Shown here one piece after another: positions 1 through 55,327 of a DNA stretch of 55,327 bases (the stretch's first letter is position 1; each line of letters starts with the position of its first letter). Origin of the DNA: an uncultured Adlercreutzia sp. (GTDB taxonomy: Bacteria > Actinomycetota > Coriobacteriia > Coriobacteriales > Eggerthellaceae); NCBI GenBank assembly GCA_910585575.1, contig CAJUFS010000011.1, positions 1 through 55,327 of the forward strand, read 5' to 3'. A program made the translations under genes and the position numbers. Below the pieces are notes generated by a model. That model searched no databases and had not been told where the DNA came from. It was given only the letters and a program-made list of their open reading frames with translations.

Positions 1-709
1 CGGGCTCGCGGGCCACGGACTTGATCTCCACCACGCCCTCGTAGATTTCCGGCACTTCGATTTCGAAGAGGCGGCGGATGAGGTCGGGGTGGGTGCGGGA
101 CACGATGATGGCCGGGCGGGCCTGCTCGCCGCGCAGACGGGGCGCATCGGAATTAGGATCGCGCACATCGATGATGAGCACCTTCAGGCGCTGGTTGTGA
201 CGGTAGTGCTCGTTGGCCGGACGCTCGTTGCGCTCGCCGGGATTGCGCTTGGCATCGTAATGGGGCAGCTCGGCCTCGACGCCGTCGCGAATTTTAATGA
301 TGGTGAAGTCGGGCGTGCCCTGGAGCACCGTGCCCGTGACCAGATCGCCCACGCGCCCGGAGAACTCCTCGTAAATGGACTGGCGGCCCGCTTCGCGCAC
401 GATGGAGGCGATGACGCCCTTGGCGTTCTGAGCGGCGATGCGGCTCACGTCGTCGGGGGTGACGTCGCGCTCCTCGAACTCGGCGTACTCGCCGGTTTCC
501 TCATCGGGCTCGCCTACGGGCACCAGCTCGTACACGTAGATCTTGCCCGTCTGGCGATCGATGGTCACGCGGGCGTCCCATTCCAGATCCAGAATGCGCT
601 CGTAGCTTTTCGCCAGCGACTGCTCCAAGCGCTCGATGAGGTAGAACTCATCGATCTTGCGCTCGTGAGCCAGCGCCTGCAATGCCTCGATCAATTCAGA
701 ACTTGCCAC
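1..709 (-). CDS. nusA: Transcription termination/antitermination protein NusA (partial, C-terminus off the left edge)
   Basis: NusA binds RNA polymerase and RNA and tunes pausing, termination and antitermination. The first about 236 residues are present: an N-terminal NusA domain beginning SSELIEALQALAHERKID, then an S1-like segment with GRVGDLVTGTVLQG, leading into the first KH region with RTHPDLIRRLFEIEVPEI. The GTG start at 709 is chosen because it directly opens the conserved N-terminus and has AAGGAAG about 8 nt upstream. The gene follows rimP by 17 nt, the usual rimP-nusA arrangement. The rest of the gene lies outside the window. Confidence 0.95.
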   Translation of the reverse strand, partial: MASSELIEALQALAHERKIDEFYLIERLEQSLAKSYERILDLEWDARVTIDRQTGKIYVYELVPVGEPDEETGEYAEFEERDVTPDDVSRIAAQNAKGVIASIVREAGRQSIYEEFSGRVGDLVTGTVLQGTPDFTIIKIRDGVEAELPHYDAKRNPGERNERPANEHYRHNQRLKVLIIDVRDPNSDAPRLRGEQARPAIIVSRTHPDLIRRLFEIEVPEIYEGVVEIKSVAREP

Positions 710-726
710 TTCTGTGCTTCCTTTCC

Positions 727-1197
727 CTAAGCGCTGAAATCTACGGTGCCCTTGATGCGGGCTCGCTTGATCTGGTCGAAGGGAATGGCAACCGTGTTGC
801 CATCCACCTCGATCAGCACCTCGTCGTTCTCAAAACCCTTCAGCGTGCCGGTAAACGAGCTGCGCCCGTCCAGCGGACCGCGCGTTTTCACCACCGCCTC
901 TTCCCCGGCGAAGCGCTGGAAATGCTCCGGCGTGCGCAGGGGGCGGTCGATACCCGGCGACGACACCTCGAGCATATAGGCGCCCGGGAACGGGTCCAGC
1001 TCGTCCATGAGCTCGCCCACCCAGGCCTGGGTGGCCATCAGCTCATCGAAGCCGATGCCCTCTTCGGTGTCGATGTAGACGCGAATGGTAGGAGCCTTCT
1101 TCGCCCCGACGACCTCGACGGTGACAATTTCGACTCCCTCGGAAGCCGCGCGAGGCTCCAACGCCGCCAAAAGCGCCTTCTCTTTGCCCGTCAGCAT
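727..1197 (-). CDS. rimP: Ribosome maturation factor RimP
   Basis: RimP is a cytoplasmic factor for maturation of the 30S subunit. The 156-residue product is normal length and has the two-domain layout: an N-terminal alpha/beta domain with [20 protein letters not shown] and [15 protein letters not shown], then an SH3-like C-terminal domain with [15 protein letters not shown] and [11 protein letters not shown]. The ATG at 1197 has AAGGAGG five nt upstream, so the longer in-frame extension to 1278 is rejected. The gene is co-transcribed with nusA. Confidence 0.95.
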
Positions 1198-1248
1198 TTC
1201 AACCTCCTTCTCGCCTTCCGTCTGCCATACTTGCGGCCGTTTTGCCCT

Positions 1249-1282
1249 AACAACAAAAGAAAGCGGGAACGAGCCCACTTTC
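1249..1282 (-). terminator. Hairpin plus T-rich tail upstream of rimP (terminator or attenuator)
   Basis: On the minus strand a GAAAGTGGG/CCCGCTTTC stem (1282-1274 with 1267-1259) with a 6-nt loop is followed by TTTTGTTGTT. It lies 170 nt past the LysR stop and about 50 nt before the rimP start. It could end the lysR transcript or attenuate rimP-nusA. A second small palindrome, GCACAC-CTGA-GTGTGC, sits at 1306-1321. Confidence 0.55.
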
Positions 1283-1455
1283 TCATGATGCGAAAGTATG
1301 TCCGCACACCTGAGTGTGCAGCTTTTTCTTTATATCACAGTTTGTTCGATCATGCCAGGGTTTTCACGGGTTTTGCCCCGTCCTTGCCCTTGAGAGCACG
1401 CCGACGGCACAAACGGGGCGCCGACGGCATCCTCCGTGGCCCCAGGGGCGCATGC

Positions 1456-2400
1456 CTAGACAGTAGCGCCGTCCTCCTCCACAGCAGATTCCTCCACCTC
1501 TTCGACGACATCGTTGCCCCGGTAGCTTTTCACGAACTCGATGAAATCGGCCACAGTGCGAGAGTGCACGTGCTTTTTGTGATAGGCCAGGTACACCGTG
1601 TAGAAATGCTCGGGCACGCCCTCGACGCGCACCTGCCGCAGATTGGAGAAAAGCTGGGCCCCGAGAGAATCGAGCATGAGAGCGCCAGCATTGCCGCCGT
1701 TGTAAGACAGGAACGAGCCCATGGACACATCGTCGTCGTAGTTGAGCGAGGCGCTGTGCACCTCGTGCTCCTCGAGCATGGCAGCGACGCGGTCGCCGAT
1801 AGGGGTGCCCCGGCGGTACGTGTGAAGATCCACGGTGTTCAGCGTCGCAAAATCGACCACCTCGCTATGAGCCAGCGGATGGTCGTCGCGCACGTAGAGC
1901 GCCAGCTCGCACAGCTTCACGGGGAAATACTCGATCTCGGACTCGTTGGGCCGCTTTCCGCAGAAGGCCACATCGAGGGTGCCGTGGCGAAGCTGCTCGG
2001 TCAAGTAGTTGGTAAAGCCCTGAGACACCTTCACGATGACCCGGTTGTCGAACGCGCTCTCAAAATCGTGGATAAGCGCGGGGAGATAATGATCCTGCGT
2101 CGTGAACGTGGTGCCCAGGTTCACCGTGCCTAAACTGGCGTTCGAGCGAGCGCTCACCGCCGCCACGCCGTCATCAATGGCGCGCAGGGCCAAGCAAACA
2201 TGCTCGTAGAACACCTCGCCATAGGGAGTCAGCGAAACGAGGCGCCCCTTGCGCTCGAACAAGGGAGCGTCGAGCTCCTTTTCAAGCGAGAGAATAGCCC
2301 CGGAGAGCGTGGGCTGGGTGATGAAGAGTTCTTGGGCGGCGCGCGTATAGTGCAGCACCTCGGCGAGCTTCTTGAAGTACTTGAGCTGAGACAGATTCAT
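1456..2400 (-). CDS. LysR-family transcriptional regulator
   Basis: A cytoplasmic one-component regulator of 314 residues, normal LysR length. The N-terminal winged helix (MNLSQLKYFKKLAEVLHYTRAA, then ITQPTLSGAILSLEKELDAPLFER) is canonical, and the rest is a periplasmic-binding-protein-like effector domain with LGTVNLGTTFTTQDHYLPAL. The C-terminus ends in an acidic tail (VEEVEESAVEEDG). It is the upstream minus-strand neighbour of rimP and lies next to the MFS gene at 2646, which has a terminator of its own between them. The MFS carrier is a plausible but unproven target. The effector is not predictable. Confidence 0.9.
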   Translation of the reverse strand: MNLSQLKYFKKLAEVLHYTRAAQELFITQPTLSGAILSLEKELDAPLFERKGRLVSLTPYGEVFYEHVCLALRAIDDGVAAVSARSNASLGTVNLGTTFTTQDHYLPALIHDFESAFDNRVIVKVSQGFTNYLTEQLRHGTLDVAFCGKRPNESEIEYFPVKLCELALYVRDDHPLAHSEVVDFATLNTVDLHTYRRGTPIGDRVAAMLEEHEVHSASLNYDDDVSMGSFLSYNGGNAGALMLDSLGAQLFSNLRQVRVEGVPEHFYTVYLAYHKKHVHSRTVADFIEFVKSYRGNDVVEEVEESAVEEDGATV

Positions 2401-2502
2401 GCTTTCCCCTTGCAGGCATTGGACGGACGAAACGCAACGGAAACCGCCCTCCCTCGGCTGGGGCCCGAAGACCCCTTCGTTGCATCGATCAATGTCGCTC
2501 AG

Positions 2503-2525
2503 ACCCCTTAAGTATACTTTAAGCG
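2503..2525. promoter_or_regulatory. Near-palindrome upstream of the lysR gene
   Basis: The sequence reads CCCCTTAAGTATACTTTAAG followed by CGGGG, a near-perfect dyad centred on GTATAC about 110 nt upstream of the LysR start. It may be an autoregulatory operator for the adjacent LysR protein or a promoter element; this is inference from symmetry and position only. Confidence 0.4.
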
Positions 2526-2585
2526 GGGCGTTAACGCCACAGACAATCCCGTGCTCCCGAGGAGGAAGGGAGCCGAGAACGCCGA

Positions 2586-2613
2586 AAAGCGGGGAGCTTC
2601 CACTCCCCGCTTT
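2586..2613 (-). terminator. Intrinsic terminator after the MFS gene at 2646
   Basis: An 11-bp perfect stem AAAGCGGGGAG/CTCCCCGCTTT with a 6-nt loop. It reads into TTTT on the minus strand and separates the MFS transcript from lysR. Confidence 0.8.
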
Positions 2614-2645
2614 CTAGATCGACAGAGGTTTGCGCAAAGGCAAGG

Positions 2646-3926
2646 TTACTCGGTCGTCCAGTCCTTCTTGTAGCCGGCAGCGGCCTTGAAGATGTACAGG
2701 CCCAGCAGCAGGATGACCACCAGCATGACCATGGCCACGATGAAGGCCACGGTGAAGCCGAAGGAAGAGCCGATCCAAGCCCAGATCATGGCCGCGAAGG
2801 CGGCGATCAGGTTGAACACGGTGGACACGCGGGAGTAGATGATGGAGTACTCGCGGGTGCCGAAGGACTGACGGCAGATAACGGGAACCAGCACCACGGC
2901 GGTGGCGTAGCAGCCGCCGAAGATGAAGGCGCCGGCGTACATGGCGTACTCGCTGAAGGTGCACAGCCAGCAGAGCAGGATGCCGATGATGCCAGCGGCG
3001 AAGGCGAAGATCAGAGCGCCCTTGGCGTTCTTGTCGGCCACAGCGCCCAGGACCACCTTGAAGATAGCCTGGCCCACCATCATAACCGTGGACATAACGC
3101 CGCCGACGATAACCACGTCGAAGGCCACGTCGGTCAGCGACTTGGTGTAGGTGGGGAACTGCATGGCGATGAGGATGGCGATGTTGATAAGGCCGGCGAA
3201 CACGCAGATGGCGTAGAACATCGGGGTCTTCATCACGAAGGAAGCGTCCAGGCCGGAGGGCTTGGCAGCCACTTCAGCACCAGAGGCGTTCTGATGCATG
3301 GAGGCGCCGTAGGGAGCCAGGCCGCAGTCCTCGGGAGAGTTGCGCACGCAGAACAGCGTGAAGGGCAACGAAGTGACCAGGGCAATAACGCCCCAGATCA
3401 GGTACAAGGTGTGGAAGTCGTAGCCGTTCGTGATCAGAGCGGTGAACACGGCGTTCCAGATGGCGCCGCCGATGCCGGTGAAGGCCATGCACAGGCCGAT
3501 GAAGAAACCGGCGCGCTCAACGAACCAACGGTTGATGAGCGTGGGGATGGCCAGCCACAGGATGGTGATCTCGCCGAGGCCCAGCATAACGGCAGCCACG
3601 TAGAACAGCACGATGGTGTCCGAGAAGCTCATCAGCAGGAAGGCGCAGCCCACAAGGGCGGCGGAGATGGACAGCAGGATGCGGATGTCCATGGTTTGCA
3701 GCAGCTTGCCCGCGAACGGCGAGGCAATGGTCATGGTCAGGTACATAACGGTCACGTACATGGCAAAAGCCGTGGTGGGAACCCCCAGGCTCTCGGCGAC
3801 GACGGGCTGGAACATACCCCACGTGGAAAAGCACAGCGCCGAACAACCGAACGTGATCATGATGCCGGTCAGAACGACAAGAAGGTGACGCACGCTCATC
3901 TTCTCTTTGGTAGCGGTCGCGCTCAA
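2646..3926 (-). CDS. MFS transporter (OFA/monocarboxylate-like)
   Basis: Integral membrane carrier of 426 residues with about 12 hydrophobic helices and a short cytoplasmic N-terminus (MSATATKEKMSVRHLL). The first helices with GCSALCFSTWGMFQPVVAESLGV and the pattern of a half-repeat with PTLINRWFVERAGFFIGLC resemble the oxalate/formate antiporter branch of MFS, which carries organic anions. The start has AGGAGG immediately upstream on the minus strand. It stands alone, with a terminator behind it and a dyad-rich promoter (4050-4117) in front. Given the acyl-CoA genes around it, an organic acid substrate is likely but cannot be named. Confidence 0.85.
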   Translation of the reverse strand: MSATATKEKMSVRHLLVVLTGIMITFGCSALCFSTWGMFQPVVAESLGVPTTAFAMYVTVMYLTMTIASPFAGKLLQTMDIRILLSISAALVGCAFLLMSFSDTIVLFYVAAVMLGLGEITILWLAIPTLINRWFVERAGFFIGLCMAFTGIGGAIWNAVFTALITNGYDFHTLYLIWGVIALVTSLPFTLFCVRNSPEDCGLAPYGASMHQNASGAEVAAKPSGLDASFVMKTPMFYAICVFAGLINIAILIAMQFPTYTKSLTDVAFDVVIVGGVMSTVMMVGQAIFKVVLGAVADKNAKGALIFAFAAGIIGILLCWLCTFSEYAMYAGAFIFGGCYATAVVLVPVICRQSFGTREYSIIYSRVSTVFNLIAAFAAMIWAWIGSSFGFTVAFIVAMVMLVVILLLGLYIFKAAAGYKKDWTTE

Positions 3927-4049
3927 AATGAACCTCCTCTAGTAGCGAAACAGAAAAACTTGCGCAAACTTCGAACCCCTGTTGAACGAAAGTTCACGGG
4001 CATTGCACCCGCACTGTCCAGTCTAGCGAACTCGTCGCGGTATTTTGAC

Positions 4050-4072
4050 GGTCAATGTTGATGGGTTTGACC
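4050..4072. promoter_or_regulatory. Dyad GGTCAA-N11-TTGACC upstream of the MFS gene
   Basis: GGTCAA at 4050-4055 and TTGACC at 4067-4072 are exact inverted repeats 11 nt apart; an overlapping TTGAC-G-GTCAA palindrome lies at 4045-4055. The position, about 125-145 nt before the MFS start, fits an operator for the nearby LysR regulator or another factor. The assignment is inference. Confidence 0.4.
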
Positions 4073-4087
4073 ATATTTAGATAGAAA

Positions 4088-4117
4088 AATGGGACAACAT
4101 TAATTTGTTGTCCCATT
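4088..4117. promoter_or_regulatory. Perfect 11-bp inverted repeat containing GGACAA-N10-TTGTCC (motif site 1)
   Basis: AATGGGACAAC and GTTGTCCCATT flank an 8-nt AT loop. The inner 22 nt (4092-4113) match the recurring interrupted palindrome also seen at 8993-9014 with identical half-sites and spacing. It lies between the ACAD end (4216) and the MFS start (3926). It could also act as a weak terminator for the ACAD transcript, but the AT-rich flanks and the other copies at promoters favour an operator. Confidence 0.5.
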
Positions 4118-4215
4118 ATTGATAATAATTATATTCATTTACTTATAGTCAACGCCAATATATCCCCGAATCATTCCGATAGTAACTGGACACATTTTGC
4201 AGCTTGAGTATTTCT

Positions 4216-5376
4216 TTAGAAGCTCCGATACTTCTCCATAATGAGCGGTGCAGCGATATAGACCATCACCTGGTCGGTGCCCTCGGCAATTTGATTGCCG
4301 CGGCTGTCCTCCCAGATGCGGCTGACGCGCGAGCCCTCCGTATAGCCCAAACCGCCGAGGATCTGCATGGCGTCGGAGGCGACCTCCACCGCCGCCCGGG
4401 GCACGTAGCGCTTCATGAGCGCCACCATGAGGCGCTCCTCTTCCCCGGCGTCCTCGATTTCGCAGGCAGCACGGTACACCATGGAGCGCATGTTCTGCAG
4501 GCGCACCTCCATGTCAGTGAGCATGGTCTCAATTTGCTGGAAGCGCCCCACCTGCACACCGAAGGCCTTGCGGCTGCGCGCATGGGCCACGGCATCGTCC
4601 ATGGCCGCTTGGGCAATGCCCAAGGAAGAGGCGCACAGAAGCACACGGCCGTATTCCAGCAAATGGAACAGGCGACGGAAGCCGCCCTCGGCGTCGTCGA
4701 GGCGCCATTCGGGCTTAAGCTCCACATCATCGAAGGAGATAAGGGCGAAGGGCAGCATGGACTGGCCGATCTTGCTAATGGGCACAGCGTTGATGCCCGG
4801 CACGTTGCGCGGCACGAGCCAGAACGAGAGCGAGGGATGCGCACCAGTTTCCTTCTCGTCGCGGTCGATGGCGGCGGTCAGGATATAGGGAGCGTACTCG
4901 CCGTTGTTCACGTAGGACTTGCGGCCGTTGAGCAGGATCTTGCCGTCCACGGTTTGGCAGGAGGTCTTCATGGCCATGGTGTCGGAGCCGCCGTCGGGCT
5001 CGGAGATGGCCAGGGCGAACATGAGGCGCCCTGTCTGACGATAATCGGCGGTGATGCTGGCCGCCTCGCCGCCCTGGGCGAACCCCTGCATAATATGAAG
5101 GTTGAACAAATCGTTCTGGAAAGGCAGCACCGTACCGGCGCAGCGCGAAAGCTCCTCGACGATAAGCACCTGGGAGAACAGCGTATGGGCCACATCGGCG
5201 GGCACGTCGTCCTCGGAGGTCTCGTAATACAAATCGACGAATTCCTTCATCACCGTATCGGGGAGGCCCTGATCGCGGCACCAGCGGCTTACGCGCTCGG
5301 GCGCAAAGGTTTCCATGCCGAAATTTCGAAAAGCGCCGACGAGCTTCTTCTGCTCATCGCTTAAAGTGAAGTCCAC
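4216..5376 (-). CDS. Acyl-CoA dehydrogenase family protein
   Basis: A 386-residue flavoprotein of the acyl-CoA dehydrogenase fold, expected to oxidise or reduce an acyl-CoA alpha,beta bond with FAD and pass electrons to an Etf. Visible are the N-terminal helical domain (VDFTLSDEQKKLVGAF), the middle beta domain with FALAISEPDGGSDT and GRKSYVNNG, and the C-terminal helical domain with AMQILGGLGYTEGSRVSRIWED. The segment IAEGTDQVM keeps a Glu at the usual catalytic-base position. The GTG start at 5376 has AAGGGGAGAG about 4 nt upstream, better than an ATG further out. It is divergent from the CoA transferase at 5701; the shared 324-nt region carries two motif sites. Confidence 0.88.
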   Translation of the reverse strand: MDFTLSDEQKKLVGAFRNFGMETFAPERVSRWCRDQGLPDTVMKEFVDLYYETSEDDVPADVAHTLFSQVLIVEELSRCAGTVLPFQNDLFNLHIMQGFAQGGEAASITADYRQTGRLMFALAISEPDGGSDTMAMKTSCQTVDGKILLNGRKSYVNNGEYAPYILTAAIDRDEKETGAHPSLSFWLVPRNVPGINAVPISKIGQSMLPFALISFDDVELKPEWRLDDAEGGFRRLFHLLEYGRVLLCASSLGIAQAAMDDAVAHARSRKAFGVQVGRFQQIETMLTDMEVRLQNMRSMVYRAACEIEDAGEEERLMVALMKRYVPRAAVEVASDAMQILGGLGYTEGSRVSRIWEDSRGNQIAEGTDQVMVYIAAPLIMEKYRSF

Positions 5377-5505
5377 CGTCTCTCCCCTTTCATATATATA
5401 AGAGTTGCCTCCCATTAAAATAGTGATGGGAGCGAAGCGCAAGGATCATTCCCGAAAAATTGTCTAACGGCGCCGCGAGTCTGCCCCATTTTCTTACTTA
5501 ATGTG

Positions 5506-5527
5506 AAACATAAAATTAATCTTGTCC
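5506..5527. promoter_or_regulatory. Motif site 2: AAACAT-N10-TTGTCC
   Basis: The N10 is AAAATTAATC, sharing the ATTAAT core with sites 1 and 4. It lies in the divergent promoter region between the ACAD at 4216-5376 and the CoA transferase at 5701. The left half-site is degenerate. The rest of this 324-nt gap is AT-rich and holds only this and site 3. Confidence 0.45.
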
Positions 5528-5589
5528 CCTTTGTTTCCTTTATTGCTCATTCAATATAGCTAATTTTTATAGAAATAGAAGCCTTTTTT

Positions 5590-5611
5590 ACTCATATCTT
5601 TCATATTGTCC
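5590..5611. promoter_or_regulatory. Motif site 3 (weaker): ACTCAT-N10-TTGTCC
   Basis: It has a good right half-site and a degenerate left half-site at the same 10-nt spacing. It lies 84 bp from site 2 (about eight helical turns) and about 90 nt before the CoA-transferase start. It was chosen because a very similar weak partner (TCTCAT-N10-TTGTCC) accompanies site 4. Confidence 0.3.
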
Positions 5612-5700
5612 ATAGTTGGATGTCAGTAATCCTGCGAATATATAACTGCAAACAAACGAACCGCCCGACCGACACCAAAGAGAGGAAGGAGAGTCGTTCC

Positions 5701-7011
5701 ATGACCGTCACTGAGAAACTCAATGGCTACGGACCGCTCGCCGGCATTAAAGTAGTGGAGATGTGCACCTACGTGGCCGCTCCCGCCACCGTCCGCGTTC
5801 TGTCCGAGATGGGCGCCGAGGTTATCAAGATCGAGTCCTTCGCTGGCGACACCCAGCGTACCCAGGGCCCGGGCTTCGGCTGCGAGCTGACCGACACGGA
5901 AGACCCCACCATCGACCTGAACAACACCAACAAGAACTGGGTGTCCCTGAACCTCAAGGACCCCGAGGGCTTGGCCATCGCCAAGAAGATGATCGGTGAG
6001 GCCGACATCTTCATGAACAACATGCGCACGGCCGCTCTGCAGAAGCTCGGTCTTGACTACGAGACCCTGCATGCCGAGTTCCCGGGCCTGATCTGGGGCC
6101 AGATGCGCGGCTACGGCGAGTTCGGCGAGTTCGCCCACTCCCCCGGATACGACGCGGTGTGCTGGGCTGCCCGCGGTGGCGTTGCCGGTACCTTCCCCGA
6201 GAAGGACACCTCCCCGGCCATTCCGCCTCAGGCCTTCGGCGACTACAACACCGCCATCATGATGGCTGCCGGCCTGCTCGGCGCGCTGGTGAACAAGCTG
6301 CGCACCGGTCAGGGCGAGAAGGTTGTCGTCAACCTGTACCACTCCGCCATCTGGGGCGGCTCCATCGGCCTGTGCGCCCAGCAGTTCGGTGCCGACTATC
6401 CGAAGTCCCGCACCGACGTGCCGAACCCCTTCAACAACACCTACAAAACGGCGGACGACAAGTGGCTGTACATCTGCCAGCCGCAGCACAACCGCTACTA
6501 CAACGACATGATGAAGATCATCGGTCGCGACGACTTGGTGGACGACCCCCGCTTTGCCACCATCGAGAACGTCAAAGAGCATCATCTGCAGCCGGAGCTC
6601 ATCACCATCCTCGACGAGGGCTTCTCCAAGAAGGACCTGGAAGAGTGGCTGAAGATTCTGGCCGAGTGGGATGTGCCCAGCCAGAAGGTCTTCCGCTTCA
6701 CCGACATCCTGAAGGACGACGAGGCCTACGTCAACGACGCCATCCGCAAGGTGAACTACGAGGCCTTCGGTGAGCACGCGCTGCCCACCACGCCGATCCG
6801 TTACGCCGGCTTCGGTGACCCGCCGATCATCCTGTCCAAGCCCATCGGCTACCACACCGCCGAGTACCTCGAGAAGTACGGCTACACCCCCGAGCAGATT
6901 GCCGAGCTGGAGGAGAAGGGCGCTGTGAAGTGCTACCACGGCGAGGAAGTGCCGGACACCATCTTCAAGTCCGAGCGCCAGGCCAAGGGCGAAGCTGTCT
7001 GCAACTGGTAA
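5701..7011 (+). CDS. CaiB/BaiF-family (type III) CoA transferase, FldA/HadA-like
   Basis: This enzyme moves CoA between carboxylates through an aspartyl-CoA intermediate. The 436-residue protein follows the layout I recall for cinnamoyl-CoA:phenyllactate CoA transferase FldA: GIKVVEMCTYVAAPATVRVL at the N-terminus, an IESFAGD segment, DLNNTNKNWVSLNLK, GYDAVCWAARGGVAGTF and the nucleophile context QAFGDYNTA with Asp181. The ATG at 5701 has GAAGGAGAG nine nt upstream; the longer in-frame start at 5620 is rejected. A strong terminator follows. Neighbours (ACAD, enoyl-CoA hydratase, two ligases) imply activation of an unsaturated or hydroxy acid. The FldA-like subgroup is by recalled sequence resemblance; the acid is unknown. 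Confidence 0.88.
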   Translation: MTVTEKLNGYGPLAGIKVVEMCTYVAAPATVRVLSEMGAEVIKIESFAGDTQRTQGPGFGCELTDTEDPTIDLNNTNKNWVSLNLKDPEGLAIAKKMIGEADIFMNNMRTAALQKLGLDYETLHAEFPGLIWGQMRGYGEFGEFAHSPGYDAVCWAARGGVAGTFPEKDTSPAIPPQAFGDYNTAIMMAAGLLGALVNKLRTGQGEKVVVNLYHSAIWGGSIGLCAQQFGADYPKSRTDVPNPFNNTYKTADDKWLYICQPQHNRYYNDMMKIIGRDDLVDDPRFATIENVKEHHLQPELITILDEGFSKKDLEEWLKILAEWDVPSQKVFRFTDILKDDEAYVNDAIRKVNYEAFGEHALPTTPIRYAGFGDPPIILSKPIGYHTAEYLEKYGYTPEQIAELEEKGAVKCYHGEEVPDTIFKSERQAKGEAVCNW

Positions 7012-7066
7012 GCCTCACCAACCCAACCTGCACCTGGCAGGAACGACAACCAGGCTCCTATCTCTC

Positions 7067-7095
7067 GAAACCCCCTCTTCGGAGGGGGTTTCCTT
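7067..7095 (+). terminator. Intrinsic terminator after the CoA transferase
   Basis: An 11-bp perfect stem GAAACCCCCTC/GAGGGGGTTTC with a TTCG tetraloop lies 55 nt after the stop codon. Confidence 0.85.
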
Positions 7096-7099
7096 ATGC

Positions 7100-7136
7100 A
7101 GAAAAAAGCCCCTCTCGCCATAAAAGCGAGAGGGGC
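7100..7136 (-). terminator. Intrinsic terminator after the iron-sulfur flavoprotein gene
   Basis: An 11-bp stem GCCCCTCTCGC/GCGAGAGGGGC (7108-7118 with 7126-7136) runs into TTTTTT on the minus strand. It is back to back with the terminator of the convergent gene. Confidence 0.85.
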
Positions 7137-7162
7137 CCGAACAGACTACCCAAGAAGAGGCG

Positions 7163-7780
7163 CTACATCCCCAGGCGGCCTCCCAGTTCGACGATATCAA
7201 GGCCCATCTGACGGGCCAGATCGAAGCCGATGGGATCGGCCTTTACCGAGCGCCACTGCGGGCGTCCCTCGTCGTCCAGGCCGGCAAAGCCCGTGGCAAT
7301 GGCGCCCGGCGCCAGCACCGGGCCCTTGGGGCGCGGATGCACGGCGATCATCTCATGGGTGGCTAGCCAGTGATCGATCAGCTCCAGGGCGCCCTCGGCG
7401 CCGCAGTTGTTCAGACCGGCCGTGGCCAAGCCGCCGCCCAGCTTCCCCTTGAGCACGTTCTCCACCATATGGAAGGGGCGGGTGCGGTCCATGAAGTTCT
7501 TCATGCGCGCACTGACCGTGCCGAAGTAGTCCGGTGAGGCTAGCAAAATGGCATCGGCATCGCGCATCTTCTCGTACAGATCGTTCATGTCATCGGACAG
7601 CGTGCAGCTGGTGCGCCCCAAACAGGCATTGCAGCCGATGCAGAACTGGATATCGAGCTGCGCCAGCTCCACCAGCTCGGTCGACGCGCCCGCCTCGGCC
7701 GCTGCGTCCAGCGCCGCCTGCAGCAGCGCCGCCGTGCCCTTTCCCGGTCGATGGCTCCCATTAATGCCCAGTACTTTCAT
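7163..7780 (-). CDS. Flavodoxin-fold NAD(P)H-dependent FMN reductase / iron-sulfur flavoprotein
   Basis: A 205-residue cytoplasmic protein. The N-terminus MKVLGINGSHRPGKGTAALL is the FMN phosphate-binding loop of the NADPH-dependent FMN reductase family. Residues about 50-60 carry CIGCNACLGRTSC, a C-x2-C-x2-C-x5-C pattern fitting the compact [4Fe-4S] motif of archaeal and clostridial iron-sulfur flavoproteins (ISF). LLASPDYFGTVSARMKNFMDR is the second flavin contact. The ATG at 7780 has AAAGGAA upstream; a longer in-frame start is rejected. ISF proteins shuttle electrons between ferredoxin and other acceptors. The role here is not evident; it may serve the neighbouring reductive genes. Confidence 0.8.
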   Translation of the reverse strand: MKVLGINGSHRPGKGTAALLQAALDAAAEAGASTELVELAQLDIQFCIGCNACLGRTSCTLSDDMNDLYEKMRDADAILLASPDYFGTVSARMKNFMDRTRPFHMVENVLKGKLGGGLATAGLNNCGAEGALELIDHWLATHEMIAVHPRPKGPVLAPGAIATGFAGLDDEGRPQWRSVKADPIGFDLARQMGLDIVELGGRLGM

Positions 7781-7799
7781 AGCGTTCCTTTCATACACA

Positions 7800-7822
7800 A
7801 GAAGCCCCACAAGGGGGCTTCT
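7800..7822. terminator. Short GC-rich hairpin between the convergently placed elements
   Basis: AGAAGCCCC-ACA-AGGGGGCTTCT forms a strong short stem just upstream of the flavoprotein gene and downstream of the enoyl-CoA hydratase (minus strand). It is a likely terminator of the latter, though the T-tract is poor. Confidence 0.55.
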
Positions 7823-7856
7823 ATCGACTCCGAGGTTCGCCCAAGGAAGTCAGCGA

Positions 7857-7957
7857 GGATCCGACAGGTGCCTGGAATTGCCCCGCCTTGGGGCCAAGTG
7901 GCCTTTGTGCCACGCCGTGCCCCAAACAAGGGGCAAGGCCAGGTGCCTGTCGGATCC
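7857..7957. repeat. 101-bp imperfect palindrome (element D)
   Basis: The outer arms 7857-7875 and 7939-7957 (GGATCCGACAGG and CCTGTCGGATCC at their ends) pair over 19 positions with two mismatches. Inner arms pair TTGCCCC with GGGGCAA and GTGGC with GCCAC, giving one long branched hairpin. It fills most of the 223-nt gap between two minus-strand genes. I see only one copy in this window. Confidence 0.6.
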
Positions 7958-8003
7958 GCAGCATCGACGTTCCCGTTCGTCCCGTCAGGGCGAACGGAAC
8001 AGA

Positions 8004-8882
8004 TTACATGTTGTGGAAGGCGTACTTCTCGGGGTTGGCCTTCACGTCCTCGCGGTTCTTCGGGTTCATCTTCAGGGTGCCCATGATGCCGTCGTTGGTG
8101 TTGGAGGCCAGAACCTGGTTGCGGTTCTCCATCTTGATGACGTTCTCGAAGGAGGTGCCGTCGAGCGAGGACTGCAGGCACTCCTTGGTCAGGCGCAGGC
8201 CGAACGGAGCGGTCTCGCGGCAGATCTCCTCGGCCAGGGCCACGGCGGTCTCAAGCACGTCGTCGTCGGCCACGACCTGGTTGGCGAAGCCCCACTCGTA
8301 GAGCTTCTGAGCGTCGAAGCGACGGGGGTTCATGAGGATCTCGCAGGCGCGAGCGTAGCCCACGATCTTCGGGAGGAAGAAGGCGCCGCCCATGTCGGTA
8401 CCGGTGTAGCCGATGGACAGGTAGCCGGCGTTCATCTTGTAGGACTCGCCCAGGATGCGCATGTCGCAAGCGCAGGAGATGGACAGACCGCCGCCCACGG
8501 CGAAGCCCTTCAGGGCGCCGATGATGGGCTGCTCGCAGCGACGCATGTTCACGATCTGGTCGGAGCACATACGCTGCATGATGTAGAAGTCACGCTGGAT
8601 ACGGCCCATGTCCTCGGGGGGCTCGAGCGCGAGGTCGTTCAGGTTGAAGCCGGCGCAGAAGGACTTGCCCTCGCCGGTCAGCACGATCACACGGCAATCC
8701 TTGTCCATGCGCACCTTGATGAGGAAGTCGTTGAACTCCGCCATCTGAGCGTAGGACATGGCATTCAGGTTACCCGCGTCGTTGAAGGAGCAGATGTAGA
8801 CCGGGCCGCGCTGCTCGATCTTCAGCTTCTCGTAGTCGTAGGTGAACTCGGGAAGATGATAAGCCTCCTGGTACACGCTCAT
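8004..8882 (-). CDS. Enoyl-CoA hydratase/isomerase (crotonase) family protein
   Basis: A 292-residue crotonase-fold protein, longer than the usual about 260. CoA-binding and oxyanion-hole features are present: GEGKSFCAGFNLNDL and ALKGFAVGGGLSISCACDM. The two canonical hydratase glutamates are not visible: the first region reads GGGLSIS and the second GYLSIGYTGTDMGG, where an Asp remains. Known crotonases with Asp at the second region include dienoyl-CoA isomerases, so hydration is uncertain and isomerase or another CoA reaction is possible. The ATG at 8882 has AAAGGGG seven nt upstream; a 23-residue longer form is rejected. It is divergent from the ligase at 9279 across a region carrying motif sites 4 and 5. 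Confidence 0.85.
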   Translation of the reverse strand: MSVYQEAYHLPEFTYDYEKLKIEQRGPVYICSFNDAGNLNAMSYAQMAEFNDFLIKVRMDKDCRVIVLTGEGKSFCAGFNLNDLALEPPEDMGRIQRDFYIMQRMCSDQIVNMRRCEQPIIGALKGFAVGGGLSISCACDMRILGESYKMNAGYLSIGYTGTDMGGAFFLPKIVGYARACEILMNPRRFDAQKLYEWGFANQVVADDDVLETAVALAEEICRETAPFGLRLTKECLQSSLDGTSFENVIKMENRNQVLASNTNDGIMGTLKMNPKNREDVKANPEKYAFHNM

Positions 8883-8992
8883 GTAAAACCCCTTTCTCAA
8901 ACCTTTACTCAAGTTGGTTGATTTAGCCCATCGGAATTCCCGTTCCGTCAAGCTTTGCTCTTATCATGCCTGGATTCGAACGCTATTTCCAC

Positions 8993-9014
8993 GGACAAAA
9001 ATTAATCTTTGTCC
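8993..9014. promoter_or_regulatory. Motif site 4: GGACAA-N10-TTGTCC
   Basis: Perfect 6-bp half-sites with N10 AAATTAATCT have the same half-sites and spacing as site 1. It lies in the 396-nt divergent region between the crotonase gene (8882, minus) and the first ligase (9279, plus). Apart from this and site 5, I see only AT-rich DNA there. Confidence 0.55.
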
Positions 9015-9105
9015 TTTTAGATACACAATTATAAGAAAGTGTGGGGTAAATTTCTCCTTAGTATTGCTGGGCTCTATTGAAGTATCGCTTCTTCCAATAA
9101 TCTTT

Positions 9106-9127
9106 TCTCATTTGAGACTGTTTGTCC
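9106..9127. promoter_or_regulatory. Motif site 5 (weaker): TCTCAT-N10-TTGTCC
   Basis: A partner of site 4, 113 bp away, with one good half-site. A neighbouring CATACAAG-TTTGTATG palindrome (9129-9144) adds a second dyad in the same promoter region. Confidence 0.3.
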
Positions 9128-9278
9128 CACATACAAGTTTGTATGCTGAAAGCAAGCAACAACTCGTGGGCTATCGGCGGACGGCTTGCCCAGCAATCCT
9201 TGGAGGGGTACGAGCCAAGGCGAGCGGAACGGCAGCCGGCTGCTTTTTAGATTGAAGGTTCTCTTAGGAAGGAAGCCT

Positions 9279-10922
9279 ATGATCACCGATCTGAAGATCA
9301 ACGAGGAGCAGCGGAAGAAGTACTACGAGAAAGGGTACTGGACCGAGGACACCATCCGCGATGTCTGGGACCGCCAAGCAGCCGCCCATCGAGATGACGA
9401 GTACGTCGCCGACGACCAGGGTGCGCGCTATACCTATGGCGAGATCGACGATGCCGCCAGCCGCCTGGCCGCGTGGCTTGTGGACCAGGGCATCGAATCG
9501 GGCGACGTGGTCACCCTGCAGTTCCCCAACTGGGCCGAGTTCTGCATTGCCTACGTGGCCTGCTTCAAGGCCGGCGCGGTCATCCAATCCCTGGCCCGCA
9601 ACTTCAACGGCGCCGATTTGACCTACGCCATGAACCTGGTGGGCTCGAAGGCCTACATCGGCCCCACCTACTTCCACGGTGTGAACTACGAGGAGCAGAT
9701 CCTCTCCATTGCCGACGACATTCCCACGCTGAAGGCCATCGCCCTGGTGGACAAGAAGGCTCCGAAGGCCGAAGGCAGCACGCTGCCCACCGTAAGCGAG
9801 ATCGTTGCCTCTACCGATCCTCTGACCAGCTATCCGTCGGTCAAGTCCGACGAAGTGGCCTGCCTGCTGTCCACTTCGGGCACCACGGGCAAGCCCAAGG
9901 AGGTTATGCTCACCCACAACAACATCCTCTTCTCCGAGGGCGTGTTCGTGAAGGGCCTCGAGCGCACGGAAGACGACGTCATGTGGATGCCTGCGCCGCT
10001 CAATCACGCGGTGGGCTTCTTCCACGGCCTGCTCTCCCCCATGCTTCTGGGCGGTCGCTCGGTGCTCATGCAGGACTTCGACGTGGAAAGCGCCATCAAG
10101 CTCATCAACGCCGAGAACGCTACCTGGTCCATGTGCTCCACGCCGTTCATCTACGACATCCTGAAGTACCTGGACGCCCATCCCGATGAGTCCATCCCGA
10201 CCTATGTGCTGCACTCCTGCGGCGGCGCTCCGGTGCCCGGCGCCCTCATCGACCGCGCCCATCGCCACAACATTCTCCTCTGCGAGATCTTCGGCTCCAC
10301 GGAAAGCTGTCCGCACATCTACGTGCCGCCCAGCAAGTGCGTGGAATGGAACGGCGACTGGTCCGGCGTGCCCTTCGAGGGCATCGAGGTGCGCTACGTG
10401 GACGAGCAGGGCAACGACGTGGCCCCCGGCGTGCAGGGCGAGCACATCAGCCGCGGGCCGCACCAGTTCGTGGGCTACCTGAACGAGCCGGAGCGCACGG
10501 ATCGCGCCCTGAACGACGACGGCTGGTGGTTCTCGGGCGACCTGGGTTACATGGATGAAGAGGGCCGTATCCGCATCAACGGGCGCCGCAAGGAGATCAT
10601 CATCCGCGGCGGTGAGAACCTGTCGGCCCGCGAGATCGACGACAACTTGGTAGGCTGCCCCGGCGTGGGCGAGTCCGCCACCATCGGCATGCCCGACGTT
10701 CGTTTGGGTGAGCGCATCTGCACCTTCGTAGCGCCTCTGGGCGACACGATCCCCACCCTTGAAAGCGTCACGGGCTACCTGGCGGAAAAGGGCATTCCGA
10801 AGCGCCTGTGGCCCGAGCGCATCGAGATCATCGAGGAGATTCCCAAGACGCTCATGGGCAAGGTGCGCCGCAACGTGCTCACCGACGAGCTGGCAAGCCG
10901 CATGGCCGCGGAAGCCTCATAG
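9279..10922 (+). CDS. AMP-dependent acyl-CoA synthetase/ligase (paralog 1)
   Basis: A 547-residue adenylate-forming enzyme that should activate a carboxylate with ATP and CoA. The phosphate-binding signature STSGTTGKPKEVMLTH lies near residue 195, the adenine/GSTE motif as CEIFGSTESCPH, the hinge SGDLGYMDEEGRIRINGR, and IIIRGGENLSAREID. The catalytic lysine context is LMGKVRRNVL. The ATG at 9279 has AGGAAGGAAG upstream. It is followed 128 nt later by a close paralog. The family (cyclohexanecarboxylate-, carnitine- and medium-chain-type ligases) does not identify the acid. Confidence 0.9.
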   Translation: MITDLKINEEQRKKYYEKGYWTEDTIRDVWDRQAAAHRDDEYVADDQGARYTYGEIDDAASRLAAWLVDQGIESGDVVTLQFPNWAEFCIAYVACFKAGAVIQSLARNFNGADLTYAMNLVGSKAYIGPTYFHGVNYEEQILSIADDIPTLKAIALVDKKAPKAEGSTLPTVSEIVASTDPLTSYPSVKSDEVACLLSTSGTTGKPKEVMLTHNNILFSEGVFVKGLERTEDDVMWMPAPLNHAVGFFHGLLSPMLLGGRSVLMQDFDVESAIKLINAENATWSMCSTPFIYDILKYLDAHPDESIPTYVLHSCGGAPVPGALIDRAHRHNILLCEIFGSTESCPHIYVPPSKCVEWNGDWSGVPFEGIEVRYVDEQGNDVAPGVQGEHISRGPHQFVGYLNEPERTDRALNDDGWWFSGDLGYMDEEGRIRINGRRKEIIIRGGENLSAREIDDNLVGCPGVGESATIGMPDVRLGERICTFVAPLGDTIPTLESVTGYLAEKGIPKRLWPERIEIIEEIPKTLMGKVRRNVLTDELASRMAAEAS

Positions 10923-11050
10923 AACATTCCTATCGAAGCACGTTCACCTACGATGATCAGGGAGGTCAAACGTAGGTATCATAGTGTCAACAGGGTAATT
11001 CGGCTCTTGGGGAGGAAAGCCGAAGAAGAGAGAAGTCAGAAGGGGCTGGC

Positions 11051-12688
11051 ATGATTGAAGATCTGAAAATCAACGAAGACCAGAAGAAGAAGTACTACGA
11101 GCAGGGGTACTGGACCGAGGACACCATCGCCGATGTGTGGCATCGCCAGGCCGCGGCCCTGGCCGAACAGGAGTACGTCTGCGACGACCAAGGCGCCCGC
11201 TACACCTACGGTGAGATCGACGACAAGGCCTCGCGTCTTGCTGCCTGGCTGGTGGCCCAGGGCATCGAGCCCGGCGATGTGATCACCATGCAGTTTCCCA
11301 CCTGGGCCGAGTTCTGCATTGCCTACGTGGCGGTCCTCAAAGCGGGCGGCGTGCTGCACCCGGTACCGCGCAACTACAACGACGTGGACCTGGAATACGC
11401 CATGAACCTGGTGGGCTCCCGCGCCTACCTGGCGCCCACGTTCTCTCACAATGTGGACTACGAGGCCCAGATTCTCTCGGTCCGCGACCAAATTCCGTCT
11501 TTGAAGGCCATTGCCGTCCTGGCCAAGGTGGCCCCGAGCCACAGCGATTTGCCCACCTTCGAGGACATCTTCGCCACCTGCGAGCCACTGACGGAGTACC
11601 CGAACGTCTCGGCCGACTCCGTGGCATGCATCCTGCCCACCTCGGGCACCACGGGCAAGCCCAAGCAGGCCATGCTCACCCACAACAACATCCTGTTCTC
11701 GGAGCGCGTCTTCACCCGCGAGCTTCTGCGCACGAGCCACGATGTCATGTTTATGCCCTCGCCGCTGAACCACGCCACGGGCTTTTTCCACGGCCTCATC
11801 TCCCCTATGCTTCTGGGCGGCCGCTCCGTGCTTCAGCAGGACTTCCATCCTCGCGAGGCCATCGAGCTGATGAACCGAGAAGGGGTCACCTGGTCCATGT
11901 CGGCCACGCCCTTCATCTACGATATGCTCAACGTGCTGGAGGCCGATGAAAGCCTCAAGTTCGAGACACTGAACCTCTTCGGCTGCGGCGGCGCTCCCCT
12001 GCCCGCCTCGCTCATCGAGCTGGCCTACAAGCACGGCATTCTGCTGTGCGAGATCTATGGCTCCACGGAAAGCTGCCCGCACGTCTACGTGCCGCCAGCG
12101 AACTGCATCGAGTGGAACGGCGCCTGGTCCGGCGTGCCCTTCGAGGGCATCGAGGTGCGCGTGGTCGACGAGTTCGGCAACGAGGTGGAGCGCGGCGTCC
12201 AGGGCGAGGAAATCTCCCGCGGCCCCCATATGTTCGTGGGCTACCTGAACGAGCGCGACCGCACCGACGAATCCCTCGACGACGAGGGCTGGTTCTTCAG
12301 CGGCGATTTGTGCTACCAGGACGAGGAAGGCCGCATCCGCATCAACGGCCGTAAGAAGGAAGTCATCATCCGCGGCGGCGAGAACATCTCGGCCCGCGAG
12401 GTGGACGACGACCTCATCGGCTGCCCCGGTCTGGCCACCAGCGCCACCATCGGCATGCCCGACGAGCGCCTGGGCGAGCGCATCTGCACCTTCATTGTGC
12501 CCACCGATCCGCTGAACCCGCCCAGCAAGGAGGACCTCATCGCCTACCTGCAGACCAAGCACATCGCCAAGCGTCTGTGGCCCGAGCGCGTCGAGGTCAT
12601 CGCCGAGATCGCCGTCACCGCCACGGGCAAGGTGAAGCGCTTCGTGCTGGCCCAAGAGCTGAAGGCCCGCATGGAAAGCGAGATCTAG
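11051..12688 (+). CDS. AMP-dependent acyl-CoA synthetase/ligase (paralog 2)
   Basis: A 545-residue tandem paralog of the preceding ligase, with clear end-to-end similarity by eye starting at the N-terminus (MIEDLKINEDQKKKYYEQGY). Signature motifs: PTSGTTGKPKQAMLTH, CEIYGSTESCPH, SGDLCYQDEEGRIRINGRKK and the catalytic lysine in ATGKVKRFVL. Differences concentrate around residues 110-130 (GGVLHPVPRNYND here, GAVIQSLARNFNG in paralog 1) and 150-190, where acyl specificity may differ. The start has AAGAGAGAAG-like purines upstream. A strong terminator ends the two-gene operon. Confidence 0.9.
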   Translation: MIEDLKINEDQKKKYYEQGYWTEDTIADVWHRQAAALAEQEYVCDDQGARYTYGEIDDKASRLAAWLVAQGIEPGDVITMQFPTWAEFCIAYVAVLKAGGVLHPVPRNYNDVDLEYAMNLVGSRAYLAPTFSHNVDYEAQILSVRDQIPSLKAIAVLAKVAPSHSDLPTFEDIFATCEPLTEYPNVSADSVACILPTSGTTGKPKQAMLTHNNILFSERVFTRELLRTSHDVMFMPSPLNHATGFFHGLISPMLLGGRSVLQQDFHPREAIELMNREGVTWSMSATPFIYDMLNVLEADESLKFETLNLFGCGGAPLPASLIELAYKHGILLCEIYGSTESCPHVYVPPANCIEWNGAWSGVPFEGIEVRVVDEFGNEVERGVQGEEISRGPHMFVGYLNERDRTDESLDDEGWFFSGDLCYQDEEGRIRINGRKKEVIIRGGENISAREVDDDLIGCPGLATSATIGMPDERLGERICTFIVPTDPLNPPSKEDLIAYLQTKHIAKRLWPERVEVIAEIAVTATGKVKRFVLAQELKARMESEI

Positions 12689-12718
12689 CTCAGGCTTCGG
12701 ACAACCATCCACCAGCAA

Positions 12719-12746
12719 GAGAAAAGGGCCCGCGGGCCCTTTTCTC
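12719..12746 (+). terminator. Intrinsic terminator after the ligase pair
   Basis: A perfect 13-bp arm GAGAAAAGGGCCC with its exact complement, 31 nt past the stop. The symmetry makes it bidirectional. Confidence 0.8.
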
Positions 12747-12796
12747 GTATGCGCTTGAAGCTCCCCGGGGACGGGCTGCCCAAATCCCTGCGACGT

Positions 12797-12935
12797 TAGT
12801 TCCCAGATCAACCTGTTTGGTACCCCAACAAGCGACAAGAAAGCCCGCTTTGGTTCCCTCTTCTGGCAAAACACCAGGTCAGATTCTTTCTTGAAAATGA
12901 ACAAGGGAACCAAAGCGGGCAATTTGGGAACCTGG
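12797..12935. repeat. Palindromic intergenic element, family B copy 1 (inverted orientation)
   Basis: The inner arms GCCCGCTTTGGTTCCCT (12843-12859) and AGGGAACCAAAGCGGGC (12904-12920) are exact complements. The outer ends pair GTTCCCA with TGGGAAC. The centre holds GGCAAAACACCAGGTCAG, the reverse complement of the core in copies 2 and 3. With element C1 it fills the 425-nt gap between convergent genes. Confidence 0.75.
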
Positions 12936-12984
12936 CATACCCGATAGCCCGCTTAGCGTTTTCTCAGCTGAGTGCAGGCGCAGA

Positions 12985-13094
12985 GGGGGTGCCGGGTGTG
13001 CCGACCGAGCGAGTTCCGCAGCGACTGAAACAGCCCAGTGGGCTGTTTCACAAAGCGAGGACTGTTTGAGCGAATCGGCATACCCGACACCCCC
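12985..13094. repeat. 110-bp palindromic element, family C copy 1
   Basis: The outer arms GGGGGTG...GTGTGCCGA and TCGGCATACCC...CACCCCC pair, and the inner hairpin GAAACAGCCCA/TGGGCTGTTTC pairs. Copy 2 at 39247-39356 has exactly the same length. A small CCCCG/CGGGG hairpin at 13091-13104 follows, near the 3' end of the ACAD gene. Confidence 0.75.
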
Positions 13095-13113
13095 GACTTC
13101 GGGGAGTTGCAAG

Positions 13114-14256
13114 CTATTTGTATTCGCGGTCGAGTTCCTTGGCGATGGTCATACGCTGGATTTGGTTGGAGCCTTCGAAGATCTGGAAGATCTTGGCGTC
13201 GCGCATGAGCTTCTCTACGGGGTAGTCCTTGGAGTAGCCGTAGCCGCCGAACACCTGAACGGCGTTGCTCACCACTTCCTGCATGGCATCGGTGACGAAG
13301 GTCTTCACGATGGCGCCTTCCTTGCGCACCATCTGCCCAGCATCCATCTGGCGCATGCAGTTGTTCACCAGAATACGGGAGGTCTCGGTCTTGATGGCCA
13401 TATCGGCCAGCATCTGCTGCACCATCTCCATGTCGATGAGGCGCTTGCCGAACTGCTTGCGCTGCTTGGCGTAGGTCACGGCCTCGTCCAGGGCGCGCTG
13501 CATGATGCCCACGGCCAGGGTGGAGATGAAGGCGCGGGACAGGTTGAGGGCGTTCAGGGCAATGCTCATGCCCTTGCCCTCCTCGCCAATGACGGCCGAG
13601 GCGGGCACGCGCACGTTCTCGAGCACCACCTCTGTGGTGTCCGACAGGCGGAAGCCCATCTTGTGCTCCTTGGCGCCGGCCGACAGGCCCGGGGTATCGC
13701 CGTCGATGAGGAAGCCGGTAATGCCGCGGCCGCCGGCCTCGGGGTCGGTCTTGGCGAACACCACATAGGCCGAAGAGATGGAGCCGTTGGTGATGAAGGT
13801 CTTCGTGCCGTTGATCACGTACTCGTCGCCGTCGCGTACCGCCGTGGTGCGCATGGCGGCCACATCGGAGCCGGCACAGGCCTCGGACAGGCAGAAGGCG
13901 GCGAAGCCGTTGTTCTCAGTTAGTTCCACGAAGTGCTGGGCCTGCTCGGGCGTGCCATGGAGATGGATGTTGCGGAAGGCCACGAAGTTGGTGACAAAGG
14001 TGTCAGCGTAGGCGGCATCCACCCAGGCCAGCTCCTCGAATATCATGGCGCAGGTCTCGTAGTCCAGGCCCATACCGCCGAACTCCTCGGGGATCTCCAC
14101 CATATGCAGGCCCATATCGAAGCCCCACTGGAACAGCTCTCGCGGGCACTCCCCCGCCTCATCAGCGGCGGCCACGTGGGGCATCACCTCGTTGCGCGCC
14201 ACATCGCGCACCAGTTGGACAAGCTCCTTCTGCTCTTCGGTCATGGTAACGGCCAT
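13114..14256 (-). CDS. Acyl-CoA dehydrogenase (short-chain/butyryl-CoA dehydrogenase-like)
   Basis: A 380-residue FAD enzyme with the most canonical ACAD sequence in the window: [78 protein letters not shown] and the catalytic Glu in IFEGSNQIQRM. It should interconvert a saturated acyl-CoA and its 2-enoyl-CoA. The ATG at 14256 has AGGAAGGA upstream. It lies last behind etfBA, the Etf:quinone oxidoreductase, NUDIX and MBL genes on the same strand, which points to EtfAB as its redox partner. Confidence 0.93.
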   Translation of the reverse strand: MAVTMTEEQKELVQLVRDVARNEVMPHVAAADEAGECPRELFQWGFDMGLHMVEIPEEFGGMGLDYETCAMIFEELAWVDAAYADTFVTNFVAFRNIHLHGTPEQAQHFVELTENNGFAAFCLSEACAGSDVAAMRTTAVRDGDEYVINGTKTFITNGSISSAYVVFAKTDPEAGGRGITGFLIDGDTPGLSAGAKEHKMGFRLSDTTEVVLENVRVPASAVIGEEGKGMSIALNALNLSRAFISTLAVGIMQRALDEAVTYAKQRKQFGKRLIDMEMVQQMLADMAIKTETSRILVNNCMRQMDAGQMVRKEGAIVKTFVTDAMQEVVSNAVQVFGGYGYSKDYPVEKLMRDAKIFQIFEGSNQIQRMTIAKELDREYK

Positions 14257-14451
14257 ACTCTTCCTTCCTCTCCATGTATCCTTCTCTATGCTTCAAAACG
14301 CTCAAAGCGATGGGAAACCATCGACAGACGAAACGTTCAGCGAAGTCCTTGACGCCGCGGACGGCCACGCGAACCGACCGTCGCATGCCCCAGCCGCCCC
14401 AGTCGCCCCACGCGCGCGCCTGGACCAACCCGCTGAGGCCCTGAAGCGCAT

Positions 14452-15279
14452 CTATCGCGCTCGCTCGCGATGCTCCTCGAGAATTCCCTGGTCGAATGCG
14501 TAACGAAGCTGAGCGTTCACGCTTCGCAGGGCGCCCTCGTGCAAATTGGGGGGCACGTCGTTGTACACGGCGTCCACCAAAGGCTCCGCCTCGGCCGGAA
14601 TGCCGCTGCGCACCGCCGACACCACCTGGTTCAGCCGCTGAATGCGATGGCGGCGCGCCTGCTCGATGCGCATCCCCGGGTTCTCGATGACGGGCCCGTG
14701 ACCGGTCAGCAGCTGCCGCACGCCCTGATCGCGCACGAGCGCAGCAAGCTTGTCCAAGCTGTTCAGGTAGGCCTCCAAGCGCCCGTCGGGCCAATAGACC
14801 ATGGTGGAGCTTTGGGCGAACAGCATGTCGCCGGTGACTACCAGATCGCCATCGGGCACGTAGATACCCACCGAGTCGCTGGAATGCCCTGGCAGCGGTA
14901 CCACTTCCAGCGCCAGCGACATGTCATCGAAGACCAAGGGCCCCTCGCTAAGCGTCCCGTGCTTGGCCGAGAGAATGGGCGCGCTGAACACCCGCGAGGC
15001 CAAGCTGGCGCAGCCGGCGTGGTCGAAATGGTCGTGGGTCAGCAGAATGGCGGCCACCTCGAGCCCCCGGCGACGGCAGGCCGCCGCCAGACGATCGACG
15101 CAGCTCTCATCGGGAGGGCCGGGATCCACCACCACGCAGCGCTTCTCTCCGGGCTCGGCCAAGACCCAGCTGTTCGTGCCCCGATAGGTCAGCGGCGACA
15201 CGTTCTCGTGGCGCACGCATTGGGCGTAGGGACCGACAAAGGCCTCGTTGGCCGGTATTTCGCCAAGACGAGCAGCCAT
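14452..15279 (-). CDS. Metallo-beta-lactamase-fold hydrolase (LACTB2-like)
   Basis: A 275-residue protein with the MBL metal site: LTHDHFDHAG (HxHxDH), then LPGHSSDSVGIY and TGDMLFAQ, and a late TGHGPVI. A C-terminal winged-helix-like tail (HRIQRLNQVVSAV onward) matches LACTB2-type members, which act on thioesters or RNA. The ATG at 15279 (MAARLGEIP) is 2 nt after the NUDIX stop with GAGGTGG upstream, so coupling is likely. The substrate is unknown; a thioesterase role would suit the operon but is inference. Confidence 0.82.
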   Translation of the reverse strand: MAARLGEIPANEAFVGPYAQCVRHENVSPLTYRGTNSWVLAEPGEKRCVVVDPGPPDESCVDRLAAACRRRGLEVAAILLTHDHFDHAGCASLASRVFSAPILSAKHGTLSEGPLVFDDMSLALEVVPLPGHSSDSVGIYVPDGDLVVTGDMLFAQSSTMVYWPDGRLEAYLNSLDKLAALVRDQGVRQLLTGHGPVIENPGMRIEQARRHRIQRLNQVVSAVRSGIPAEAEPLVDAVYNDVPPNLHEGALRSVNAQLRYAFDQGILEEHRERAR

Positions 15280-15281
15280 GA

Positions 15282-16229
15282 TCAGACCACCTCGCACATC
15301 ATCGCGATGGAGCCGTCGGCGGTCTCGGTGGGCATAGGGCGCACGTGGCCGTCGAAGGGCAGCGCGCAGGCATCGTCCACCGAGGTTGCCTTGGCCAGAG
15401 AGCGCAGGTTGGAAATGGTGGGAGGCACCAGCTTGAGATACCCGTCGTCAAACCGGGCAAACGCCTCGTTGGGCGTAATCCAGGAGGACTCGACGGCCTC
15501 GGAAGTGCGTCCGTCGGCATGCTGTCCCTCGGGCAGGCGCGCCAGGAAGAAGTAGGTGTTGTAACGGCGCGTCTCGCTGGGCGGCGTCACCCAATGGGAG
15601 CGCAGGTGCAGAAGGTCGCTGCGCAGCACGAGCCCCTCCCGATTCAGGAATTCGCCGAACAACAGCGAGCGCTCGGCAATGGCCGCGCGCTCGAAGGCCC
15701 AGTGATCGCCGCGCGCATCCCGCGCCATGGCGCCGTCGGCCGTGGAGGCCAGCAGCACGCCGCTCTCCTCGAACAGTTCGCGCGCCGCCGCCACCAGCAC
15801 CGCCTGGGCCAGATCCGGCGTGCAGTCCATGGCCTGGGCCCAGGTCTCGGGGTCCGGACCTCCCCAGGCGCCGTCGAACTCGCGGTCAGACGGGTCCATG
15901 CCGCCGCCGGGGAACACAACGGCATCGGGCACAAAGGCCATGGTGGAGGCGCGTCGCAGCATGAACACGTCCACCGGCCCCTGGGCCGGCTCCAAGACGG
16001 GCTCGCCCAAGCGGCCGAATTCGTCGCGCTCCCAGGCGCGATGGTGCGGCCGCGCGGCGCTTACCAGCAGCACCGTGGCCGCATAGCGCGGCTCCACCAC
16101 CTCGACTGCCGCCGGGTCGGCCAGAAATTGCCGCGCGCGCTCGGCCGTGGGTGCCTCGATGTCGTAGGTAAGCCAGCAGCCGGGACTAATGGCGTCCCTT
16201 ACCGTGCACGTTCTCTCATGATTCGTCAT
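15282..16229 (-). CDS. NUDIX hydrolase, NUDT19/CoA-diphosphatase-like
   Basis: A 315-residue protein. It opens with a beta strand block (AATVLLVSAARPHH), FMLRRASTMAFVPDAVVFPGGG and a Nudix box split by an insertion: GGGMDPSDREFDG then AAARELFEESGVLL, with the REXXEE glutamates present. The split box and length resemble NUDT19-type proteins, some of which cleave CoA. The ATG at 16229 overlaps the end of the upstream gene by 14 nt with AGGGG before it. CoA turnover would fit the acyl-CoA setting; that role is inferred. Confidence 0.8.
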   Translation of the reverse strand: MTNHERTCTVRDAISPGCWLTYDIEAPTAERARQFLADPAAVEVVEPRYAATVLLVSAARPHHRAWERDEFGRLGEPVLEPAQGPVDVFMLRRASTMAFVPDAVVFPGGGMDPSDREFDGAWGGPDPETWAQAMDCTPDLAQAVLVAAARELFEESGVLLASTADGAMARDARGDHWAFERAAIAERSLLFGEFLNREGLVLRSDLLHLRSHWVTPPSETRRYNTYFFLARLPEGQHADGRTSEAVESSWITPNEAFARFDDGYLKLVPPTISNLRSLAKATSVDDACALPFDGHVRPMPTETADGSIAMMCEVV

Positions 16230-18294
16230 CCCATGCCCCTGCCATAAGTTCTGCGATGTCCAGGACATCCTTGTTCCCCTCGAGCGTCGTCATGCCATCG
16301 GCCAACATGGTCAGGCAGAACGGGCACGCCGTCGCCACGGCATCGGCCCCCGTGGCCAAGGCCTGCTCGGTGCGGGCCACGTTGATGCGCTCGCCGGTAT
16401 TCTCCTCAAGCCACATACGGCCGCCGCCGGCACCGCAGCAGAAGCTGTGCTTGCCATGGCGCTCCATCTCCACCACGGTGGCACCGGTCTGCGCAATCAC
16501 CTGGCGCGGGGCATCGTATACGTCCTGATAACGGCCAAGGTAGCACGAATCGTGGAAGCATACCGTCTCGTTCACCGTGCGCGGCACCTCCAGGCGCCCC
16601 TCGCGCACCAACTGGGCCAAAAGCTCGCTATAGTGGATCACTTCGAAGTTTCCGCCCAGCTGCGGATAGTCGCGGGCCAAAGACTGGTAGCAGTGCGGGC
16701 ACTGCACGATGATCTTCTTCACCCCATAGGCCTGGAGCGTGGCGATGTTCTCACTGGCCAGCATGAAATAGACGAACTCGTTGCCCATGCGTCGGGCCGA
16801 ATCGCCGCAGCACTTCTCCTCGTTGCCCAGGATGGCGAAGTCCACGCCGGCTTTCTTCAGCAGCTTGACCAGGGCCAGCGTCACCTTGCGGTTACGGCTG
16901 TCGAAGGCTCCCGAGCAGCCGGGCCAGTACAGGTACTCGGCCTCGGGATGCTCGGCCAAGGTGGGCACGTCCTGGCCCTCGGCCCACTTCGCCCGGGTTT
17001 GCCATCCCAGACCCCAGGGATTGCCGTTGTTCTCCATGTTGCGGAAGGTGGCCTGGGCCTCCGGCGGGAAGGCGCTTTCCATGGACACCTGGTAGGTGCG
17101 CATTTTCACAATCTTCGGCACATGCTCGAGCAGGGCGGGGCACTCTTCCATGCACGAGGCGCAGGTGGTGCACGACCACAGGGCCTCGGGCTTGATCACG
17201 TCGCCCACCAAGGTGCGGTCGACGATGGCGCGGTCGGCCTCGGACAGATCGGCCTGCTCCAGAAGCTCGGCCGTGGGAGGCATCTCCTCGCCTTCGGCCA
17301 GGGCCTTGCGAGCCTTCTGCTGCACGTTGTAGACGATGGGGCCGCGCTGCTCCAGTTCGCCCAGCATATCCTGCATCAGGGCCTTCGGCGAGAGCGGCTT
17401 GCCGGTATTGAAGGCGGGACAGGCCTCCTGGCAGCGATTGCAGCGCGTGCAGGCCTCGGTGTCGAAGAGGTCCTTCCAGGTCATCTCCTCCAAGGTGCCC
17501 ACACCCATGGTCAGCAGGTTCTCGTCTTCCATGTCGATGAAGGGCAGTTCCCCCTTCGGCGCCAGCGAGCGATAGAAGGCCGCAGCGGGCACGAGCAGCA
17601 CATGGACGAGCTTCGAATAGGTCCAGTAGGCGATGATGCCGAAGGCCAGGGCCAGGTGGAACCACCAGAAGAGCTGATGAGCCACATGCAGCTGCTCGGG
17701 CGTCCAGGTAACGAACAGCTGAGCGAAAAGACTGCCAATGGGCGACCAGGCGCGCCACGGATCGTCCGTGGCCTCGATGCGCATGCCCTCGACGATGAAG
17801 CCCGTGATGCCAATGACCAGCAGCGCCACCAGCACGATGATGTCCTGGGGTTTCGTGTCCAGGCTTTTGTTCACCAGACGGCGAATGATGCAGCCGATCA
17901 TGGCCATGCAGAAAGCGGCGCCGGCCAAGTCCACCGTCAGGGACAGGAAGTACAGATAGAAGTCGCCCTGCACCGTGGGCAGCCCCAAGTCGGCCTGGGC
18001 CGCCACGGTTACCGTGGCCACCAAAAGGATAATCATGGCCACGTACATGAACAGGTGCATGATGCCCGAGCCCTTGCGCTCGAGCACTTTAATTTGCAGC
18101 AGGGAGTCTTTGGCGGCCCCAATCAGGCGCTCTTTCCAATGCGAGGTGCGGTCCTCGGGCTGGCCGATCTTCCACAGGCGCCAACGGCGCACGAAGAAGA
18201 ACACCGCCGCTCCCAGAGCCAGCAAAAAGAGCGGATACATGATCCAGCTGTTGTCGATATTCCACAGTACCTCACGGGTGGGTGTCTCGCCCAT
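16216..18294 (-). CDS. Membrane Etf:menaquinone oxidoreductase-type Fe-S protein (DUF224/HdrD-like)
   Basis: A 692-residue membrane-anchored oxidoreductase. The N-terminal about 240 residues hold five or six hydrophobic helices with a NarI-like b-type cytochrome region (His at HVAHQLFWWFHL, about 203-213). Two [4Fe-4S] motifs follow: Cys282/285/288/292 (CTRCNRCQEACP) and Cys375/378/381/385 (CTTCASCMEECP). Two cysteine-rich CCG domains follow: Cys460, 495/496, 532, 535 and Cys584, 619/620, 657, 660. This architecture next to etfBA is that of enzymes passing electrons between EtfAB and (mena)quinone in syntrophs and other anaerobes. It links the acyl-CoA dehydrogenases to the membrane. Direction of electron flow is not determinable. 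Confidence 0.88.
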   Translation of the reverse strand: MGETPTREVLWNIDNSWIMYPLFLLALGAAVFFFVRRWRLWKIGQPEDRTSHWKERLIGAAKDSLLQIKVLERKGSGIMHLFMYVAMIILLVATVTVAAQADLGLPTVQGDFYLYFLSLTVDLAGAAFCMAMIGCIIRRLVNKSLDTKPQDIIVLVALLVIGITGFIVEGMRIEATDDPWRAWSPIGSLFAQLFVTWTPEQLHVAHQLFWWFHLALAFGIIAYWTYSKLVHVLLVPAAAFYRSLAPKGELPFIDMEDENLLTMGVGTLEEMTWKDLFDTEACTRCNRCQEACPAFNTGKPLSPKALMQDMLGELEQRGPIVYNVQQKARKALAEGEEMPPTAELLEQADLSEADRAIVDRTLVGDVIKPEALWSCTTCASCMEECPALLEHVPKIVKMRTYQVSMESAFPPEAQATFRNMENNGNPWGLGWQTRAKWAEGQDVPTLAEHPEAEYLYWPGCSGAFDSRNRKVTLALVKLLKKAGVDFAILGNEEKCCGDSARRMGNEFVYFMLASENIATLQAYGVKKIIVQCPHCYQSLARDYPQLGGNFEVIHYSELLAQLVREGRLEVPRTVNETVCFHDSCYLGRYQDVYDAPRQVIAQTGATVVEMERHGKHSFCCGAGGGRMWLEENTGERINVARTEQALATGADAVATACPFCLTMLADGMTTLEGNKDVLDIAELMAGAWDDES

Positions 18295-18327
18295 CGGTGC
18301 GCACGCTCCTCTGCCTCGCTTGCTCCC

Positions 18328-19308
18328 CTACGATTGAACGCGGGCCGCCAGCTCCTTCTGGAGCAGGGGCACGGCGTCGAACAAATCAGCCACAATGCCG
18401 TAGTCGGCCAGCTCGAAGATCTCGGCCTCGGGGTCTTTGTTGATGGCCACCACGCACTTGGAAGCGGCCATGCCGGCCATGTGCTGAATGGATCCGGAAA
18501 TGCCGCAGGCAATGTAGAGCGTGGGGGCCACGGTCTTGCCGGTCTGGCCCACCTGGTACTGGATGTCCACCCAGCCCTCGTCCACGGCGGGACGCGAGGC
18601 GCCCACGGCACCCCCCAGGGAGTCGGCCAGAGCTTCGATAACCGCAAAGCCCTCGGGGCCCTTGCAGCCGCGGCCGCCGGACACCACGATGTCGGCCTCG
18701 CCCAAATCCACGCGGTCAGAAGCCGAGCGCACCACGTCCTGGATGGCCTTCGCACAGGCGGCGGCGTCGGCCGGGGCCGTTACCACCTCGACGGCACGGC
18801 CCTCGACGGCCTCGCCCAGGGGCAAAGCCTTGGGACGCACCGTGGCCACCACGGGAGCCGTCACGCCGTCCTTGAGCGCCACGCGCTCCACCACCTTCGC
18901 CGTATAGGGCAGACGCGAGAACACCACCGGCGCGGCCGCCTCGATAGCCACCACGTCGGACACGAGTGGCGCCCCCAGCTTCTGAGCCAGGGCCGGCGCC
19001 ACTTCGCGCGCCTCAGCGCCGTCGGCCATAAGCAACACGGCGGGAGCTCCCTCACCCGCCAGCGCGGCCAAGGTGCGACCGAGCGCCTCGGCGCCCAAGC
19101 GCTCCTCGGAAGCCGTGACGCGCACCAGGCGATCGGCGCCCCAAGCTGCCACCTCGGCATCGAGCGCGCCCTCGGGGTCGTTCCATACCACTGCCGCAAC
19201 GGACGCTCCCTGAGCGTCGGCCAGAGCGCGGGCAGCGCCCAGCATCTCCTTGTTCACTTGACGAAGCGTCTGTCCGGCACCGTTGATGCCCACCCAAATA
19301 TCAGCCAT
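18328..19308 (-). CDS. etfA: Electron transfer flavoprotein subunit alpha
   Basis: A 326-residue alpha subunit carrying the electron-transferring FAD. The C-terminal FAD domain is clear: [60 protein letters not shown] and the end with [14 protein letters not shown]. The start [10 protein letters not shown] at 19308 has AAAGGGC upstream and is preferred to one five codons earlier. It follows etfB by 60 nt and precedes the membrane oxidoreductase by 33 nt. Confidence 0.95.
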
Positions 19309-19368
19309 GGTAAGCCCTTTCAATGTATAGCGAATAGCAACAGATTCCTGTAAGACAGCGCGCGGCGC

Positions 19369-20139
19369 TTAGAAGACCTTGGCCTCTTCAACCAGCAAAC
19401 GAGTCGTTTCAGCCACCGCCTCGTTCCACTCGCCCTCGATGATGCGGCCGCCGCTGCGGGCCGGCTTCAAGGTGCGCTCGACCACCGTCAGGGCGTCCAA
19501 ACCGTCGCCCTCAATGGCCAGATCGGCCACAGGCACTACGTCGCTCTTCTTGCGACGGGCCTGCATGACATCGCGCACTGAGGGGTAACGGGGCTCGGCC
19601 AGGCCCTGCTGCGCGGCCACCACGGCAGGAAGGGGCAGCGACGCCACCTCGACGCCGTCGTCTACTTCGCACGAAACCGTCGCGGTACCATCGGCCACTT
19701 CAAGGCCCGTGGCCATGTTGGCAAGGGGAAGGTCCAGCAGAGCGGCCATACGGCCCATGACCTGGGCGCTGGCCGTATCGCCCGACTTCCAACCGCCCAT
19801 GATAAGGTCGGCCCCGCGATCCTTGACGGCGGCGGCCAGGGCAGCGGCCACGAAAGCCGCGTCGCGCTCGAGCCACTGATCGTCCTCGATGAGCACGGCA
19901 TCGTCGGCGCCCATGGCCAAGCCGTGGCGCACGGCGGACAGGCAATCTTGGGTGCCCAGGCAGACAAGGGTAACGGTTCCGCCCAGCTGCTCCTTCAGCT
20001 GCACGGCCCGCTCCACGGCGAATTCGCTGTAGGGATCAATGACCAGGGTCTGCCCCTCCAGGACCACATCCCCGGCGCTGTCGAGCTCGATGACCGCTTC
20101 GGTATCGATCACTTGCTTCACGCACACAATAATGTTCAT
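19369..20139 (-). CDS. etfB: Electron transfer flavoprotein subunit beta
   Basis: A 256-residue beta subunit. Features: MNIIVCVKQVIDTEA, DPYSEFAVERAVQLKEQLGG (adenine nucleotide site), LAMGADDAVLIEDD and the recognition-loop region LPLPAVVAAQQGLAEPRYPS. It opens a minus-strand operon etfB-etfA-Etf:MQ oxidoreductase-NUDIX-MBL-ACAD. The 218-nt upstream region carries two weak matches to the motif (20240-20261 and 20294-20315). Confidence 0.95.
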   Translation of the reverse strand: MNIIVCVKQVIDTEAVIELDSAGDVVLEGQTLVIDPYSEFAVERAVQLKEQLGGTVTLVCLGTQDCLSAVRHGLAMGADDAVLIEDDQWLERDAAFVAAALAAAVKDRGADLIMGGWKSGDTASAQVMGRMAALLDLPLANMATGLEVADGTATVSCEVDDGVEVASLPLPAVVAAQQGLAEPRYPSVRDVMQARRKKSDVVPVADLAIEGDGLDALTVVERTLKPARSGGRIIEGEWNEAVAETTRLLVEEAKVF

Positions 20140-20239
20140 CTTTACCCTTCCCGCTCTCTCTTTTTCAGCTTATTGACTATTGTACGGGAGGCTTATTCGC
20201 AGCAACATACATACTCAAGGCCTTTTGACCGTGAGTGAT

Positions 20240-20315
20240 GGACGAATTAGCCCATTTGGGTAAATTTAATATTGGATTATTTCAAAGCGAAAGGGACAAA
20301 ACCTATAGCTTGGGG
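20240..20315. promoter_or_regulatory. Two weak motif-like sites upstream of etfB
   Basis: GGACGA-N10-TTGGGT (20240-20261) and GGACAA-N10-TTGGGG (20294-20315) keep the left half-site and spacing of the recurring palindrome, but only TTG of the right half. They resemble each other more than the consensus. They could be degenerate sites for the same regulator or chance. Confidence 0.25.
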
Positions 20316-20357
20316 AAATACTGGGATGGAACAACCCCTAAGCCACAGGCTTTTGTC

Positions 20358-20858
20358 CTACTTCTGCGGCGTGACTCCCAATTCGGCGTACTTGCGAATG
20401 AGCGCCTCGTTGGCGCAGGGGGGCACGAACTGCGACACGTCGCCGCCCAGCGAGGCAATCTCGCGCACAATGGACGAGGACAGGTACATGTGCTGAGGCG
20501 TGGACATGATGAACACCGTCTCCAGCTCCTTGTCAAGCTGATAGTTCAGCGCCGTCATCTGGAACTCGTACTCGAAGTCGGTAATGGCGCGCAGGCCCTT
20601 GACCACGGCCGTGGCGTCCATACGCCGGGCGAAATCGACGAGCAGCTCGTCGAAGGCCTCAACGCGCACGTTGGGCAGATGGGCCGTGGCCTGGCGCACC
20701 AGCTCCACGCGCTCGTCCAAGGAGAAGAGGGGCTTTTTCTTAGCCGAAACCGCCACCGAGACGATGACTTCGTCCACCAGCTGCGAGGCACGGGAGATGA
20801 TATCGATATGACCCACGGTAATAGGATCGAAGGTACCCGGAGTAAGTGCGCGCTTCAA
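20358..20858 (-). CDS. coaD: Phosphopantetheine adenylyltransferase
   Basis: This enzyme transfers AMP from ATP to 4'-phosphopantetheine to give dephospho-CoA, a late step of CoA synthesis. The 166-residue protein has the nucleotidyltransferase motif TPGTFDPITVGHIDII at the N-terminus, a conserved RAITDFEYEFQM segment and the C-terminal SSSIVREIASLGG. All are standard. CoA supply is relevant to the CoA-dependent pathways around it, but coaD is a housekeeping gene and the link may be accidental. Confidence 0.96.
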   Translation of the reverse strand: MKRALTPGTFDPITVGHIDIISRASQLVDEVIVSVAVSAKKKPLFSLDERVELVRQATAHLPNVRVEAFDELLVDFARRMDATAVVKGLRAITDFEYEFQMTALNYQLDKELETVFIMSTPQHMYLSSSIVREIASLGGDVSQFVPPCANEALIRKYAELGVTPQK

Positions 20859-20988
20859 AAGACCCTCCTGTCATTTGCGAGGGCCTCTGCGTCCCCCGCG
20901 CTTAGCGATGATCCCAGTGTAATAGAGCCCTCGGGCGTCGATGAGATCGTTTGGTGCAATTGTAGGAAATCGACTGAAAACGGTATAT

Positions 20989-21010
20989 ACACATATATTC
21001 ATTTTTGTCC
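20989..21010. promoter_or_regulatory. Motif site 6: ACACAT-N10-TTGTCC
   Basis: It lies in the 270-nt AT-rich gap between coaD (minus) and the plus-strand gene at 21129, about 120 nt before that start. The left half-site is identical to that of site 9. Confidence 0.35.
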
Positions 21011-21128
21011 ATTAAATTGCTTTCAAATTGGCACATTTCACCCGTAAAAGCGCTATTCTCCCCTTTTCATTTTGGATTTATTGCTAAAATAGTCCCATAA
21101 ATAAGCATCAATGAGGAAATGAGGGGCT

Positions 21129-21914
21129 ATGCAGGTTCATACCGTCCACGAAATCGACTGCTCGGTAGAGCAGATCGATCCTGCCGTGGTCGAGGCCTTC
21201 CTCGACCAGGAACTAAGCGATGATCCTATGCTGGTCGACTCCATTGCGCCCATGGCCGACGCCCTGTGCGCCCAGCTGCGCCCCCGCGGCGTGTACAAGC
21301 TGTTCAACCCGGCCACCTGCACGCTGCCCCCCAAGTATGTGACCCCGGCCATCAAGCTGGTGGGCACCTTGGCCATCCTCTACGGCGAGGCTGCCTACGA
21401 GCGCATGAGCGACGCCGAGCACACCGCCATGGTGGTCTCCACCGTGGGCACCAACGAGGAAATCGAAGCGCTCCACGACCGACTGGTTCACAACGAGCTC
21501 GACGAGCTGCTGTTCCGCGCCTGCCTGGAGGCCCTCACCTCGATGGCCGCCGACAAGCTGGCCGCCGCGGTGGCCGACGACGCCCACGAGCGCGGGCTGC
21601 ATCGCGGCAGCACCCTGGAGTCGGGCACCGAGGACTTCCCCCTCACCATGAACAAGACCCTCGTGTTCTTCACCCAGGCGGAGAAGCGCCTGGGGCTCAC
21701 CTCCGATGACGAGGGCGCGGTATCAGATCAGTGGAGCACCCTCGGCATCATCGGCCTGTACAACGAGACCAAGAAGAAGCGCCGCGGCTGCGCCTACTGC
21801 CACAACGTGAAAACGTGCACCATCCGCAAGATCGGCATGACCTGCCACGGCCGTCGCACCAAGGCGAAAATCCGCAAGCGCATCGAAGAGGCTGAAGAGG
21901 CCAAGAGCGAATAA
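21129..21914 (+). CDS. Protein resembling the vitamin B12-dependent methionine synthase activation domain, with C-terminal Cys cluster
   Basis: A 261-residue soluble protein. The middle part (TMVVSTVGTNEEIEALHDRL, then LFRACLEALTSMAADKLA) has the pattern of MetH-reactivation-domain proteins, where a TLG...EIE helix is followed by an alanine-rich helix. A later RGSTLESGTEDFPLTMNKTL would match the RxSPGYxDxP segment, but the PGY is not kept. The C-terminus has CAYCHNVKTC, a third C in IGMTC, then a basic tail (GRRTKAKIRKRIEE). Four Cys could bind a metal or an Fe-S cluster. Related anaerobe proteins reactivate corrinoid proteins; there is no corrinoid protein gene here. Assignment moderate to low. 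Confidence 0.5.
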   Translation: MQVHTVHEIDCSVEQIDPAVVEAFLDQELSDDPMLVDSIAPMADALCAQLRPRGVYKLFNPATCTLPPKYVTPAIKLVGTLAILYGEAAYERMSDAEHTAMVVSTVGTNEEIEALHDRLVHNELDELLFRACLEALTSMAADKLAAAVADDAHERGLHRGSTLESGTEDFPLTMNKTLVFFTQAEKRLGLTSDDEGAVSDQWSTLGIIGLYNETKKKRRGCAYCHNVKTCTIRKIGMTCHGRRTKAKIRKRIEEAEEAKSE

Positions 21915-21957
21915 GGTCTTCCTCTTCGGCGCCCTCCCCCATCTCCCCGAACTTGCA

Positions 21958-21987
21958 GGGCCCGCGGATAATCCGCGGGCCCCTTTT
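21958..21987 (+). terminator. Intrinsic terminator after the gene at 21129
   Basis: An 11-bp stem GGGCCCGCGGA/TCCGCGGGCCC with a tiny loop followed by CTTTTCG. Confidence 0.85.
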
Positions 21988-22092
21988 CGTGCTTGTCTCG
22001 ACAAGCGACTTCCTCGCCAGAGCACCATCCCCGAACATGTTTCAAGTGCAACGGTCAATTTCAGTCGAATTGATGCGCGAACCTCTTGCTGC

Positions 22093-22127
22093 ACAAAAAA
22101 AGAGAACCCGCCGAAGCGGGTTCTCTT
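22093..22127 (-). terminator. Intrinsic terminator after the ACAD at 22168
   Basis: A 12-bp stem AAGAGAACCCGC/GCGGGTTCTCTT with a 4-nt loop, reading into a run of T on the minus strand. Confidence 0.88.
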
Positions 22128-22167
22128 GCAGAGCGATAGTGCTCGAGCTTAAGCGGCTGGCGCCAAC

Positions 22168-23352
22168 TTAGATGGTCCAGAGGTAATCCGGATCCTGCTC
22201 GGCCTTGGCGTACTCCTTGAGGATGCCGCGACCGGAGATGTGCACCATGATCTCGACGGTGCCACCACCGATCTGGAAGCCACGGCAGTCGAGCATGAGG
22301 CGGGACACGCGGGTCTCATCGGTGAAGCCGAGGCCACCCATGAGCTGCAGGGCGCGGGAGCACACGTCGGTCAGAGCCGGCGCACCGTAGCGCTTCAGCA
22401 TAGCGGCGTCGTTGTTGACCGGAATGCCGTTGTCCATCTTCCAGCAGGTGCGATACAGGAAGTTACGGGTGTTGGTCAGAGCGATCTGCATCTCAACGAT
22501 GTGCTCCTGAACCAGCTGGAAGGTCTTGATGCCCTTGCCGAACTGCTGACGCTCGTTGGTCCACTTGCAAGCGTCGTCCATGGCAGCCTGAGCCTCGCCG
22601 AGGAGCTCGGCCAGCAGCACGCAGCGCTCCCACTCGAAGTTCTTCATGAGCTGCAGGAAGCCCTTGCCCTTGATGCCCAGCAGAGCGCTCTCGTCAACCA
22701 CGACGTCGTCGAAGATGATCTTGGAGAAGGGCATGATCTGCATGCCGATCTTGTTCAGCGGCTCGATGGTGACGCCCTTGGAGTTGGCGGGCACCAGGTA
22801 CATGGACATCTCCTTGTTCTCGGGAGAGGGGTCCTCGTCCTTGCACACCACGATGAAGCCGTCGGAGTTCTCACCGGAGGTCACCCAGGTCTTCGTGCCG
22901 TTGATGTGGATCTTGCCGTCGGCGTCCTTGGTGGCGGTGGTGGTCATGTACTGGTTGGCGGAGCCGGCCTCGGGCTCGGAGATGGCCAGGCAGTACGGCG
23001 GGTAGCCGTTCTCCTGGTAGTAGTCGATGGCGTACTGGATCTGCTCAGGGCTGCCGAACTCGACCATGTCGAACATGATGAGCAGGTTGGGAGCCATGGG
23101 GATGTTACCGCCGCAGTGGTTCAGCTCCTCGATGATCATGGCCATGGTCTGATGATCAACGGGCTTTCCACCGTACTCCTCGGGCAGACCGTACATTCCC
23201 CAGCCGTCGTCAACCCAGGCCTTGGCAACCTCGGGAGCGATGCCGCGGTTCTTGTAACCGGCAGCGATAACTTCCTCGGTCAGGTGCTTCTTGCCCCACT
23301 CGCGAATGCCGCGCTTGATCTCGAGCTGCTGCTGGGAATAGCTGAAATCCAT
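22168..23352 (-). CDS. Acyl-CoA dehydrogenase family protein with GGG in place of the catalytic EG motif
   Basis: A 394-residue ACAD-fold flavoprotein: MDFSYSQQQLEIKRGIREWG, YCLAISEPEAGSANQYMTTT, INGTKTWVTSGENSDGFIVV and LMGGLGFTDETRVSRLMLDC. At the usual catalytic Glu site it reads IGGGTVEIMV, so the canonical base is absent; CaiA, a crotonobetainyl-CoA reductase, likewise has VSGGSDEM there. This favours a reductase or special substrate over beta-oxidation. The ATG at 23352 has TTAAGGAGG upstream; a 25-codon longer form is rejected. It lies 112 nt behind the old-yellow-enzyme-type reductase and likely shares its operon. Confidence 0.88.
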   Translation of the reverse strand: MDFSYSQQQLEIKRGIREWGKKHLTEEVIAAGYKNRGIAPEVAKAWVDDGWGMYGLPEEYGGKPVDHQTMAMIIEELNHCGGNIPMAPNLLIMFDMVEFGSPEQIQYAIDYYQENGYPPYCLAISEPEAGSANQYMTTTATKDADGKIHINGTKTWVTSGENSDGFIVVCKDEDPSPENKEMSMYLVPANSKGVTIEPLNKIGMQIMPFSKIIFDDVVVDESALLGIKGKGFLQLMKNFEWERCVLLAELLGEAQAAMDDACKWTNERQQFGKGIKTFQLVQEHIVEMQIALTNTRNFLYRTCWKMDNGIPVNNDAAMLKRYGAPALTDVCSRALQLMGGLGFTDETRVSRLMLDCRGFQIGGGTVEIMVHISGRGILKEYAKAEQDPDYLWTI

Positions 23353-23464
23353 TTCTTCCTCCTTAAGGAACCTTTGCCTTCTATTCAAAACGCTCCTGCG
23401 TTTGAACCCATTGAAAAGTGCGGGCACCGGATTTGTTCACGACGCCCGCCGTGAAACCTGCTGG

Positions 23465-25546
23465 CTAGATGGCCATCGAGGCCTCGTAGCCGCCCTTGAC
23501 GGCCTCGAGGGTGCGGTACACCTTGCCGTCGGGGGTGGTGGCGTCGCCGATGAGCTTGGCATGGGGCCAAACTTTGACAACCTCGTCGTAGAGCTTCGTG
23601 TTGGACTCGACGCCCAGGGAGGTCAGCACGGTATCGCACTCGAGCAGCTGCTCCTCGCCGGTCTCGATGTTCTTCACCTTGGCGCCCTTCTTGGTCACCT
23701 CGATGAGCTTGGTGAGCGGCATGAGCTTCACGCCCTTGGACTTCACCAGGTTGATGGTGGGGTTCTTGTCGATGATGCCGATGCCGTTGCCCATCTTCTT
23801 GGCCTCGTCGATGACCGTGATCTCACGGCCGTCGCACATGGCCTCGGCCACTTCCAGACCGGCGAAGCCGCCGCCCACAACGACGACCTTCTTGCCCACG
23901 ATGGCAGTCGGGCCGCTCTTCATGTTCAGACCCATGCGCATGAAGCCCACGGTACCGCCCTGAGCCTTGATGGCAGCCACAGCGGCCTTCCAGATCATGC
24001 CCTTGCCCTCAGGAACCACGCCGTTGCACATGGCCTTGATATCCTCGGACTTCACCACGTTCTTGCCGTCGATGCCGGGCACGTCCAGCGGGATGATGCC
24101 GCCGCCGGGAGACAGGATGACCTGGTCGGGGTTGAGCGACTTCAGGTAGTCCACGTCGACGTCCTGCTTGAGCACCACCTTGATGTTGTCATGCAGCTTG
24201 GCCTCGCCCTGCCAGTAGGACACGAGGGGCTCGATGTTGGCATTAAGCACCTGGGCCATGTTCAGCAGACCGCCCACGCGATCGGAGTGATCCACCACGG
24301 TCACCTTGTGGCCGCGCAGAGCGGCAACGCGGGCAGCCTCCATGCCGCCGGGGCCGGCGCCCACGACAACCACGTGCTGCTGCTCGGTCGCCGGATGATC
24401 CTCGGGCAGACCCACTTCCACGCCCTGCCACACGTTGGCGTTGACGGAGCACTGGCACGGCTTGCCGATGAAGATGTTGTCCAGGCAGCGGGAGCACACG
24501 ATGCAGGGGCGAACCTGCTCGGGATGGCCGGCAGCCACCTTGGCGGCCGTGGCCGGGTCGGCGATGAACTGACGGGCCATGCCCACCGCGTCGCCGTAGC
24601 CCTCGTTGACCACCTTGTCGCACATGTCCAGCGTGTTGATACGAGTGCCGGGGAACACGGGCTTGCTGGTCACGGTCTTGCACTGCTTGGCCAGGTCGAT
24701 GAACTCGCCCTCGGGGACGATCTGGTTGGCCACGGGGCGCGGAGCCTCATGGAAGCCGGCCTGGATGGACCAAGCGTCCACGCCGTGAGCCTCGATGATC
24801 GGAATGAGCTCGAGGGTGTCCTCGATGCGGTTGCCGTCGGGCATGAGGTCGTCGGCGGAGATGCGGACCAGGATCGGCATGTCGTCGCCGCAGGTCTTGT
24901 GGATCTCGTCGATGATCTCGGTCAGCAGGCGGGCGCGGTTCTCCGGGCTTCCGCCGTACTCGTCGGTACGATGGTTGGAGTACTTGGACAGGAAGCGCAT
25001 CACCATGTAGCCGATACCGGCGTGAATCTCGATGATGTCGATGCCGGCGTCCTTGCAGCGCTTGGCGGCCTCGCCGTACTGCTTCACCACGATGGCGATC
25101 TCTTCCTTGGTGTACTCACGCTCGGGCATGCCCACGAACGGACCTGAGGGCACGTCCTTGGACGGAGCGTAGGACAGCAGCGGATCGTCGCCGTTGGCGC
25201 GCCACTCGTAGCACAGCTGCAGCTGAGCGGCCACCTTCGCGCCATGCTTGTGGCACACTTCGGCGATCTTCTGATAACCCGGGATGAACTGGTCGTCCCA
25301 GCAGCCGCAAGCACCGGTGGTTGTATGGTACTTGGGCTCGGTGCCGAAGCAATCGCACACGTAGCAGGAGCCGATCTCGATCAGGCCCACGCCGCCCTTG
25401 GCGCGCTGCTCGTAGAAGTCCACCAAGTCATCGGTAACGTGATAGTTGTCCACCTTCTCGATGGTCATAGGCAGCATCACGAAACGGTTGCGCAGCTGCA
25501 CGTTGCCGATATTGAGCGGCTCCAGAAGTTTCTGGTACTTCGCCAC
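23465..25546 (-). CDS. Old-yellow-enzyme-type FMN/FAD/[4Fe-4S] reductase (enoate/2,4-dienoyl-CoA reductase family)
   Basis: A 693-residue protein with the FadH/enoate reductase/BaiCD layout: an N-terminal FMN TIM barrel (LLEPLNIGNVQLRNRFVML; NHRTDEYGGSPENRARLL), a cluster segment CIVCSRCLDNIFIGKPCQC near residue 350, then an FAD domain (VVVVGAGPGGMEAARVAALR) and a NAD(P)-type domain (KKVVVVGGGFAGLEVAEAM). The barrel's usual HxxHGY reads HAGIGYM, so the second His is Ile; the first Cys pair of the cluster is followed by a C-x2-C instead of C-x3-C. The start is GTG with AAAGGAG upstream. Members reduce activated C=C bonds or oxidise amines (trimethylamine dehydrogenase branch). Substrate unknown. 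Confidence 0.85.
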   Translation of the reverse strand: MAKYQKLLEPLNIGNVQLRNRFVMLPMTIEKVDNYHVTDDLVDFYEQRAKGGVGLIEIGSCYVCDCFGTEPKYHTTTGACGCWDDQFIPGYQKIAEVCHKHGAKVAAQLQLCYEWRANGDDPLLSYAPSKDVPSGPFVGMPEREYTKEEIAIVVKQYGEAAKRCKDAGIDIIEIHAGIGYMVMRFLSKYSNHRTDEYGGSPENRARLLTEIIDEIHKTCGDDMPILVRISADDLMPDGNRIEDTLELIPIIEAHGVDAWSIQAGFHEAPRPVANQIVPEGEFIDLAKQCKTVTSKPVFPGTRINTLDMCDKVVNEGYGDAVGMARQFIADPATAAKVAAGHPEQVRPCIVCSRCLDNIFIGKPCQCSVNANVWQGVEVGLPEDHPATEQQHVVVVGAGPGGMEAARVAALRGHKVTVVDHSDRVGGLLNMAQVLNANIEPLVSYWQGEAKLHDNIKVVLKQDVDVDYLKSLNPDQVILSPGGGIIPLDVPGIDGKNVVKSEDIKAMCNGVVPEGKGMIWKAAVAAIKAQGGTVGFMRMGLNMKSGPTAIVGKKVVVVGGGFAGLEVAEAMCDGREITVIDEAKKMGNGIGIIDKNPTINLVKSKGVKLMPLTKLIEVTKKGAKVKNIETGEEQLLECDTVLTSLGVESNTKLYDEVVKVWPHAKLIGDATTPDGKVYRTLEAVKGGYEASMAI

Positions 25547-25653
25547 AGCTTACTCCTTTCATTACTTCCCCACAGAATGTAAAGGTTATTGAGAGTTCTT
25601 CCCTCAAGTCTCCTCGTGACTTTTATTCTACGCACTTCACTTCGTTTTACGAT

Positions 25654-25675
25654 GGACAGATTTTTAATTCTGTGT
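25654..25675. promoter_or_regulatory. Motif site 7: GGACAG-N10-CTGTGT
   Basis: An interrupted palindrome with ACAG/CTGT arms and AT-rich centre ATTTTTAATT. On the minus strand a TAGAAT -10-like hexamer (25625-25630) lies just downstream, so the site would overlap the -35 region of the reductase promoter. Confidence 0.45.
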
Positions 25676-25780
25676 ATTCTTGTATCGGCTTTTATCGTTG
25701 AACTATAGGATTTATCGCCAAATTTAATAGGTTTTGCCCATCAATTGGGACATTTTTAATGGTTCATTGCAAAACCTATT

Positions 25781-25802
25781 ACACATTTGATTAAATATGT
25801 CC
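25781..25802. promoter_or_regulatory. Motif site 9: ACACAT-N10-ATGTCC, overlapping the tetR promoter
   Basis: The arms ACAT/ATGT are perfect and the centre is TTGATTAAAT. A TATAAT hexamer follows at 25823-25828, 41 nt before the TetR start, so the site covers the -35 region. A left half-site GGGACAT with TTTTTAAT (site 8, 25747-25763) lies 33 bp upstream. Together with site 7 these are the only features in the 322-nt gap. Confidence 0.5.
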
Positions 25803-25868
25803 TAAACCTGAGCGAAATTGCGTATAATAGGCCCGGAAGCTTTCCGAGGAGAGGAAGGATGCTGCGAG

Positions 25869-26522
25869 ATGAACGCCCTCAATACTATGCTTCTTATTTC
25901 AGACGCGTTCGTGTCCCTGTGCGATGAGATGCCGCTGCGCAAGGTGTCCATCAGCGACATCGTCGAGCGCACCAACAAGAATCGCAAGACGTTCTACTAT
26001 CACTTCGAGAACAAGGACAAGCTCATCATCTGGATCTTCCGGTACGACCTGGGACAAGTGCTCAAGCAGCACTTCTCGGAGTCGGTGCTGCTTTACGAGG
26101 ACGACGCCGAAAACCCCTGCGCCCGCTTCCCCTACTATATTATGCAGAAGTCCGGCGTGCGCTCTTTGGACCACGCTGAGTTCTTCGAGTGCTTCGCCGA
26201 GGTGCTGGAGGGACGCCGCAACTTCTACCGCCAGGCGCTGGTGGACAACGGCCCCTATTCCCTGCGGAACTACCTCTACGCGCTTTATCTTGACGCCATG
26301 AAAAAGGACATCGACATCATTTTGTCCAACCGCTACCTGCCGCGCGAGAACATCGACTTTTTGGCCGAGTTCTACACTTGCGCGTTTCTGTACTACTACA
26401 TCCGCCGCTGCGACCAGAACTCCGTCGAGCATCTGGCCAGCGACTGCGGTCCTTTCGCCAACATCATTCACAACTCCCTGGAAAACGAGATCAAAGAGGC
26501 GCAGATGCGCCGTAATCTCTAG
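25869..26522 (+). CDS. TetR-family transcriptional regulator
   Basis: A 217-residue protein. The N-terminal helix-turn-helix is typical: LLISDAFVSLCDEMPLRKVS, ISDIVERTNKNRKTFYYHF, then ENKDKLIIWIF. The C-terminal ligand domain is rich in Phe and Tyr (FYTCAFLYYYIRR), similar to DhaS-like TetR proteins. The ATG at 25869 follows a purine-rich AGGAAGGA; it gives a compact N-terminus, whereas the 17-codon longer form does not resemble the family. It is divergent from the OYE-type reductase and precedes an ACAD gene. Dyads at 25654-25675 and 25781-25802 flank its promoter, as expected of a TetR autorepressor. Confidence 0.88.
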   Translation: MNALNTMLLISDAFVSLCDEMPLRKVSISDIVERTNKNRKTFYYHFENKDKLIIWIFRYDLGQVLKQHFSESVLLYEDDAENPCARFPYYIMQKSGVRSLDHAEFFECFAEVLEGRRNFYRQALVDNGPYSLRNYLYALYLDAMKKDIDIILSNRYLPRENIDFLAEFYTCAFLYYYIRRCDQNSVEHLASDCGPFANIIHNSLENEIKEAQMRRNL

Positions 26523-26787
26523 GCGATTCAGAACCTAAAACACCCGTGTCGCCCCCCTTCCGGGCGGGCGCCGGCGCGTCGCAATCTTCAAGCGCCCCAA
26601 GGCGGCTAGGCCATAGACGCCGAGGGGCACATTATAGAAAGCGCCTATGGAACAGGACGAACATGGGCGCGTTTCCCATTAGACTTTTTGCCTCTCAGGC
26701 TGGCAAACTGTTGATAAGGCATAACGCGGGCAGCGCGTCGGACGCGTCGGCTCGCCGGAGCGAGGGTAAGAACGACAAGGAGAAGCT

Positions 26788-27999
26788 ATGAAGTTGACTG
26801 AGCAGGAGTTCCGCGCATTCCTCAAGACCGTCCGCGAGCTGGCGGAGGGCCCCTTCGAGGAGATGCAGAAAGAGGTGGAGGTCACCAACAAATTCCCCCA
26901 GGAATTCATCGACATGGCCATCGCCAACAACCTGTACCGCTACGCGCTGCCCGAGGAGTACGGCGGCTGGGGCTTCAACGAAAAGGAAATCCTTCAGGTG
27001 CAGGAGGAGTTCTCCCGCGGCCCCGGCGGCATGCGCATGCATCTGCACTACGCGGCCGATCTGAACTGGCGCATCCTTGACGACTACGGCTGCGACGAGC
27101 TGAAGGCCGAGTTCATGCCGCAGTTTGCCGACAAGTCCGTGTTCACCTGCTTCGCCTTGACCGAGCAGACCGGCGGCACCGGCGCCGACGTACACACCAC
27201 CGCCGTGAAGGACGAGAACGGCAACTGGGTTCTCAACGGCGAGAAATGGCTCATCTCCCACACCGACGTGGCCCAGTACGCCTACGTCATCGCGCAGACC
27301 GACCCCGAGAAAGAAGGCGACGAGCGCCTTTCCGCCTTCTGGGTGCCCATGGACGCCCCGGGCTTCGAGCTGGTGCCCATGCCCCACATGATGGGCTGCC
27401 GCGGCGCCGGCCATGCCGGCTTCAAGATGACCAACGTGGTGCTGCCGCCCAAGTTCCTGCTGGGCAAAGAGGGCCAGGGCATGGAAGTGGCCATGCACTC
27501 GCTGGCCGTCTCCCGCGTGCACATTGCCGATTCCAACCTGGGCATGTGCCAGCGCATGCTGGAGATTTCCATCGCCCGTGCCCGCGATCGCGTCACCTTC
27601 GGCAAGCCCATCATGCAGCGCCAGGCCATCAAGATGAAGCTGGCGAACATGGCTACCATGATCCACGCCCTGCGCTGCATGGTCATCGAGTTCGCCGACG
27701 AGTACGACAAGGATCCCCACGGCCCCTACATCGCCGAGAAGGCCGCCATGTGCAAGCTGTTCTCCATCGACACCACCCGCGTGGTGTCCGACGAGATGCT
27801 GGAGATCTTCGGCGGCGACGGCTACTTCGAGGACTCCCCTTACGGCCCCACCGAGCGCCTGTACCGCGACGTGCGCGCCATGTGGCTGGAGGAGGGCGCG
27901 CCCACCATTCAGCGCATCACCATCGCCCGCGAGATGGACAAGCACAACGGCATCGTGGAATACCCCGAGCAGAACTGGATTGCGGGCACGAACCTATAG
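26788..27999 (+). CDS. Acyl-CoA dehydrogenase family protein
   Basis: A 403-residue ACAD: MKLTEQEFRAFLKTVRELAE, FTCFALTEQTGGTGADVHTT, NGEKWLISHTDVAQYAYVIA, IFGGDGYFEDSPYGPTERLY and the C-terminal catalytic region WLEEGAPTIQRITIARE, which keeps a Glu. A 15-residue tail extends past the usual end. The ATG at 26788 has ACAAGGAGAAG just upstream. It stands 265 nt after tetR. That gap holds no gene; a weak GGACGA-N10-GTTTCC (26655-26676) is the only motif-like site. A terminator follows. Confidence 0.9.
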   Translation: MKLTEQEFRAFLKTVRELAEGPFEEMQKEVEVTNKFPQEFIDMAIANNLYRYALPEEYGGWGFNEKEILQVQEEFSRGPGGMRMHLHYAADLNWRILDDYGCDELKAEFMPQFADKSVFTCFALTEQTGGTGADVHTTAVKDENGNWVLNGEKWLISHTDVAQYAYVIAQTDPEKEGDERLSAFWVPMDAPGFELVPMPHMMGCRGAGHAGFKMTNVVLPPKFLLGKEGQGMEVAMHSLAVSRVHIADSNLGMCQRMLEISIARARDRVTFGKPIMQRQAIKMKLANMATMIHALRCMVIEFADEYDKDPHGPYIAEKAAMCKLFSIDTTRVVSDEMLEIFGGDGYFEDSPYGPTERLYRDVRAMWLEEGAPTIQRITIAREMDKHNGIVEYPEQNWIAGTNL

Positions 28000-28082
28000 G
28001 CTCAGCCGCGCAACTGGCGCGGATGCGCGAGTCTTACCAACGCGAGCAACGCTCTAACCCGCATTACGTCCCCCGGACAAGC

Positions 28083-28110
28083 GAAATGGCCCCGAAAGGG
28101 GCCATTTCTT
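28083..28110 (+). terminator. Intrinsic terminator after the ACAD at 26788
   Basis: An 11-bp stem GAAATGGCCCC/GGGGCCATTTC with a GAAA tetraloop and short T-tract. Confidence 0.85.
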
Positions 28111-28190
28111 GTTGGTGCGGCAGAAAACGTAGGCGACATTCCTCCAAGTTCCAAAACATCCAGGCAACATCCCCCCTAAGCTCCAGAACT

Positions 28191-28327
28191 AAGTTCCAGA
28201 ATCGGGCGGTTTGGTTCCCTCGTTGCCATGGAAGGTAAAAGCTGACCTGGTGTTTTACTCGTAATAAGTACCAAATCGACCGATTTTGGCTTCCCACAGG
28301 GAACCAAACCAGCCATTCCTGGAACCT
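28191..28327. repeat. Palindromic intergenic element, family B copy 2
   Basis: The arms 28191-28220 and 28298-28327 are 30 nt each and pair with a few mismatches (TTCCAGAA...GGTTTGGTTCCCT with AGGGAACCAAACC...TTCCTGGAA). The centre carries CTGACCTGGTGTTTTAC and CCGATTTTGGC, matched in copy 3. It lies 23 bp before element A copy 1. Confidence 0.75.
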
Positions 28328-28350
28328 AGGAGGGGCGCCTCCACCAGCAC

Positions 28351-28583
28351 CGCGCCCGCTTGCTCGGCCTTCGGCCTTGCGCGCGGTTGCTAGGCGATTG
28401 CGGGTTGCTCCACCAGTCCGCGGACGGGGGCGGTGTCCCGCTCCGGGCACGCGCCGCTCCGCTGCTCGCTTCGCTCGGGCGCTGCGCTCCCTCATGCTTT
28501 CACTTTGCGGCCTTCGGCCGCCTTTTCAAGGCAGTGTTCAGACGGTGCCCTCCGGGGACGCCGCCCCCGCCCGCTGCTCTGCC
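28351..28583 (+). repeat. 233-bp structured element, family A copy 1
   Basis: Nearly the same 233 bp recur at 45031-45263. The element contains a 5' GC-rich hairpin region (GGCC-TTC-GGCC within CGCGC...GCGCG), long arms 28420-28450 and 28545-28574 that pair, and an internal terminator-like hairpin GCGGCC-TTC-GGCCGC plus CTTTTC (28507-28526). Substitutions between copies keep base pairs. It could encode a structured RNA or be a mobile repeat; open reading frames across it are not credible. With B2 and two terminators it accounts for the whole 651-nt gap between 27999 and 28651. Confidence 0.75.
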
Positions 28584-28594
28584 ATATTTGCATA

Positions 28595-28624
28595 GAGGCC
28601 CCGTCGCCTGCGCGACGGGGCCTC
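28595..28624 (-). terminator. Terminator-like hairpin after fixX
   Basis: A perfect 13-bp stem GAGGCCCCGTCGC/GCGACGGGGCCTC with a 4-nt loop, 26 nt past the fixX stop. The T-tract on the minus strand is weak. Confidence 0.7.
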
Positions 28625-28650
28625 ACTTGGTTCCGCGGGTGTCCTTACTC

Positions 28651-28950
28651 TTACCCGAAGCGGTACTCCACTCCCATGGTGGGCTGGGGGTTCTCCCACT
28701 TCTTGACGATGGTGTCCTCGCAGGCGATGCGGCAGGTGCCGCACTCGAGGCAACCGGCGTAGTCGAAGCTGGTGGCGCCGTTCTCGTCGATCTTGTACAG
28801 GGCCGCGGGGCAGACGCGCACGAGCTTCTTGAATTCCTCGATGTCCGGATCCTCCACGAGCTCGATGTGGGCGTTCTCTTCGTCCACCTCGTACTTGTTC
28901 ACGGCGATGAGCTCGTCAACGTTCACCGTGATCGGTGCGATCTGACTCAT
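28651..28950 (-). CDS. fixX: Ferredoxin-like protein FixX
   Basis: A 99-residue ferredoxin partner of FixC. It has VRVCPAALYKID (Cys47) and the cluster motif CLECGTCRIAC (Cys67/70/73/77), as in FixX of E. coli and rhizobia. In FixABCX it takes part in bifurcating electron transfer. The ATG overlaps the fixC stop (ATGA), so translational coupling is likely. It is the last gene of fixABCX. Confidence 0.93.
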   Translation of the reverse strand: MSQIAPITVNVDELIAVNKYEVDEENAHIELVEDPDIEEFKKLVRVCPAALYKIDENGATSFDYAGCLECGTCRIACEDTIVKKWENPQPTMGVEYRFG

Positions 28951-30242
28951 AGGGCCTTCACCGCTCCTCTCATGTCGCGGGCCAGCTTGAACAGGCCGCG
29001 CTTCTTCACAATGGGCATGATGCGCTTGGTCAGGTGCTGCTGGGGCTGGCCATCCACGCAGAACATCGCGTTGAAGATCTCGCGCACCATGACCGGGTAG
29101 TCCGTGAACATGGCGTCCCACTCTTCCATGACGTGGGGCCACTTCTGGAAGGTCTCCAGGTCCTTGATGACGAAGGAGTTCTCCATGCGGGTCTTGTAGC
29201 CGTTAAGGCCCGCGGCGCTCGTGTCGCCGGCGTCCAGGGCCTCGACGGCGGCCTCGCCGGCCATGCGGCCGGAGGCCACGGCGAAGTCCATGCCGCGCAC
29301 CTGGTAGCCCATGTTCATGCACAGGCCCGCGGCCTCGCCGGCAACCAGGGCCCCGTCGAACACGTACTGCGGGATCATGTTGTAGCCGCCCTCGGGCACC
29401 ATATGGCCCGAGTGCTCCACCATCTTCGCACCGCGGATGATGGGCGCCACGGCCGGGTGGTTTTTGAAGTCCTCGAGCATCTGGTACACCGGCGTGGGGT
29501 TGTCGGCCTCGGCAGCCGTGGAGATAGTGGCCACGAGCCCCAGGCTGATGGAGTCCTTGTTCGTGTACAAAAAGCCGCCGCCCACCTTGCCGTGGGTGCA
29601 GTCGCCCACGAACAGCATGGCCGCGCCCTCGCCCTCGGGCACGAGGAACCGGTCCTCGATGACGTTCGCCGGAAGCTCGAACACTTCCTTGATGCCCACG
29701 GCCATCTGGTTGGCCTTCGGGCGCGGGTTGCCCAGGCTGCGCTCGCACAAGAGCGAGTTCACGCCCTCGGCCACGATGACCACCTCGGCGGTGATCTCGT
29801 CCTCGCCGGCGCGCACGCCGACGACCTTGCCGGACTCGTCGCGGATGAGCTCCTCCACGGCGATGCCGCAGATGTACTCGGCCCCGGCCTCCTCGGCCTT
29901 CTCGGCCAGCCACTGGTCGAAGGGCCCGCGCAGCACCGCGTAGGAGTCGGCGCCCTCGCGCGCCAGCTCGGGGCTGGTGAAGTCAACGGTCATGGATGAG
30001 GCGGGGTCCATCAGCGCGATGCGCTCGTGGGTGATCTTGCGCTCGAGCGGCGCCTCTTCCTCGAAGTTCGGGAACACCGGCTTCAGGGAATGGCTGTAGA
30101 TGCGGCCGCCGGTCATGTTCTTGGCGCCGGCGAAGTTGCCGCGCTCCACCACGAGCACGCTCTTGCCCGCCGAGGCCGCCGTGTAGGCCGCCACGGCGCC
30201 GGCGCAGCCAGAGCCGACGACGATGATGTCGAAGTCTGCCAC
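28947..30242 (-). CDS. fixC: FixC, Etf:quinone oxidoreductase-like flavoprotein
   Basis: A 431-residue FAD protein: a GxGxxG-type dinucleotide fold at the start (FDIIVVGSGCAGAVAAYTAA), then VLVVERGNFAGAKNMTGGRI and the C-terminal FAD contact LVAGEAAGLCMNMGYQVRGM. FixC is the soluble Etf-QO homologue of FixABCX. In enterobacteria that complex supplies electrons for carnitine reduction. FixB ends 25 nt upstream. Confidence 0.95.
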   Translation of the reverse strand: MADFDIIVVGSGCAGAVAAYTAASAGKSVLVVERGNFAGAKNMTGGRIYSHSLKPVFPNFEEEAPLERKITHERIALMDPASSMTVDFTSPELAREGADSYAVLRGPFDQWLAEKAEEAGAEYICGIAVEELIRDESGKVVGVRAGEDEITAEVVIVAEGVNSLLCERSLGNPRPKANQMAVGIKEVFELPANVIEDRFLVPEGEGAAMLFVGDCTHGKVGGGFLYTNKDSISLGLVATISTAAEADNPTPVYQMLEDFKNHPAVAPIIRGAKMVEHSGHMVPEGGYNMIPQYVFDGALVAGEAAGLCMNMGYQVRGMDFAVASGRMAGEAAVEALDAGDTSAAGLNGYKTRMENSFVIKDLETFQKWPHVMEEWDAMFTDYPVMVREIFNAMFCVDGQPQQHLTKRIMPIVKKRGLFKLARDMRGAVKAL

Positions 30243-30267
30243 TTCTCTCTCCTTTACCTTGGAAGGC

Positions 30268-31152
30268 CTACAGGGCCGCGATCACCGCGGGCATCACGTC
30301 GGCGATGTCGCCCACCAGGCCGTAGTCGCACTGCTTGAACACCGGCGCGTTCTTGTCCTTGTTGATGGCGAACACCGCGCCGGAGCGGTTGCAGCCCACC
30401 ATGTGCTGCATCTGGCCGGAAATGCCGCAGGCCACGTATACCTTCGGCGTGAGCATGAGGCCAGACACGCCCACGTAGGTGCTCTGGGGCATCCAGTCCA
30501 CGCCCTCGGTCAGCGGACGGGAGCAGGCCACGCCGCCGCCCAGCTTGTCGGCCATCTGACGGGCCCAGTCAAGCTGCGCTTCCTCGGTGAAGCCACGGCC
30601 AGCGGCCACCACGGCGTCAGCCTTGAACAGGTCCGCGCCGCCCTTCTCGCGCACACGGGAAGACTTCAGGCGCAGCGGCTTGGCCGGGGCCACCCAGGCG
30701 GCCTCCTCCACGGTGCCGGCACCGGACGGGGTGGCTTCGGCGAAGGTGCCGGGAGCCACGGTATAGAACGCCACGGCACCCGCGGGTTTCTGCACGCGCT
30801 CGCCCACGCCACCGAAGTACAGGCTCTCGGCGCCCTCGGAGGTGATGGCGCTCACGTCGGTGATGACCGAGGCGCCGACAGCGGCGGCCACGCGGCCCAC
30901 CACGGACTTCACGTGGCGGGTGGGTTCGGCCAGCACCACCTGCGGCTGCTCGGCATCGAAGACGGCCTGCACCGTGGCAGCGGCGTCGTCGGCCACCGCG
31001 CCCTCGGGCACGTTCACCACGACGGTCTTGTCAGAAGCGCCCTCGGGGGTGGCGCCGAAGGTGACGAGGACCACCTCGTCGGCCAGGGTGCGGGCGCCGG
31101 CGGCAAGCTCCACGGCGGCGTCGGAATGCTCGGCAATTACCAGTGCTTTCAT
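30268..31152 (-). CDS. fixB: FixB, Etf alpha-like subunit
   Basis: A 294-residue EtfA homologue: MKALVIAEHSDAAVELA, AAGRGFTEEAQLDWARQMAD, KVYVACGISGQMQHMVGCNR and AVFAINKDKNAPVFKQCDYG. These form the FAD site. It is distinct in sequence from the etfA at 18328 and pairs with FixA 42 nt upstream. Confidence 0.95.
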   Translation of the reverse strand: MKALVIAEHSDAAVELAAGARTLADEVVLVTFGATPEGASDKTVVVNVPEGAVADDAAATVQAVFDAEQPQVVLAEPTRHVKSVVGRVAAAVGASVITDVSAITSEGAESLYFGGVGERVQKPAGAVAFYTVAPGTFAEATPSGAGTVEEAAWVAPAKPLRLKSSRVREKGGADLFKADAVVAAGRGFTEEAQLDWARQMADKLGGGVACSRPLTEGVDWMPQSTYVGVSGLMLTPKVYVACGISGQMQHMVGCNRSGAVFAINKDKNAPVFKQCDYGLVGDIADVMPAVIAAL

Positions 31153-31194
31153 AATCAGCTCTGCCTTTCTTCTTGAATGAAAACGGGAATCGAC

Positions 31195-31950
31195 TTAGAG
31201 GGCGGCCTTCAGGGCGGCCACGAACTGCTCGATGGCGCCATCGGCGGAGGCGTCCTGCACGTTGCAGGCGCGCTCGGCCTGCTGCGGCGCGGCGCAGGAG
31301 ACTACCTCGATGGTGCGCTCGGCGGCCACGGGAGCGCCGGACACCTCCATGGGCTTCTTGCCGGCAGCCAGGATGTCCTTCATGCCGGGAATGCGGGGCT
31401 CGGCCACATCGGGAGACACGGCCACCACGGCAGGCAGCGGCACTTCCACTTCCTCGATCACGTCTTCCAAGGTGCGCTCCACCACAAGGGCGTCGTCGGC
31501 GGCCTCGATGCGGGTGACAGCGTTCACCGAGGGCACGCCCAGAGCCGCGGCCAGCTGCACGTCCACCTGCTGCGCGTAGTCGTCGGCCGAGCCGTCGCCG
31601 CACAGCACCACGTCGTAGTCCATCGTGCCCAGCACGGCAGCCAGCTGAGCGGCAGTGCCGTGGGCGTCCAGGCCGGCGCAGGCGTCGTCGGCCACCATGC
31701 GCAGCGTGTCGACGCCGCGGGCCAGCACGTTCTTCTTCAGCTTGGAGTCATCGATAGAGGCGTCGCCCACGGTCAAGGCGGTCACCGTGGAACCCGGGTT
31801 GGCAGCGGCCAGGGCCGCGGCCGCCTCGATGGCATTCAGGTCATAGGCGGACACAATGCCCTTGGCCTTCGAGAAATCCAGGGAGCGATCGGCACCGATC
31901 TGGATGTCCTGGTCGTCGGGCACCACCTTGAATGCTACGACAATGTTCAT
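31195..31950 (-). CDS. fixA: FixA, Etf beta-like subunit
   Basis: A 251-residue EtfB homologue beginning MNIVVAFKVVPDDQDIQIG, with SAYDLNAIEAAAALAAANPG and LPAVVAVSPDVAEPRIPG. The ATG at 31950 has AAAGGTG upstream; a 49-codon extension into the promoter region is rejected. It opens fixABCX, divergent from caiD across 295 nt that carry the 20-bp motif (32095-32114), the typical fix-cai divergent arrangement. Confidence 0.94.
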   Translation of the reverse strand: MNIVVAFKVVPDDQDIQIGADRSLDFSKAKGIVSAYDLNAIEAAAALAAANPGSTVTALTVGDASIDDSKLKKNVLARGVDTLRMVADDACAGLDAHGTAAQLAAVLGTMDYDVVLCGDGSADDYAQQVDVQLAAALGVPSVNAVTRIEAADDALVVERTLEDVIEEVEVPLPAVVAVSPDVAEPRIPGMKDILAAGKKPMEVSGAPVAAERTIEVVSCAAPQQAERACNVQDASADGAIEQFVAALKAAL

Positions 31951-32094
31951 CTGCGCACCTTTCTCTTCTTGCTTTCGCGAAATGAAACAACCTTGGTTCG
32001 TGAAGGAGCGCCGCTCTCTCTTCGACGCCGCTTCGTTGCCCCCATCTTCGCCCGCCGAGCGACCCCCGTCATCGCCAAAACCCCGTGAAACTCT

Positions 32095-32114
32095 CACTAC
32101 TTAAAAACATGCGA
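32095..32114. promoter_or_regulatory. 20-bp conserved motif in the fixA-caiD divergent promoter
   Basis: CACTACTTAAAAACATGCGA. The same 20 bases with one change (A to G) occur at 43402-43421 in the other divergent promoter of the carnitine locus. It lies 144 nt from the fixA start and 131 nt from caiD, a sensible place for a shared activator site. Confidence 0.6.
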
Positions 32115-32245
32115 CCCCTTATTACCTGGCGATTTACCCGATACGCAACAACTAGTGATGCCCTGTCAATACCGTCCCCGTACTATCGAAGAAGCGGTGC
32201 AAGAGGAGCACCGAGAAGGAACTGTCGCCCTATAAGGAGGAACGC

Positions 32246-33031
32246 ATGACTGATTACTTTGGTACCGACACCGTCGTATCCGAGCTGCGCGAGGACGGTC
32301 TGCTGATCATCCGCATCAACCGCCCCGATGTAGCCAACGCCCTGAACGGCGTGACCTCGGCTGCCATGGAGAACATCATGAACCACGCCGAGACCGATGC
32401 CGCCGTGCGCGCCATCATCGTCACCGGCACCGGCAAGGTGTTCTGCGCCGGCGAGGATCTCTCCGAGCTTTCCGAGGGCGGCGAGTGCCAGACCGTTACC
32501 GAGCACGGCTTCGGCGGCTTGACCGCGCGCCTGTGCTCCAAGCCCGTCATCTGCGCCTGCAACGGCTCGGCTGCCGGCGGCGGCATGGAGATCGCCCTGT
32601 CCTGCGACATGGTGGTGGCCGCCGAGAACGCGAAGTTCGGCTGCACCGAGGTCGGCCTGGGCATCATCGCCTCTACGGGCGGCATCGTGCGCCTGGCCCG
32701 CGACATCAACCGCAAGGACTGCATGGAGCTGCTGCTCACCGGCAAGAAGATCAAGGCCCCGGAGGCCAAGGCCCTCGGCCTCATCAACTATGTGGTGCCC
32801 GCCGAGGAAGTGCTCGACCGCGCCATCGAGCTGGCCGAGGAGTGCCTGAAGAACGCGCCACTGGCTCTGAAGTGGACCAAGTTCATCGTGCACGCCGCCG
32901 ACCAGATGTCCGAGGAGGACGCCATGCGCTTCTCCGACGCCGCCTACCGCTTCCTGGAGAAGACCGACGACGGCATCGAGGGCCCGGCCGCTTTCGTCGA
33001 GAAGCGCGCCCCCCACTGGACCGGCCGCTAA
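32246..33031 (+). CDS. caiD: Crotonobetainyl-CoA hydratase / carnitinyl-CoA dehydratase CaiD
   Basis: A 261-residue crotonase that interconverts L-carnitinyl-CoA and crotonobetainyl-CoA. Features: IIRINRPDVANALNG, GKVFCAGEDLSEL, NGSAAGGGMEIALSCDMVV and AKFGCTEVGLGIIASTGGI, so both catalytic glutamates (GME, CTE) are kept, unlike the crotonase at 8004. The C-terminus EGPAAFVEKRAPHWTGR matches the CaiD end I recall from E. coli (EGPLAFAEKRDPVWKGR). The start has TAAGGAGGAACGC upstream. Divergent from fixABCX. The C-terminal match makes CaiD better supported than a generic hydratase. Confidence 0.87.
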   Translation: MTDYFGTDTVVSELREDGLLIIRINRPDVANALNGVTSAAMENIMNHAETDAAVRAIIVTGTGKVFCAGEDLSELSEGGECQTVTEHGFGGLTARLCSKPVICACNGSAAGGGMEIALSCDMVVAAENAKFGCTEVGLGIIASTGGIVRLARDINRKDCMELLLTGKKIKAPEAKALGLINYVVPAEEVLDRAIELAEECLKNAPLALKWTKFIVHAADQMSEEDAMRFSDAAYRFLEKTDDGIEGPAAFVEKRAPHWTGR

Positions 33032-33130
33032 ACCAGGCGTCCGCTGCGGCCAGAGCATCCGTCGATGCTCAATGCTCGCGGATCAGCGCTCGCAATCCAG
33101 GGCGCGCCGCAAAAGCCACCGCCTTCCAGC

Positions 33131-33161
33131 AAAGAAAGCCCCGCAATGCGGGGCTTTCTTT
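33131..33161 (+). terminator. Intrinsic terminator after caiD
   Basis: A perfect 14-bp stem AAAGAAAGCCCCGC/GCGGGGCTTTCTTT with a 3-nt loop, usable in either direction. Confidence 0.9.
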
Positions 33162-33239
33162 ATGTTTGGATCCCCTCTATTCCCGTCTAACATGCGCGCA
33201 TTAGGGCGTATAGGATAAAAGTGCGTCCGATTTAGGGCG

Positions 33240-33690
33240 CTGACGCAGGTCAGCGTCCTATTTTTATGGAAAGGTCAATCGCGCTGACTTTTTCATTTGG
33301 ACAGAACGTGCGTCTAGATATCGGCTACGCTCCTGATGGGCTACGATAAGTCGCGTAGAGAAGTCGCTCCGAGCCAAGGGATTCCCGTGAAGACAAATTG
33401 GCCAATTAGAGACCGTTTTCCATTGCCTTTGCGTCAATAAGAGATTTCTGGCCAAGCACAACGCATTTTCCTTCAATTCTCTGGCCAAATGCAGGGCGTT
33501 TTCCATCCGTGTTTTTCAGCCCACACATAAAGCCTGGTCAAAACGTTAGGCTCCAAGAGAAGCTTTCTGCATTTTGCCGAAATTGAAGGAAATCGCACGC
33601 TGTTTGGCCATCAAGCGCCCTTTTTGCCCGCAAGAATGGAAAAGGGCCCTTGATTGGCCACTCGCAAGCAGGATTCTCCCCTATCGCGTT
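33240..33690. repeat. Gene-free region of degenerate GGCCAA/TTTTCC inverted repeats
   Basis: The 777-nt gap after caiD holds no credible gene. It has a GCGCTGAC-GCAG-GTCAGCG hairpin (33238-33258), three direct TGGCCAA-N-GCATTTTCC-like units (about 33397, 33452, 33482), an inverted counterpart GGAAATCGCAC...TTTGGCC (about 33590-33612) and a hairpin pairing TGGCCATCAAG with CTTGATTGGCCA (33606-33661). These resemble a decayed palindromic element, with echoes of the family B core (GGTCAG). Confidence 0.5.
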
Positions 33691-33733
33691 ACCTCCCCGA
33701 CAACTTCCATCCCCTCTCGGGGCTTAGAGGGGA

Positions 33734-33795
33734 TTCCCTGCTTCCCTGCTTCCCTGCTTCCCTGCTTCCCTGCTTCCCTGCTTCCCTGCTTCCCT
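33734..33795. repeat. 8-bp tandem repeat (TTCCCTGC x7 plus partial)
   Basis: Seven exact TTCCCTGC units (33734-33789) and a partial unit, just 14 nt past the stop codon of the minus-strand MFS gene. Pure tandem array without spacers; prone to slippage. Confidence 0.95.
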
Positions 33796-33808
33796 TTGCG
33801 CCCTTTTC

Positions 33809-35224
33809 CTATAGGCGGCTGGCCTCGGCGAGGGACTGGCCGCGGGTCTCTGGAGCCATAGCAACCGAGAGCCCCAGGCCCAGCAGTACCAAGGCGGCGG
33901 CCACCAGCATGGTGGGGCCTACGCCGAACGCGGCCAGGAACAGCGGCGTGCCGTAGGTGGACACGATGGTGCCGATGCGCGAGATGCCGATGGCAACGCC
34001 CACGGCCGTGGCGCGCACCTCGGTGGGAAACAGCTCGTTGGGATAGAGCCACTGCAGAATGCCCGGGCCACCGCTAAAGAACGCGTACAGCCCGAACGCC
34101 AACACGATCACCCAGATCGGCGCCGTGGGGAACACGCCTAGGATCACCAGGCCCACGGCCATCAGGGCCAGCGACCTGATCAGCAGGGGTCGGCGCCCCA
34201 GGGAATTCAGCCAGAACATGGCGGGCACGGTGCCGATGAGGAAGAAGAGGCTCACCACGGCCTCGCCTAGGATGGCGTCGTCGCCCTGGCCCAGACCGAA
34301 GGCACTCATAATGTCTGGGCCGAAGGTGTAGATAGCATACATGGGCACCACCTGACACAGCGTGAGAATACCCAGGTACACGATGCGCTTGCCGTAGCCG
34401 CCGCGGAATACTGCCAGAATGCTCGTCTTGGCTTCGGGCGCCTCCACTTCGAGCACCACGCCCTCGCCGAACACGCGCTCCACTACCTCTTCGGACTCGC
34501 GCACGCGTCCCTTGGACAGCAGCCATAACGGCGACTCGGGGATATCGTGACGCCCCACCAGCAAGATCACGCAGGGCACGACCGCCGAGCCCAGCATCCA
34601 CTGCCAGCCATTCTCGACGCCGTACAGGAAAAAGCCCACGAAGGCCGCCGCCGTGGCGCCTAGATACCACGCCGCCGACACCATGCCCATGGACACCGAG
34701 CGATGCTTCTTGGGCGTGAACTCGGCAATAAGCGAGGTAGCGATGGGATAGTCGGCGCCCACAAACACGCCGATGAAGAAGCGCGCGGCCACCAGCTGCC
34801 AAGGCTCGGTGCAGAACACACTCAGCAGCGAGAACAACCCGATGGCCACCAAATCGATGATGAACATCTTCTTGCGTCCAATAAGGTCGGTCAAATAACC
34901 TCCCCCGATGGTACCCACGAAGATGCCCACCAGCACCGAAGCACCGATTGCGGCACTCCATGCGTCGGAAAGGCCGAACTGCGGAACAATCTGCGTCAGG
35001 GCCACGCCGATAAGCGACAGGACATAGCCGTCGAGGAAGGCGCCCCCGCTCGAGAAGAGCGTGATCTTGCGCAGAAACGGCGTCATGGCCACGTCGTCCA
35101 TGGTCTTCTTGGCTGTGCGCTTCACGCGCTGGGCCATCTCGCCGCTCATCTCGCGCACGCACTCCCCCGCCTCGCCAGCCGGGGGGCTGACCACCTGCGT
35201 TGCCGCTTTCACGTTCGAAGCCAT
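33809..35224 (-). CDS. MFS transporter, sugar/aromatic-acid porter type
   Basis: A 471-residue integral membrane carrier. A 50-residue hydrophilic N-terminus is followed by about 12 helices. Family signatures: GGGYLTDLIGRKKMFIIDL (loop 2-3), AEFTPKKHRS, PESPLWLL after helix 6, FPTEVRATAVGVA and PETRGQSLAEAS at the end. It is the last gene of the carnitine operon. Import of carnitine or export of gamma-butyrobetaine is inferred from position only; MFS members also carry carnitine in eukaryotes. The stop codon is beside the TTCCCTGC tandem repeat. Confidence 0.85.
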   Translation of the reverse strand: MASNVKAATQVVSPPAGEAGECVREMSGEMAQRVKRTAKKTMDDVAMTPFLRKITLFSSGGAFLDGYVLSLIGVALTQIVPQFGLSDAWSAAIGASVLVGIFVGTIGGGYLTDLIGRKKMFIIDLVAIGLFSLLSVFCTEPWQLVAARFFIGVFVGADYPIATSLIAEFTPKKHRSVSMGMVSAAWYLGATAAAFVGFFLYGVENGWQWMLGSAVVPCVILLVGRHDIPESPLWLLSKGRVRESEEVVERVFGEGVVLEVEAPEAKTSILAVFRGGYGKRIVYLGILTLCQVVPMYAIYTFGPDIMSAFGLGQGDDAILGEAVVSLFFLIGTVPAMFWLNSLGRRPLLIRSLALMAVGLVILGVFPTAPIWVIVLAFGLYAFFSGGPGILQWLYPNELFPTEVRATAVGVAIGISRIGTIVSTYGTPLFLAAFGVGPTMLVAAALVLLGLGLSVAMAPETRGQSLAEASRL

Positions 35225-35438
35225 GGGATGCTCCTTTCTGCCGGCCTATCGCGGCAGCCTCGCTTGCTGCCAACGTCTCATGGCAGCTTTGTCTACGACT
35301 GCCGTCATCGGGCAGCCGTTTTGTTGAACCCTGCCACCTTCTTGCGGCAGCACCATCCTTCAATCCGTGAATTGCTCACGCGAGAAAGGGTGTGCCCTTC
35401 CAGAGCGCCGCGATTCGCAAACCCAAAGGACGGCAACC

Positions 35439-36311
35439 CTACTCCCACTCGACGATGCCGTAGTTTAGGTGCGGCTTCGCGCCCGTCTCGTCGGCATCGG
35501 CGTCCACCAGCTGGAAGCGAACTTCCTTCTCCCCCACTTGCCACATACGGGTCTCAAGCGTCGTGCCCGGCAGCACCGGCGAGGTGATGCGCGTCTTGAA
35601 GCGACGCAGGCGCTCGGGCTCACCGGGGAAGAACGCGCTAATCACATGGCGCATGGAGAAGCCGCCCAGGGCCACGCCATGGGCGATGGGCCGCGCCAGG
35701 CCCGTTTGCTCGGTGTAGGCAAAGTCGATGTGCTGCTGGTGCCAGTCGCCCATGAGGCGGTAGATAAGCGGCATGTTGAGCGCCATGGTCTCGCGCACCA
35801 CGACATCGGGCGCGCCTTCGGGCATCTCCACGCGATCGGCCGGCGGCTTCGGGCCGCCCCAGCCGCCGTCGTAGATGCATACGTCCCAGGTCTCGGTCTC
35901 GCACGCCAGCACGCCATCAGAGCGGTAGGAGCGGCCCGTCTGCTTCGACAGGCAACCGCGCCCCTCGCCGCGGTCGTACAGAGCATCTTGAGTGACAAAC
36001 GTCTCAATGCGGTCGTTCATGAAGAACGGCGCGTGCACCCGCAGCTCGAAGCCGTAGTGCAGCGAGCCGTCGTAGTTGTAGCCGTAGTCCAGGGTGCGGG
36101 TCATCTCCTCGTGCACTGTCAGCGGCACACCGAAGATGGGCAGCACCTTCAGCGATGGCGTAGCCGCATCGTGCTCGTTCACATACTGCAGGTCGGTGAC
36201 GCCGTCGTAGGCCGCGTTGCAGCCGAGCGCGCAAATCTCCAGGTCTCGGAAGGTATACTCCCGCACGAAGGGACCGAATTCCTTGCCGACGATAGCGGTG
36301 CTGATACTCAT
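35439..36311 (-). CDS. MaoC-like double-hotdog dehydratase family protein
   Basis: A 290-residue protein with two hotdog domains. The second half carries LMGDWHQQHIDFAYTEQTG then ARPIAHGVALGGFSMRHV, in which Asp and His keep the D-x4-H spacing of the R-specific hydratase motif (GDxNPxH), with NPx replaced by HQQ. It should hydrate or dehydrate a CoA thioester. It lies 19 nt after caiC, with AAGGAGGAG before its ATG. E. coli cai has no such gene, so it may widen the substrate range or handle a different stereochemistry; unproven. Confidence 0.8.
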   Translation of the reverse strand: MSISTAIVGKEFGPFVREYTFRDLEICALGCNAAYDGVTDLQYVNEHDAATPSLKVLPIFGVPLTVHEEMTRTLDYGYNYDGSLHYGFELRVHAPFFMNDRIETFVTQDALYDRGEGRGCLSKQTGRSYRSDGVLACETETWDVCIYDGGWGGPKPPADRVEMPEGAPDVVVRETMALNMPLIYRLMGDWHQQHIDFAYTEQTGLARPIAHGVALGGFSMRHVISAFFPGEPERLRRFKTRITSPVLPGTTLETRMWQVGEKEVRFQLVDADADETGAKPHLNYGIVEWE

Positions 36312-36329
36312 GGGTCTCCTCCTTCGCGC

Positions 36330-37925
36330 TTAGCGCAGCAGCTTCTTCTCGATCTTCAGGGAACAGGTGCGCGGGAAGGTGGCCACGAACTCCACAAACT
36401 CGGGCACTTTGAAGGCGGCCAGGCGCTCGGCGCACCAGGCACGCACTTCCTCGGCGTCGAGTGAGGCACCCTCGGCCGGCAGCACGAAGGCCTTCACGGC
36501 CTGGTCGCGCACGGGGTCGTCCACCCCGATCACCGCCGCCTCCTCGATGGCGGGATGCTCCACCAGCACGTTCTCGATCTCAGTGGTGGAGATGTTCTCG
36601 CCGGCGCGCTTGATCATGTTGGCCTTGCGGTCCACGAAGAAGAACCAGCCGTCGATATCGCGATAGCCCCGATCCCCTGTGCGCAGCCAGCCGTCCTCGG
36701 TGAACGTGCGGGCCGTGGCCTCGGGGTCGTGGTAGTACTCGGCCATGATGGTGCGGCCGGGCACGCCCTTCACCTGGATCTCCCCCGCTTCGCCCACGGC
36801 GGCCTCGCGCCCGTCGTCGGCCATGATACGCACCTCGTAGCCCAAGCCGGGCCGGCCGATGGACGGCCAGCGACGCGGGCCCAAGGGCGGGTCGGTCAGC
36901 ACCCAGCACACCGTCTCCGTGGAGCCGTAGGTGTTCATGAGGCGCACGTTGAAGCGGCGCTCGAAGGCCTCTTTCTCCTCGTCGGTGACGGAAAGGAAGT
37001 ACAGCATCTCGCGCAGGCAGTGGTCCTGCTCACCGGGCTGCACCGGCTGCACCATCATGGTGCGTAGCATCATGGCCACGCACTGGGCCACGGTGGCGCG
37101 GTAATCGCGCACCTGCTGCCAGAAGCGGCTCGCGCTGTACTTCTCCACCACGATGAGCGTGGCCCCAGCCACGAGCACCGGTGTAAGCGCGGCCAGCTGG
37201 AAGTTGGAATGGCACGCGGGCATGGTGGTCAGCAGACGGTCGCGCGAAGCCAGCGACGTCTCCCAGCAGCCGTACAGGCCCGAGTACAGCAGGTTCGCGT
37301 GGGTGAGCACCACGCCCTTGGGGTCGGCGGTGGTACCCGAGGTGAAGATGATCTCGGCCGGGTCGTTCGAGGACAGCGGCCGCTCCTCCCGCAGCACGGC
37401 CGGCTGGGCCGCTCGCTCGGCATCGAAGCAGCGCACGGCCCCTCCCTGCTCGTGCGCCCGACGCGCGGCGGCCGGCCAGTCGGCCTTGCCGCGAGAGGCC
37501 CGGGCGATCAGCAGTCCCTTGGGCAGGTAGTCGCCCGTCTGGGACAGCTCGGCGTACAAGCCAGCGAACTCGGCCTCTACCACCGCACAGGTGGCGCCCG
37601 TGCGCTCCAGCACGAAGGCGGCCTCGGGCTTCAGGTACTGCTCGTTCATGGGCACGGCGATGGCGCCGATCTTCGCCAGACCGAACAGGCACAGCATGAA
37701 CTCGGGGCAGGTGTGCATCTGCACGGCCACGGTCTCGCCAGGCTGCACGCCGAGGGAAAGGAACAGGTTGGCCGTGCAGTTGATCTCGTCGTCGAAGGCG
37801 CGGTAGCTGTGCGTGGTCACCGCTCCGTCGCGGTTCTGGAACTCCAGAAACGTGGCGTCGCCGCGGCTTTCCCGCAACCGCTCCCACAACAGCCGCAGAT
37901 TATCGTCTCCCACAATATCGGCCAT
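36330..37925 (-). CDS. caiC: Carnitine/crotonobetaine CoA ligase CaiC
   Basis: A 531-residue AMP-forming ligase close to enterobacterial CaiC: EINCTANLFLSLGVQPGETV, CPEFMLCLFGLAKIGAI, the phosphate loop IIFTSGTTADPKGVVLTHA near residue 195, KYSASRFWQQVRDYRATVAQ, RRWPSIGRPGLGYE and NMIKRAGENISTTEIEN. The usual catalytic region is PRTCSLKIEKKLLR, where a Leu replaces Gly before the Lys. It would prime the cycle by making betaine-CoA. It sits between caiB (37 nt) and the MaoC-like gene. Confidence 0.92.
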   Translation of the reverse strand: MADIVGDDNLRLLWERLRESRGDATFLEFQNRDGAVTTHSYRAFDDEINCTANLFLSLGVQPGETVAVQMHTCPEFMLCLFGLAKIGAIAVPMNEQYLKPEAAFVLERTGATCAVVEAEFAGLYAELSQTGDYLPKGLLIARASRGKADWPAAARRAHEQGGAVRCFDAERAAQPAVLREERPLSSNDPAEIIFTSGTTADPKGVVLTHANLLYSGLYGCWETSLASRDRLLTTMPACHSNFQLAALTPVLVAGATLIVVEKYSASRFWQQVRDYRATVAQCVAMMLRTMMVQPVQPGEQDHCLREMLYFLSVTDEEKEAFERRFNVRLMNTYGSTETVCWVLTDPPLGPRRWPSIGRPGLGYEVRIMADDGREAAVGEAGEIQVKGVPGRTIMAEYYHDPEATARTFTEDGWLRTGDRGYRDIDGWFFFVDRKANMIKRAGENISTTEIENVLVEHPAIEEAAVIGVDDPVRDQAVKAFVLPAEGASLDAEEVRAWCAERLAAFKVPEFVEFVATFPRTCSLKIEKKLLR

Positions 37926-37962
37926 GGCCCTGCTCCTCCTCTCGGCTCTCGTTTGCGAATAG

Positions 37963-39177
37963 CTACTCGGCGACCTTCACCACACCGTCAGCGGCCAACT
38001 GGTCGATCTGCTCGCGGGTGTAGCCGAGCTTCGTCAGCACATCCACGGTGTCGCCGCCGTGCTCGGGCATGGGACGCCAAATCTGGCCCGGGGTCTGCTC
38101 GAAGCGGGGCATCGGGGACAGGCCCTTGAAGGTCTCGCCGTCCTTGGTCTCCCACTCCACGAAGTTGCCGCGGGCGGCCATGTGCGGATCGGCCACCATG
38201 TCCTCGAACTCGTAGACGCTCTGGGCGGCGATGGCATGCTCGGCCAGGATGTCCTCCAGCTCGGTCTTGGTGCGCTCGGCAAGCCACGCCTCCAAGCGCT
38301 TCTCGAACTCCTCGGCGATGGGCATGGACAGCCACAGCGATGCGGTGTCCTCGGGCAGGTCGGGGGTTCCCCACTGATCGCCCAGGCCCAGCTCCTCGAT
38401 AATCCACTTGTTCTGGCGAATGCCGAAGAGGTTGAGCGCGATGAAGCCGTCGGCGCACTTGTACACGCCGATGCCGCACAGGTTCTGGTTGCGGGCGCCG
38501 GCGCGCGGCCACTTGATGCCCTCGTTCAAGAAGTCCACCAGGTAGTACTGGCTCATGTACATGATGCCCTCGTACATGGCCCAGTCGATGGACTCGCCCT
38601 CGCCGGTGCGCTCGGCCTTGCGCAGGGCGGCCAGCGAAGCGGCAATGAGCAGGTAGGAGTTGATGTAGTCGCCGGAGTAGGGCATGGTGATCATGGGCTG
38701 CTCAGGCGTGCCGTTCTGGCAGGTGAAGCCGGCGTAGGGGCCCACGGTGCCGTCATAGGCAGGGCGCTTCACGCGGTCGGGGTCGCCGAACTTGCCGAAG
38801 CCGGAGCAGTGCACGATGATGAGCTTCGGGTTCACGGCCCACATATCCTCATCGGTAAAGCCCTTGCGATCCCAGGTGCCGCCCTTAGAGGACTCGAAGA
38901 AGATGTCGGTGTCCTTCAGCATCTTCAGCAGCACTTCCTTGCCCTCGGGCGTGAACTGGTTCAGACCCACAGAGCGGCAGTTGCGGCGCTCGGCCTGAGC
39001 GGCGTTCTTGGCATCGCGCACGGTGTCACCGTAGCCGGTGTTCTCCAGCCAGGTCACATCGGCGCCCCAGTCGGCCATGATGTTGCAAGCACGGGGAATA
39101 GCCTCCTCCATAGCCGCAAAGACAACCTTCACATCATCGAGAACGCCAAACGAAGGCTTTTCAGTAGGCAGAGACAT
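37963..39177 (-). CDS. caiB: Crotonobetainyl-CoA:carnitine CoA transferase CaiB
   Basis: A 404-residue type III CoA transferase that exchanges CoA between gamma-butyrobetaine or crotonobetaine and carnitine. It matches E. coli CaiB along its length: VKVVFAAMEEAIPRA, ADWGADVTWLEN, NPKLIIVHCSGFGKFG, GEGESIDWAMYEGIMYMSQY and PGQIWRPMPEHGGDT. The nucleophile aligns to Asp170 in MPYSGDYINS (Asp169 in E. coli, PYTADYF). The start has AAAGGAAC upstream. Compared with the transferase at 5701 it belongs to a different branch. Confidence 0.95.
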   Translation of the reverse strand: MSLPTEKPSFGVLDDVKVVFAAMEEAIPRACNIMADWGADVTWLENTGYGDTVRDAKNAAQAERRNCRSVGLNQFTPEGKEVLLKMLKDTDIFFESSKGGTWDRKGFTDEDMWAVNPKLIIVHCSGFGKFGDPDRVKRPAYDGTVGPYAGFTCQNGTPEQPMITMPYSGDYINSYLLIAASLAALRKAERTGEGESIDWAMYEGIMYMSQYYLVDFLNEGIKWPRAGARNQNLCGIGVYKCADGFIALNLFGIRQNKWIIEELGLGDQWGTPDLPEDTASLWLSMPIAEEFEKRLEAWLAERTKTELEDILAEHAIAAQSVYEFEDMVADPHMAARGNFVEWETKDGETFKGLSPMPRFEQTPGQIWRPMPEHGGDTVDVLTKLGYTREQIDQLAADGVVKVAE

Positions 39178-39246
39178 AGGTAGTTCCTTTCTTAGGGATG
39201 GAAGCCCATGCGAATAGGCAACCGTTCAACAAGAGAAGAGTTCAGA

Positions 39247-39356
39247 GGGGACACCGGGTGTGCCGACCGAGCGAGTTCCGCACGAGCCGAACAGCCCACT
39301 GGGCTGTTCGCGCGAGCCCAGGACTGTTTGAGCGAATCGGCATACCCGGTGGCCCC
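39247..39356. repeat. 110-bp palindromic element, family C copy 2
   Basis: It has the same length and plan as copy 1 at 12985-13094: a shared GGGTGTGCCGACCGAGCGAG, an inner hairpin CGAACAGCCCA/TGGGCTGTTCG and a right end TCGGCATACCC. It lies inside the carnitine operon, in the 247-nt gap between caiA and caiB. Confidence 0.75.
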
Positions 39357-39424
39357 GACGGGCGAAGGGCTTCAACCCCCTAGCCCCGACCGGCGAGGAG
39401 CTTCGAGCCCTTCGCCAAACGCCA

Positions 39425-40573
39425 CTACTGCTTGTACTTCTTGCAGGCACCCTTGGCGGTGGCCAGAATCATCATCTCGTCGGTGCCACCGGACACGCGG
39501 TCGACGCGCAGGTCGCGCCAGATGCGGTTGATGCGATGCTCGCTGGCCACGGCGATGCCGCCCATGACCTGCATGGCGTCATCGGTCACCTCGAAGGAGG
39601 CGTTGGCGCAGTAGTACTTGCACATGGCGGCGGCCGCAGCGTCGAAGTTACCGCCGTTGTTGTCGGCGTTCCAAGCGGCCTCGTAGAGCATGTTGCGCAT
39701 GTTGGTCAGCTTGATGCACATCTCGGTGATCTTCAGAGAGTTCAGCTGGAAGCGGCTGATGGGCTTGCCGAAGGCGATGCGGGTGTTGGCATGCTTCATG
39801 GCGTCCTCGAAAGCGCAGATAGCGGTGCCGTAGTCGCAGGCGCCTACCAGCCAGCGCTCGAAGTTGAAGTCGGACACGCCGCGCATGAAGCCGTTGCCCT
39901 CCTGGCCGAAGATGTCGGACTCTTCCAGCTCGACATTATCCAGGTACACCTCGCAGCAGCTGTCCATGCGCAGACCCAGCTTCGGCAGCGGCGAAAGCTT
40001 CACGCCGGGCTTGGACATATCCACGAAGAACTCGGTGAACACCGACTCGTCATCGGCGTTCTTCGCCATGATGACCAGGTACTTCACGCCAGCCGAGGAG
40101 GTAATGAAGGTCTTGGTGCCGTTCAGGTAGATCTTGCCGTTCTCGCGCTTGTAGGTGGTGGACAGGGCGCCCACGTCGGAGCCGGCGCCCGGCTCGGTGC
40201 AAGCGGAGTTCCAAATCTGCTCACCAGAGCCCAAGGTGCACATCACGGCCTCGATCTGCTCGGGCGTGCCCTCGCGAATGATGGTCTCAAAACCGGGCAG
40301 CTGGTACAGCACGTAGGTGGGGGCGCCGTAGCGGCCCAGCACCTCGTAGACGGCCATCAGGGTCACGCAGGGCTGATCAAGGCCCAGGCCGCCCTCGGCC
40401 TCGGGCAGCATGATCTGGTCGAAGCCCAACTCGCACAAGCCCTTCACCCAACGAAGCGGATACTCGTGTTTCTCGTCGCACTCGTGGAAATAAGTCTCCC
40501 AGTTCTCGCTTTCCATGTACTCGCGATAGCTGTCGACAATCAGCTCCTGCTCGTCAGTGAGTCGGAAATCCAT
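39425..40573 (-). CDS. caiA: Crotonobetainyl-CoA reductase CaiA
   Basis: A 382-residue ACAD-family flavoprotein that reduces crotonobetainyl-CoA to gamma-butyrobetainyl-CoA. It follows E. coli CaiA closely: [108 protein letters not shown] and [16 protein letters not shown]. As in E. coli the canonical Glu is Gly in the last motif. The start has AAAAGGAGAAG upstream. FixABCX is the expected electron donor. Confidence 0.96.
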
Positions 40574-40652
40574 GTTCTTCTCCTTTTCAGATAGTCAGTG
40601 GCTTTGATTACAGCGGGGCGTGGGCCGCTCGCTGGAAAACCCGAGGAACGTC

Positions 40653-41654
40653 TTAGGCCAGGCCCAAGGTCTCGCGGTAGAAGGTGGCGCCGTGCTCAAG
40701 CGCGTCGTTGGCGGCGTCCAGCATCTTGGTGTAGTGAAGGAAGGCGTGGATGACGCCCTCGAACACCTCGTGGCGGCAGGGAATGCCGTACTGCTCGCAG
40801 ATAGCGGCCAGGCAGGCCGAGTCGTCGCGCAGCGGGTCGAACTCCGCTGCGGCGATGTAGCAAGCGGGCACGTCGTGGGTCAAATCGTTCAGGAACAGGT
40901 TGGCGTAGGGCTCATTGGCCAGAGCGGCCGGGTCGGCGGCGTACAGGTTCAGATAGAACTGCCAATCCTCCTCGGCAAGGCCGTCCCAGGGACCGCCCAA
41001 AAGGCGCATGGAGGCGGAATCGGTCAGACCGAACCAGCCGTAGAACAAAAGCAGGCACTTCACAAAGGCCGCTCCCCCGCCCTCGTTGCGCAGGTACAGC
41101 GTGGCCGCCAGGTTCAAGTGAGCCCCGCCCGAGTCGCCGGCAAAAGCCAAGCGCTCGCCATCGATGCCCCAAGCCGCGCCCTCGCGATGCAAGAAATCGG
41201 CCACCGCCGCCACCTCCCGCACGGCGCTGGGATACTGGGCCTCAGGCGACAGACGGTAGTCAACGGCCACCACGGGCACGCCCGTGCGCTCGGCCAGAAT
41301 GCGGCAGATGCGGTCATGGGTGTCCAAGTTGCCCAGGACGAAGCCGCCGCCGTGCACGTAGATGATGGCCGGCTGAACATCGCCCTTCCCGTGAGCCGCC
41401 GCGGTGGCAGCGCCCGTCGGATCGTAGCGACGCATGGGAATGTCGCCGAAGGGACCGGCGACGACATCGTCGGTAACCGCGGCCATGCTCGGCGCTCCCT
41501 CGTTCCACCAGGCACGTCCCGCCACGTAGTTCTCGCGCATCGGGGCGAACCCGGCGCTCGTGTCGTTCGCGTCGCCGGCCAGCTCGTCCTCGCGGGCCAG
41601 CACCGCCTTCATCTGCGGGCAAATGCGGGCAAGGACGTCGATCTTGTTGGGCAT
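40653..41654 (-). CDS. Alpha/beta hydrolase, hormone-sensitive-lipase (HSL) family
   Basis: A 333-residue esterase-type protein. The oxyanion motif YVHGGGFVLG, the nucleophile elbow FAGDSGGAHLN, the acid in AAEFDPLRDD and the His in VIHAFLHY make a full Ser-Asp-His triad. No signal peptide is seen. The ATG at 41654 has AAAGGAG upstream. It sits between caiA and an MFS gene in the carnitine operon. It might release carnitine from acylcarnitines (O-acyl esters) before reduction. That is inference; a stray esterase is possible. Confidence 0.87.
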   Translation of the reverse strand: MPNKIDVLARICPQMKAVLAREDELAGDANDTSAGFAPMRENYVAGRAWWNEGAPSMAAVTDDVVAGPFGDIPMRRYDPTGAATAAAHGKGDVQPAIIYVHGGGFVLGNLDTHDRICRILAERTGVPVVAVDYRLSPEAQYPSAVREVAAVADFLHREGAAWGIDGERLAFAGDSGGAHLNLAATLYLRNEGGGAAFVKCLLLFYGWFGLTDSASMRLLGGPWDGLAEEDWQFYLNLYAADPAALANEPYANLFLNDLTHDVPACYIAAAEFDPLRDDSACLAAICEQYGIPCRHEVFEGVIHAFLHYTKMLDAANDALEHGATFYRETLGLA

Positions 41655-41833
41655 GGCGCAACTCCTTTGCAATAGATGCTCGGTGCGGAGAAAGCGGAGC
41701 CGGTGGGCCGGAGGCGCGACCGGCTCGCGGTCGAAAGGCGACTCCCGTGCGGTTAAGGCGCAGGGACTGCCGAGGAAGGTGGCGCGGCAACCGAGGGGTT
41801 GGAGTCGATCGCCGCGCCGATACAGGGGTGGGC

Positions 41834-43180
41834 CTAGACGGTGGCCTCGCCGCCAGCGATCTGGGCAGCCTCGGCCTCTTCAGCCGCATTCTGGGTGCCC
41901 GCCTCGCCGGTACCGAAGTGCTTCTTGATGGAGCGGAGCAGCATGATCAGGCAGATGCAGCCGATGACGCCGAACATGATCTCGAAGCCGAAGATGCTCG
42001 TGTAGGCGTCGATGCCCTGGGCGTCGATCATGCCGCCGTACCAGGTGTGGATGAACACGTCGGGCAAGAAGCCGATGACGGAGAGCAGACCGGCAGCGGT
42101 GCCGAAGATGCGCATCGGGATCTTGATCTCGGACAGCGGCGAGGAGCCGATGGAGAAGGCGCCGTAGGTGGTGAAGCCGAACACAACAACCAGCACAGCG
42201 GCCACGGTGGCAGCACCGGGATCATGCGGGAAGAGAATGAAGCCCACCAGCACGGCGATGGACAGGATGAAGCCGCCGAGGATGACCTTGGAGGGGCTCT
42301 TCAGCTTCGTGGCCAGCCAGCCAACGATGGGGCCGGCGATCAGGCCGATACCATAGGTACGAATAAGACCGATGACGTTCACCAGGTTGCCGTCGGCGTC
42401 GAAGCACTGGGTCAGGTACGGGGTGGTGTAGGTAGCGCCCTGGTACACGGCGTACACGCAGAAGTAGGCGATGCAGGCCCAGATAACGCCCGGGTGCTTG
42501 ATGGCCTCGACGGCCTCCTTCAGGCTGAACAGCTTGGCGTCCTTGTTGATCTCGCCCTTGAAGTCGGGGATCAGGAAGATGGAGGCCACGCCCAGCACGG
42601 CAATGATGACAGCCAGGAAGATAAGCATGACCTGCACGCCCTGCACTACGTTGGAAATGGCAGCGATGATGCCAGCGTTGATGAGGCCGATAACCAGACC
42701 GGTAACACCATAGATGGAGTAGCTGATACCGATCTTGCTAGCGTACTCGTCTTCCTCGCAGCACAGACGGATTACCTTGAAGCGGGTGCCCCACCACACC
42801 AGGATGGAGGTCACGCCCATGAGCACGAACAGCACCAGGCAGATGGTGACCGACGGCAGCATGGCGTACACGCCCACCAGCACGGCCGTGGCCAAGAAGC
42901 CGCCCGTGGCCAAGGTGCGCATGCGGAACTTGTCAGCCACGATGCCCGAGGGCAGGTAGCAGATCATGGCGGCAATGCCGTAGGCCGACACCATGAGGCC
43001 CAAGTCGGCGTTGGTGCAGCCGAGGGCCTGCATCAGCGGATCGTAGAACACATTCTTAAGATACATAGGCGCGTAAATGATCGACGAGCCCATGGAAATG
43101 AGCACCACGAGGGCCCACTTGTGGAGCGACGTCAAATCCTTGTACGTCACTTCCCCTTTGCTTTTCGCAAGCAACGACAT
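41834..43180 (-). CDS. MFS transporter (carnitine locus, first gene of the operon)
   Basis: A 448-residue membrane protein with about 12 helices and a loop 2-3 DKFRMRTLATGG. Other visible segments are GTRFKVIRLCCEEDEYASKIG and a central loop FKGEINKDAKLFSLKEAVEA. The C-terminal tail is Ala/Glu-rich (AAEEAEAAQIAGGE). It is the first gene of the caiA-caiB-caiC operon and divergent from the LuxR gene, which suggests a role in substrate uptake or product exchange in place of the absent CaiT. The upstream 366 nt hold the 20-bp motif and no gene. Confidence 0.85.
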   Translation of the reverse strand: MSLLAKSKGEVTYKDLTSLHKWALVVLISMGSSIIYAPMYLKNVFYDPLMQALGCTNADLGLMVSAYGIAAMICYLPSGIVADKFRMRTLATGGFLATAVLVGVYAMLPSVTICLVLFVLMGVTSILVWWGTRFKVIRLCCEEDEYASKIGISYSIYGVTGLVIGLINAGIIAAISNVVQGVQVMLIFLAVIIAVLGVASIFLIPDFKGEINKDAKLFSLKEAVEAIKHPGVIWACIAYFCVYAVYQGATYTTPYLTQCFDADGNLVNVIGLIRTYGIGLIAGPIVGWLATKLKSPSKVILGGFILSIAVLVGFILFPHDPGAATVAAVLVVVFGFTTYGAFSIGSSPLSEIKIPMRIFGTAAGLLSVIGFLPDVFIHTWYGGMIDAQGIDAYTSIFGFEIMFGVIGCICLIMLLRSIKKHFGTGEAGTQNAAEEAEAAQIAGGEATV

Positions 43181-43322
43181 GACAGTGCTTCCTTTCTCTC
43201 AGGACGCCCGGCCCTTCGCCGGGCTTCGCCGGTTCTTGCGACCCCCGCCGCAATACCGACTGAACTGATGAGAATTCTGCCGACCCGTCAATAAGACGCC
43301 ATCACTCGTTGTCTGCGAAAAC

Positions 43323-43344
43323 CCACTTACCTAAATTCTTGCGA
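43323..43344. promoter_or_regulatory. Degenerate second copy of the 20-bp motif
   Basis: CCACTTACCTAAATTCTTGC followed by GA resembles the motif at 43402-43421 (ends CCACT and TTGCGA kept, two extra bases). It may be a second half of a regulator site array. Confidence 0.3.
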
Positions 43345-43401
43345 GCCCCTCTTCCAAGAACTACACCGCATTTTTCCATCGCAAAAACGGGGGTAAACCG
43401 C

Positions 43402-43421
43402 CACTACTTAAAAACGTGCGA
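43402..43421. promoter_or_regulatory. 20-bp conserved motif in the MFS-luxR divergent promoter
   Basis: CACTACTTAAAAACGTGCGA, 19 of 20 identical to 32095-32114. It lies 126 nt before the LuxR start and 221 nt before the MFS start. A site shared by both divergent promoters of the carnitine locus suggests control by the adjacent LuxR protein. Confidence 0.6.
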
Positions 43422-43546
43422 TGCCTCGATGAGGCTCACCACCCTATACTCAACTCTAGACTTGGCTGGTATGATCGCATTGGGAAATCCTGGCGTACCG
43501 AAATCGCCCCAGCCATCCGAACGAGCTTGAGCGTGAAGGAAGATAC

Positions 43547-45010
43547 ATGAATGCCAGCGCCGCCGAACCTGCTATTCAGTCCCCCGTGCCCCGTGTTTTT
43601 CAAGGAACCATCCTCGACCGACCCCTCTTCAAATATGTAGGGTTCGCCCTGTTGCTCTCATGGCACTACGTGTTCTGGTTCGTTCCTTCCATTTTCACAT
43701 CCGTGAACCTGATGGATGATCGCGTTACCTACTCATGGCTCACCAACTTGCTTGCGACCGCCGTGTTCGCCTTCGCCTTCGCCCTCATTCTGGGACGCAA
43801 GCGCCACCTTTCGTCTTGCATGCCCATCGTCGTGGCGGCTCCCCTGGCTTTGGCCCTTGGATCTTTTGCGTTGGCCGCTCTCCCCTTCGATTACGTTCCC
43901 AGCTTTCTGTGGTACACCTTAGTCGTGGCCCTCGGCGCCTGCGAGTCGATCTTCTGGATTCTATGGGGCGAGCGCTTCGCCTGCGAGAAAGCGAACTTCT
44001 CCATCCGCCACATCGGCACCACCTTCGGCCTCACGCTGCTGTGCTCTATCGCCGTCGCCCACTTCTTGCCGGCTTGGCTGACCGCTCCGTTTGCAAGCCT
44101 CCTTCTGGTAGCCTCGGGCGCTCTGCTCTTCGCCGCCTGCCGCAACGGCAGCACAACCTTCCCTGTGCTGCTGCCGCGCAATGCCGCCATGGGCGGTGTG
44201 CGCAACATGCTCATGGTGGGGCTCCTCACGCTGTTCGCCACGGCCGCCTGCTACTTCCTGGTTGCCATCATTCCCTGGGAAGAGCTGCCCTTCGCCGACC
44301 ATTCGTTCACCGTCGGCATTCTTTTGGGTGCGCTGTTCATGCTCGTCATTGGCGGCGCAGCATTCCTGGCCAAAGACAAGCTCAACGCTTTTAAGATCTA
44401 TCCCTGGCTCTTCGTGGCTGTCATCTTCGCCTACGCCCTTTTTCTGGCTGACCATTACTTCTACGCGGGCGCCTTCGATATCGGCGTCGGGCTCTCTTCC
44501 ATCTTCGAAGTCCTGCTGATCATGTACTTCGGCATTCTGATCACCAAGGGCTACGTCACCGCCTCGATGGGCTTCGCCTGCTCCTGCGGATTCGCGCGGC
44601 TGGGGAAGTGCCTTGGCAACACTCTGGCGGTTTCTTACGAGAGCATGCCCGACGTCGCCCTTGCCTACACGCCCGAAACAGCCCTTGCTTTCATGTGCCT
44701 GCTGGCCGCTCTGATCATTCCCCTCGTGCGGCAGGAGTTCAGCATTATTGCGCTTACCACTCTGGCGCCTACTCGAAGCGAGATCGAGGAGATCTGCGCC
44801 GAGGCCGCTAAGGAATTCAGCCTGTCGAGCCGCGAGGAAGACGTGCTGCTGCTTATCGCCCGCGGCTACACCACCAAGGCCATCGCCGACAAGCTGGTGC
44901 TGTCTCCCTACACGGTGAACACCCACATCCGCCACATCTACGACAAGATGCAAATCCACAAGCGCAGCGAGCTCATCAACTACCTCAACATGCAGCGCAG
45001 CGACTTTTAA
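43547..45010 (+). CDS. Membrane-spanning LuxR-family transcriptional regulator
   Basis: A 487-residue regulator. About 12 hydrophobic helices fill residues 20-410, an MFS-like sensor-sized domain with no recognised signature, and the last 62 residues are a LuxR HTH: LSSREEDVLLLIARGYTTKA, IADKLVLSPYTVNTHIRHIY. The N-terminus is cytoplasmic. Such proteins are abundant in Eggerthellaceae and often sit beside the genes they control. This one is divergent from the cai operon and shares its 20-bp motif with the fix-caiD promoter. Ligand and mode of action are unknown. Confidence 0.88.
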   Translation: MNASAAEPAIQSPVPRVFQGTILDRPLFKYVGFALLLSWHYVFWFVPSIFTSVNLMDDRVTYSWLTNLLATAVFAFAFALILGRKRHLSSCMPIVVAAPLALALGSFALAALPFDYVPSFLWYTLVVALGACESIFWILWGERFACEKANFSIRHIGTTFGLTLLCSIAVAHFLPAWLTAPFASLLLVASGALLFAACRNGSTTFPVLLPRNAAMGGVRNMLMVGLLTLFATAACYFLVAIIPWEELPFADHSFTVGILLGALFMLVIGGAAFLAKDKLNAFKIYPWLFVAVIFAYALFLADHYFYAGAFDIGVGLSSIFEVLLIMYFGILITKGYVTASMGFACSCGFARLGKCLGNTLAVSYESMPDVALAYTPETALAFMCLLAALIIPLVRQEFSIIALTTLAPTRSEIEEICAEAAKEFSLSSREEDVLLLIARGYTTKAIADKLVLSPYTVNTHIRHIYDKMQIHKRSELINYLNMQRSDF

Positions 45011-45030
45011 GCGGGCTGTCCTATCTGGGC

Positions 45031-45263
45031 CGCGCCCGCTTGCTCGGCCTTCGGCCTTGCGCGCGGTTGCTAGGTTGTTCCGGGTTGTTCCACTGGTCCG
45101 CGGGCGGGGGCGGTATCCCGCTCCGGGCACGCGCCGCTCCGCTGCTCGCTTCGCTCGTGCGCTGCGCTCCCTCATGCTTTCAACTGGCGCCCTTTGGGCG
45201 CTTTTCTTTTTTGGTGTTCAGACGGTGCCCTCCGGGGATACCGCCCCCGCCCGCTACTCTGCC
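45031..45263 (+). repeat. 233-bp structured element, family A copy 2
   Basis: It starts 20 nt after the luxR stop and has the same length as copy 1 at 28351-28583. Long arms 45100-45130 and 45225-45254 pair, with GCGGGCGGGGGCGGTATCCC exactly complementary to its partner. The internal terminator-like hairpin is GCGCCC-TTT-GGGCGC then TTTTCTTTTTT (45187-45211), which may also end the luxR transcript. Confidence 0.75.
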
Positions 45264-45329
45264 TTGGCTACTCGGGGCTCTAGAATCGGAGCGATTGGGA
45301 TTCGGGATTCACAATCGCATCCATCCTTG

Positions 45330-45464
45330 GGTTCCAGAATTGAGCGGTTTGGTTCCCTCTTCAATATTGAGGTGCATATCCGACCTGGGGTTTTGCCAAG
45401 CACCGATACCGAACTGCCCGATTTTGGCGCTCATCGGAGAACCAAACCGCTCAATTCTGGAACC
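45330..45464. repeat. Palindromic intergenic element, family B copy 3
   Basis: The outer 26 bases are a perfect inverted repeat (45330-45355 with 45439-45464: GGTTCCAGAAT...GGTTTGGTTC). The centre holds CGACCTGGGGTTTTGC and CCGATTTTGGC, shared with copy 2. It lies 67 bp after element A copy 2. Confidence 0.8.
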
Positions 45465-45593
45465 TGGCTGCCGCGCCCGTGTCTCGGTTCGCTAAAAATG
45501 TTCTGAAAAGCACGGTTTAGCAGGTGAATGACCCCGTTTGCTACTCTCAGCTTCTGGCTCATCTGGGAAAACGCACCTCCTGCCGAATCTCCT

Positions 45594-45639
45594 GTTCTGG
45601 AATAGACGGCTTAGCATGCAAAACCGTCTATTCCAGAAC
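45594..45639. repeat. Perfect 16-bp inverted repeat
   Basis: GTTCTGGAATAGACGG and CCGTCTATTCCAGAAC flank a 14-nt loop containing GCATGC. With A2, B3 and the terminator at 45673 it accounts for the 730-nt gene-free stretch before the FadD-like gene. Confidence 0.75.
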
Positions 45640-45672
45640 AATTCCCGGCACCCGGCCGCAAGCGAACGCAAA

Positions 45673-45706
45673 GAGACCCCGCCGCGTTAGCGCGCGGCGG
45701 GGTCTC
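45673..45706 (-). terminator. Terminator-like hairpin after the ligase at 45741
   Basis: A perfect 14-bp stem GAGACCCCGCCGCG/CGCGGCGGGGTCTC with a 6-nt loop, 35 nt past the stop codon on the minus strand. Confidence 0.7.
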
Positions 45707-45740
45707 GTGCTGGGTTTCCTAAACTCCGAAAACGTTGACG

Positions 45741-47429
45741 CTACTTCCCTGCCTTCACCAGCTCTTCGGCCATTTCTCGTAGCTTGAACTTCTGCACCTT
45801 CATAGAAGGGGTCATGGGGAAATCATCGACGAAGAACACGCGCTTGGGTACCTTATAGCGGGCGATGCGTGGGATGGCGTACTCGCGCACGGCCTCTTCA
45901 GTCAGGTGCTCGAAGCCGGGGCGCACGCGGATGAAGGCGCCCACGATCTCGCCGAACTTGGCATCGGGGATGCCCACCACCTGGGCATCGAGCACGCCGG
46001 GCATGGTCAGCAGGAAGTTCTCCACCTCGAGCGGGTAGATGTTCTCACCGCCGCGGATGATCATGTCCTTGATGCGGCCCGTGACGCGGAAGTAGCCGTC
46101 CTCGTCCACGGTGCCCATGTCGCCGGAGTGCAGGAAGCCGTTCTCGTCGATGGCCTTCTCCGTCTCCTCGGGCATCTTGTAGTAGCCCTTCATGACGTTG
46201 TAGCCCTTGCAGCACAGCTCGCCATGCTCGCCGGGAGCGCAGATGTGGCCGTCGTTGGGGTCGAGGATGCGCACCTCCACGGGAGGATGGGCGCGGCCCA
46301 CGGTCTCGCACTTGTGCGGGATGTCGTCGTCCACCGAGGTTTGGGTGAACACGGGGCTTGTTTCCGTGAGGCCGTAGCAGATGGTCACGTCGCGCATGTT
46401 CATGCGCTCCATCACCTCGCGCATGGTCTCTGGCGGGCAGGGGCTGCCGGCCATGATGCCCGTGCGCAGGTGCGACAGGTCGAAGGAGTCGAAGTCAGGG
46501 TGGTTCAGCTCGGCGATGAACATAGTGGGCACGCCGTAGACCGCCGTGGCCTTCTCCTTGTGCAACGCCTGCAGCACGAGTCCCGCGTCGAAGTCCTCCA
46601 CGATAATCATGGTGCAGCGGTGCGTGAGCGAGGCCATGACGCCCAGCACGCAGCCGAAGCAGTGGAAGAACGGCACCGGCAGACACACGCGATCCTCGGG
46701 CCCCAACTTCTGGCCCTCGCCAATGTAGAAGCCGTTGTTCAGGATGTTACGGTGTGTGAGCATGACGCCCTTGGGGAAGCCCGTGGTGCCGGAGGTGTAC
46801 TGCATCATGACCACGTCGTTGTTGTCGAACTGGCCCTGGGCCCACTCCAGCGAGCTGTCGGGCTTGTGCTGACCCAGCAGCAGAAGCTCGGGCACGCTGT
46901 AGAAACCGCGGTGCTTCTCGGGGCCCATGTAGATGAGATTCTCCAGGAAGGGGTACTCGGCGCTGCGCAGAAAGCCGCGCTGCACCTCGGTGGACTCGGG
47001 TACCAGGCCGCGGATAATTTCCAGGTAGTCCACGTCGCGGTAGGCGTCGATGACGCAGAGGGCCTTCATGTCCGACTGCTTCAGCACGTAATCCAGTTCG
47101 TGGCTCTTGTACACGGGGTTCACCGTGACCATGACCACGCCTATCTTCGCGCTAGCGTACATGAATGTCAGCCAGTCGGGAATATTGCGGGCCCAAACGC
47201 CCAGATGATCGCCGGGGCGCATGCCGACGGCCAGCAATCCCTTGGCCAAGTCGTCGGTGCGCTTGTCGAAATCGGCATAGGTCCAACGCAGATCGCGGTC
47301 CGGATACACCACGAACTCATGGTCCGGGTCAACCTCCGTCTGCATCTTCAGGTAGGCCCCCAGGGTCATCTCCGAGTGCAGCGGGTAATCTGGCGATCCG
47401 GGAACGGGAGCGTTCGTTTCTTCAGTCAT
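45741..47429 (-). CDS. FadD-like AMP-dependent acyl-CoA ligase
   Basis: A 562-residue adenylate-forming ligase of the medium/long-chain branch: [20 protein letters not shown] phosphate loop, [45 protein letters not shown] and the C-terminal catalytic Lys region [29 protein letters not shown] and [11 protein letters not shown] are typical of these ligases. It lies 9 nt after the XRE-cupin gene, a recurring pair in which the regulator likely senses the acid or acyl-CoA. Substrate not predictable. Confidence 0.9.
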
Positions 47430-47438
47430 GGCCGCTCC

Positions 47439-48017
47439 TTAGAAGGGGGTGTAGACACACGCGAGGAACTTTGCGTTCTGGCCGTTGTGGGCGCGCACCT
47501 GGTGCGGCACGATGGAGTCGTAGTAGATGGACTCGCCCGGCCCCAGCACGTAGACCTCGTTGCCGTACTCGATCTCGATTTCGCCCTCCATGCCGTAGAG
47601 CCATTCCTCGCCCTCGTGGGAATCGAGCTTGTGGCTGGTCTCGCCCGCGGGCGTCACGGTAATGACGAAGGGATCCATATGGCGCGACGGACGCCCGGCC
47701 GCCAAGCTGAAGTAGGACAAGTCGCCGGCATCCTTGGCCGTCTGCAGCGAGCGCGTCTGCTCCACGGCCGCCATCTGCTCGGCATCGATATAGGCGGGGC
47801 CGAAGGCCTCGTCATCGTCCATGAGCGTGCCCAGACGCACGCCCAGGGCGCGTGTCAGCTTGATGAGCGGCGCCAGCGACGCCGGCACCTCGCCGGCCTC
47901 CAGACGCTCCACGGTCTCAACCTCGAAACCGCAGCGGTCGGCCAGGTCCTGCGTGGTAAGGTGATGGGCCTCGCGCAACGTGGTGATCTTGCGGCCCAGC
48001 TTGTTCTCGTCTGCCAT
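47439..48017 (-). CDS. XRE-family regulator with C-terminal cupin domain
   Basis: A 192-residue protein: an N-terminal HTH (LGRKITTLREAHHLTTQDLA, then DRCGFEVETVERLEAGEVPA) and a C-terminal cupin (SHEGEEWLYGMEGEIEIEYG, YVLGPGESIYYDSIVPHQV) with histidines for small-molecule or metal binding. The ATG at 48017 follows GAAGGGGGTT; a 13-codon longer form is rejected. It precedes the FadD-like ligase by 9 nt in one operon and likely controls it. Confidence 0.9.
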   Translation of the reverse strand: MADENKLGRKITTLREAHHLTTQDLADRCGFEVETVERLEAGEVPASLAPLIKLTRALGVRLGTLMDDDEAFGPAYIDAEQMAAVEQTRSLQTAKDAGDLSYFSLAAGRPSRHMDPFVITVTPAGETSHKLDSHEGEEWLYGMEGEIEIEYGNEVYVLGPGESIYYDSIVPHQVRAHNGQNAKFLACVYTPF

Positions 48018-48054
48018 GGAAACCCCCTTCGGTATGCGTTTCGCGTCATGATAC

Positions 48055-48087
48055 ACGAAAAGAGCGGCCTAAGCCGCCCTTTTCGGT
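48055..48087 (-). terminator. Intrinsic terminator after leuA
   Basis: A GAAAAGAGCGGC/GCCGCCCTTTTC stem with a CTAA loop and one mismatch, between the leuA stop and the XRE-cupin start. Confidence 0.8.
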
Positions 48088-48116
48088 GGTTTCCCGTAGG
48101 TTATTCGGGAGGTGCC

Positions 48117-49637
48117 CTAGCGCTTCTCCCCCAGCAGACGGTTGAGCGCGTTCAGATAAGCCTTGGCCGAGGACACGATGATGTCGCCGTCGGCACCGCG
48201 GCCGGTGTACACTTCCCCGCCGGCGGCCTTCACGCGCACCGTCACCTCGCCCAAAGCGTCGATGCCACGAGTGACGGCGGTGACGGCGAACTCGGACAGG
48301 TCGTTGTCCACCTGGACGATCTTATCGATGGCCTTGTACACGGCATCGATGGGGCCGGTACCCCACTCGCACACCGTGCTGTCGATGCCGTCGGGGCCCT
48401 TCAGCGTAACGGTGGCCGTGGGCTTCAGCGGGAAGCCGCAGCTCACCTGCACGCCGTCCAGGCTGTAGATGGCCGTCTCCTCGCGGTCGCGCTCGTTGAC
48501 CAGCGCCTCCAGATCCTCGTCGTAGACTTCCTTCTTCTTGTCGGCCACGTCGAGGAAGGCGGTGTACAGGCGATCGAGCTCTTCGCCCTCGTAGTTGTAG
48601 CCCAGCTCCTCCAGGCGGTGCTTCAGGGCCGCATGGCCGCTGCGGGCCGTCAGCACAATCTGGCTGGCGCCCACGCCCACCTCGGCCGGGTCGATGATCT
48701 CGTAGGTATCGCGCTTCTTCAGCACGCCGTCCTGATGGATGCCAGAGGAATGCGCAAAGGCGTTGGCGCCCACAATGGCCTTGTTGGCCTGGACGTTCAT
48801 GCCGGTGATGGAGCTGACCAGGCGGCTGGCCTTGATGAACTCGCGCGTGTTGATATCGGTGTGCGCGTCCAGCTCGTCGCCGTGCATGCGCATGGCCATG
48901 ACCACTTCTTCCATGGCCGTGTTGCCCGCGCGCTCGCCCAGGCCGTTGATGGTGCACTCGATCTGCGTGGCGCCGTTGCGCACGCCGGCCAGCGACAGGG
49001 CCGTGGCCATGCCCAGATCGTTGTGGCAGTGCACCGAGACGGTGACGTCGTCGATGCCCTTCACGTTGTCCATCAGGTACTTGATGCGGGCGCCGAAGTC
49101 CTCGGGCAGCGAGTAGCCTGTGGTATCGGGGATGTTCACCACAGTGGCACCGGCGCCGATAACGGCTTCGATGACGCGGGCCAAAAACGCGAAGTCGGAA
49201 CGACCGGCGTCCTCGGCGTAGAACTGCACGTCACCCACGAACTTCTTGGCATAGCTCACGCACTTCACCGCGCGCTCGATGCACTCCTCCTCGGTGATGC
49301 GCAGCTTGTCGCGCATGTGCGAGGGCGACACGCCGATGCCCGTATGGATGCGGGGCCGCTTGGCGTACTTGAGCGCGTCGGCCGCCGAGTCGATGTCCTT
49401 CTCCACCGCGCGGGTGAGGGCGCAGACCGTAGCCTGATCGCCGGCCAGTTCGGCAATGCGGCGCACGCTCTCGAAATCGCCCGGGCTGGAAATGGGGAAA
49501 CCCGCCTCGATGACGTCCACGTTCAAGCGAAGGAGCTGACGAGCGATGACCAGTTTTTCTTCGGTATTCATCGACGCGCCGGGCGACTGCTCGCCGTCGC
49601 GCAAGGTGGTGTCAAAAATGGCAATCTTGCGAGTCAT
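48117..49637 (-). CDS. leuA: 2-isopropylmalate synthase
   Basis: LeuA condenses acetyl-CoA with 2-oxoisovalerate, the first committed step of leucine synthesis. The 506-residue protein has the DRE-TIM barrel start [20 protein letters not shown], the metal-site [24 protein letters not shown] and the GIHQDG loop, then a C-terminal LeuA-dimer regulatory domain (about 380-506) for leucine feedback. The ATG at 49637 has AAGAAGGAG upstream. It stands alone between two terminators. Confidence 0.95.
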
Positions 49638-49683
49638 GGGTCTCCTTCTTTCTCTAAAATTGACTGGAAGCATCATAGCAAAA

Positions 49684-49713
49684 CAAAACGGCGCCCTCAC
49701 CTGGGCGCCGTTA
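49684..49713 (-). terminator. Intrinsic terminator between serA and leuA
   Basis: A 10-bp stem AACGGCGCCC/GGGCGCCGTT with a 6-nt loop, leading into TTGTTTTG on the minus strand. The 107-nt gap has no visible leucine-rich leader peptide, so a terminator is favoured over attenuation. Confidence 0.82.
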
Positions 49714-49744
49714 AAAAAGCACTATAGCGGGCCATCGACCGTGC

Positions 49745-51322
49745 CTATAGCACGATCTTCCACAGGTTGCGCAAATCGATGGCGCCGCGCAGGCGCTCCA
49801 GCACCGCGTCGTCCACATCGCCCTCAACGTTGATGTACACCAGTGCACAGCCCTCGCCGGCCTTGGTGCCAATTTGCATGGTGGTGATGTTCACGCCAGC
49901 CTCGCCCAAAATGGTACCGATGACACCGATGCGACCGGGAGCGTCCACATACTCGAACACCAGCGAGCACTTGGCCGGGGCAATGTCGATCTTGTAGCCC
50001 ATAAGCGATACGATACGCGGAGCATGGTCAGTGCCGTACAGGGTGGCTGCCACTTCCACATCGTCGGCCACAATGCGCACAGCGGAGGCGTACTCCTGGG
50101 CGTCATGGACCGCCGAAGTGGTGACAGCGATGCCGTGGCGCGCGGCGATGGACTCAGCGTTGGCTGCGGTGAAGGAACCGATGCGGCGATAGGACAGGCC
50201 GCCGTCGAGCACGGCTGCCACCAGGGGCGCCGGATCGGCGTCGCGGATGGAGCCGGCCAGCTCTACCTTCAGGGTTTTGGGCGTGCCGTCGAGGATCTGG
50301 CTGACCATGTGCCCCAGCATCTTGCAGGCGGGCACGTAGGGGCCTACGGAATCGAGCACCTCGGGCGGCAGCGGCGACAGGTTCACCGCCGTGGCCACCA
50401 TGGCCCCCTCCAGGCCGGCGCTGACGTAGTCGGCAATCTGCGTGGAGGCGCGGCGCTGGGCCTCGAAGGTCATGGGCGACAGGTGCGGCGTGAGGATGGC
50501 GTTCTCGAACTCGTGGAGCGGAGAGTCGGTGCAGGGCTCCACCTCGAAGGAGTCCAGGGCCACGGCGTTGATCTTGCCCGCAGCCACGAAATCGGCCAGC
50601 GCCTTCACGTCGAAGATGCCGCCGCGGGCGGCGTTCACCACCACCACACCGTCTTTCATGGCCGCGAACTCGTCGGCACCGAACATGCCCAGCGTGTCTA
50701 CCGTGCGGGGCAGGTGAACCGTGATGAAGTCGGCCATGGCCAGCACGGGCTCTACCTCGTCGTAGAGCGTGACGCCCAGGTGCAGCGCACGCTCCGGCGA
50801 GCAGTAGGGATCGTGGCCAATGAGGTTCATGCCGAAGGCCGCCGCGCGCTCGGCCACCAGACCGCCCACGCGGCCCAAACCGAAGATAGCCAGGGTCTTG
50901 CCATAGAGCTCGGTGCCCATGAACTGCCCGCGGTTCCATTCGCCGCGATGCATGGAGGCGCTGGCAGCGGGGATGTGGCGCGCCGCCGACAGCAGCAGCG
51001 CCATGGTGTGCTCCGCGGCGCTGATGACATTGGACGTAGGTGCGTTGCAGACGATAATACCGCGCTCGGAGGCCGCGTCGATGTCGATGTTGTCCACCGT
51101 CACGCCGGCGCGACCGATGATCTTGAGGTTCTTCGCCGCGTCCAGCAATGCGGGCGTGACACGGGTGTTTGGGTGCACAATCAGCGCCTCGTAGGGCTCG
51201 ATGGCCGCCACCAGCTGCTCGGCCGACGGGTCGATCAGCACGTCCACCTCGTAGCCGCGCTCGCGCAGAGCGTCGATGCCCTCCTGCACCAAATCTTCCG
51301 TGACCAGGATCTTCTTCGTCAT
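49745..51322 (-). CDS. serA: D-3-phosphoglycerate dehydrogenase
   Basis: SerA oxidises 3-phosphoglycerate with NAD, the first step of serine synthesis. The 525-residue protein is the long, actinobacterial form: a substrate/nucleotide core (LAIFGLGRVGGLVAERAAAF; NAARGGIFDVKALADF; HLSPMTFEAQRRAS), an allosteric-substrate-binding domain and a C-terminal ACT domain (EYVDAPGRIGVIGTILGEAG). The ATG at 51322 is chosen over a 24-codon longer form because it begins the conserved MTKKILVTEDL. It follows serC after a terminator-like hairpin. Confidence 0.95.
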   Translation of the reverse strand: MTKKILVTEDLVQEGIDALRERGYEVDVLIDPSAEQLVAAIEPYEALIVHPNTRVTPALLDAAKNLKIIGRAGVTVDNIDIDAASERGIIVCNAPTSNVISAAEHTMALLLSAARHIPAASASMHRGEWNRGQFMGTELYGKTLAIFGLGRVGGLVAERAAAFGMNLIGHDPYCSPERALHLGVTLYDEVEPVLAMADFITVHLPRTVDTLGMFGADEFAAMKDGVVVVNAARGGIFDVKALADFVAAGKINAVALDSFEVEPCTDSPLHEFENAILTPHLSPMTFEAQRRASTQIADYVSAGLEGAMVATAVNLSPLPPEVLDSVGPYVPACKMLGHMVSQILDGTPKTLKVELAGSIRDADPAPLVAAVLDGGLSYRRIGSFTAANAESIAARHGIAVTTSAVHDAQEYASAVRIVADDVEVAATLYGTDHAPRIVSLMGYKIDIAPAKCSLVFEYVDAPGRIGVIGTILGEAGVNITTMQIGTKAGEGCALVYINVEGDVDDAVLERLRGAIDLRNLWKIVL

Positions 51323-51422
51323 ATGCGCCGCCTTCCCGAAAGAGCGCTCCAGCGCTCTCCCGTTGCCAGAACAGAAGCCTCGCGCCCCCTGCAAGGGCCG
51401 ATGACCCCGTCCTCTCGGTCAT

Positions 51423-51471
51423 CAAAGAAGGGCGGCGCGCACTCTTCGAGCCGCAAGCCGCCCTTTTCTCG
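51423..51471 (-). terminator. Long-loop hairpin after serC
   Basis: AAGAAGGGCGGC pairs with GCCGCCCTTTTC across about 20 nt of loop, between the serC stop and serA. It may be a partial terminator within a serC-serA unit. Confidence 0.55.
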
Positions 51472-51487
51472 CTGAAAGCAGGATACC

Positions 51488-52570
51488 TTACCCGTTGTTC
51501 TTTTCAAACTCGGCCATGAAGGCAACCAGCGCCTCAACGCCGGCCTTGGGCATGGCGTTGTAGATGGAGGCGCGCATGCCGCCCACAGAGCGATGGCCCT
51601 TGATGGACTCGATGCCGTGGCTCTTCGCCTCGGCCACGAACAGGGCATCCAGCTCGTCGGAGCCCGTGACGAAGGGCACGTTCATGAGCGAACGATCCTC
51701 CTTGCGGGCCGTGCCCTTGAACAGCTTCGACTGATCCAGATAATCGTAGAGGATAGCGGCCTTCTCGACGTTGCGCTCCTTCATGACGGACAGGCCTCCC
51801 ATGTTCTTCAGCCACTTGAACACCAGGCCGCAGATGTAGATGCCGTAGGCCGGCGGAGTGTTGGACAGCGACTTGGCCTCCACCTGGGTGGTGTAGCGCA
51901 TGATGGAGGGCGTAAAGGGCAGCACGTCCTCGCGCACCAGGTCGTCGCGCACGATGACGATGGTGACGCCGGCCGGGCCGATGTTCTTCTGCACGCCGCC
52001 GTAGATGAGGCCGAACTTCGACACATCCATGGGCTCGGACAGGAACATGGAGCTGACGTCGGTGACCAGCGGGATGTTGCCGGTGTCGGGCAGCTTCGGA
52101 TAGGTGGTGCCGTAGATGGTCTCGTTCTGGCAGATACACACGTAGTCGGCGTCGGGCGAGAACGTCAGGCCGTCCACGTCGGGGACGTAGGAGAAGTTCT
52201 CGTCCTCGGAAGATGCCACGCAATTAGCGGTGCCGTAGAGCTTCGCTTCCTTCCAGGCCTTCTTCGACCAGGAGCCGGACACGATGTAGTCAGCCACCTT
52301 GTTCTGCATGAGGTTCATGGGGATGGCGGCGAACTGCTGCGTGGCGCCGCCCTGCAGGAACAGCACCTGGTAGTTGTCGGGGATGGCCAGAAGGTCGCGC
52401 AGATCGGCCTCGGCGGTCTCGATGATCTTCGCGAAGGGCTTAGAGCGATGGCTCATCTCCATGACGGACATGCCCGTGCCGTCGTAGTCGAGCATCTCGG
52501 CAGCTGCCTGGCGCAGCACCTCCTCGGGAAGTACGGCCGGACCGGCAGAAAAGTTGTAAACCCTAGCCAT
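51488..52570 (-). CDS. serC: Phosphoserine aminotransferase
   Basis: SerC uses PLP to make phosphoserine from 3-phosphohydroxypyruvate and glutamate. The 360-residue protein has the typical MARVYNFSAGPAVLPEEVL start, EMSHRSKPF, VLFLQGGATQQFA, the PLP-lysine in IYGGVQKNIGPAGV and the late GHRSVGGMRASIYNAMP. The ATG at 52570 has GAAGGAG upstream; a longer in-frame form is rejected. Confidence 0.96.
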   Translation of the reverse strand: MARVYNFSAGPAVLPEEVLRQAAAEMLDYDGTGMSVMEMSHRSKPFAKIIETAEADLRDLLAIPDNYQVLFLQGGATQQFAAIPMNLMQNKVADYIVSGSWSKKAWKEAKLYGTANCVASSEDENFSYVPDVDGLTFSPDADYVCICQNETIYGTTYPKLPDTGNIPLVTDVSSMFLSEPMDVSKFGLIYGGVQKNIGPAGVTIVIVRDDLVREDVLPFTPSIMRYTTQVEAKSLSNTPPAYGIYICGLVFKWLKNMGGLSVMKERNVEKAAILYDYLDQSKLFKGTARKEDRSLMNVPFVTGSDELDALFVAEAKSHGIESIKGHRSVGGMRASIYNAMPKAGVEALVAFMAEFEKNNG

Positions 52571-52846
52571 GGAGCAGTTCTCCTTCGTAACGCGCCCCGG
52601 GCGCCTGGCGGGCGGCCACCGCGGGCAGCTTGCATTCACCGCCCCATTGTACTCCCAACCCTGACCAGCAGGCCTAACGTAAGAGCCGAGCGGCGCCACC
52701 CCCTGCAGCGACGGCCGGCGGTGCCCCCTGTAGCAACTGGCGGTACCGCTCTGCCACGGATGGCGCCGCTCCGCCCGGGGTGCCCCACGCGGCGCCCCGC
52801 CCTGTGCACATCCCGCACCCCACCCTACGTCCCAAAACCCTCTCCC

Positions 52847-52950
52847 CTCCTTTCCCTCCTTTCCCTCCTTTCCCTCCTTTCCCTCCTTTCCCTCCTTTCC
52901 CTCGTTTCCTCCTTTCCCTCTTTCCCTCCTTTCCCTCTTTCCCCTTCTCT
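52847..52950. repeat. 9-bp pyrimidine tandem repeat (CCTTTCCCT units)
   Basis: About ten CCTTTCCCT-like units, increasingly degenerate to the right, form a near-pure polypyrimidine tract of about 100 nt upstream of serC. Such tracts can form triplex or slip. The surrounding 750-nt gap (52571-53321) has no credible gene. Confidence 0.9.
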
Positions 52951-53008
52951 CAACTCCTTACCCTCCCATGCTGCCAGCTAAACAGCCACAGACACCCCAT
53001 CTTGGTCA

Positions 53009-53083
53009 AAACCCCCGCGAGGCGGGGGTTTGGTTCGAAAAAGGTCAATTAAGGTCGAAAATCGTTCGAGGCGGGGGTTTGGT
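53009..53083. repeat. GC-rich hairpin and duplicated GAGGCGGGGGTTTGGTT
   Basis: AAACCCCCGC-GAG-GCGGGGGTTT (53018-53033 region) is a terminator-like hairpin; its right part GAGGCGGGGGTTTGGTT recurs about 48 nt later. Further along, CTGACCTGCGCTTTTTGC (53151-53168) echoes the family B core, followed by AT-rich DNA up to the glutaredoxin gene. Confidence 0.5.
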
Positions 53084-53321
53084 TAGCAGTCGCGATGGAA
53101 GCTGCGCCTTCATTGGCCACATTCGCGAATTAAACGCTCTAGCAAAAAAACTGACCTGCGCTTTTTGCGCTCGAGAACCCTCAGTACACTGATAAGCGTC
53201 TGCAAAAGCACCGCCTCAAAGCATTTTTGACCTTAAACGCCGTATTTCAAACAAAAGCCCCGCCGTGAGCCAAAAATGACCAGCCTCGGGCGGCCGTTAC
53301 ACCTTCACGAAAGGAGCCGCA

Positions 53322-53576
53322 ATGTACTTCGACAATATGGTTCTGTACTACAAGCCCACCTGCCCCTACTGCCACAAAGTGCTGGCCTACATGGAGCAGG
53401 AGGACATCGCCATGCCCATGCGCAACACCCTGGAGCCCGGCGTGAAAGACGACCTCATTCGCATTGCCGGCAAAGGCCAGGTGCCCTGCCTGGTGGTAGA
53501 CGGTGTGCCTATGTTCGAATCCGACGACATCATCCGCTTCCTGGCCGACCTCATCCTCGAGCGCGAAGAAGGGTAG
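53322..53576 (+). CDS. Small glutaredoxin-like thioredoxin-fold protein
   Basis: An 84-residue protein of the glutaredoxin/NrdH size class. VLYYKPTCPYCHKVLAYM places the CPYC redox motif at residues 14-17, and KGQVPCLVVDGVPMFESDDI holds the cis-Pro and GSH-site region. The start has AAAGGAG seven nt upstream; Met6 is a possible alternative. It is a monocistronic gene near the second membrane LuxR regulator. The electron donor cannot be read. Confidence 0.88.
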   Translation: MYFDNMVLYYKPTCPYCHKVLAYMEQEDIAMPMRNTLEPGVKDDLIRIAGKGQVPCLVVDGVPMFESDDIIRFLADLILEREEG

Positions 53577-53668
53577 AGCAACCCATCAAGCCATAAAAGT
53601 ACCTGCACCACCGAACACTCGTCACCGAAGTCGCCTCCTTGCTCTAAGCCCGCGACCACCGAGAACCG

Positions 53669-55120
53669 CTAACCACGAGGAGGCTCGCCCACAAGACGCC
53701 GAAGCTCGTCGCGACTATGCACATTGAACTTCTGATAGATCCTCCGCGTGTGCGATTTAAGCGTTCCGTTGGCTATGCAAAGCTCATGCTCAATGGATGC
53801 CGGACTCTTGCCCAACGCAAGCAACTGAAACACCTCGCTCTCACGCGGACTAAGACGATATGCATCCGCCATGGATGCGCAATGCGCCAAAAAGCGACCG
53901 CGCTCATCAGCCTCCGCAGAAAGACCGCCGACGCCAAAGAACGTCAATCCCCAGCGTCGCTCCCCAAACAAGGTGCAGGCACTAACCAATAGAACCACAA
54001 CCACCAGCGCTACACGAAGCGCAGACTCGTCAACGAAACCAACCAGCGCGCCGTCCTCCATAGCCAACGCGCATCGGTGGCCCGCGATCATGAAAATAGC
54101 CATCAGCTCTTCCACACCACAAAGCACAAGGACGGAAATGCCATAACGATGGGATAAATCGCAAAGAAGAATAGTGAGCAGGAGAAACATCAAGCTGTAG
54201 CCCAAGGCAACCAAAAACATCGAGAAGGTTCCAGGAGAGCCCATCGAAAGAAACGTAGCAAGCAGCCCGCACGCTACGAAAAGGAAGGGCGTGCGAAACA
54301 TCTGGGCGAAGTCAAATCGATGAGAAAGGAAGAACGTAGTCAGAAACACCAGGACGGCGGCCGCGGAGGCCCCCAAAAGGAAGGCAGCCCCCTCATCTGC
54401 TGGCGCCATCGCCTCGTTGAAGCCCAAAACAAACTCGTAGACCCCGAGAACCAGAACGAGACGCCAAGGAAACTTCAACGTACCCCAATCGCTCGGCGGC
54501 CTCTCGTCGTTAGGAATAGAGCGATATGAAGCTATCAGGCACCCAAGCGACAGAAGGGGAAGCGCCCCCACCCCCAACACACGCCGAAAACCCTCCAAAT
54601 CTTGCAGCACCCATCCAAGTGCATCTCCGAAGAGAAATGCACCGCTGACGTACAGAACAATGCGCAGCGTATTAAGGCAGCTTTCTAATTCAGCCCACAG
54701 CAAAATGGAAACGGCGCCCCCCGCAGCCCCTAGAACAACAAAGAGAGCGGCAACGTTCGGCGAGAGAGCGGCCCCCCATCCTTGCCCCAGAGCCGATATC
54801 ACCATAGCCATAGTCGCAGCCCCTACAAGAGGGCGATGTGACCAAAGAGGCGCGAGTTTACGAGCAAAAACTATGCCCAGAAAAAAGAGGGCGATCATAG
54901 TTGCGCTCAGAATATCCTGGCCAAGCCAGACATCAACCCCAAACGCCTCAGCGGAAAACGCCAGCGTGGCACCATTAAAAGCACGCACGAAAGCAAACCC
55001 GAACAATGGCATAAAGAGATGACCCAGCTCTTTTGCCCGTCTCTGACGAAAGAGCTGAAACCCCCCGCGCTCGCATTGATTGCCGGAGCCGTCTTCCTGT
55101 TGTTTGCTACGTGGTGTCAT
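53669..55120 (-). CDS. Membrane-spanning LuxR-family transcriptional regulator
   Basis: A 483-residue regulator with about 12 hydrophobic helices in residues 35-400 and a C-terminal LuxR HTH of 61 residues (LSPRESEVFQLLALGKSPAS, IEHELCIANGTLKSHTRRIY). It resembles the regulator at 43547 in plan but not closely in its membrane part. The start is uncertain: MTPRSKQQ at 55120 has no clear ribosome-binding site, and an earlier in-frame start exists at 55186. No divergent catabolic gene is visible inside the window, so its target may lie to the right. Composition is slightly less GC-rich than its neighbours. Confidence 0.83.
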   Translation of the reverse strand: MTPRSKQQEDGSGNQCERGGFQLFRQRRAKELGHLFMPLFGFAFVRAFNGATLAFSAEAFGVDVWLGQDILSATMIALFFLGIVFARKLAPLWSHRPLVGAATMAMVISALGQGWGAALSPNVAALFVVLGAAGGAVSILLWAELESCLNTLRIVLYVSGAFLFGDALGWVLQDLEGFRRVLGVGALPLLSLGCLIASYRSIPNDERPPSDWGTLKFPWRLVLVLGVYEFVLGFNEAMAPADEGAAFLLGASAAAVLVFLTTFFLSHRFDFAQMFRTPFLFVACGLLATFLSMGSPGTFSMFLVALGYSLMFLLLTILLCDLSHRYGISVLVLCGVEELMAIFMIAGHRCALAMEDGALVGFVDESALRVALVVVVLLVSACTLFGERRWGLTFFGVGGLSAEADERGRFLAHCASMADAYRLSPRESEVFQLLALGKSPASIEHELCIANGTLKSHTRRIYQKFNVHSRDELRRLVGEPPRG

Positions 55121-55211
55121 GATCGGGATTGTAGCGCAGATGCGCTCCCTATGCGTGGAGCAAACCCCGGGAATTACCGACAGCAAATTCTGTTTCTCCT
55201 TGTCAGACCAC

Positions 55212-55308
55212 GGTTACAAAATGCGGGTTACAAAGATCATCCCCTGATTTCTCTCGGTGAGATGGCAGCTGAGCTCATTTTTTCTAGGCTTGTCAACGTC
55301 AATTGACG
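55212..55308. promoter_or_regulatory. Direct repeats and palindrome upstream of the second LuxR gene
   Basis: GGTTACAAA occurs at 55212-55220 and 55226-55234, 14 bp apart, and a perfect CGTCAATTGACG palindrome lies at 55297-55308. These are candidate regulator sites for the gene at 53669 or a gene to the right; function is unknown. Confidence 0.3.
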
Positions 55309-55327
55309 CCAGCCCCTCCCCGCTTCG

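Follow-up and report, generated by a model that had tools for sequence, protein, structure and literature searches.

Variable paired arms around a conserved core: a candidate family of structured intergenic repeats in Eggerthellaceae

The window analysed here is a 55,327-nucleotide stretch of an uncultured Adlercreutzia sp. genome. It contains two copies of a repeat, at 28351-28583 and 45031-45263, which are both 233 bp long, as the initial annotation had reported, and 88% identical. Both copies are intergenic, and neither lies inside conserved coding sequence. Copy 1 is bordered on one side by an acyl-CoA dehydrogenase gene and on the other by minus-strand ORFs, namely a 163-amino-acid ORF with no Pfam match and then an FAD oxidoreductase gene. 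The gene that copy 2 follows encodes a LuxR-type C-terminal domain, and the one it faces encodes an AMP-binding enzyme. The 233-bp repeat is real, but the unit conserved across the family covers only ~165 bp of it (28416-28580 in copy 1 and 45096-45260 in copy 2); the first ~65 bp form a separate 5' hairpin module that some copies carry and others lack.

The long arms named in the initial annotation do pair in both copies. From copy 2 to copy 1 the arm segments GGTATCCC/GGGATACC become GGTGTCCC/GGGACGCC, so that one A-T pair is replaced by G-C and one T-A pair by T.G. The inner hairpin, here called P3, shows a matched G-C to C-G swap (GCGGCC/GGCCGC versus GCGCCC/GGGCGC). The T-rich sequence noted after this hairpin in both window copies proves to be a trait of a subgroup, and many copies have no T tract. 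The plus strand folds better as RNA than its dinucleotide shuffles do, with z-scores of -4.6 (copy 2) and -2.4 (copy 1); the minus strand of copy 1 gives -2.5.

Table 1. Positions of the repeat features in the window.
Feature	Coordinates	Strand	Remarks
Copy 1, 5' hairpin module	28351..28415	+	Common to copy 2 and some other copies; outside the conserved unit
Copy 1, P1 5' arm	28416..28453	+	Duplex with 3' arm -59.9 kcal/mol; 0/25 foreign 3' arms as good
Copy 1, conserved core: P2 (28468-28474), P3 (28507-28521), linkers	28454..28542	+	R1 match 101.1 bits, with this copy itself in the R1 training set; alignment A3
Copy 1, hairpin P3 GCGGCC-TTC-GGCCGC	28507..28521	+	P3 paired in every family cell counted
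Copy 1, P1 3' arm	28543..28580	+	Pairs with 5' arm in arm-swap test
Copy 2, 5' hairpin module	45031..45095	+	Not present at the nearest relative's orthologous site
Copy 2, P1 5' arm	45096..45133	+	Duplex with 3' arm -65.6 kcal/mol; 2/25 foreign arms as good
Copy 2, conserved core: P2, P3, linkers	45134..45222	+	R1 match 96.5 bits
Copy 2, hairpin P3 GCGCCC-TTT-GGGCGC	45187..45201	+	Matched swap versus copy 1 and versus its own orthologue
Copy 2, P1 3' arm	45223..45260	+	Pairs with 5' arm in arm-swap test

Read along the plus strand, the unit consists of the 5' arm of the closing stem P1, the segment CCGCTYCGCTRYTC, hairpin P2, the segment TCRKGCGCTKCGCTSCYTCATG with a short linker, hairpin P3, a second linker, and the P1 3' arm. 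The second linker is T-rich or mixed and ends in RGYGTTCAGA. When 26 copies of the window's own genome are aligned, 44 columns of the core do not vary and 6 hardly vary, which amounts to ~50 conserved core bases. P1 averages ~25 Watson-Crick pairs; its sequence is nearly free while its position is fixed, and it often has a small internal loop close to the core. P2 reads GC-TTC-GC in many copies and is a long stem in other genera (e.g. L086, L107, L109-L111, and L094), and P3 mostly comprises 5-10 bp closed by a loop of three or four bases. A candidate 4-bp core helix joins CGCT to RGYG, with G.U or G.C on the plus strand. RNAalifold applied to a MAFFT alignment (A1) returned a poor fold, the variable arms having been misaligned by MAFFT, and was replaced by a hand-specified core structure together with arm tests on each copy. 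A small minus-strand peptide starting from an ATG in the core was dropped on sight, as length variants shift its frame.

The prediction that many covarying copies would occupy intergenic sites is strongly borne out. BLAST finds 29 matching places in the 2.76-Mb genome, and a covariance model with 10 pairs (R1), built from the core alignment of the 26 copies, finds 28. Under stricter filters, which lose weak matches, R1 matches 35 of 138 Eggerthellaceae genomes, in 17 of 48 genera; an order-wide search, likewise under stricter filters with weak matches lost, again yields 35 matching genomes among 395, all of them Eggerthellaceae. Copy number is uneven, with 28 copies in the window's genome (G000), 20 in its nearest relative (G008), 14 in G093, 10 in G050, and 1 to 6 in each of the remaining 31 matching genomes. 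An exact scan of genome contigs with a degenerate motif returned 46 stretches, all in records labelled Eggerthellaceae or Coriobacteriaceae (Adlercreutzia, Enterorhabdus, Gordonibacter, Enteroscipio, and uncultured relatives). One query against each of the plasmid and phage collections gave no match.

The initial annotation knew of no named RNA family for the repeat, and Rfam 15 at the gathering threshold agrees, with 0 matches across the whole window. Six loci searched against Rfam at E values up to 1 gave four matches, all sub-threshold and none covering the element core. Among the top entries listed by literature text searches, none is a paper on such a repeat in this bacterial group. A survey of 3161 candidate RNAs from human microbiomes mentions neither Adlercreutzia nor Eggerthella in its main text (PMC8040213), and its motif tables may contain an unnamed earlier prediction. 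The element is multi-copy and intergenic, has a common fold, and differs in presence and absence between relatives, as is general for interspersed structured intergenic repeats. We put it at slightly under an even chance that these copies constitute a new repeat family whose members are structured, dispersed, and non-autonomous and which is confined, within the range searched, to the Eggerthellaceae among the gut Actinobacteria.

To what extent the stems are maintained was assessed by exchanging arms between copies. For the 26 copies of the window's genome, P1 duplexes formed from a copy's own arms average -63.1 kcal/mol, versus -38.6 kcal/mol for swapped arms, and none of 10,000 arm permutations is as good as the own pairing. 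In 18 of the 26 copies no foreign 3' arm does as well; in the other 8 one or more do, owing to similar arms in other copies or to an imperfect own stem. These results, together with the BLAST and covariance-model matches in the same genome, rule out chance as the source of the pairing. P3 is paired in 500 of 500 cells of alignment A4 (85 distinct rows), 102 of which have changed on both sides, and only 4 cells hold a wobble pair, each of them G.U on the plus strand; A4 was built to fit the structure, a bias toward pairing, and its rows are related. For the whole 10-pair structure, none of 500 shuffles equals the real alignment on even one of the five measures used, and the signal collapses in slid registers.

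Orthologous sites show how the arms change over time. Between thiC and thiM, the element can be compared across different genera (G056/G057 versus G079), where ThiC is 86% identical over 451 residues. Of 29 P1 pairs at this site, 17 are unchanged, 10 have changed on both sides and are still Watson-Crick, 1 is A.C, and 1 is broken. Covariation of pairs, as expected of a functional RNA, is seen in the arm swaps, at thiC-thiM, and in P3, the last in an alignment fitted to the structure. At a site that follows a Clp-type AAA gene, four species were compared: one has a good P1, whereas the other three have a poor P1 with one-sided transitions, which counts against strict selection at every site. 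A third pattern appears at a site shared by two copies (L021/L133) whose flanks are 88-92% identical: both P1 arms have been rewritten together, such that the own duplexes reach -72.7 and -79.3 kcal/mol and the crossed ones only -46.9 and -47.8. In 12 of the 14 orthologous pairs compared (L012, L016, and L028 being left out), crossing the arms costs little or no pairing, so joint rewriting of the arms is rare on that time scale; the arms of these 12 are still too similar to reveal it. The remaining pair of the 14, L018/L116, may link two different copies.

The element often lies near gene ends, which we located with a simple gene-calling script of our own rather than from annotation (the script skipped the 163-amino-acid ORF beside copy 1). 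The window's genome has 15 of its 28 copies within 60 nt of a gene end, the nearest relative 10 of 20, and the other genomes 21 of 35 sites; within 60 nt of a gene start the counts are 1 of 28, 0 of 20, and 2 of 35, respectively. The set of 35 comprises 40 rows minus 5 orthologous duplicates, and some related sites and inverted pairs remain in it. Only 3 of 83 elements fall inside ORFs called by the script. At the same distance, the elements of other genomes stand in sense orientation behind an upstream stop codon at 20 of 35 sites and antisense to a downstream stop at 4 of 35; in the window's genome the two orientations are balanced (7 sense, 8 antisense). Several copies separate co-directional genes, as between thiC and thiM (the ThiC and hydroxyethylthiazole kinase genes), metK and priA, purA and purD, and the argininosuccinate synthase and lyase genes. 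The upstream genes are unrelated: the 10 proteins examined include ThiC, a Clp-type AAA ATPase, SAM synthetase, adenylosuccinate synthetase, and an aminotransferase, among others.

Comparison of flanks matched 16 of the 28 copies to a site in the nearest relative, 11 of them on both flanks; a seventeenth pair, L028/L117, was excluded because its near flanks are unlike. One site demonstrates that a copy has been gained or lost. In the window's genome the argininosuccinate synthase and lyase genes are 211 bases apart, with the element between them; in the nearest relative the gap is, by eye, 2 bases, and the flanks are 95-96% identical; no target-site duplication is evident there, and the edges of the insertion are not sharp. 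A second attempt, at L023, met a locus too diverged for a clean junction. In another species the genes flanking copy 1 are contiguous, with 236 bases between the matches versus about 650 here, which is only suggestive of an empty site. L003 and L011 match each other exactly in arms and core but lie in different flanks. Among the matches listed, close inverted pairs are oriented plus-then-minus in 8 of 8 cases, or 7 of 7 if the look-alikes in G082 and G084 are counted once, and two close pairs point in the same direction. The G082 and G084 pairs look orthologous.

Evidence on which strand is read, and whether as RNA or DNA, conflicts. P3 loops are of GNA or GNRA type on the minus strand in 65 of 82 cases, a count restricted to P3 because automatic P2 calls often picked another hairpin. 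C-GNA-G loops are unusually stable in DNA. DNA folding energies also favour the minus strand, for 88 of the 101 full elements and for 78 of the 101 cores. RNA folding energies favour the plus strand in 77 of 101 cores and hardly separate the strands for the full element, where minus is better in 60 of 101. The core helix likewise points to the plus strand, as does gene orientation outside the copy-rich genomes.

Single mismatches in P1, scored where three pairs flank them on each side in 94 stems of 101 non-redundant arms (7 weak-stem arms being left out), number, when read on the plus strand, 23 for G.T, 45 for A.C, and 42 for all other types, the A.C class being equivalent to 45 G.U on the minus strand. 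The G.T and A.C counts differ with a binomial p of 0.010, representing 23 and 44 distinct contexts; an earlier, smaller set had given 16 and 21, with no bias. As most of the A.C excess has its A in the 5' arm (31 of 45), it may have a mutational cause. Eight local tRNAs, by comparison, carry 9 G.U and 0 A.C, and neither P3 nor P1 displays the wobble tolerance on one strand that this 8-tRNA control does. The initial annotation had offered a structured RNA family or a mobile structured repeat. The mobile half is backed by the one empty site and the unrelated neighbouring genes. The RNA half, and with it selection at the RNA level, is putative: P3 changes on both sides with very few wobbles, and P1 mismatches have no bias to plus-strand G.T. 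It is mainly this rarity of wobble, measured against a small tRNA control, that leads us not to call the element an RNA family.

Integron attC sites are read as a folded strand whose paired arms vary in sequence, and at the level of this general description the element would resemble them, but its core is far larger. The repeats closest in kind are bcr-type repeats, MITEs, and REPs. The MITE-like bcr1 repeats of the Bacillus cereus group are described as dispersed intergenic sequences of ~150 bp with a predicted fold, often in UTRs and operon gaps (PMC3446304, PMC2267715). The likeness is one of description; the Bacillus cereus group belongs to another phylum, and our element differs in its nearly unconserved closing arms and three-helix core. 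REP elements, which are moved by RAYT (Y1) transposases, are similarly palindromic, extragenic, near gene ends, and in some cases arranged as inverted pairs. Many element copies, though not all, begin with GTAG on the minus strand by eye, comparable to the GTAG-tagged REPs of PMC3733652. The same paper gives REPs a length of 20-40 bp, well outside which our ~165-bp element falls, and unlike REPs it has a conserved core and occurs in its two most copy-rich genomes with no Y1 match. ERIC, NEMIS, and RUP, as treated there, are non-coding, multi-copy MITEs of 70-300 bp transcribed with their neighbours, all of which is in keeping with the element; their terminal inverted repeats span 15-30 bp (PMC3733652), whereas the paired arms of the element are its variable part. 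Conserved terminal inverted repeats, the mark of a classical MITE, are thus absent: the arms are the least conserved portion and the core is conserved.

Taken together, we tentatively favour, with confidence a little short of even, the reading of the element as a non-autonomous repeat of REP/MITE-like kind that is structured and recognised by fold plus core. It would spread as a folded strand, perhaps minus-strand single-stranded DNA, recognised through fold and core by a putative enzyme that is missing or yet to be found. Such recognition could allow the P1 arms to drift as long as they stay paired. P1 and P3 may be kept matched by selection, aided by template-switch repair of the palindrome, which fits the joint rewriting of P1 at L021/L133. 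A copy that stays behind a gene may also act on transcript 3' ends. The Y1 transposase family (PF01797) has 0 matches in G000, which is ~90% complete, and in G008; G093 and G050, among the 8 of 16 searched genomes with a match, have one each, whose link to the element would be conjectural. An enzyme that was lost, or that is too distant to match, may be involved. Persistence of the element and conservation of its core at thiC-thiM in low-copy genomes suggest a host benefit beyond mere spread. A more specific version, which we regard as doubtful, is that of a mobile element with sequence-free paired arms and a ~50-base conserved core, one strand of which would serve, attC-like, as substrate of a strand-specific enzyme, with copies adopted into operons. 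The mostly sense placement behind close upstream genes in other genomes points to a role in the transcript and counts against the mobile reading. The plus-strand G.U in the 4-bp helix, the P3 wobbles, and the RNA core energies that favour plus also stand against it, as do the missing Y1 match in the two most copy-rich genomes, the lack of a clear target-site duplication at the empty site, the persistence at thiC-thiM, and the rarity of joint arm rewriting.

Somewhat unlikely, in our estimate, is that the element is a functional plus-strand RNA. It would then be co-transcribed with the gene before it, as part of a 3'-UTR or an intercistronic gap, and its three helices would serve to bind a protein or to protect the 3' end of the mRNA. 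A like role has been proposed for REP elements (PMC3733652). Copies right behind stop codons and between co-directional genes, the sense bias in other genomes, the retained core and compensated P1 changes at thiC-thiM across genera, and the plus-strand signals in the core helix, P3, and RNA core energies all accord with such an RNA. Wobble is nevertheless rare for an RNA stem in both P3 and P1 when set beside tRNA, and gene orientation is balanced in the copy-rich genome. No sigma-70-like site was found near the window copies, though read-through from the upstream gene would make one unnecessary.

It is improbable that mutation on its own preserves the pairing, with template switching in a palindrome copying one arm into the other and covariation arising as a by-product of an old repeat. 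Template switching in hairpins can keep stems paired with no wobble intermediates (PMC8794818), and the concerted change at L021/L133 over a short time, the near absence of intermediates in P3, and the lack of bias to plus-strand wobble in P1 accord with it. It does not explain why all genera examined share one architecture or why P3 is paired in every counted cell, and the P1 stems at the Clp-gene site, poor in three species and good in the fourth, look like uncorrected decay. Nor can template switching on its own account for the conserved core.

An ordinary intrinsic terminator made of P3 and a T tract is highly improbable, for despite the T tracts of the copy subgroup and a terminator-like score for copy 2, copy 1 does not score, the single hit in copy 2 equals the shuffle average, many copies have no T tract, and a stop at P3 would leave the P1 3' arm untranscribed. 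Rho utilisation sites at the element are a matter of speculation.

The family offers roughly one hundred different copies of a single fold whose stems are almost free in sequence, including orthologous sites and a site that is missing the element. It thereby makes testable the long-standing question of how far compensatory stem changes come from selection and how far from template switching, and cautions that strong covariation by itself is no proof of an RNA. It also provides a handle on how structured repeats spread with no enzyme of their own.

At both copy 1 and copy 2, the element adjoins a member of a second repeat family, whose unit of ~135 bp has long inverted ends of its own and occurs in multiple copies in the window's genome as well as in the nearest relative. 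The window also contains a short, near-perfect palindrome (45593-45640), which matches itself on the opposite strand at 92%.

Features beside copies 1 and 2 (window coordinates)
Feature	Position	Description
Second-family repeat, first place	28189-28329	inverted ends 32 nt, 81% complementary
Second-family repeat, second place	45330-45464	inverted ends 26 nt, 100% complementary
5' hairpin module	28351-28415 (before copy 1), 45031-45095 (before copy 2)	separate from the element

At locus L004, a truncated copy of the element comprising the 5' arm and the first core repeat (1440-1492) directly precedes a full copy in a tandem arrangement. In the copy at L109, from another genus (5533-5679, minus strand), one P3 hairpin has a second, long hairpin nested within it, which gives the impression that another sequence had inserted into P3.

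Only some copies of the element carry the separate hairpin module on their 5' side. Because the nearest relative lacks this module at the site corresponding to copy 2, it may be gained or lost independently of the element.
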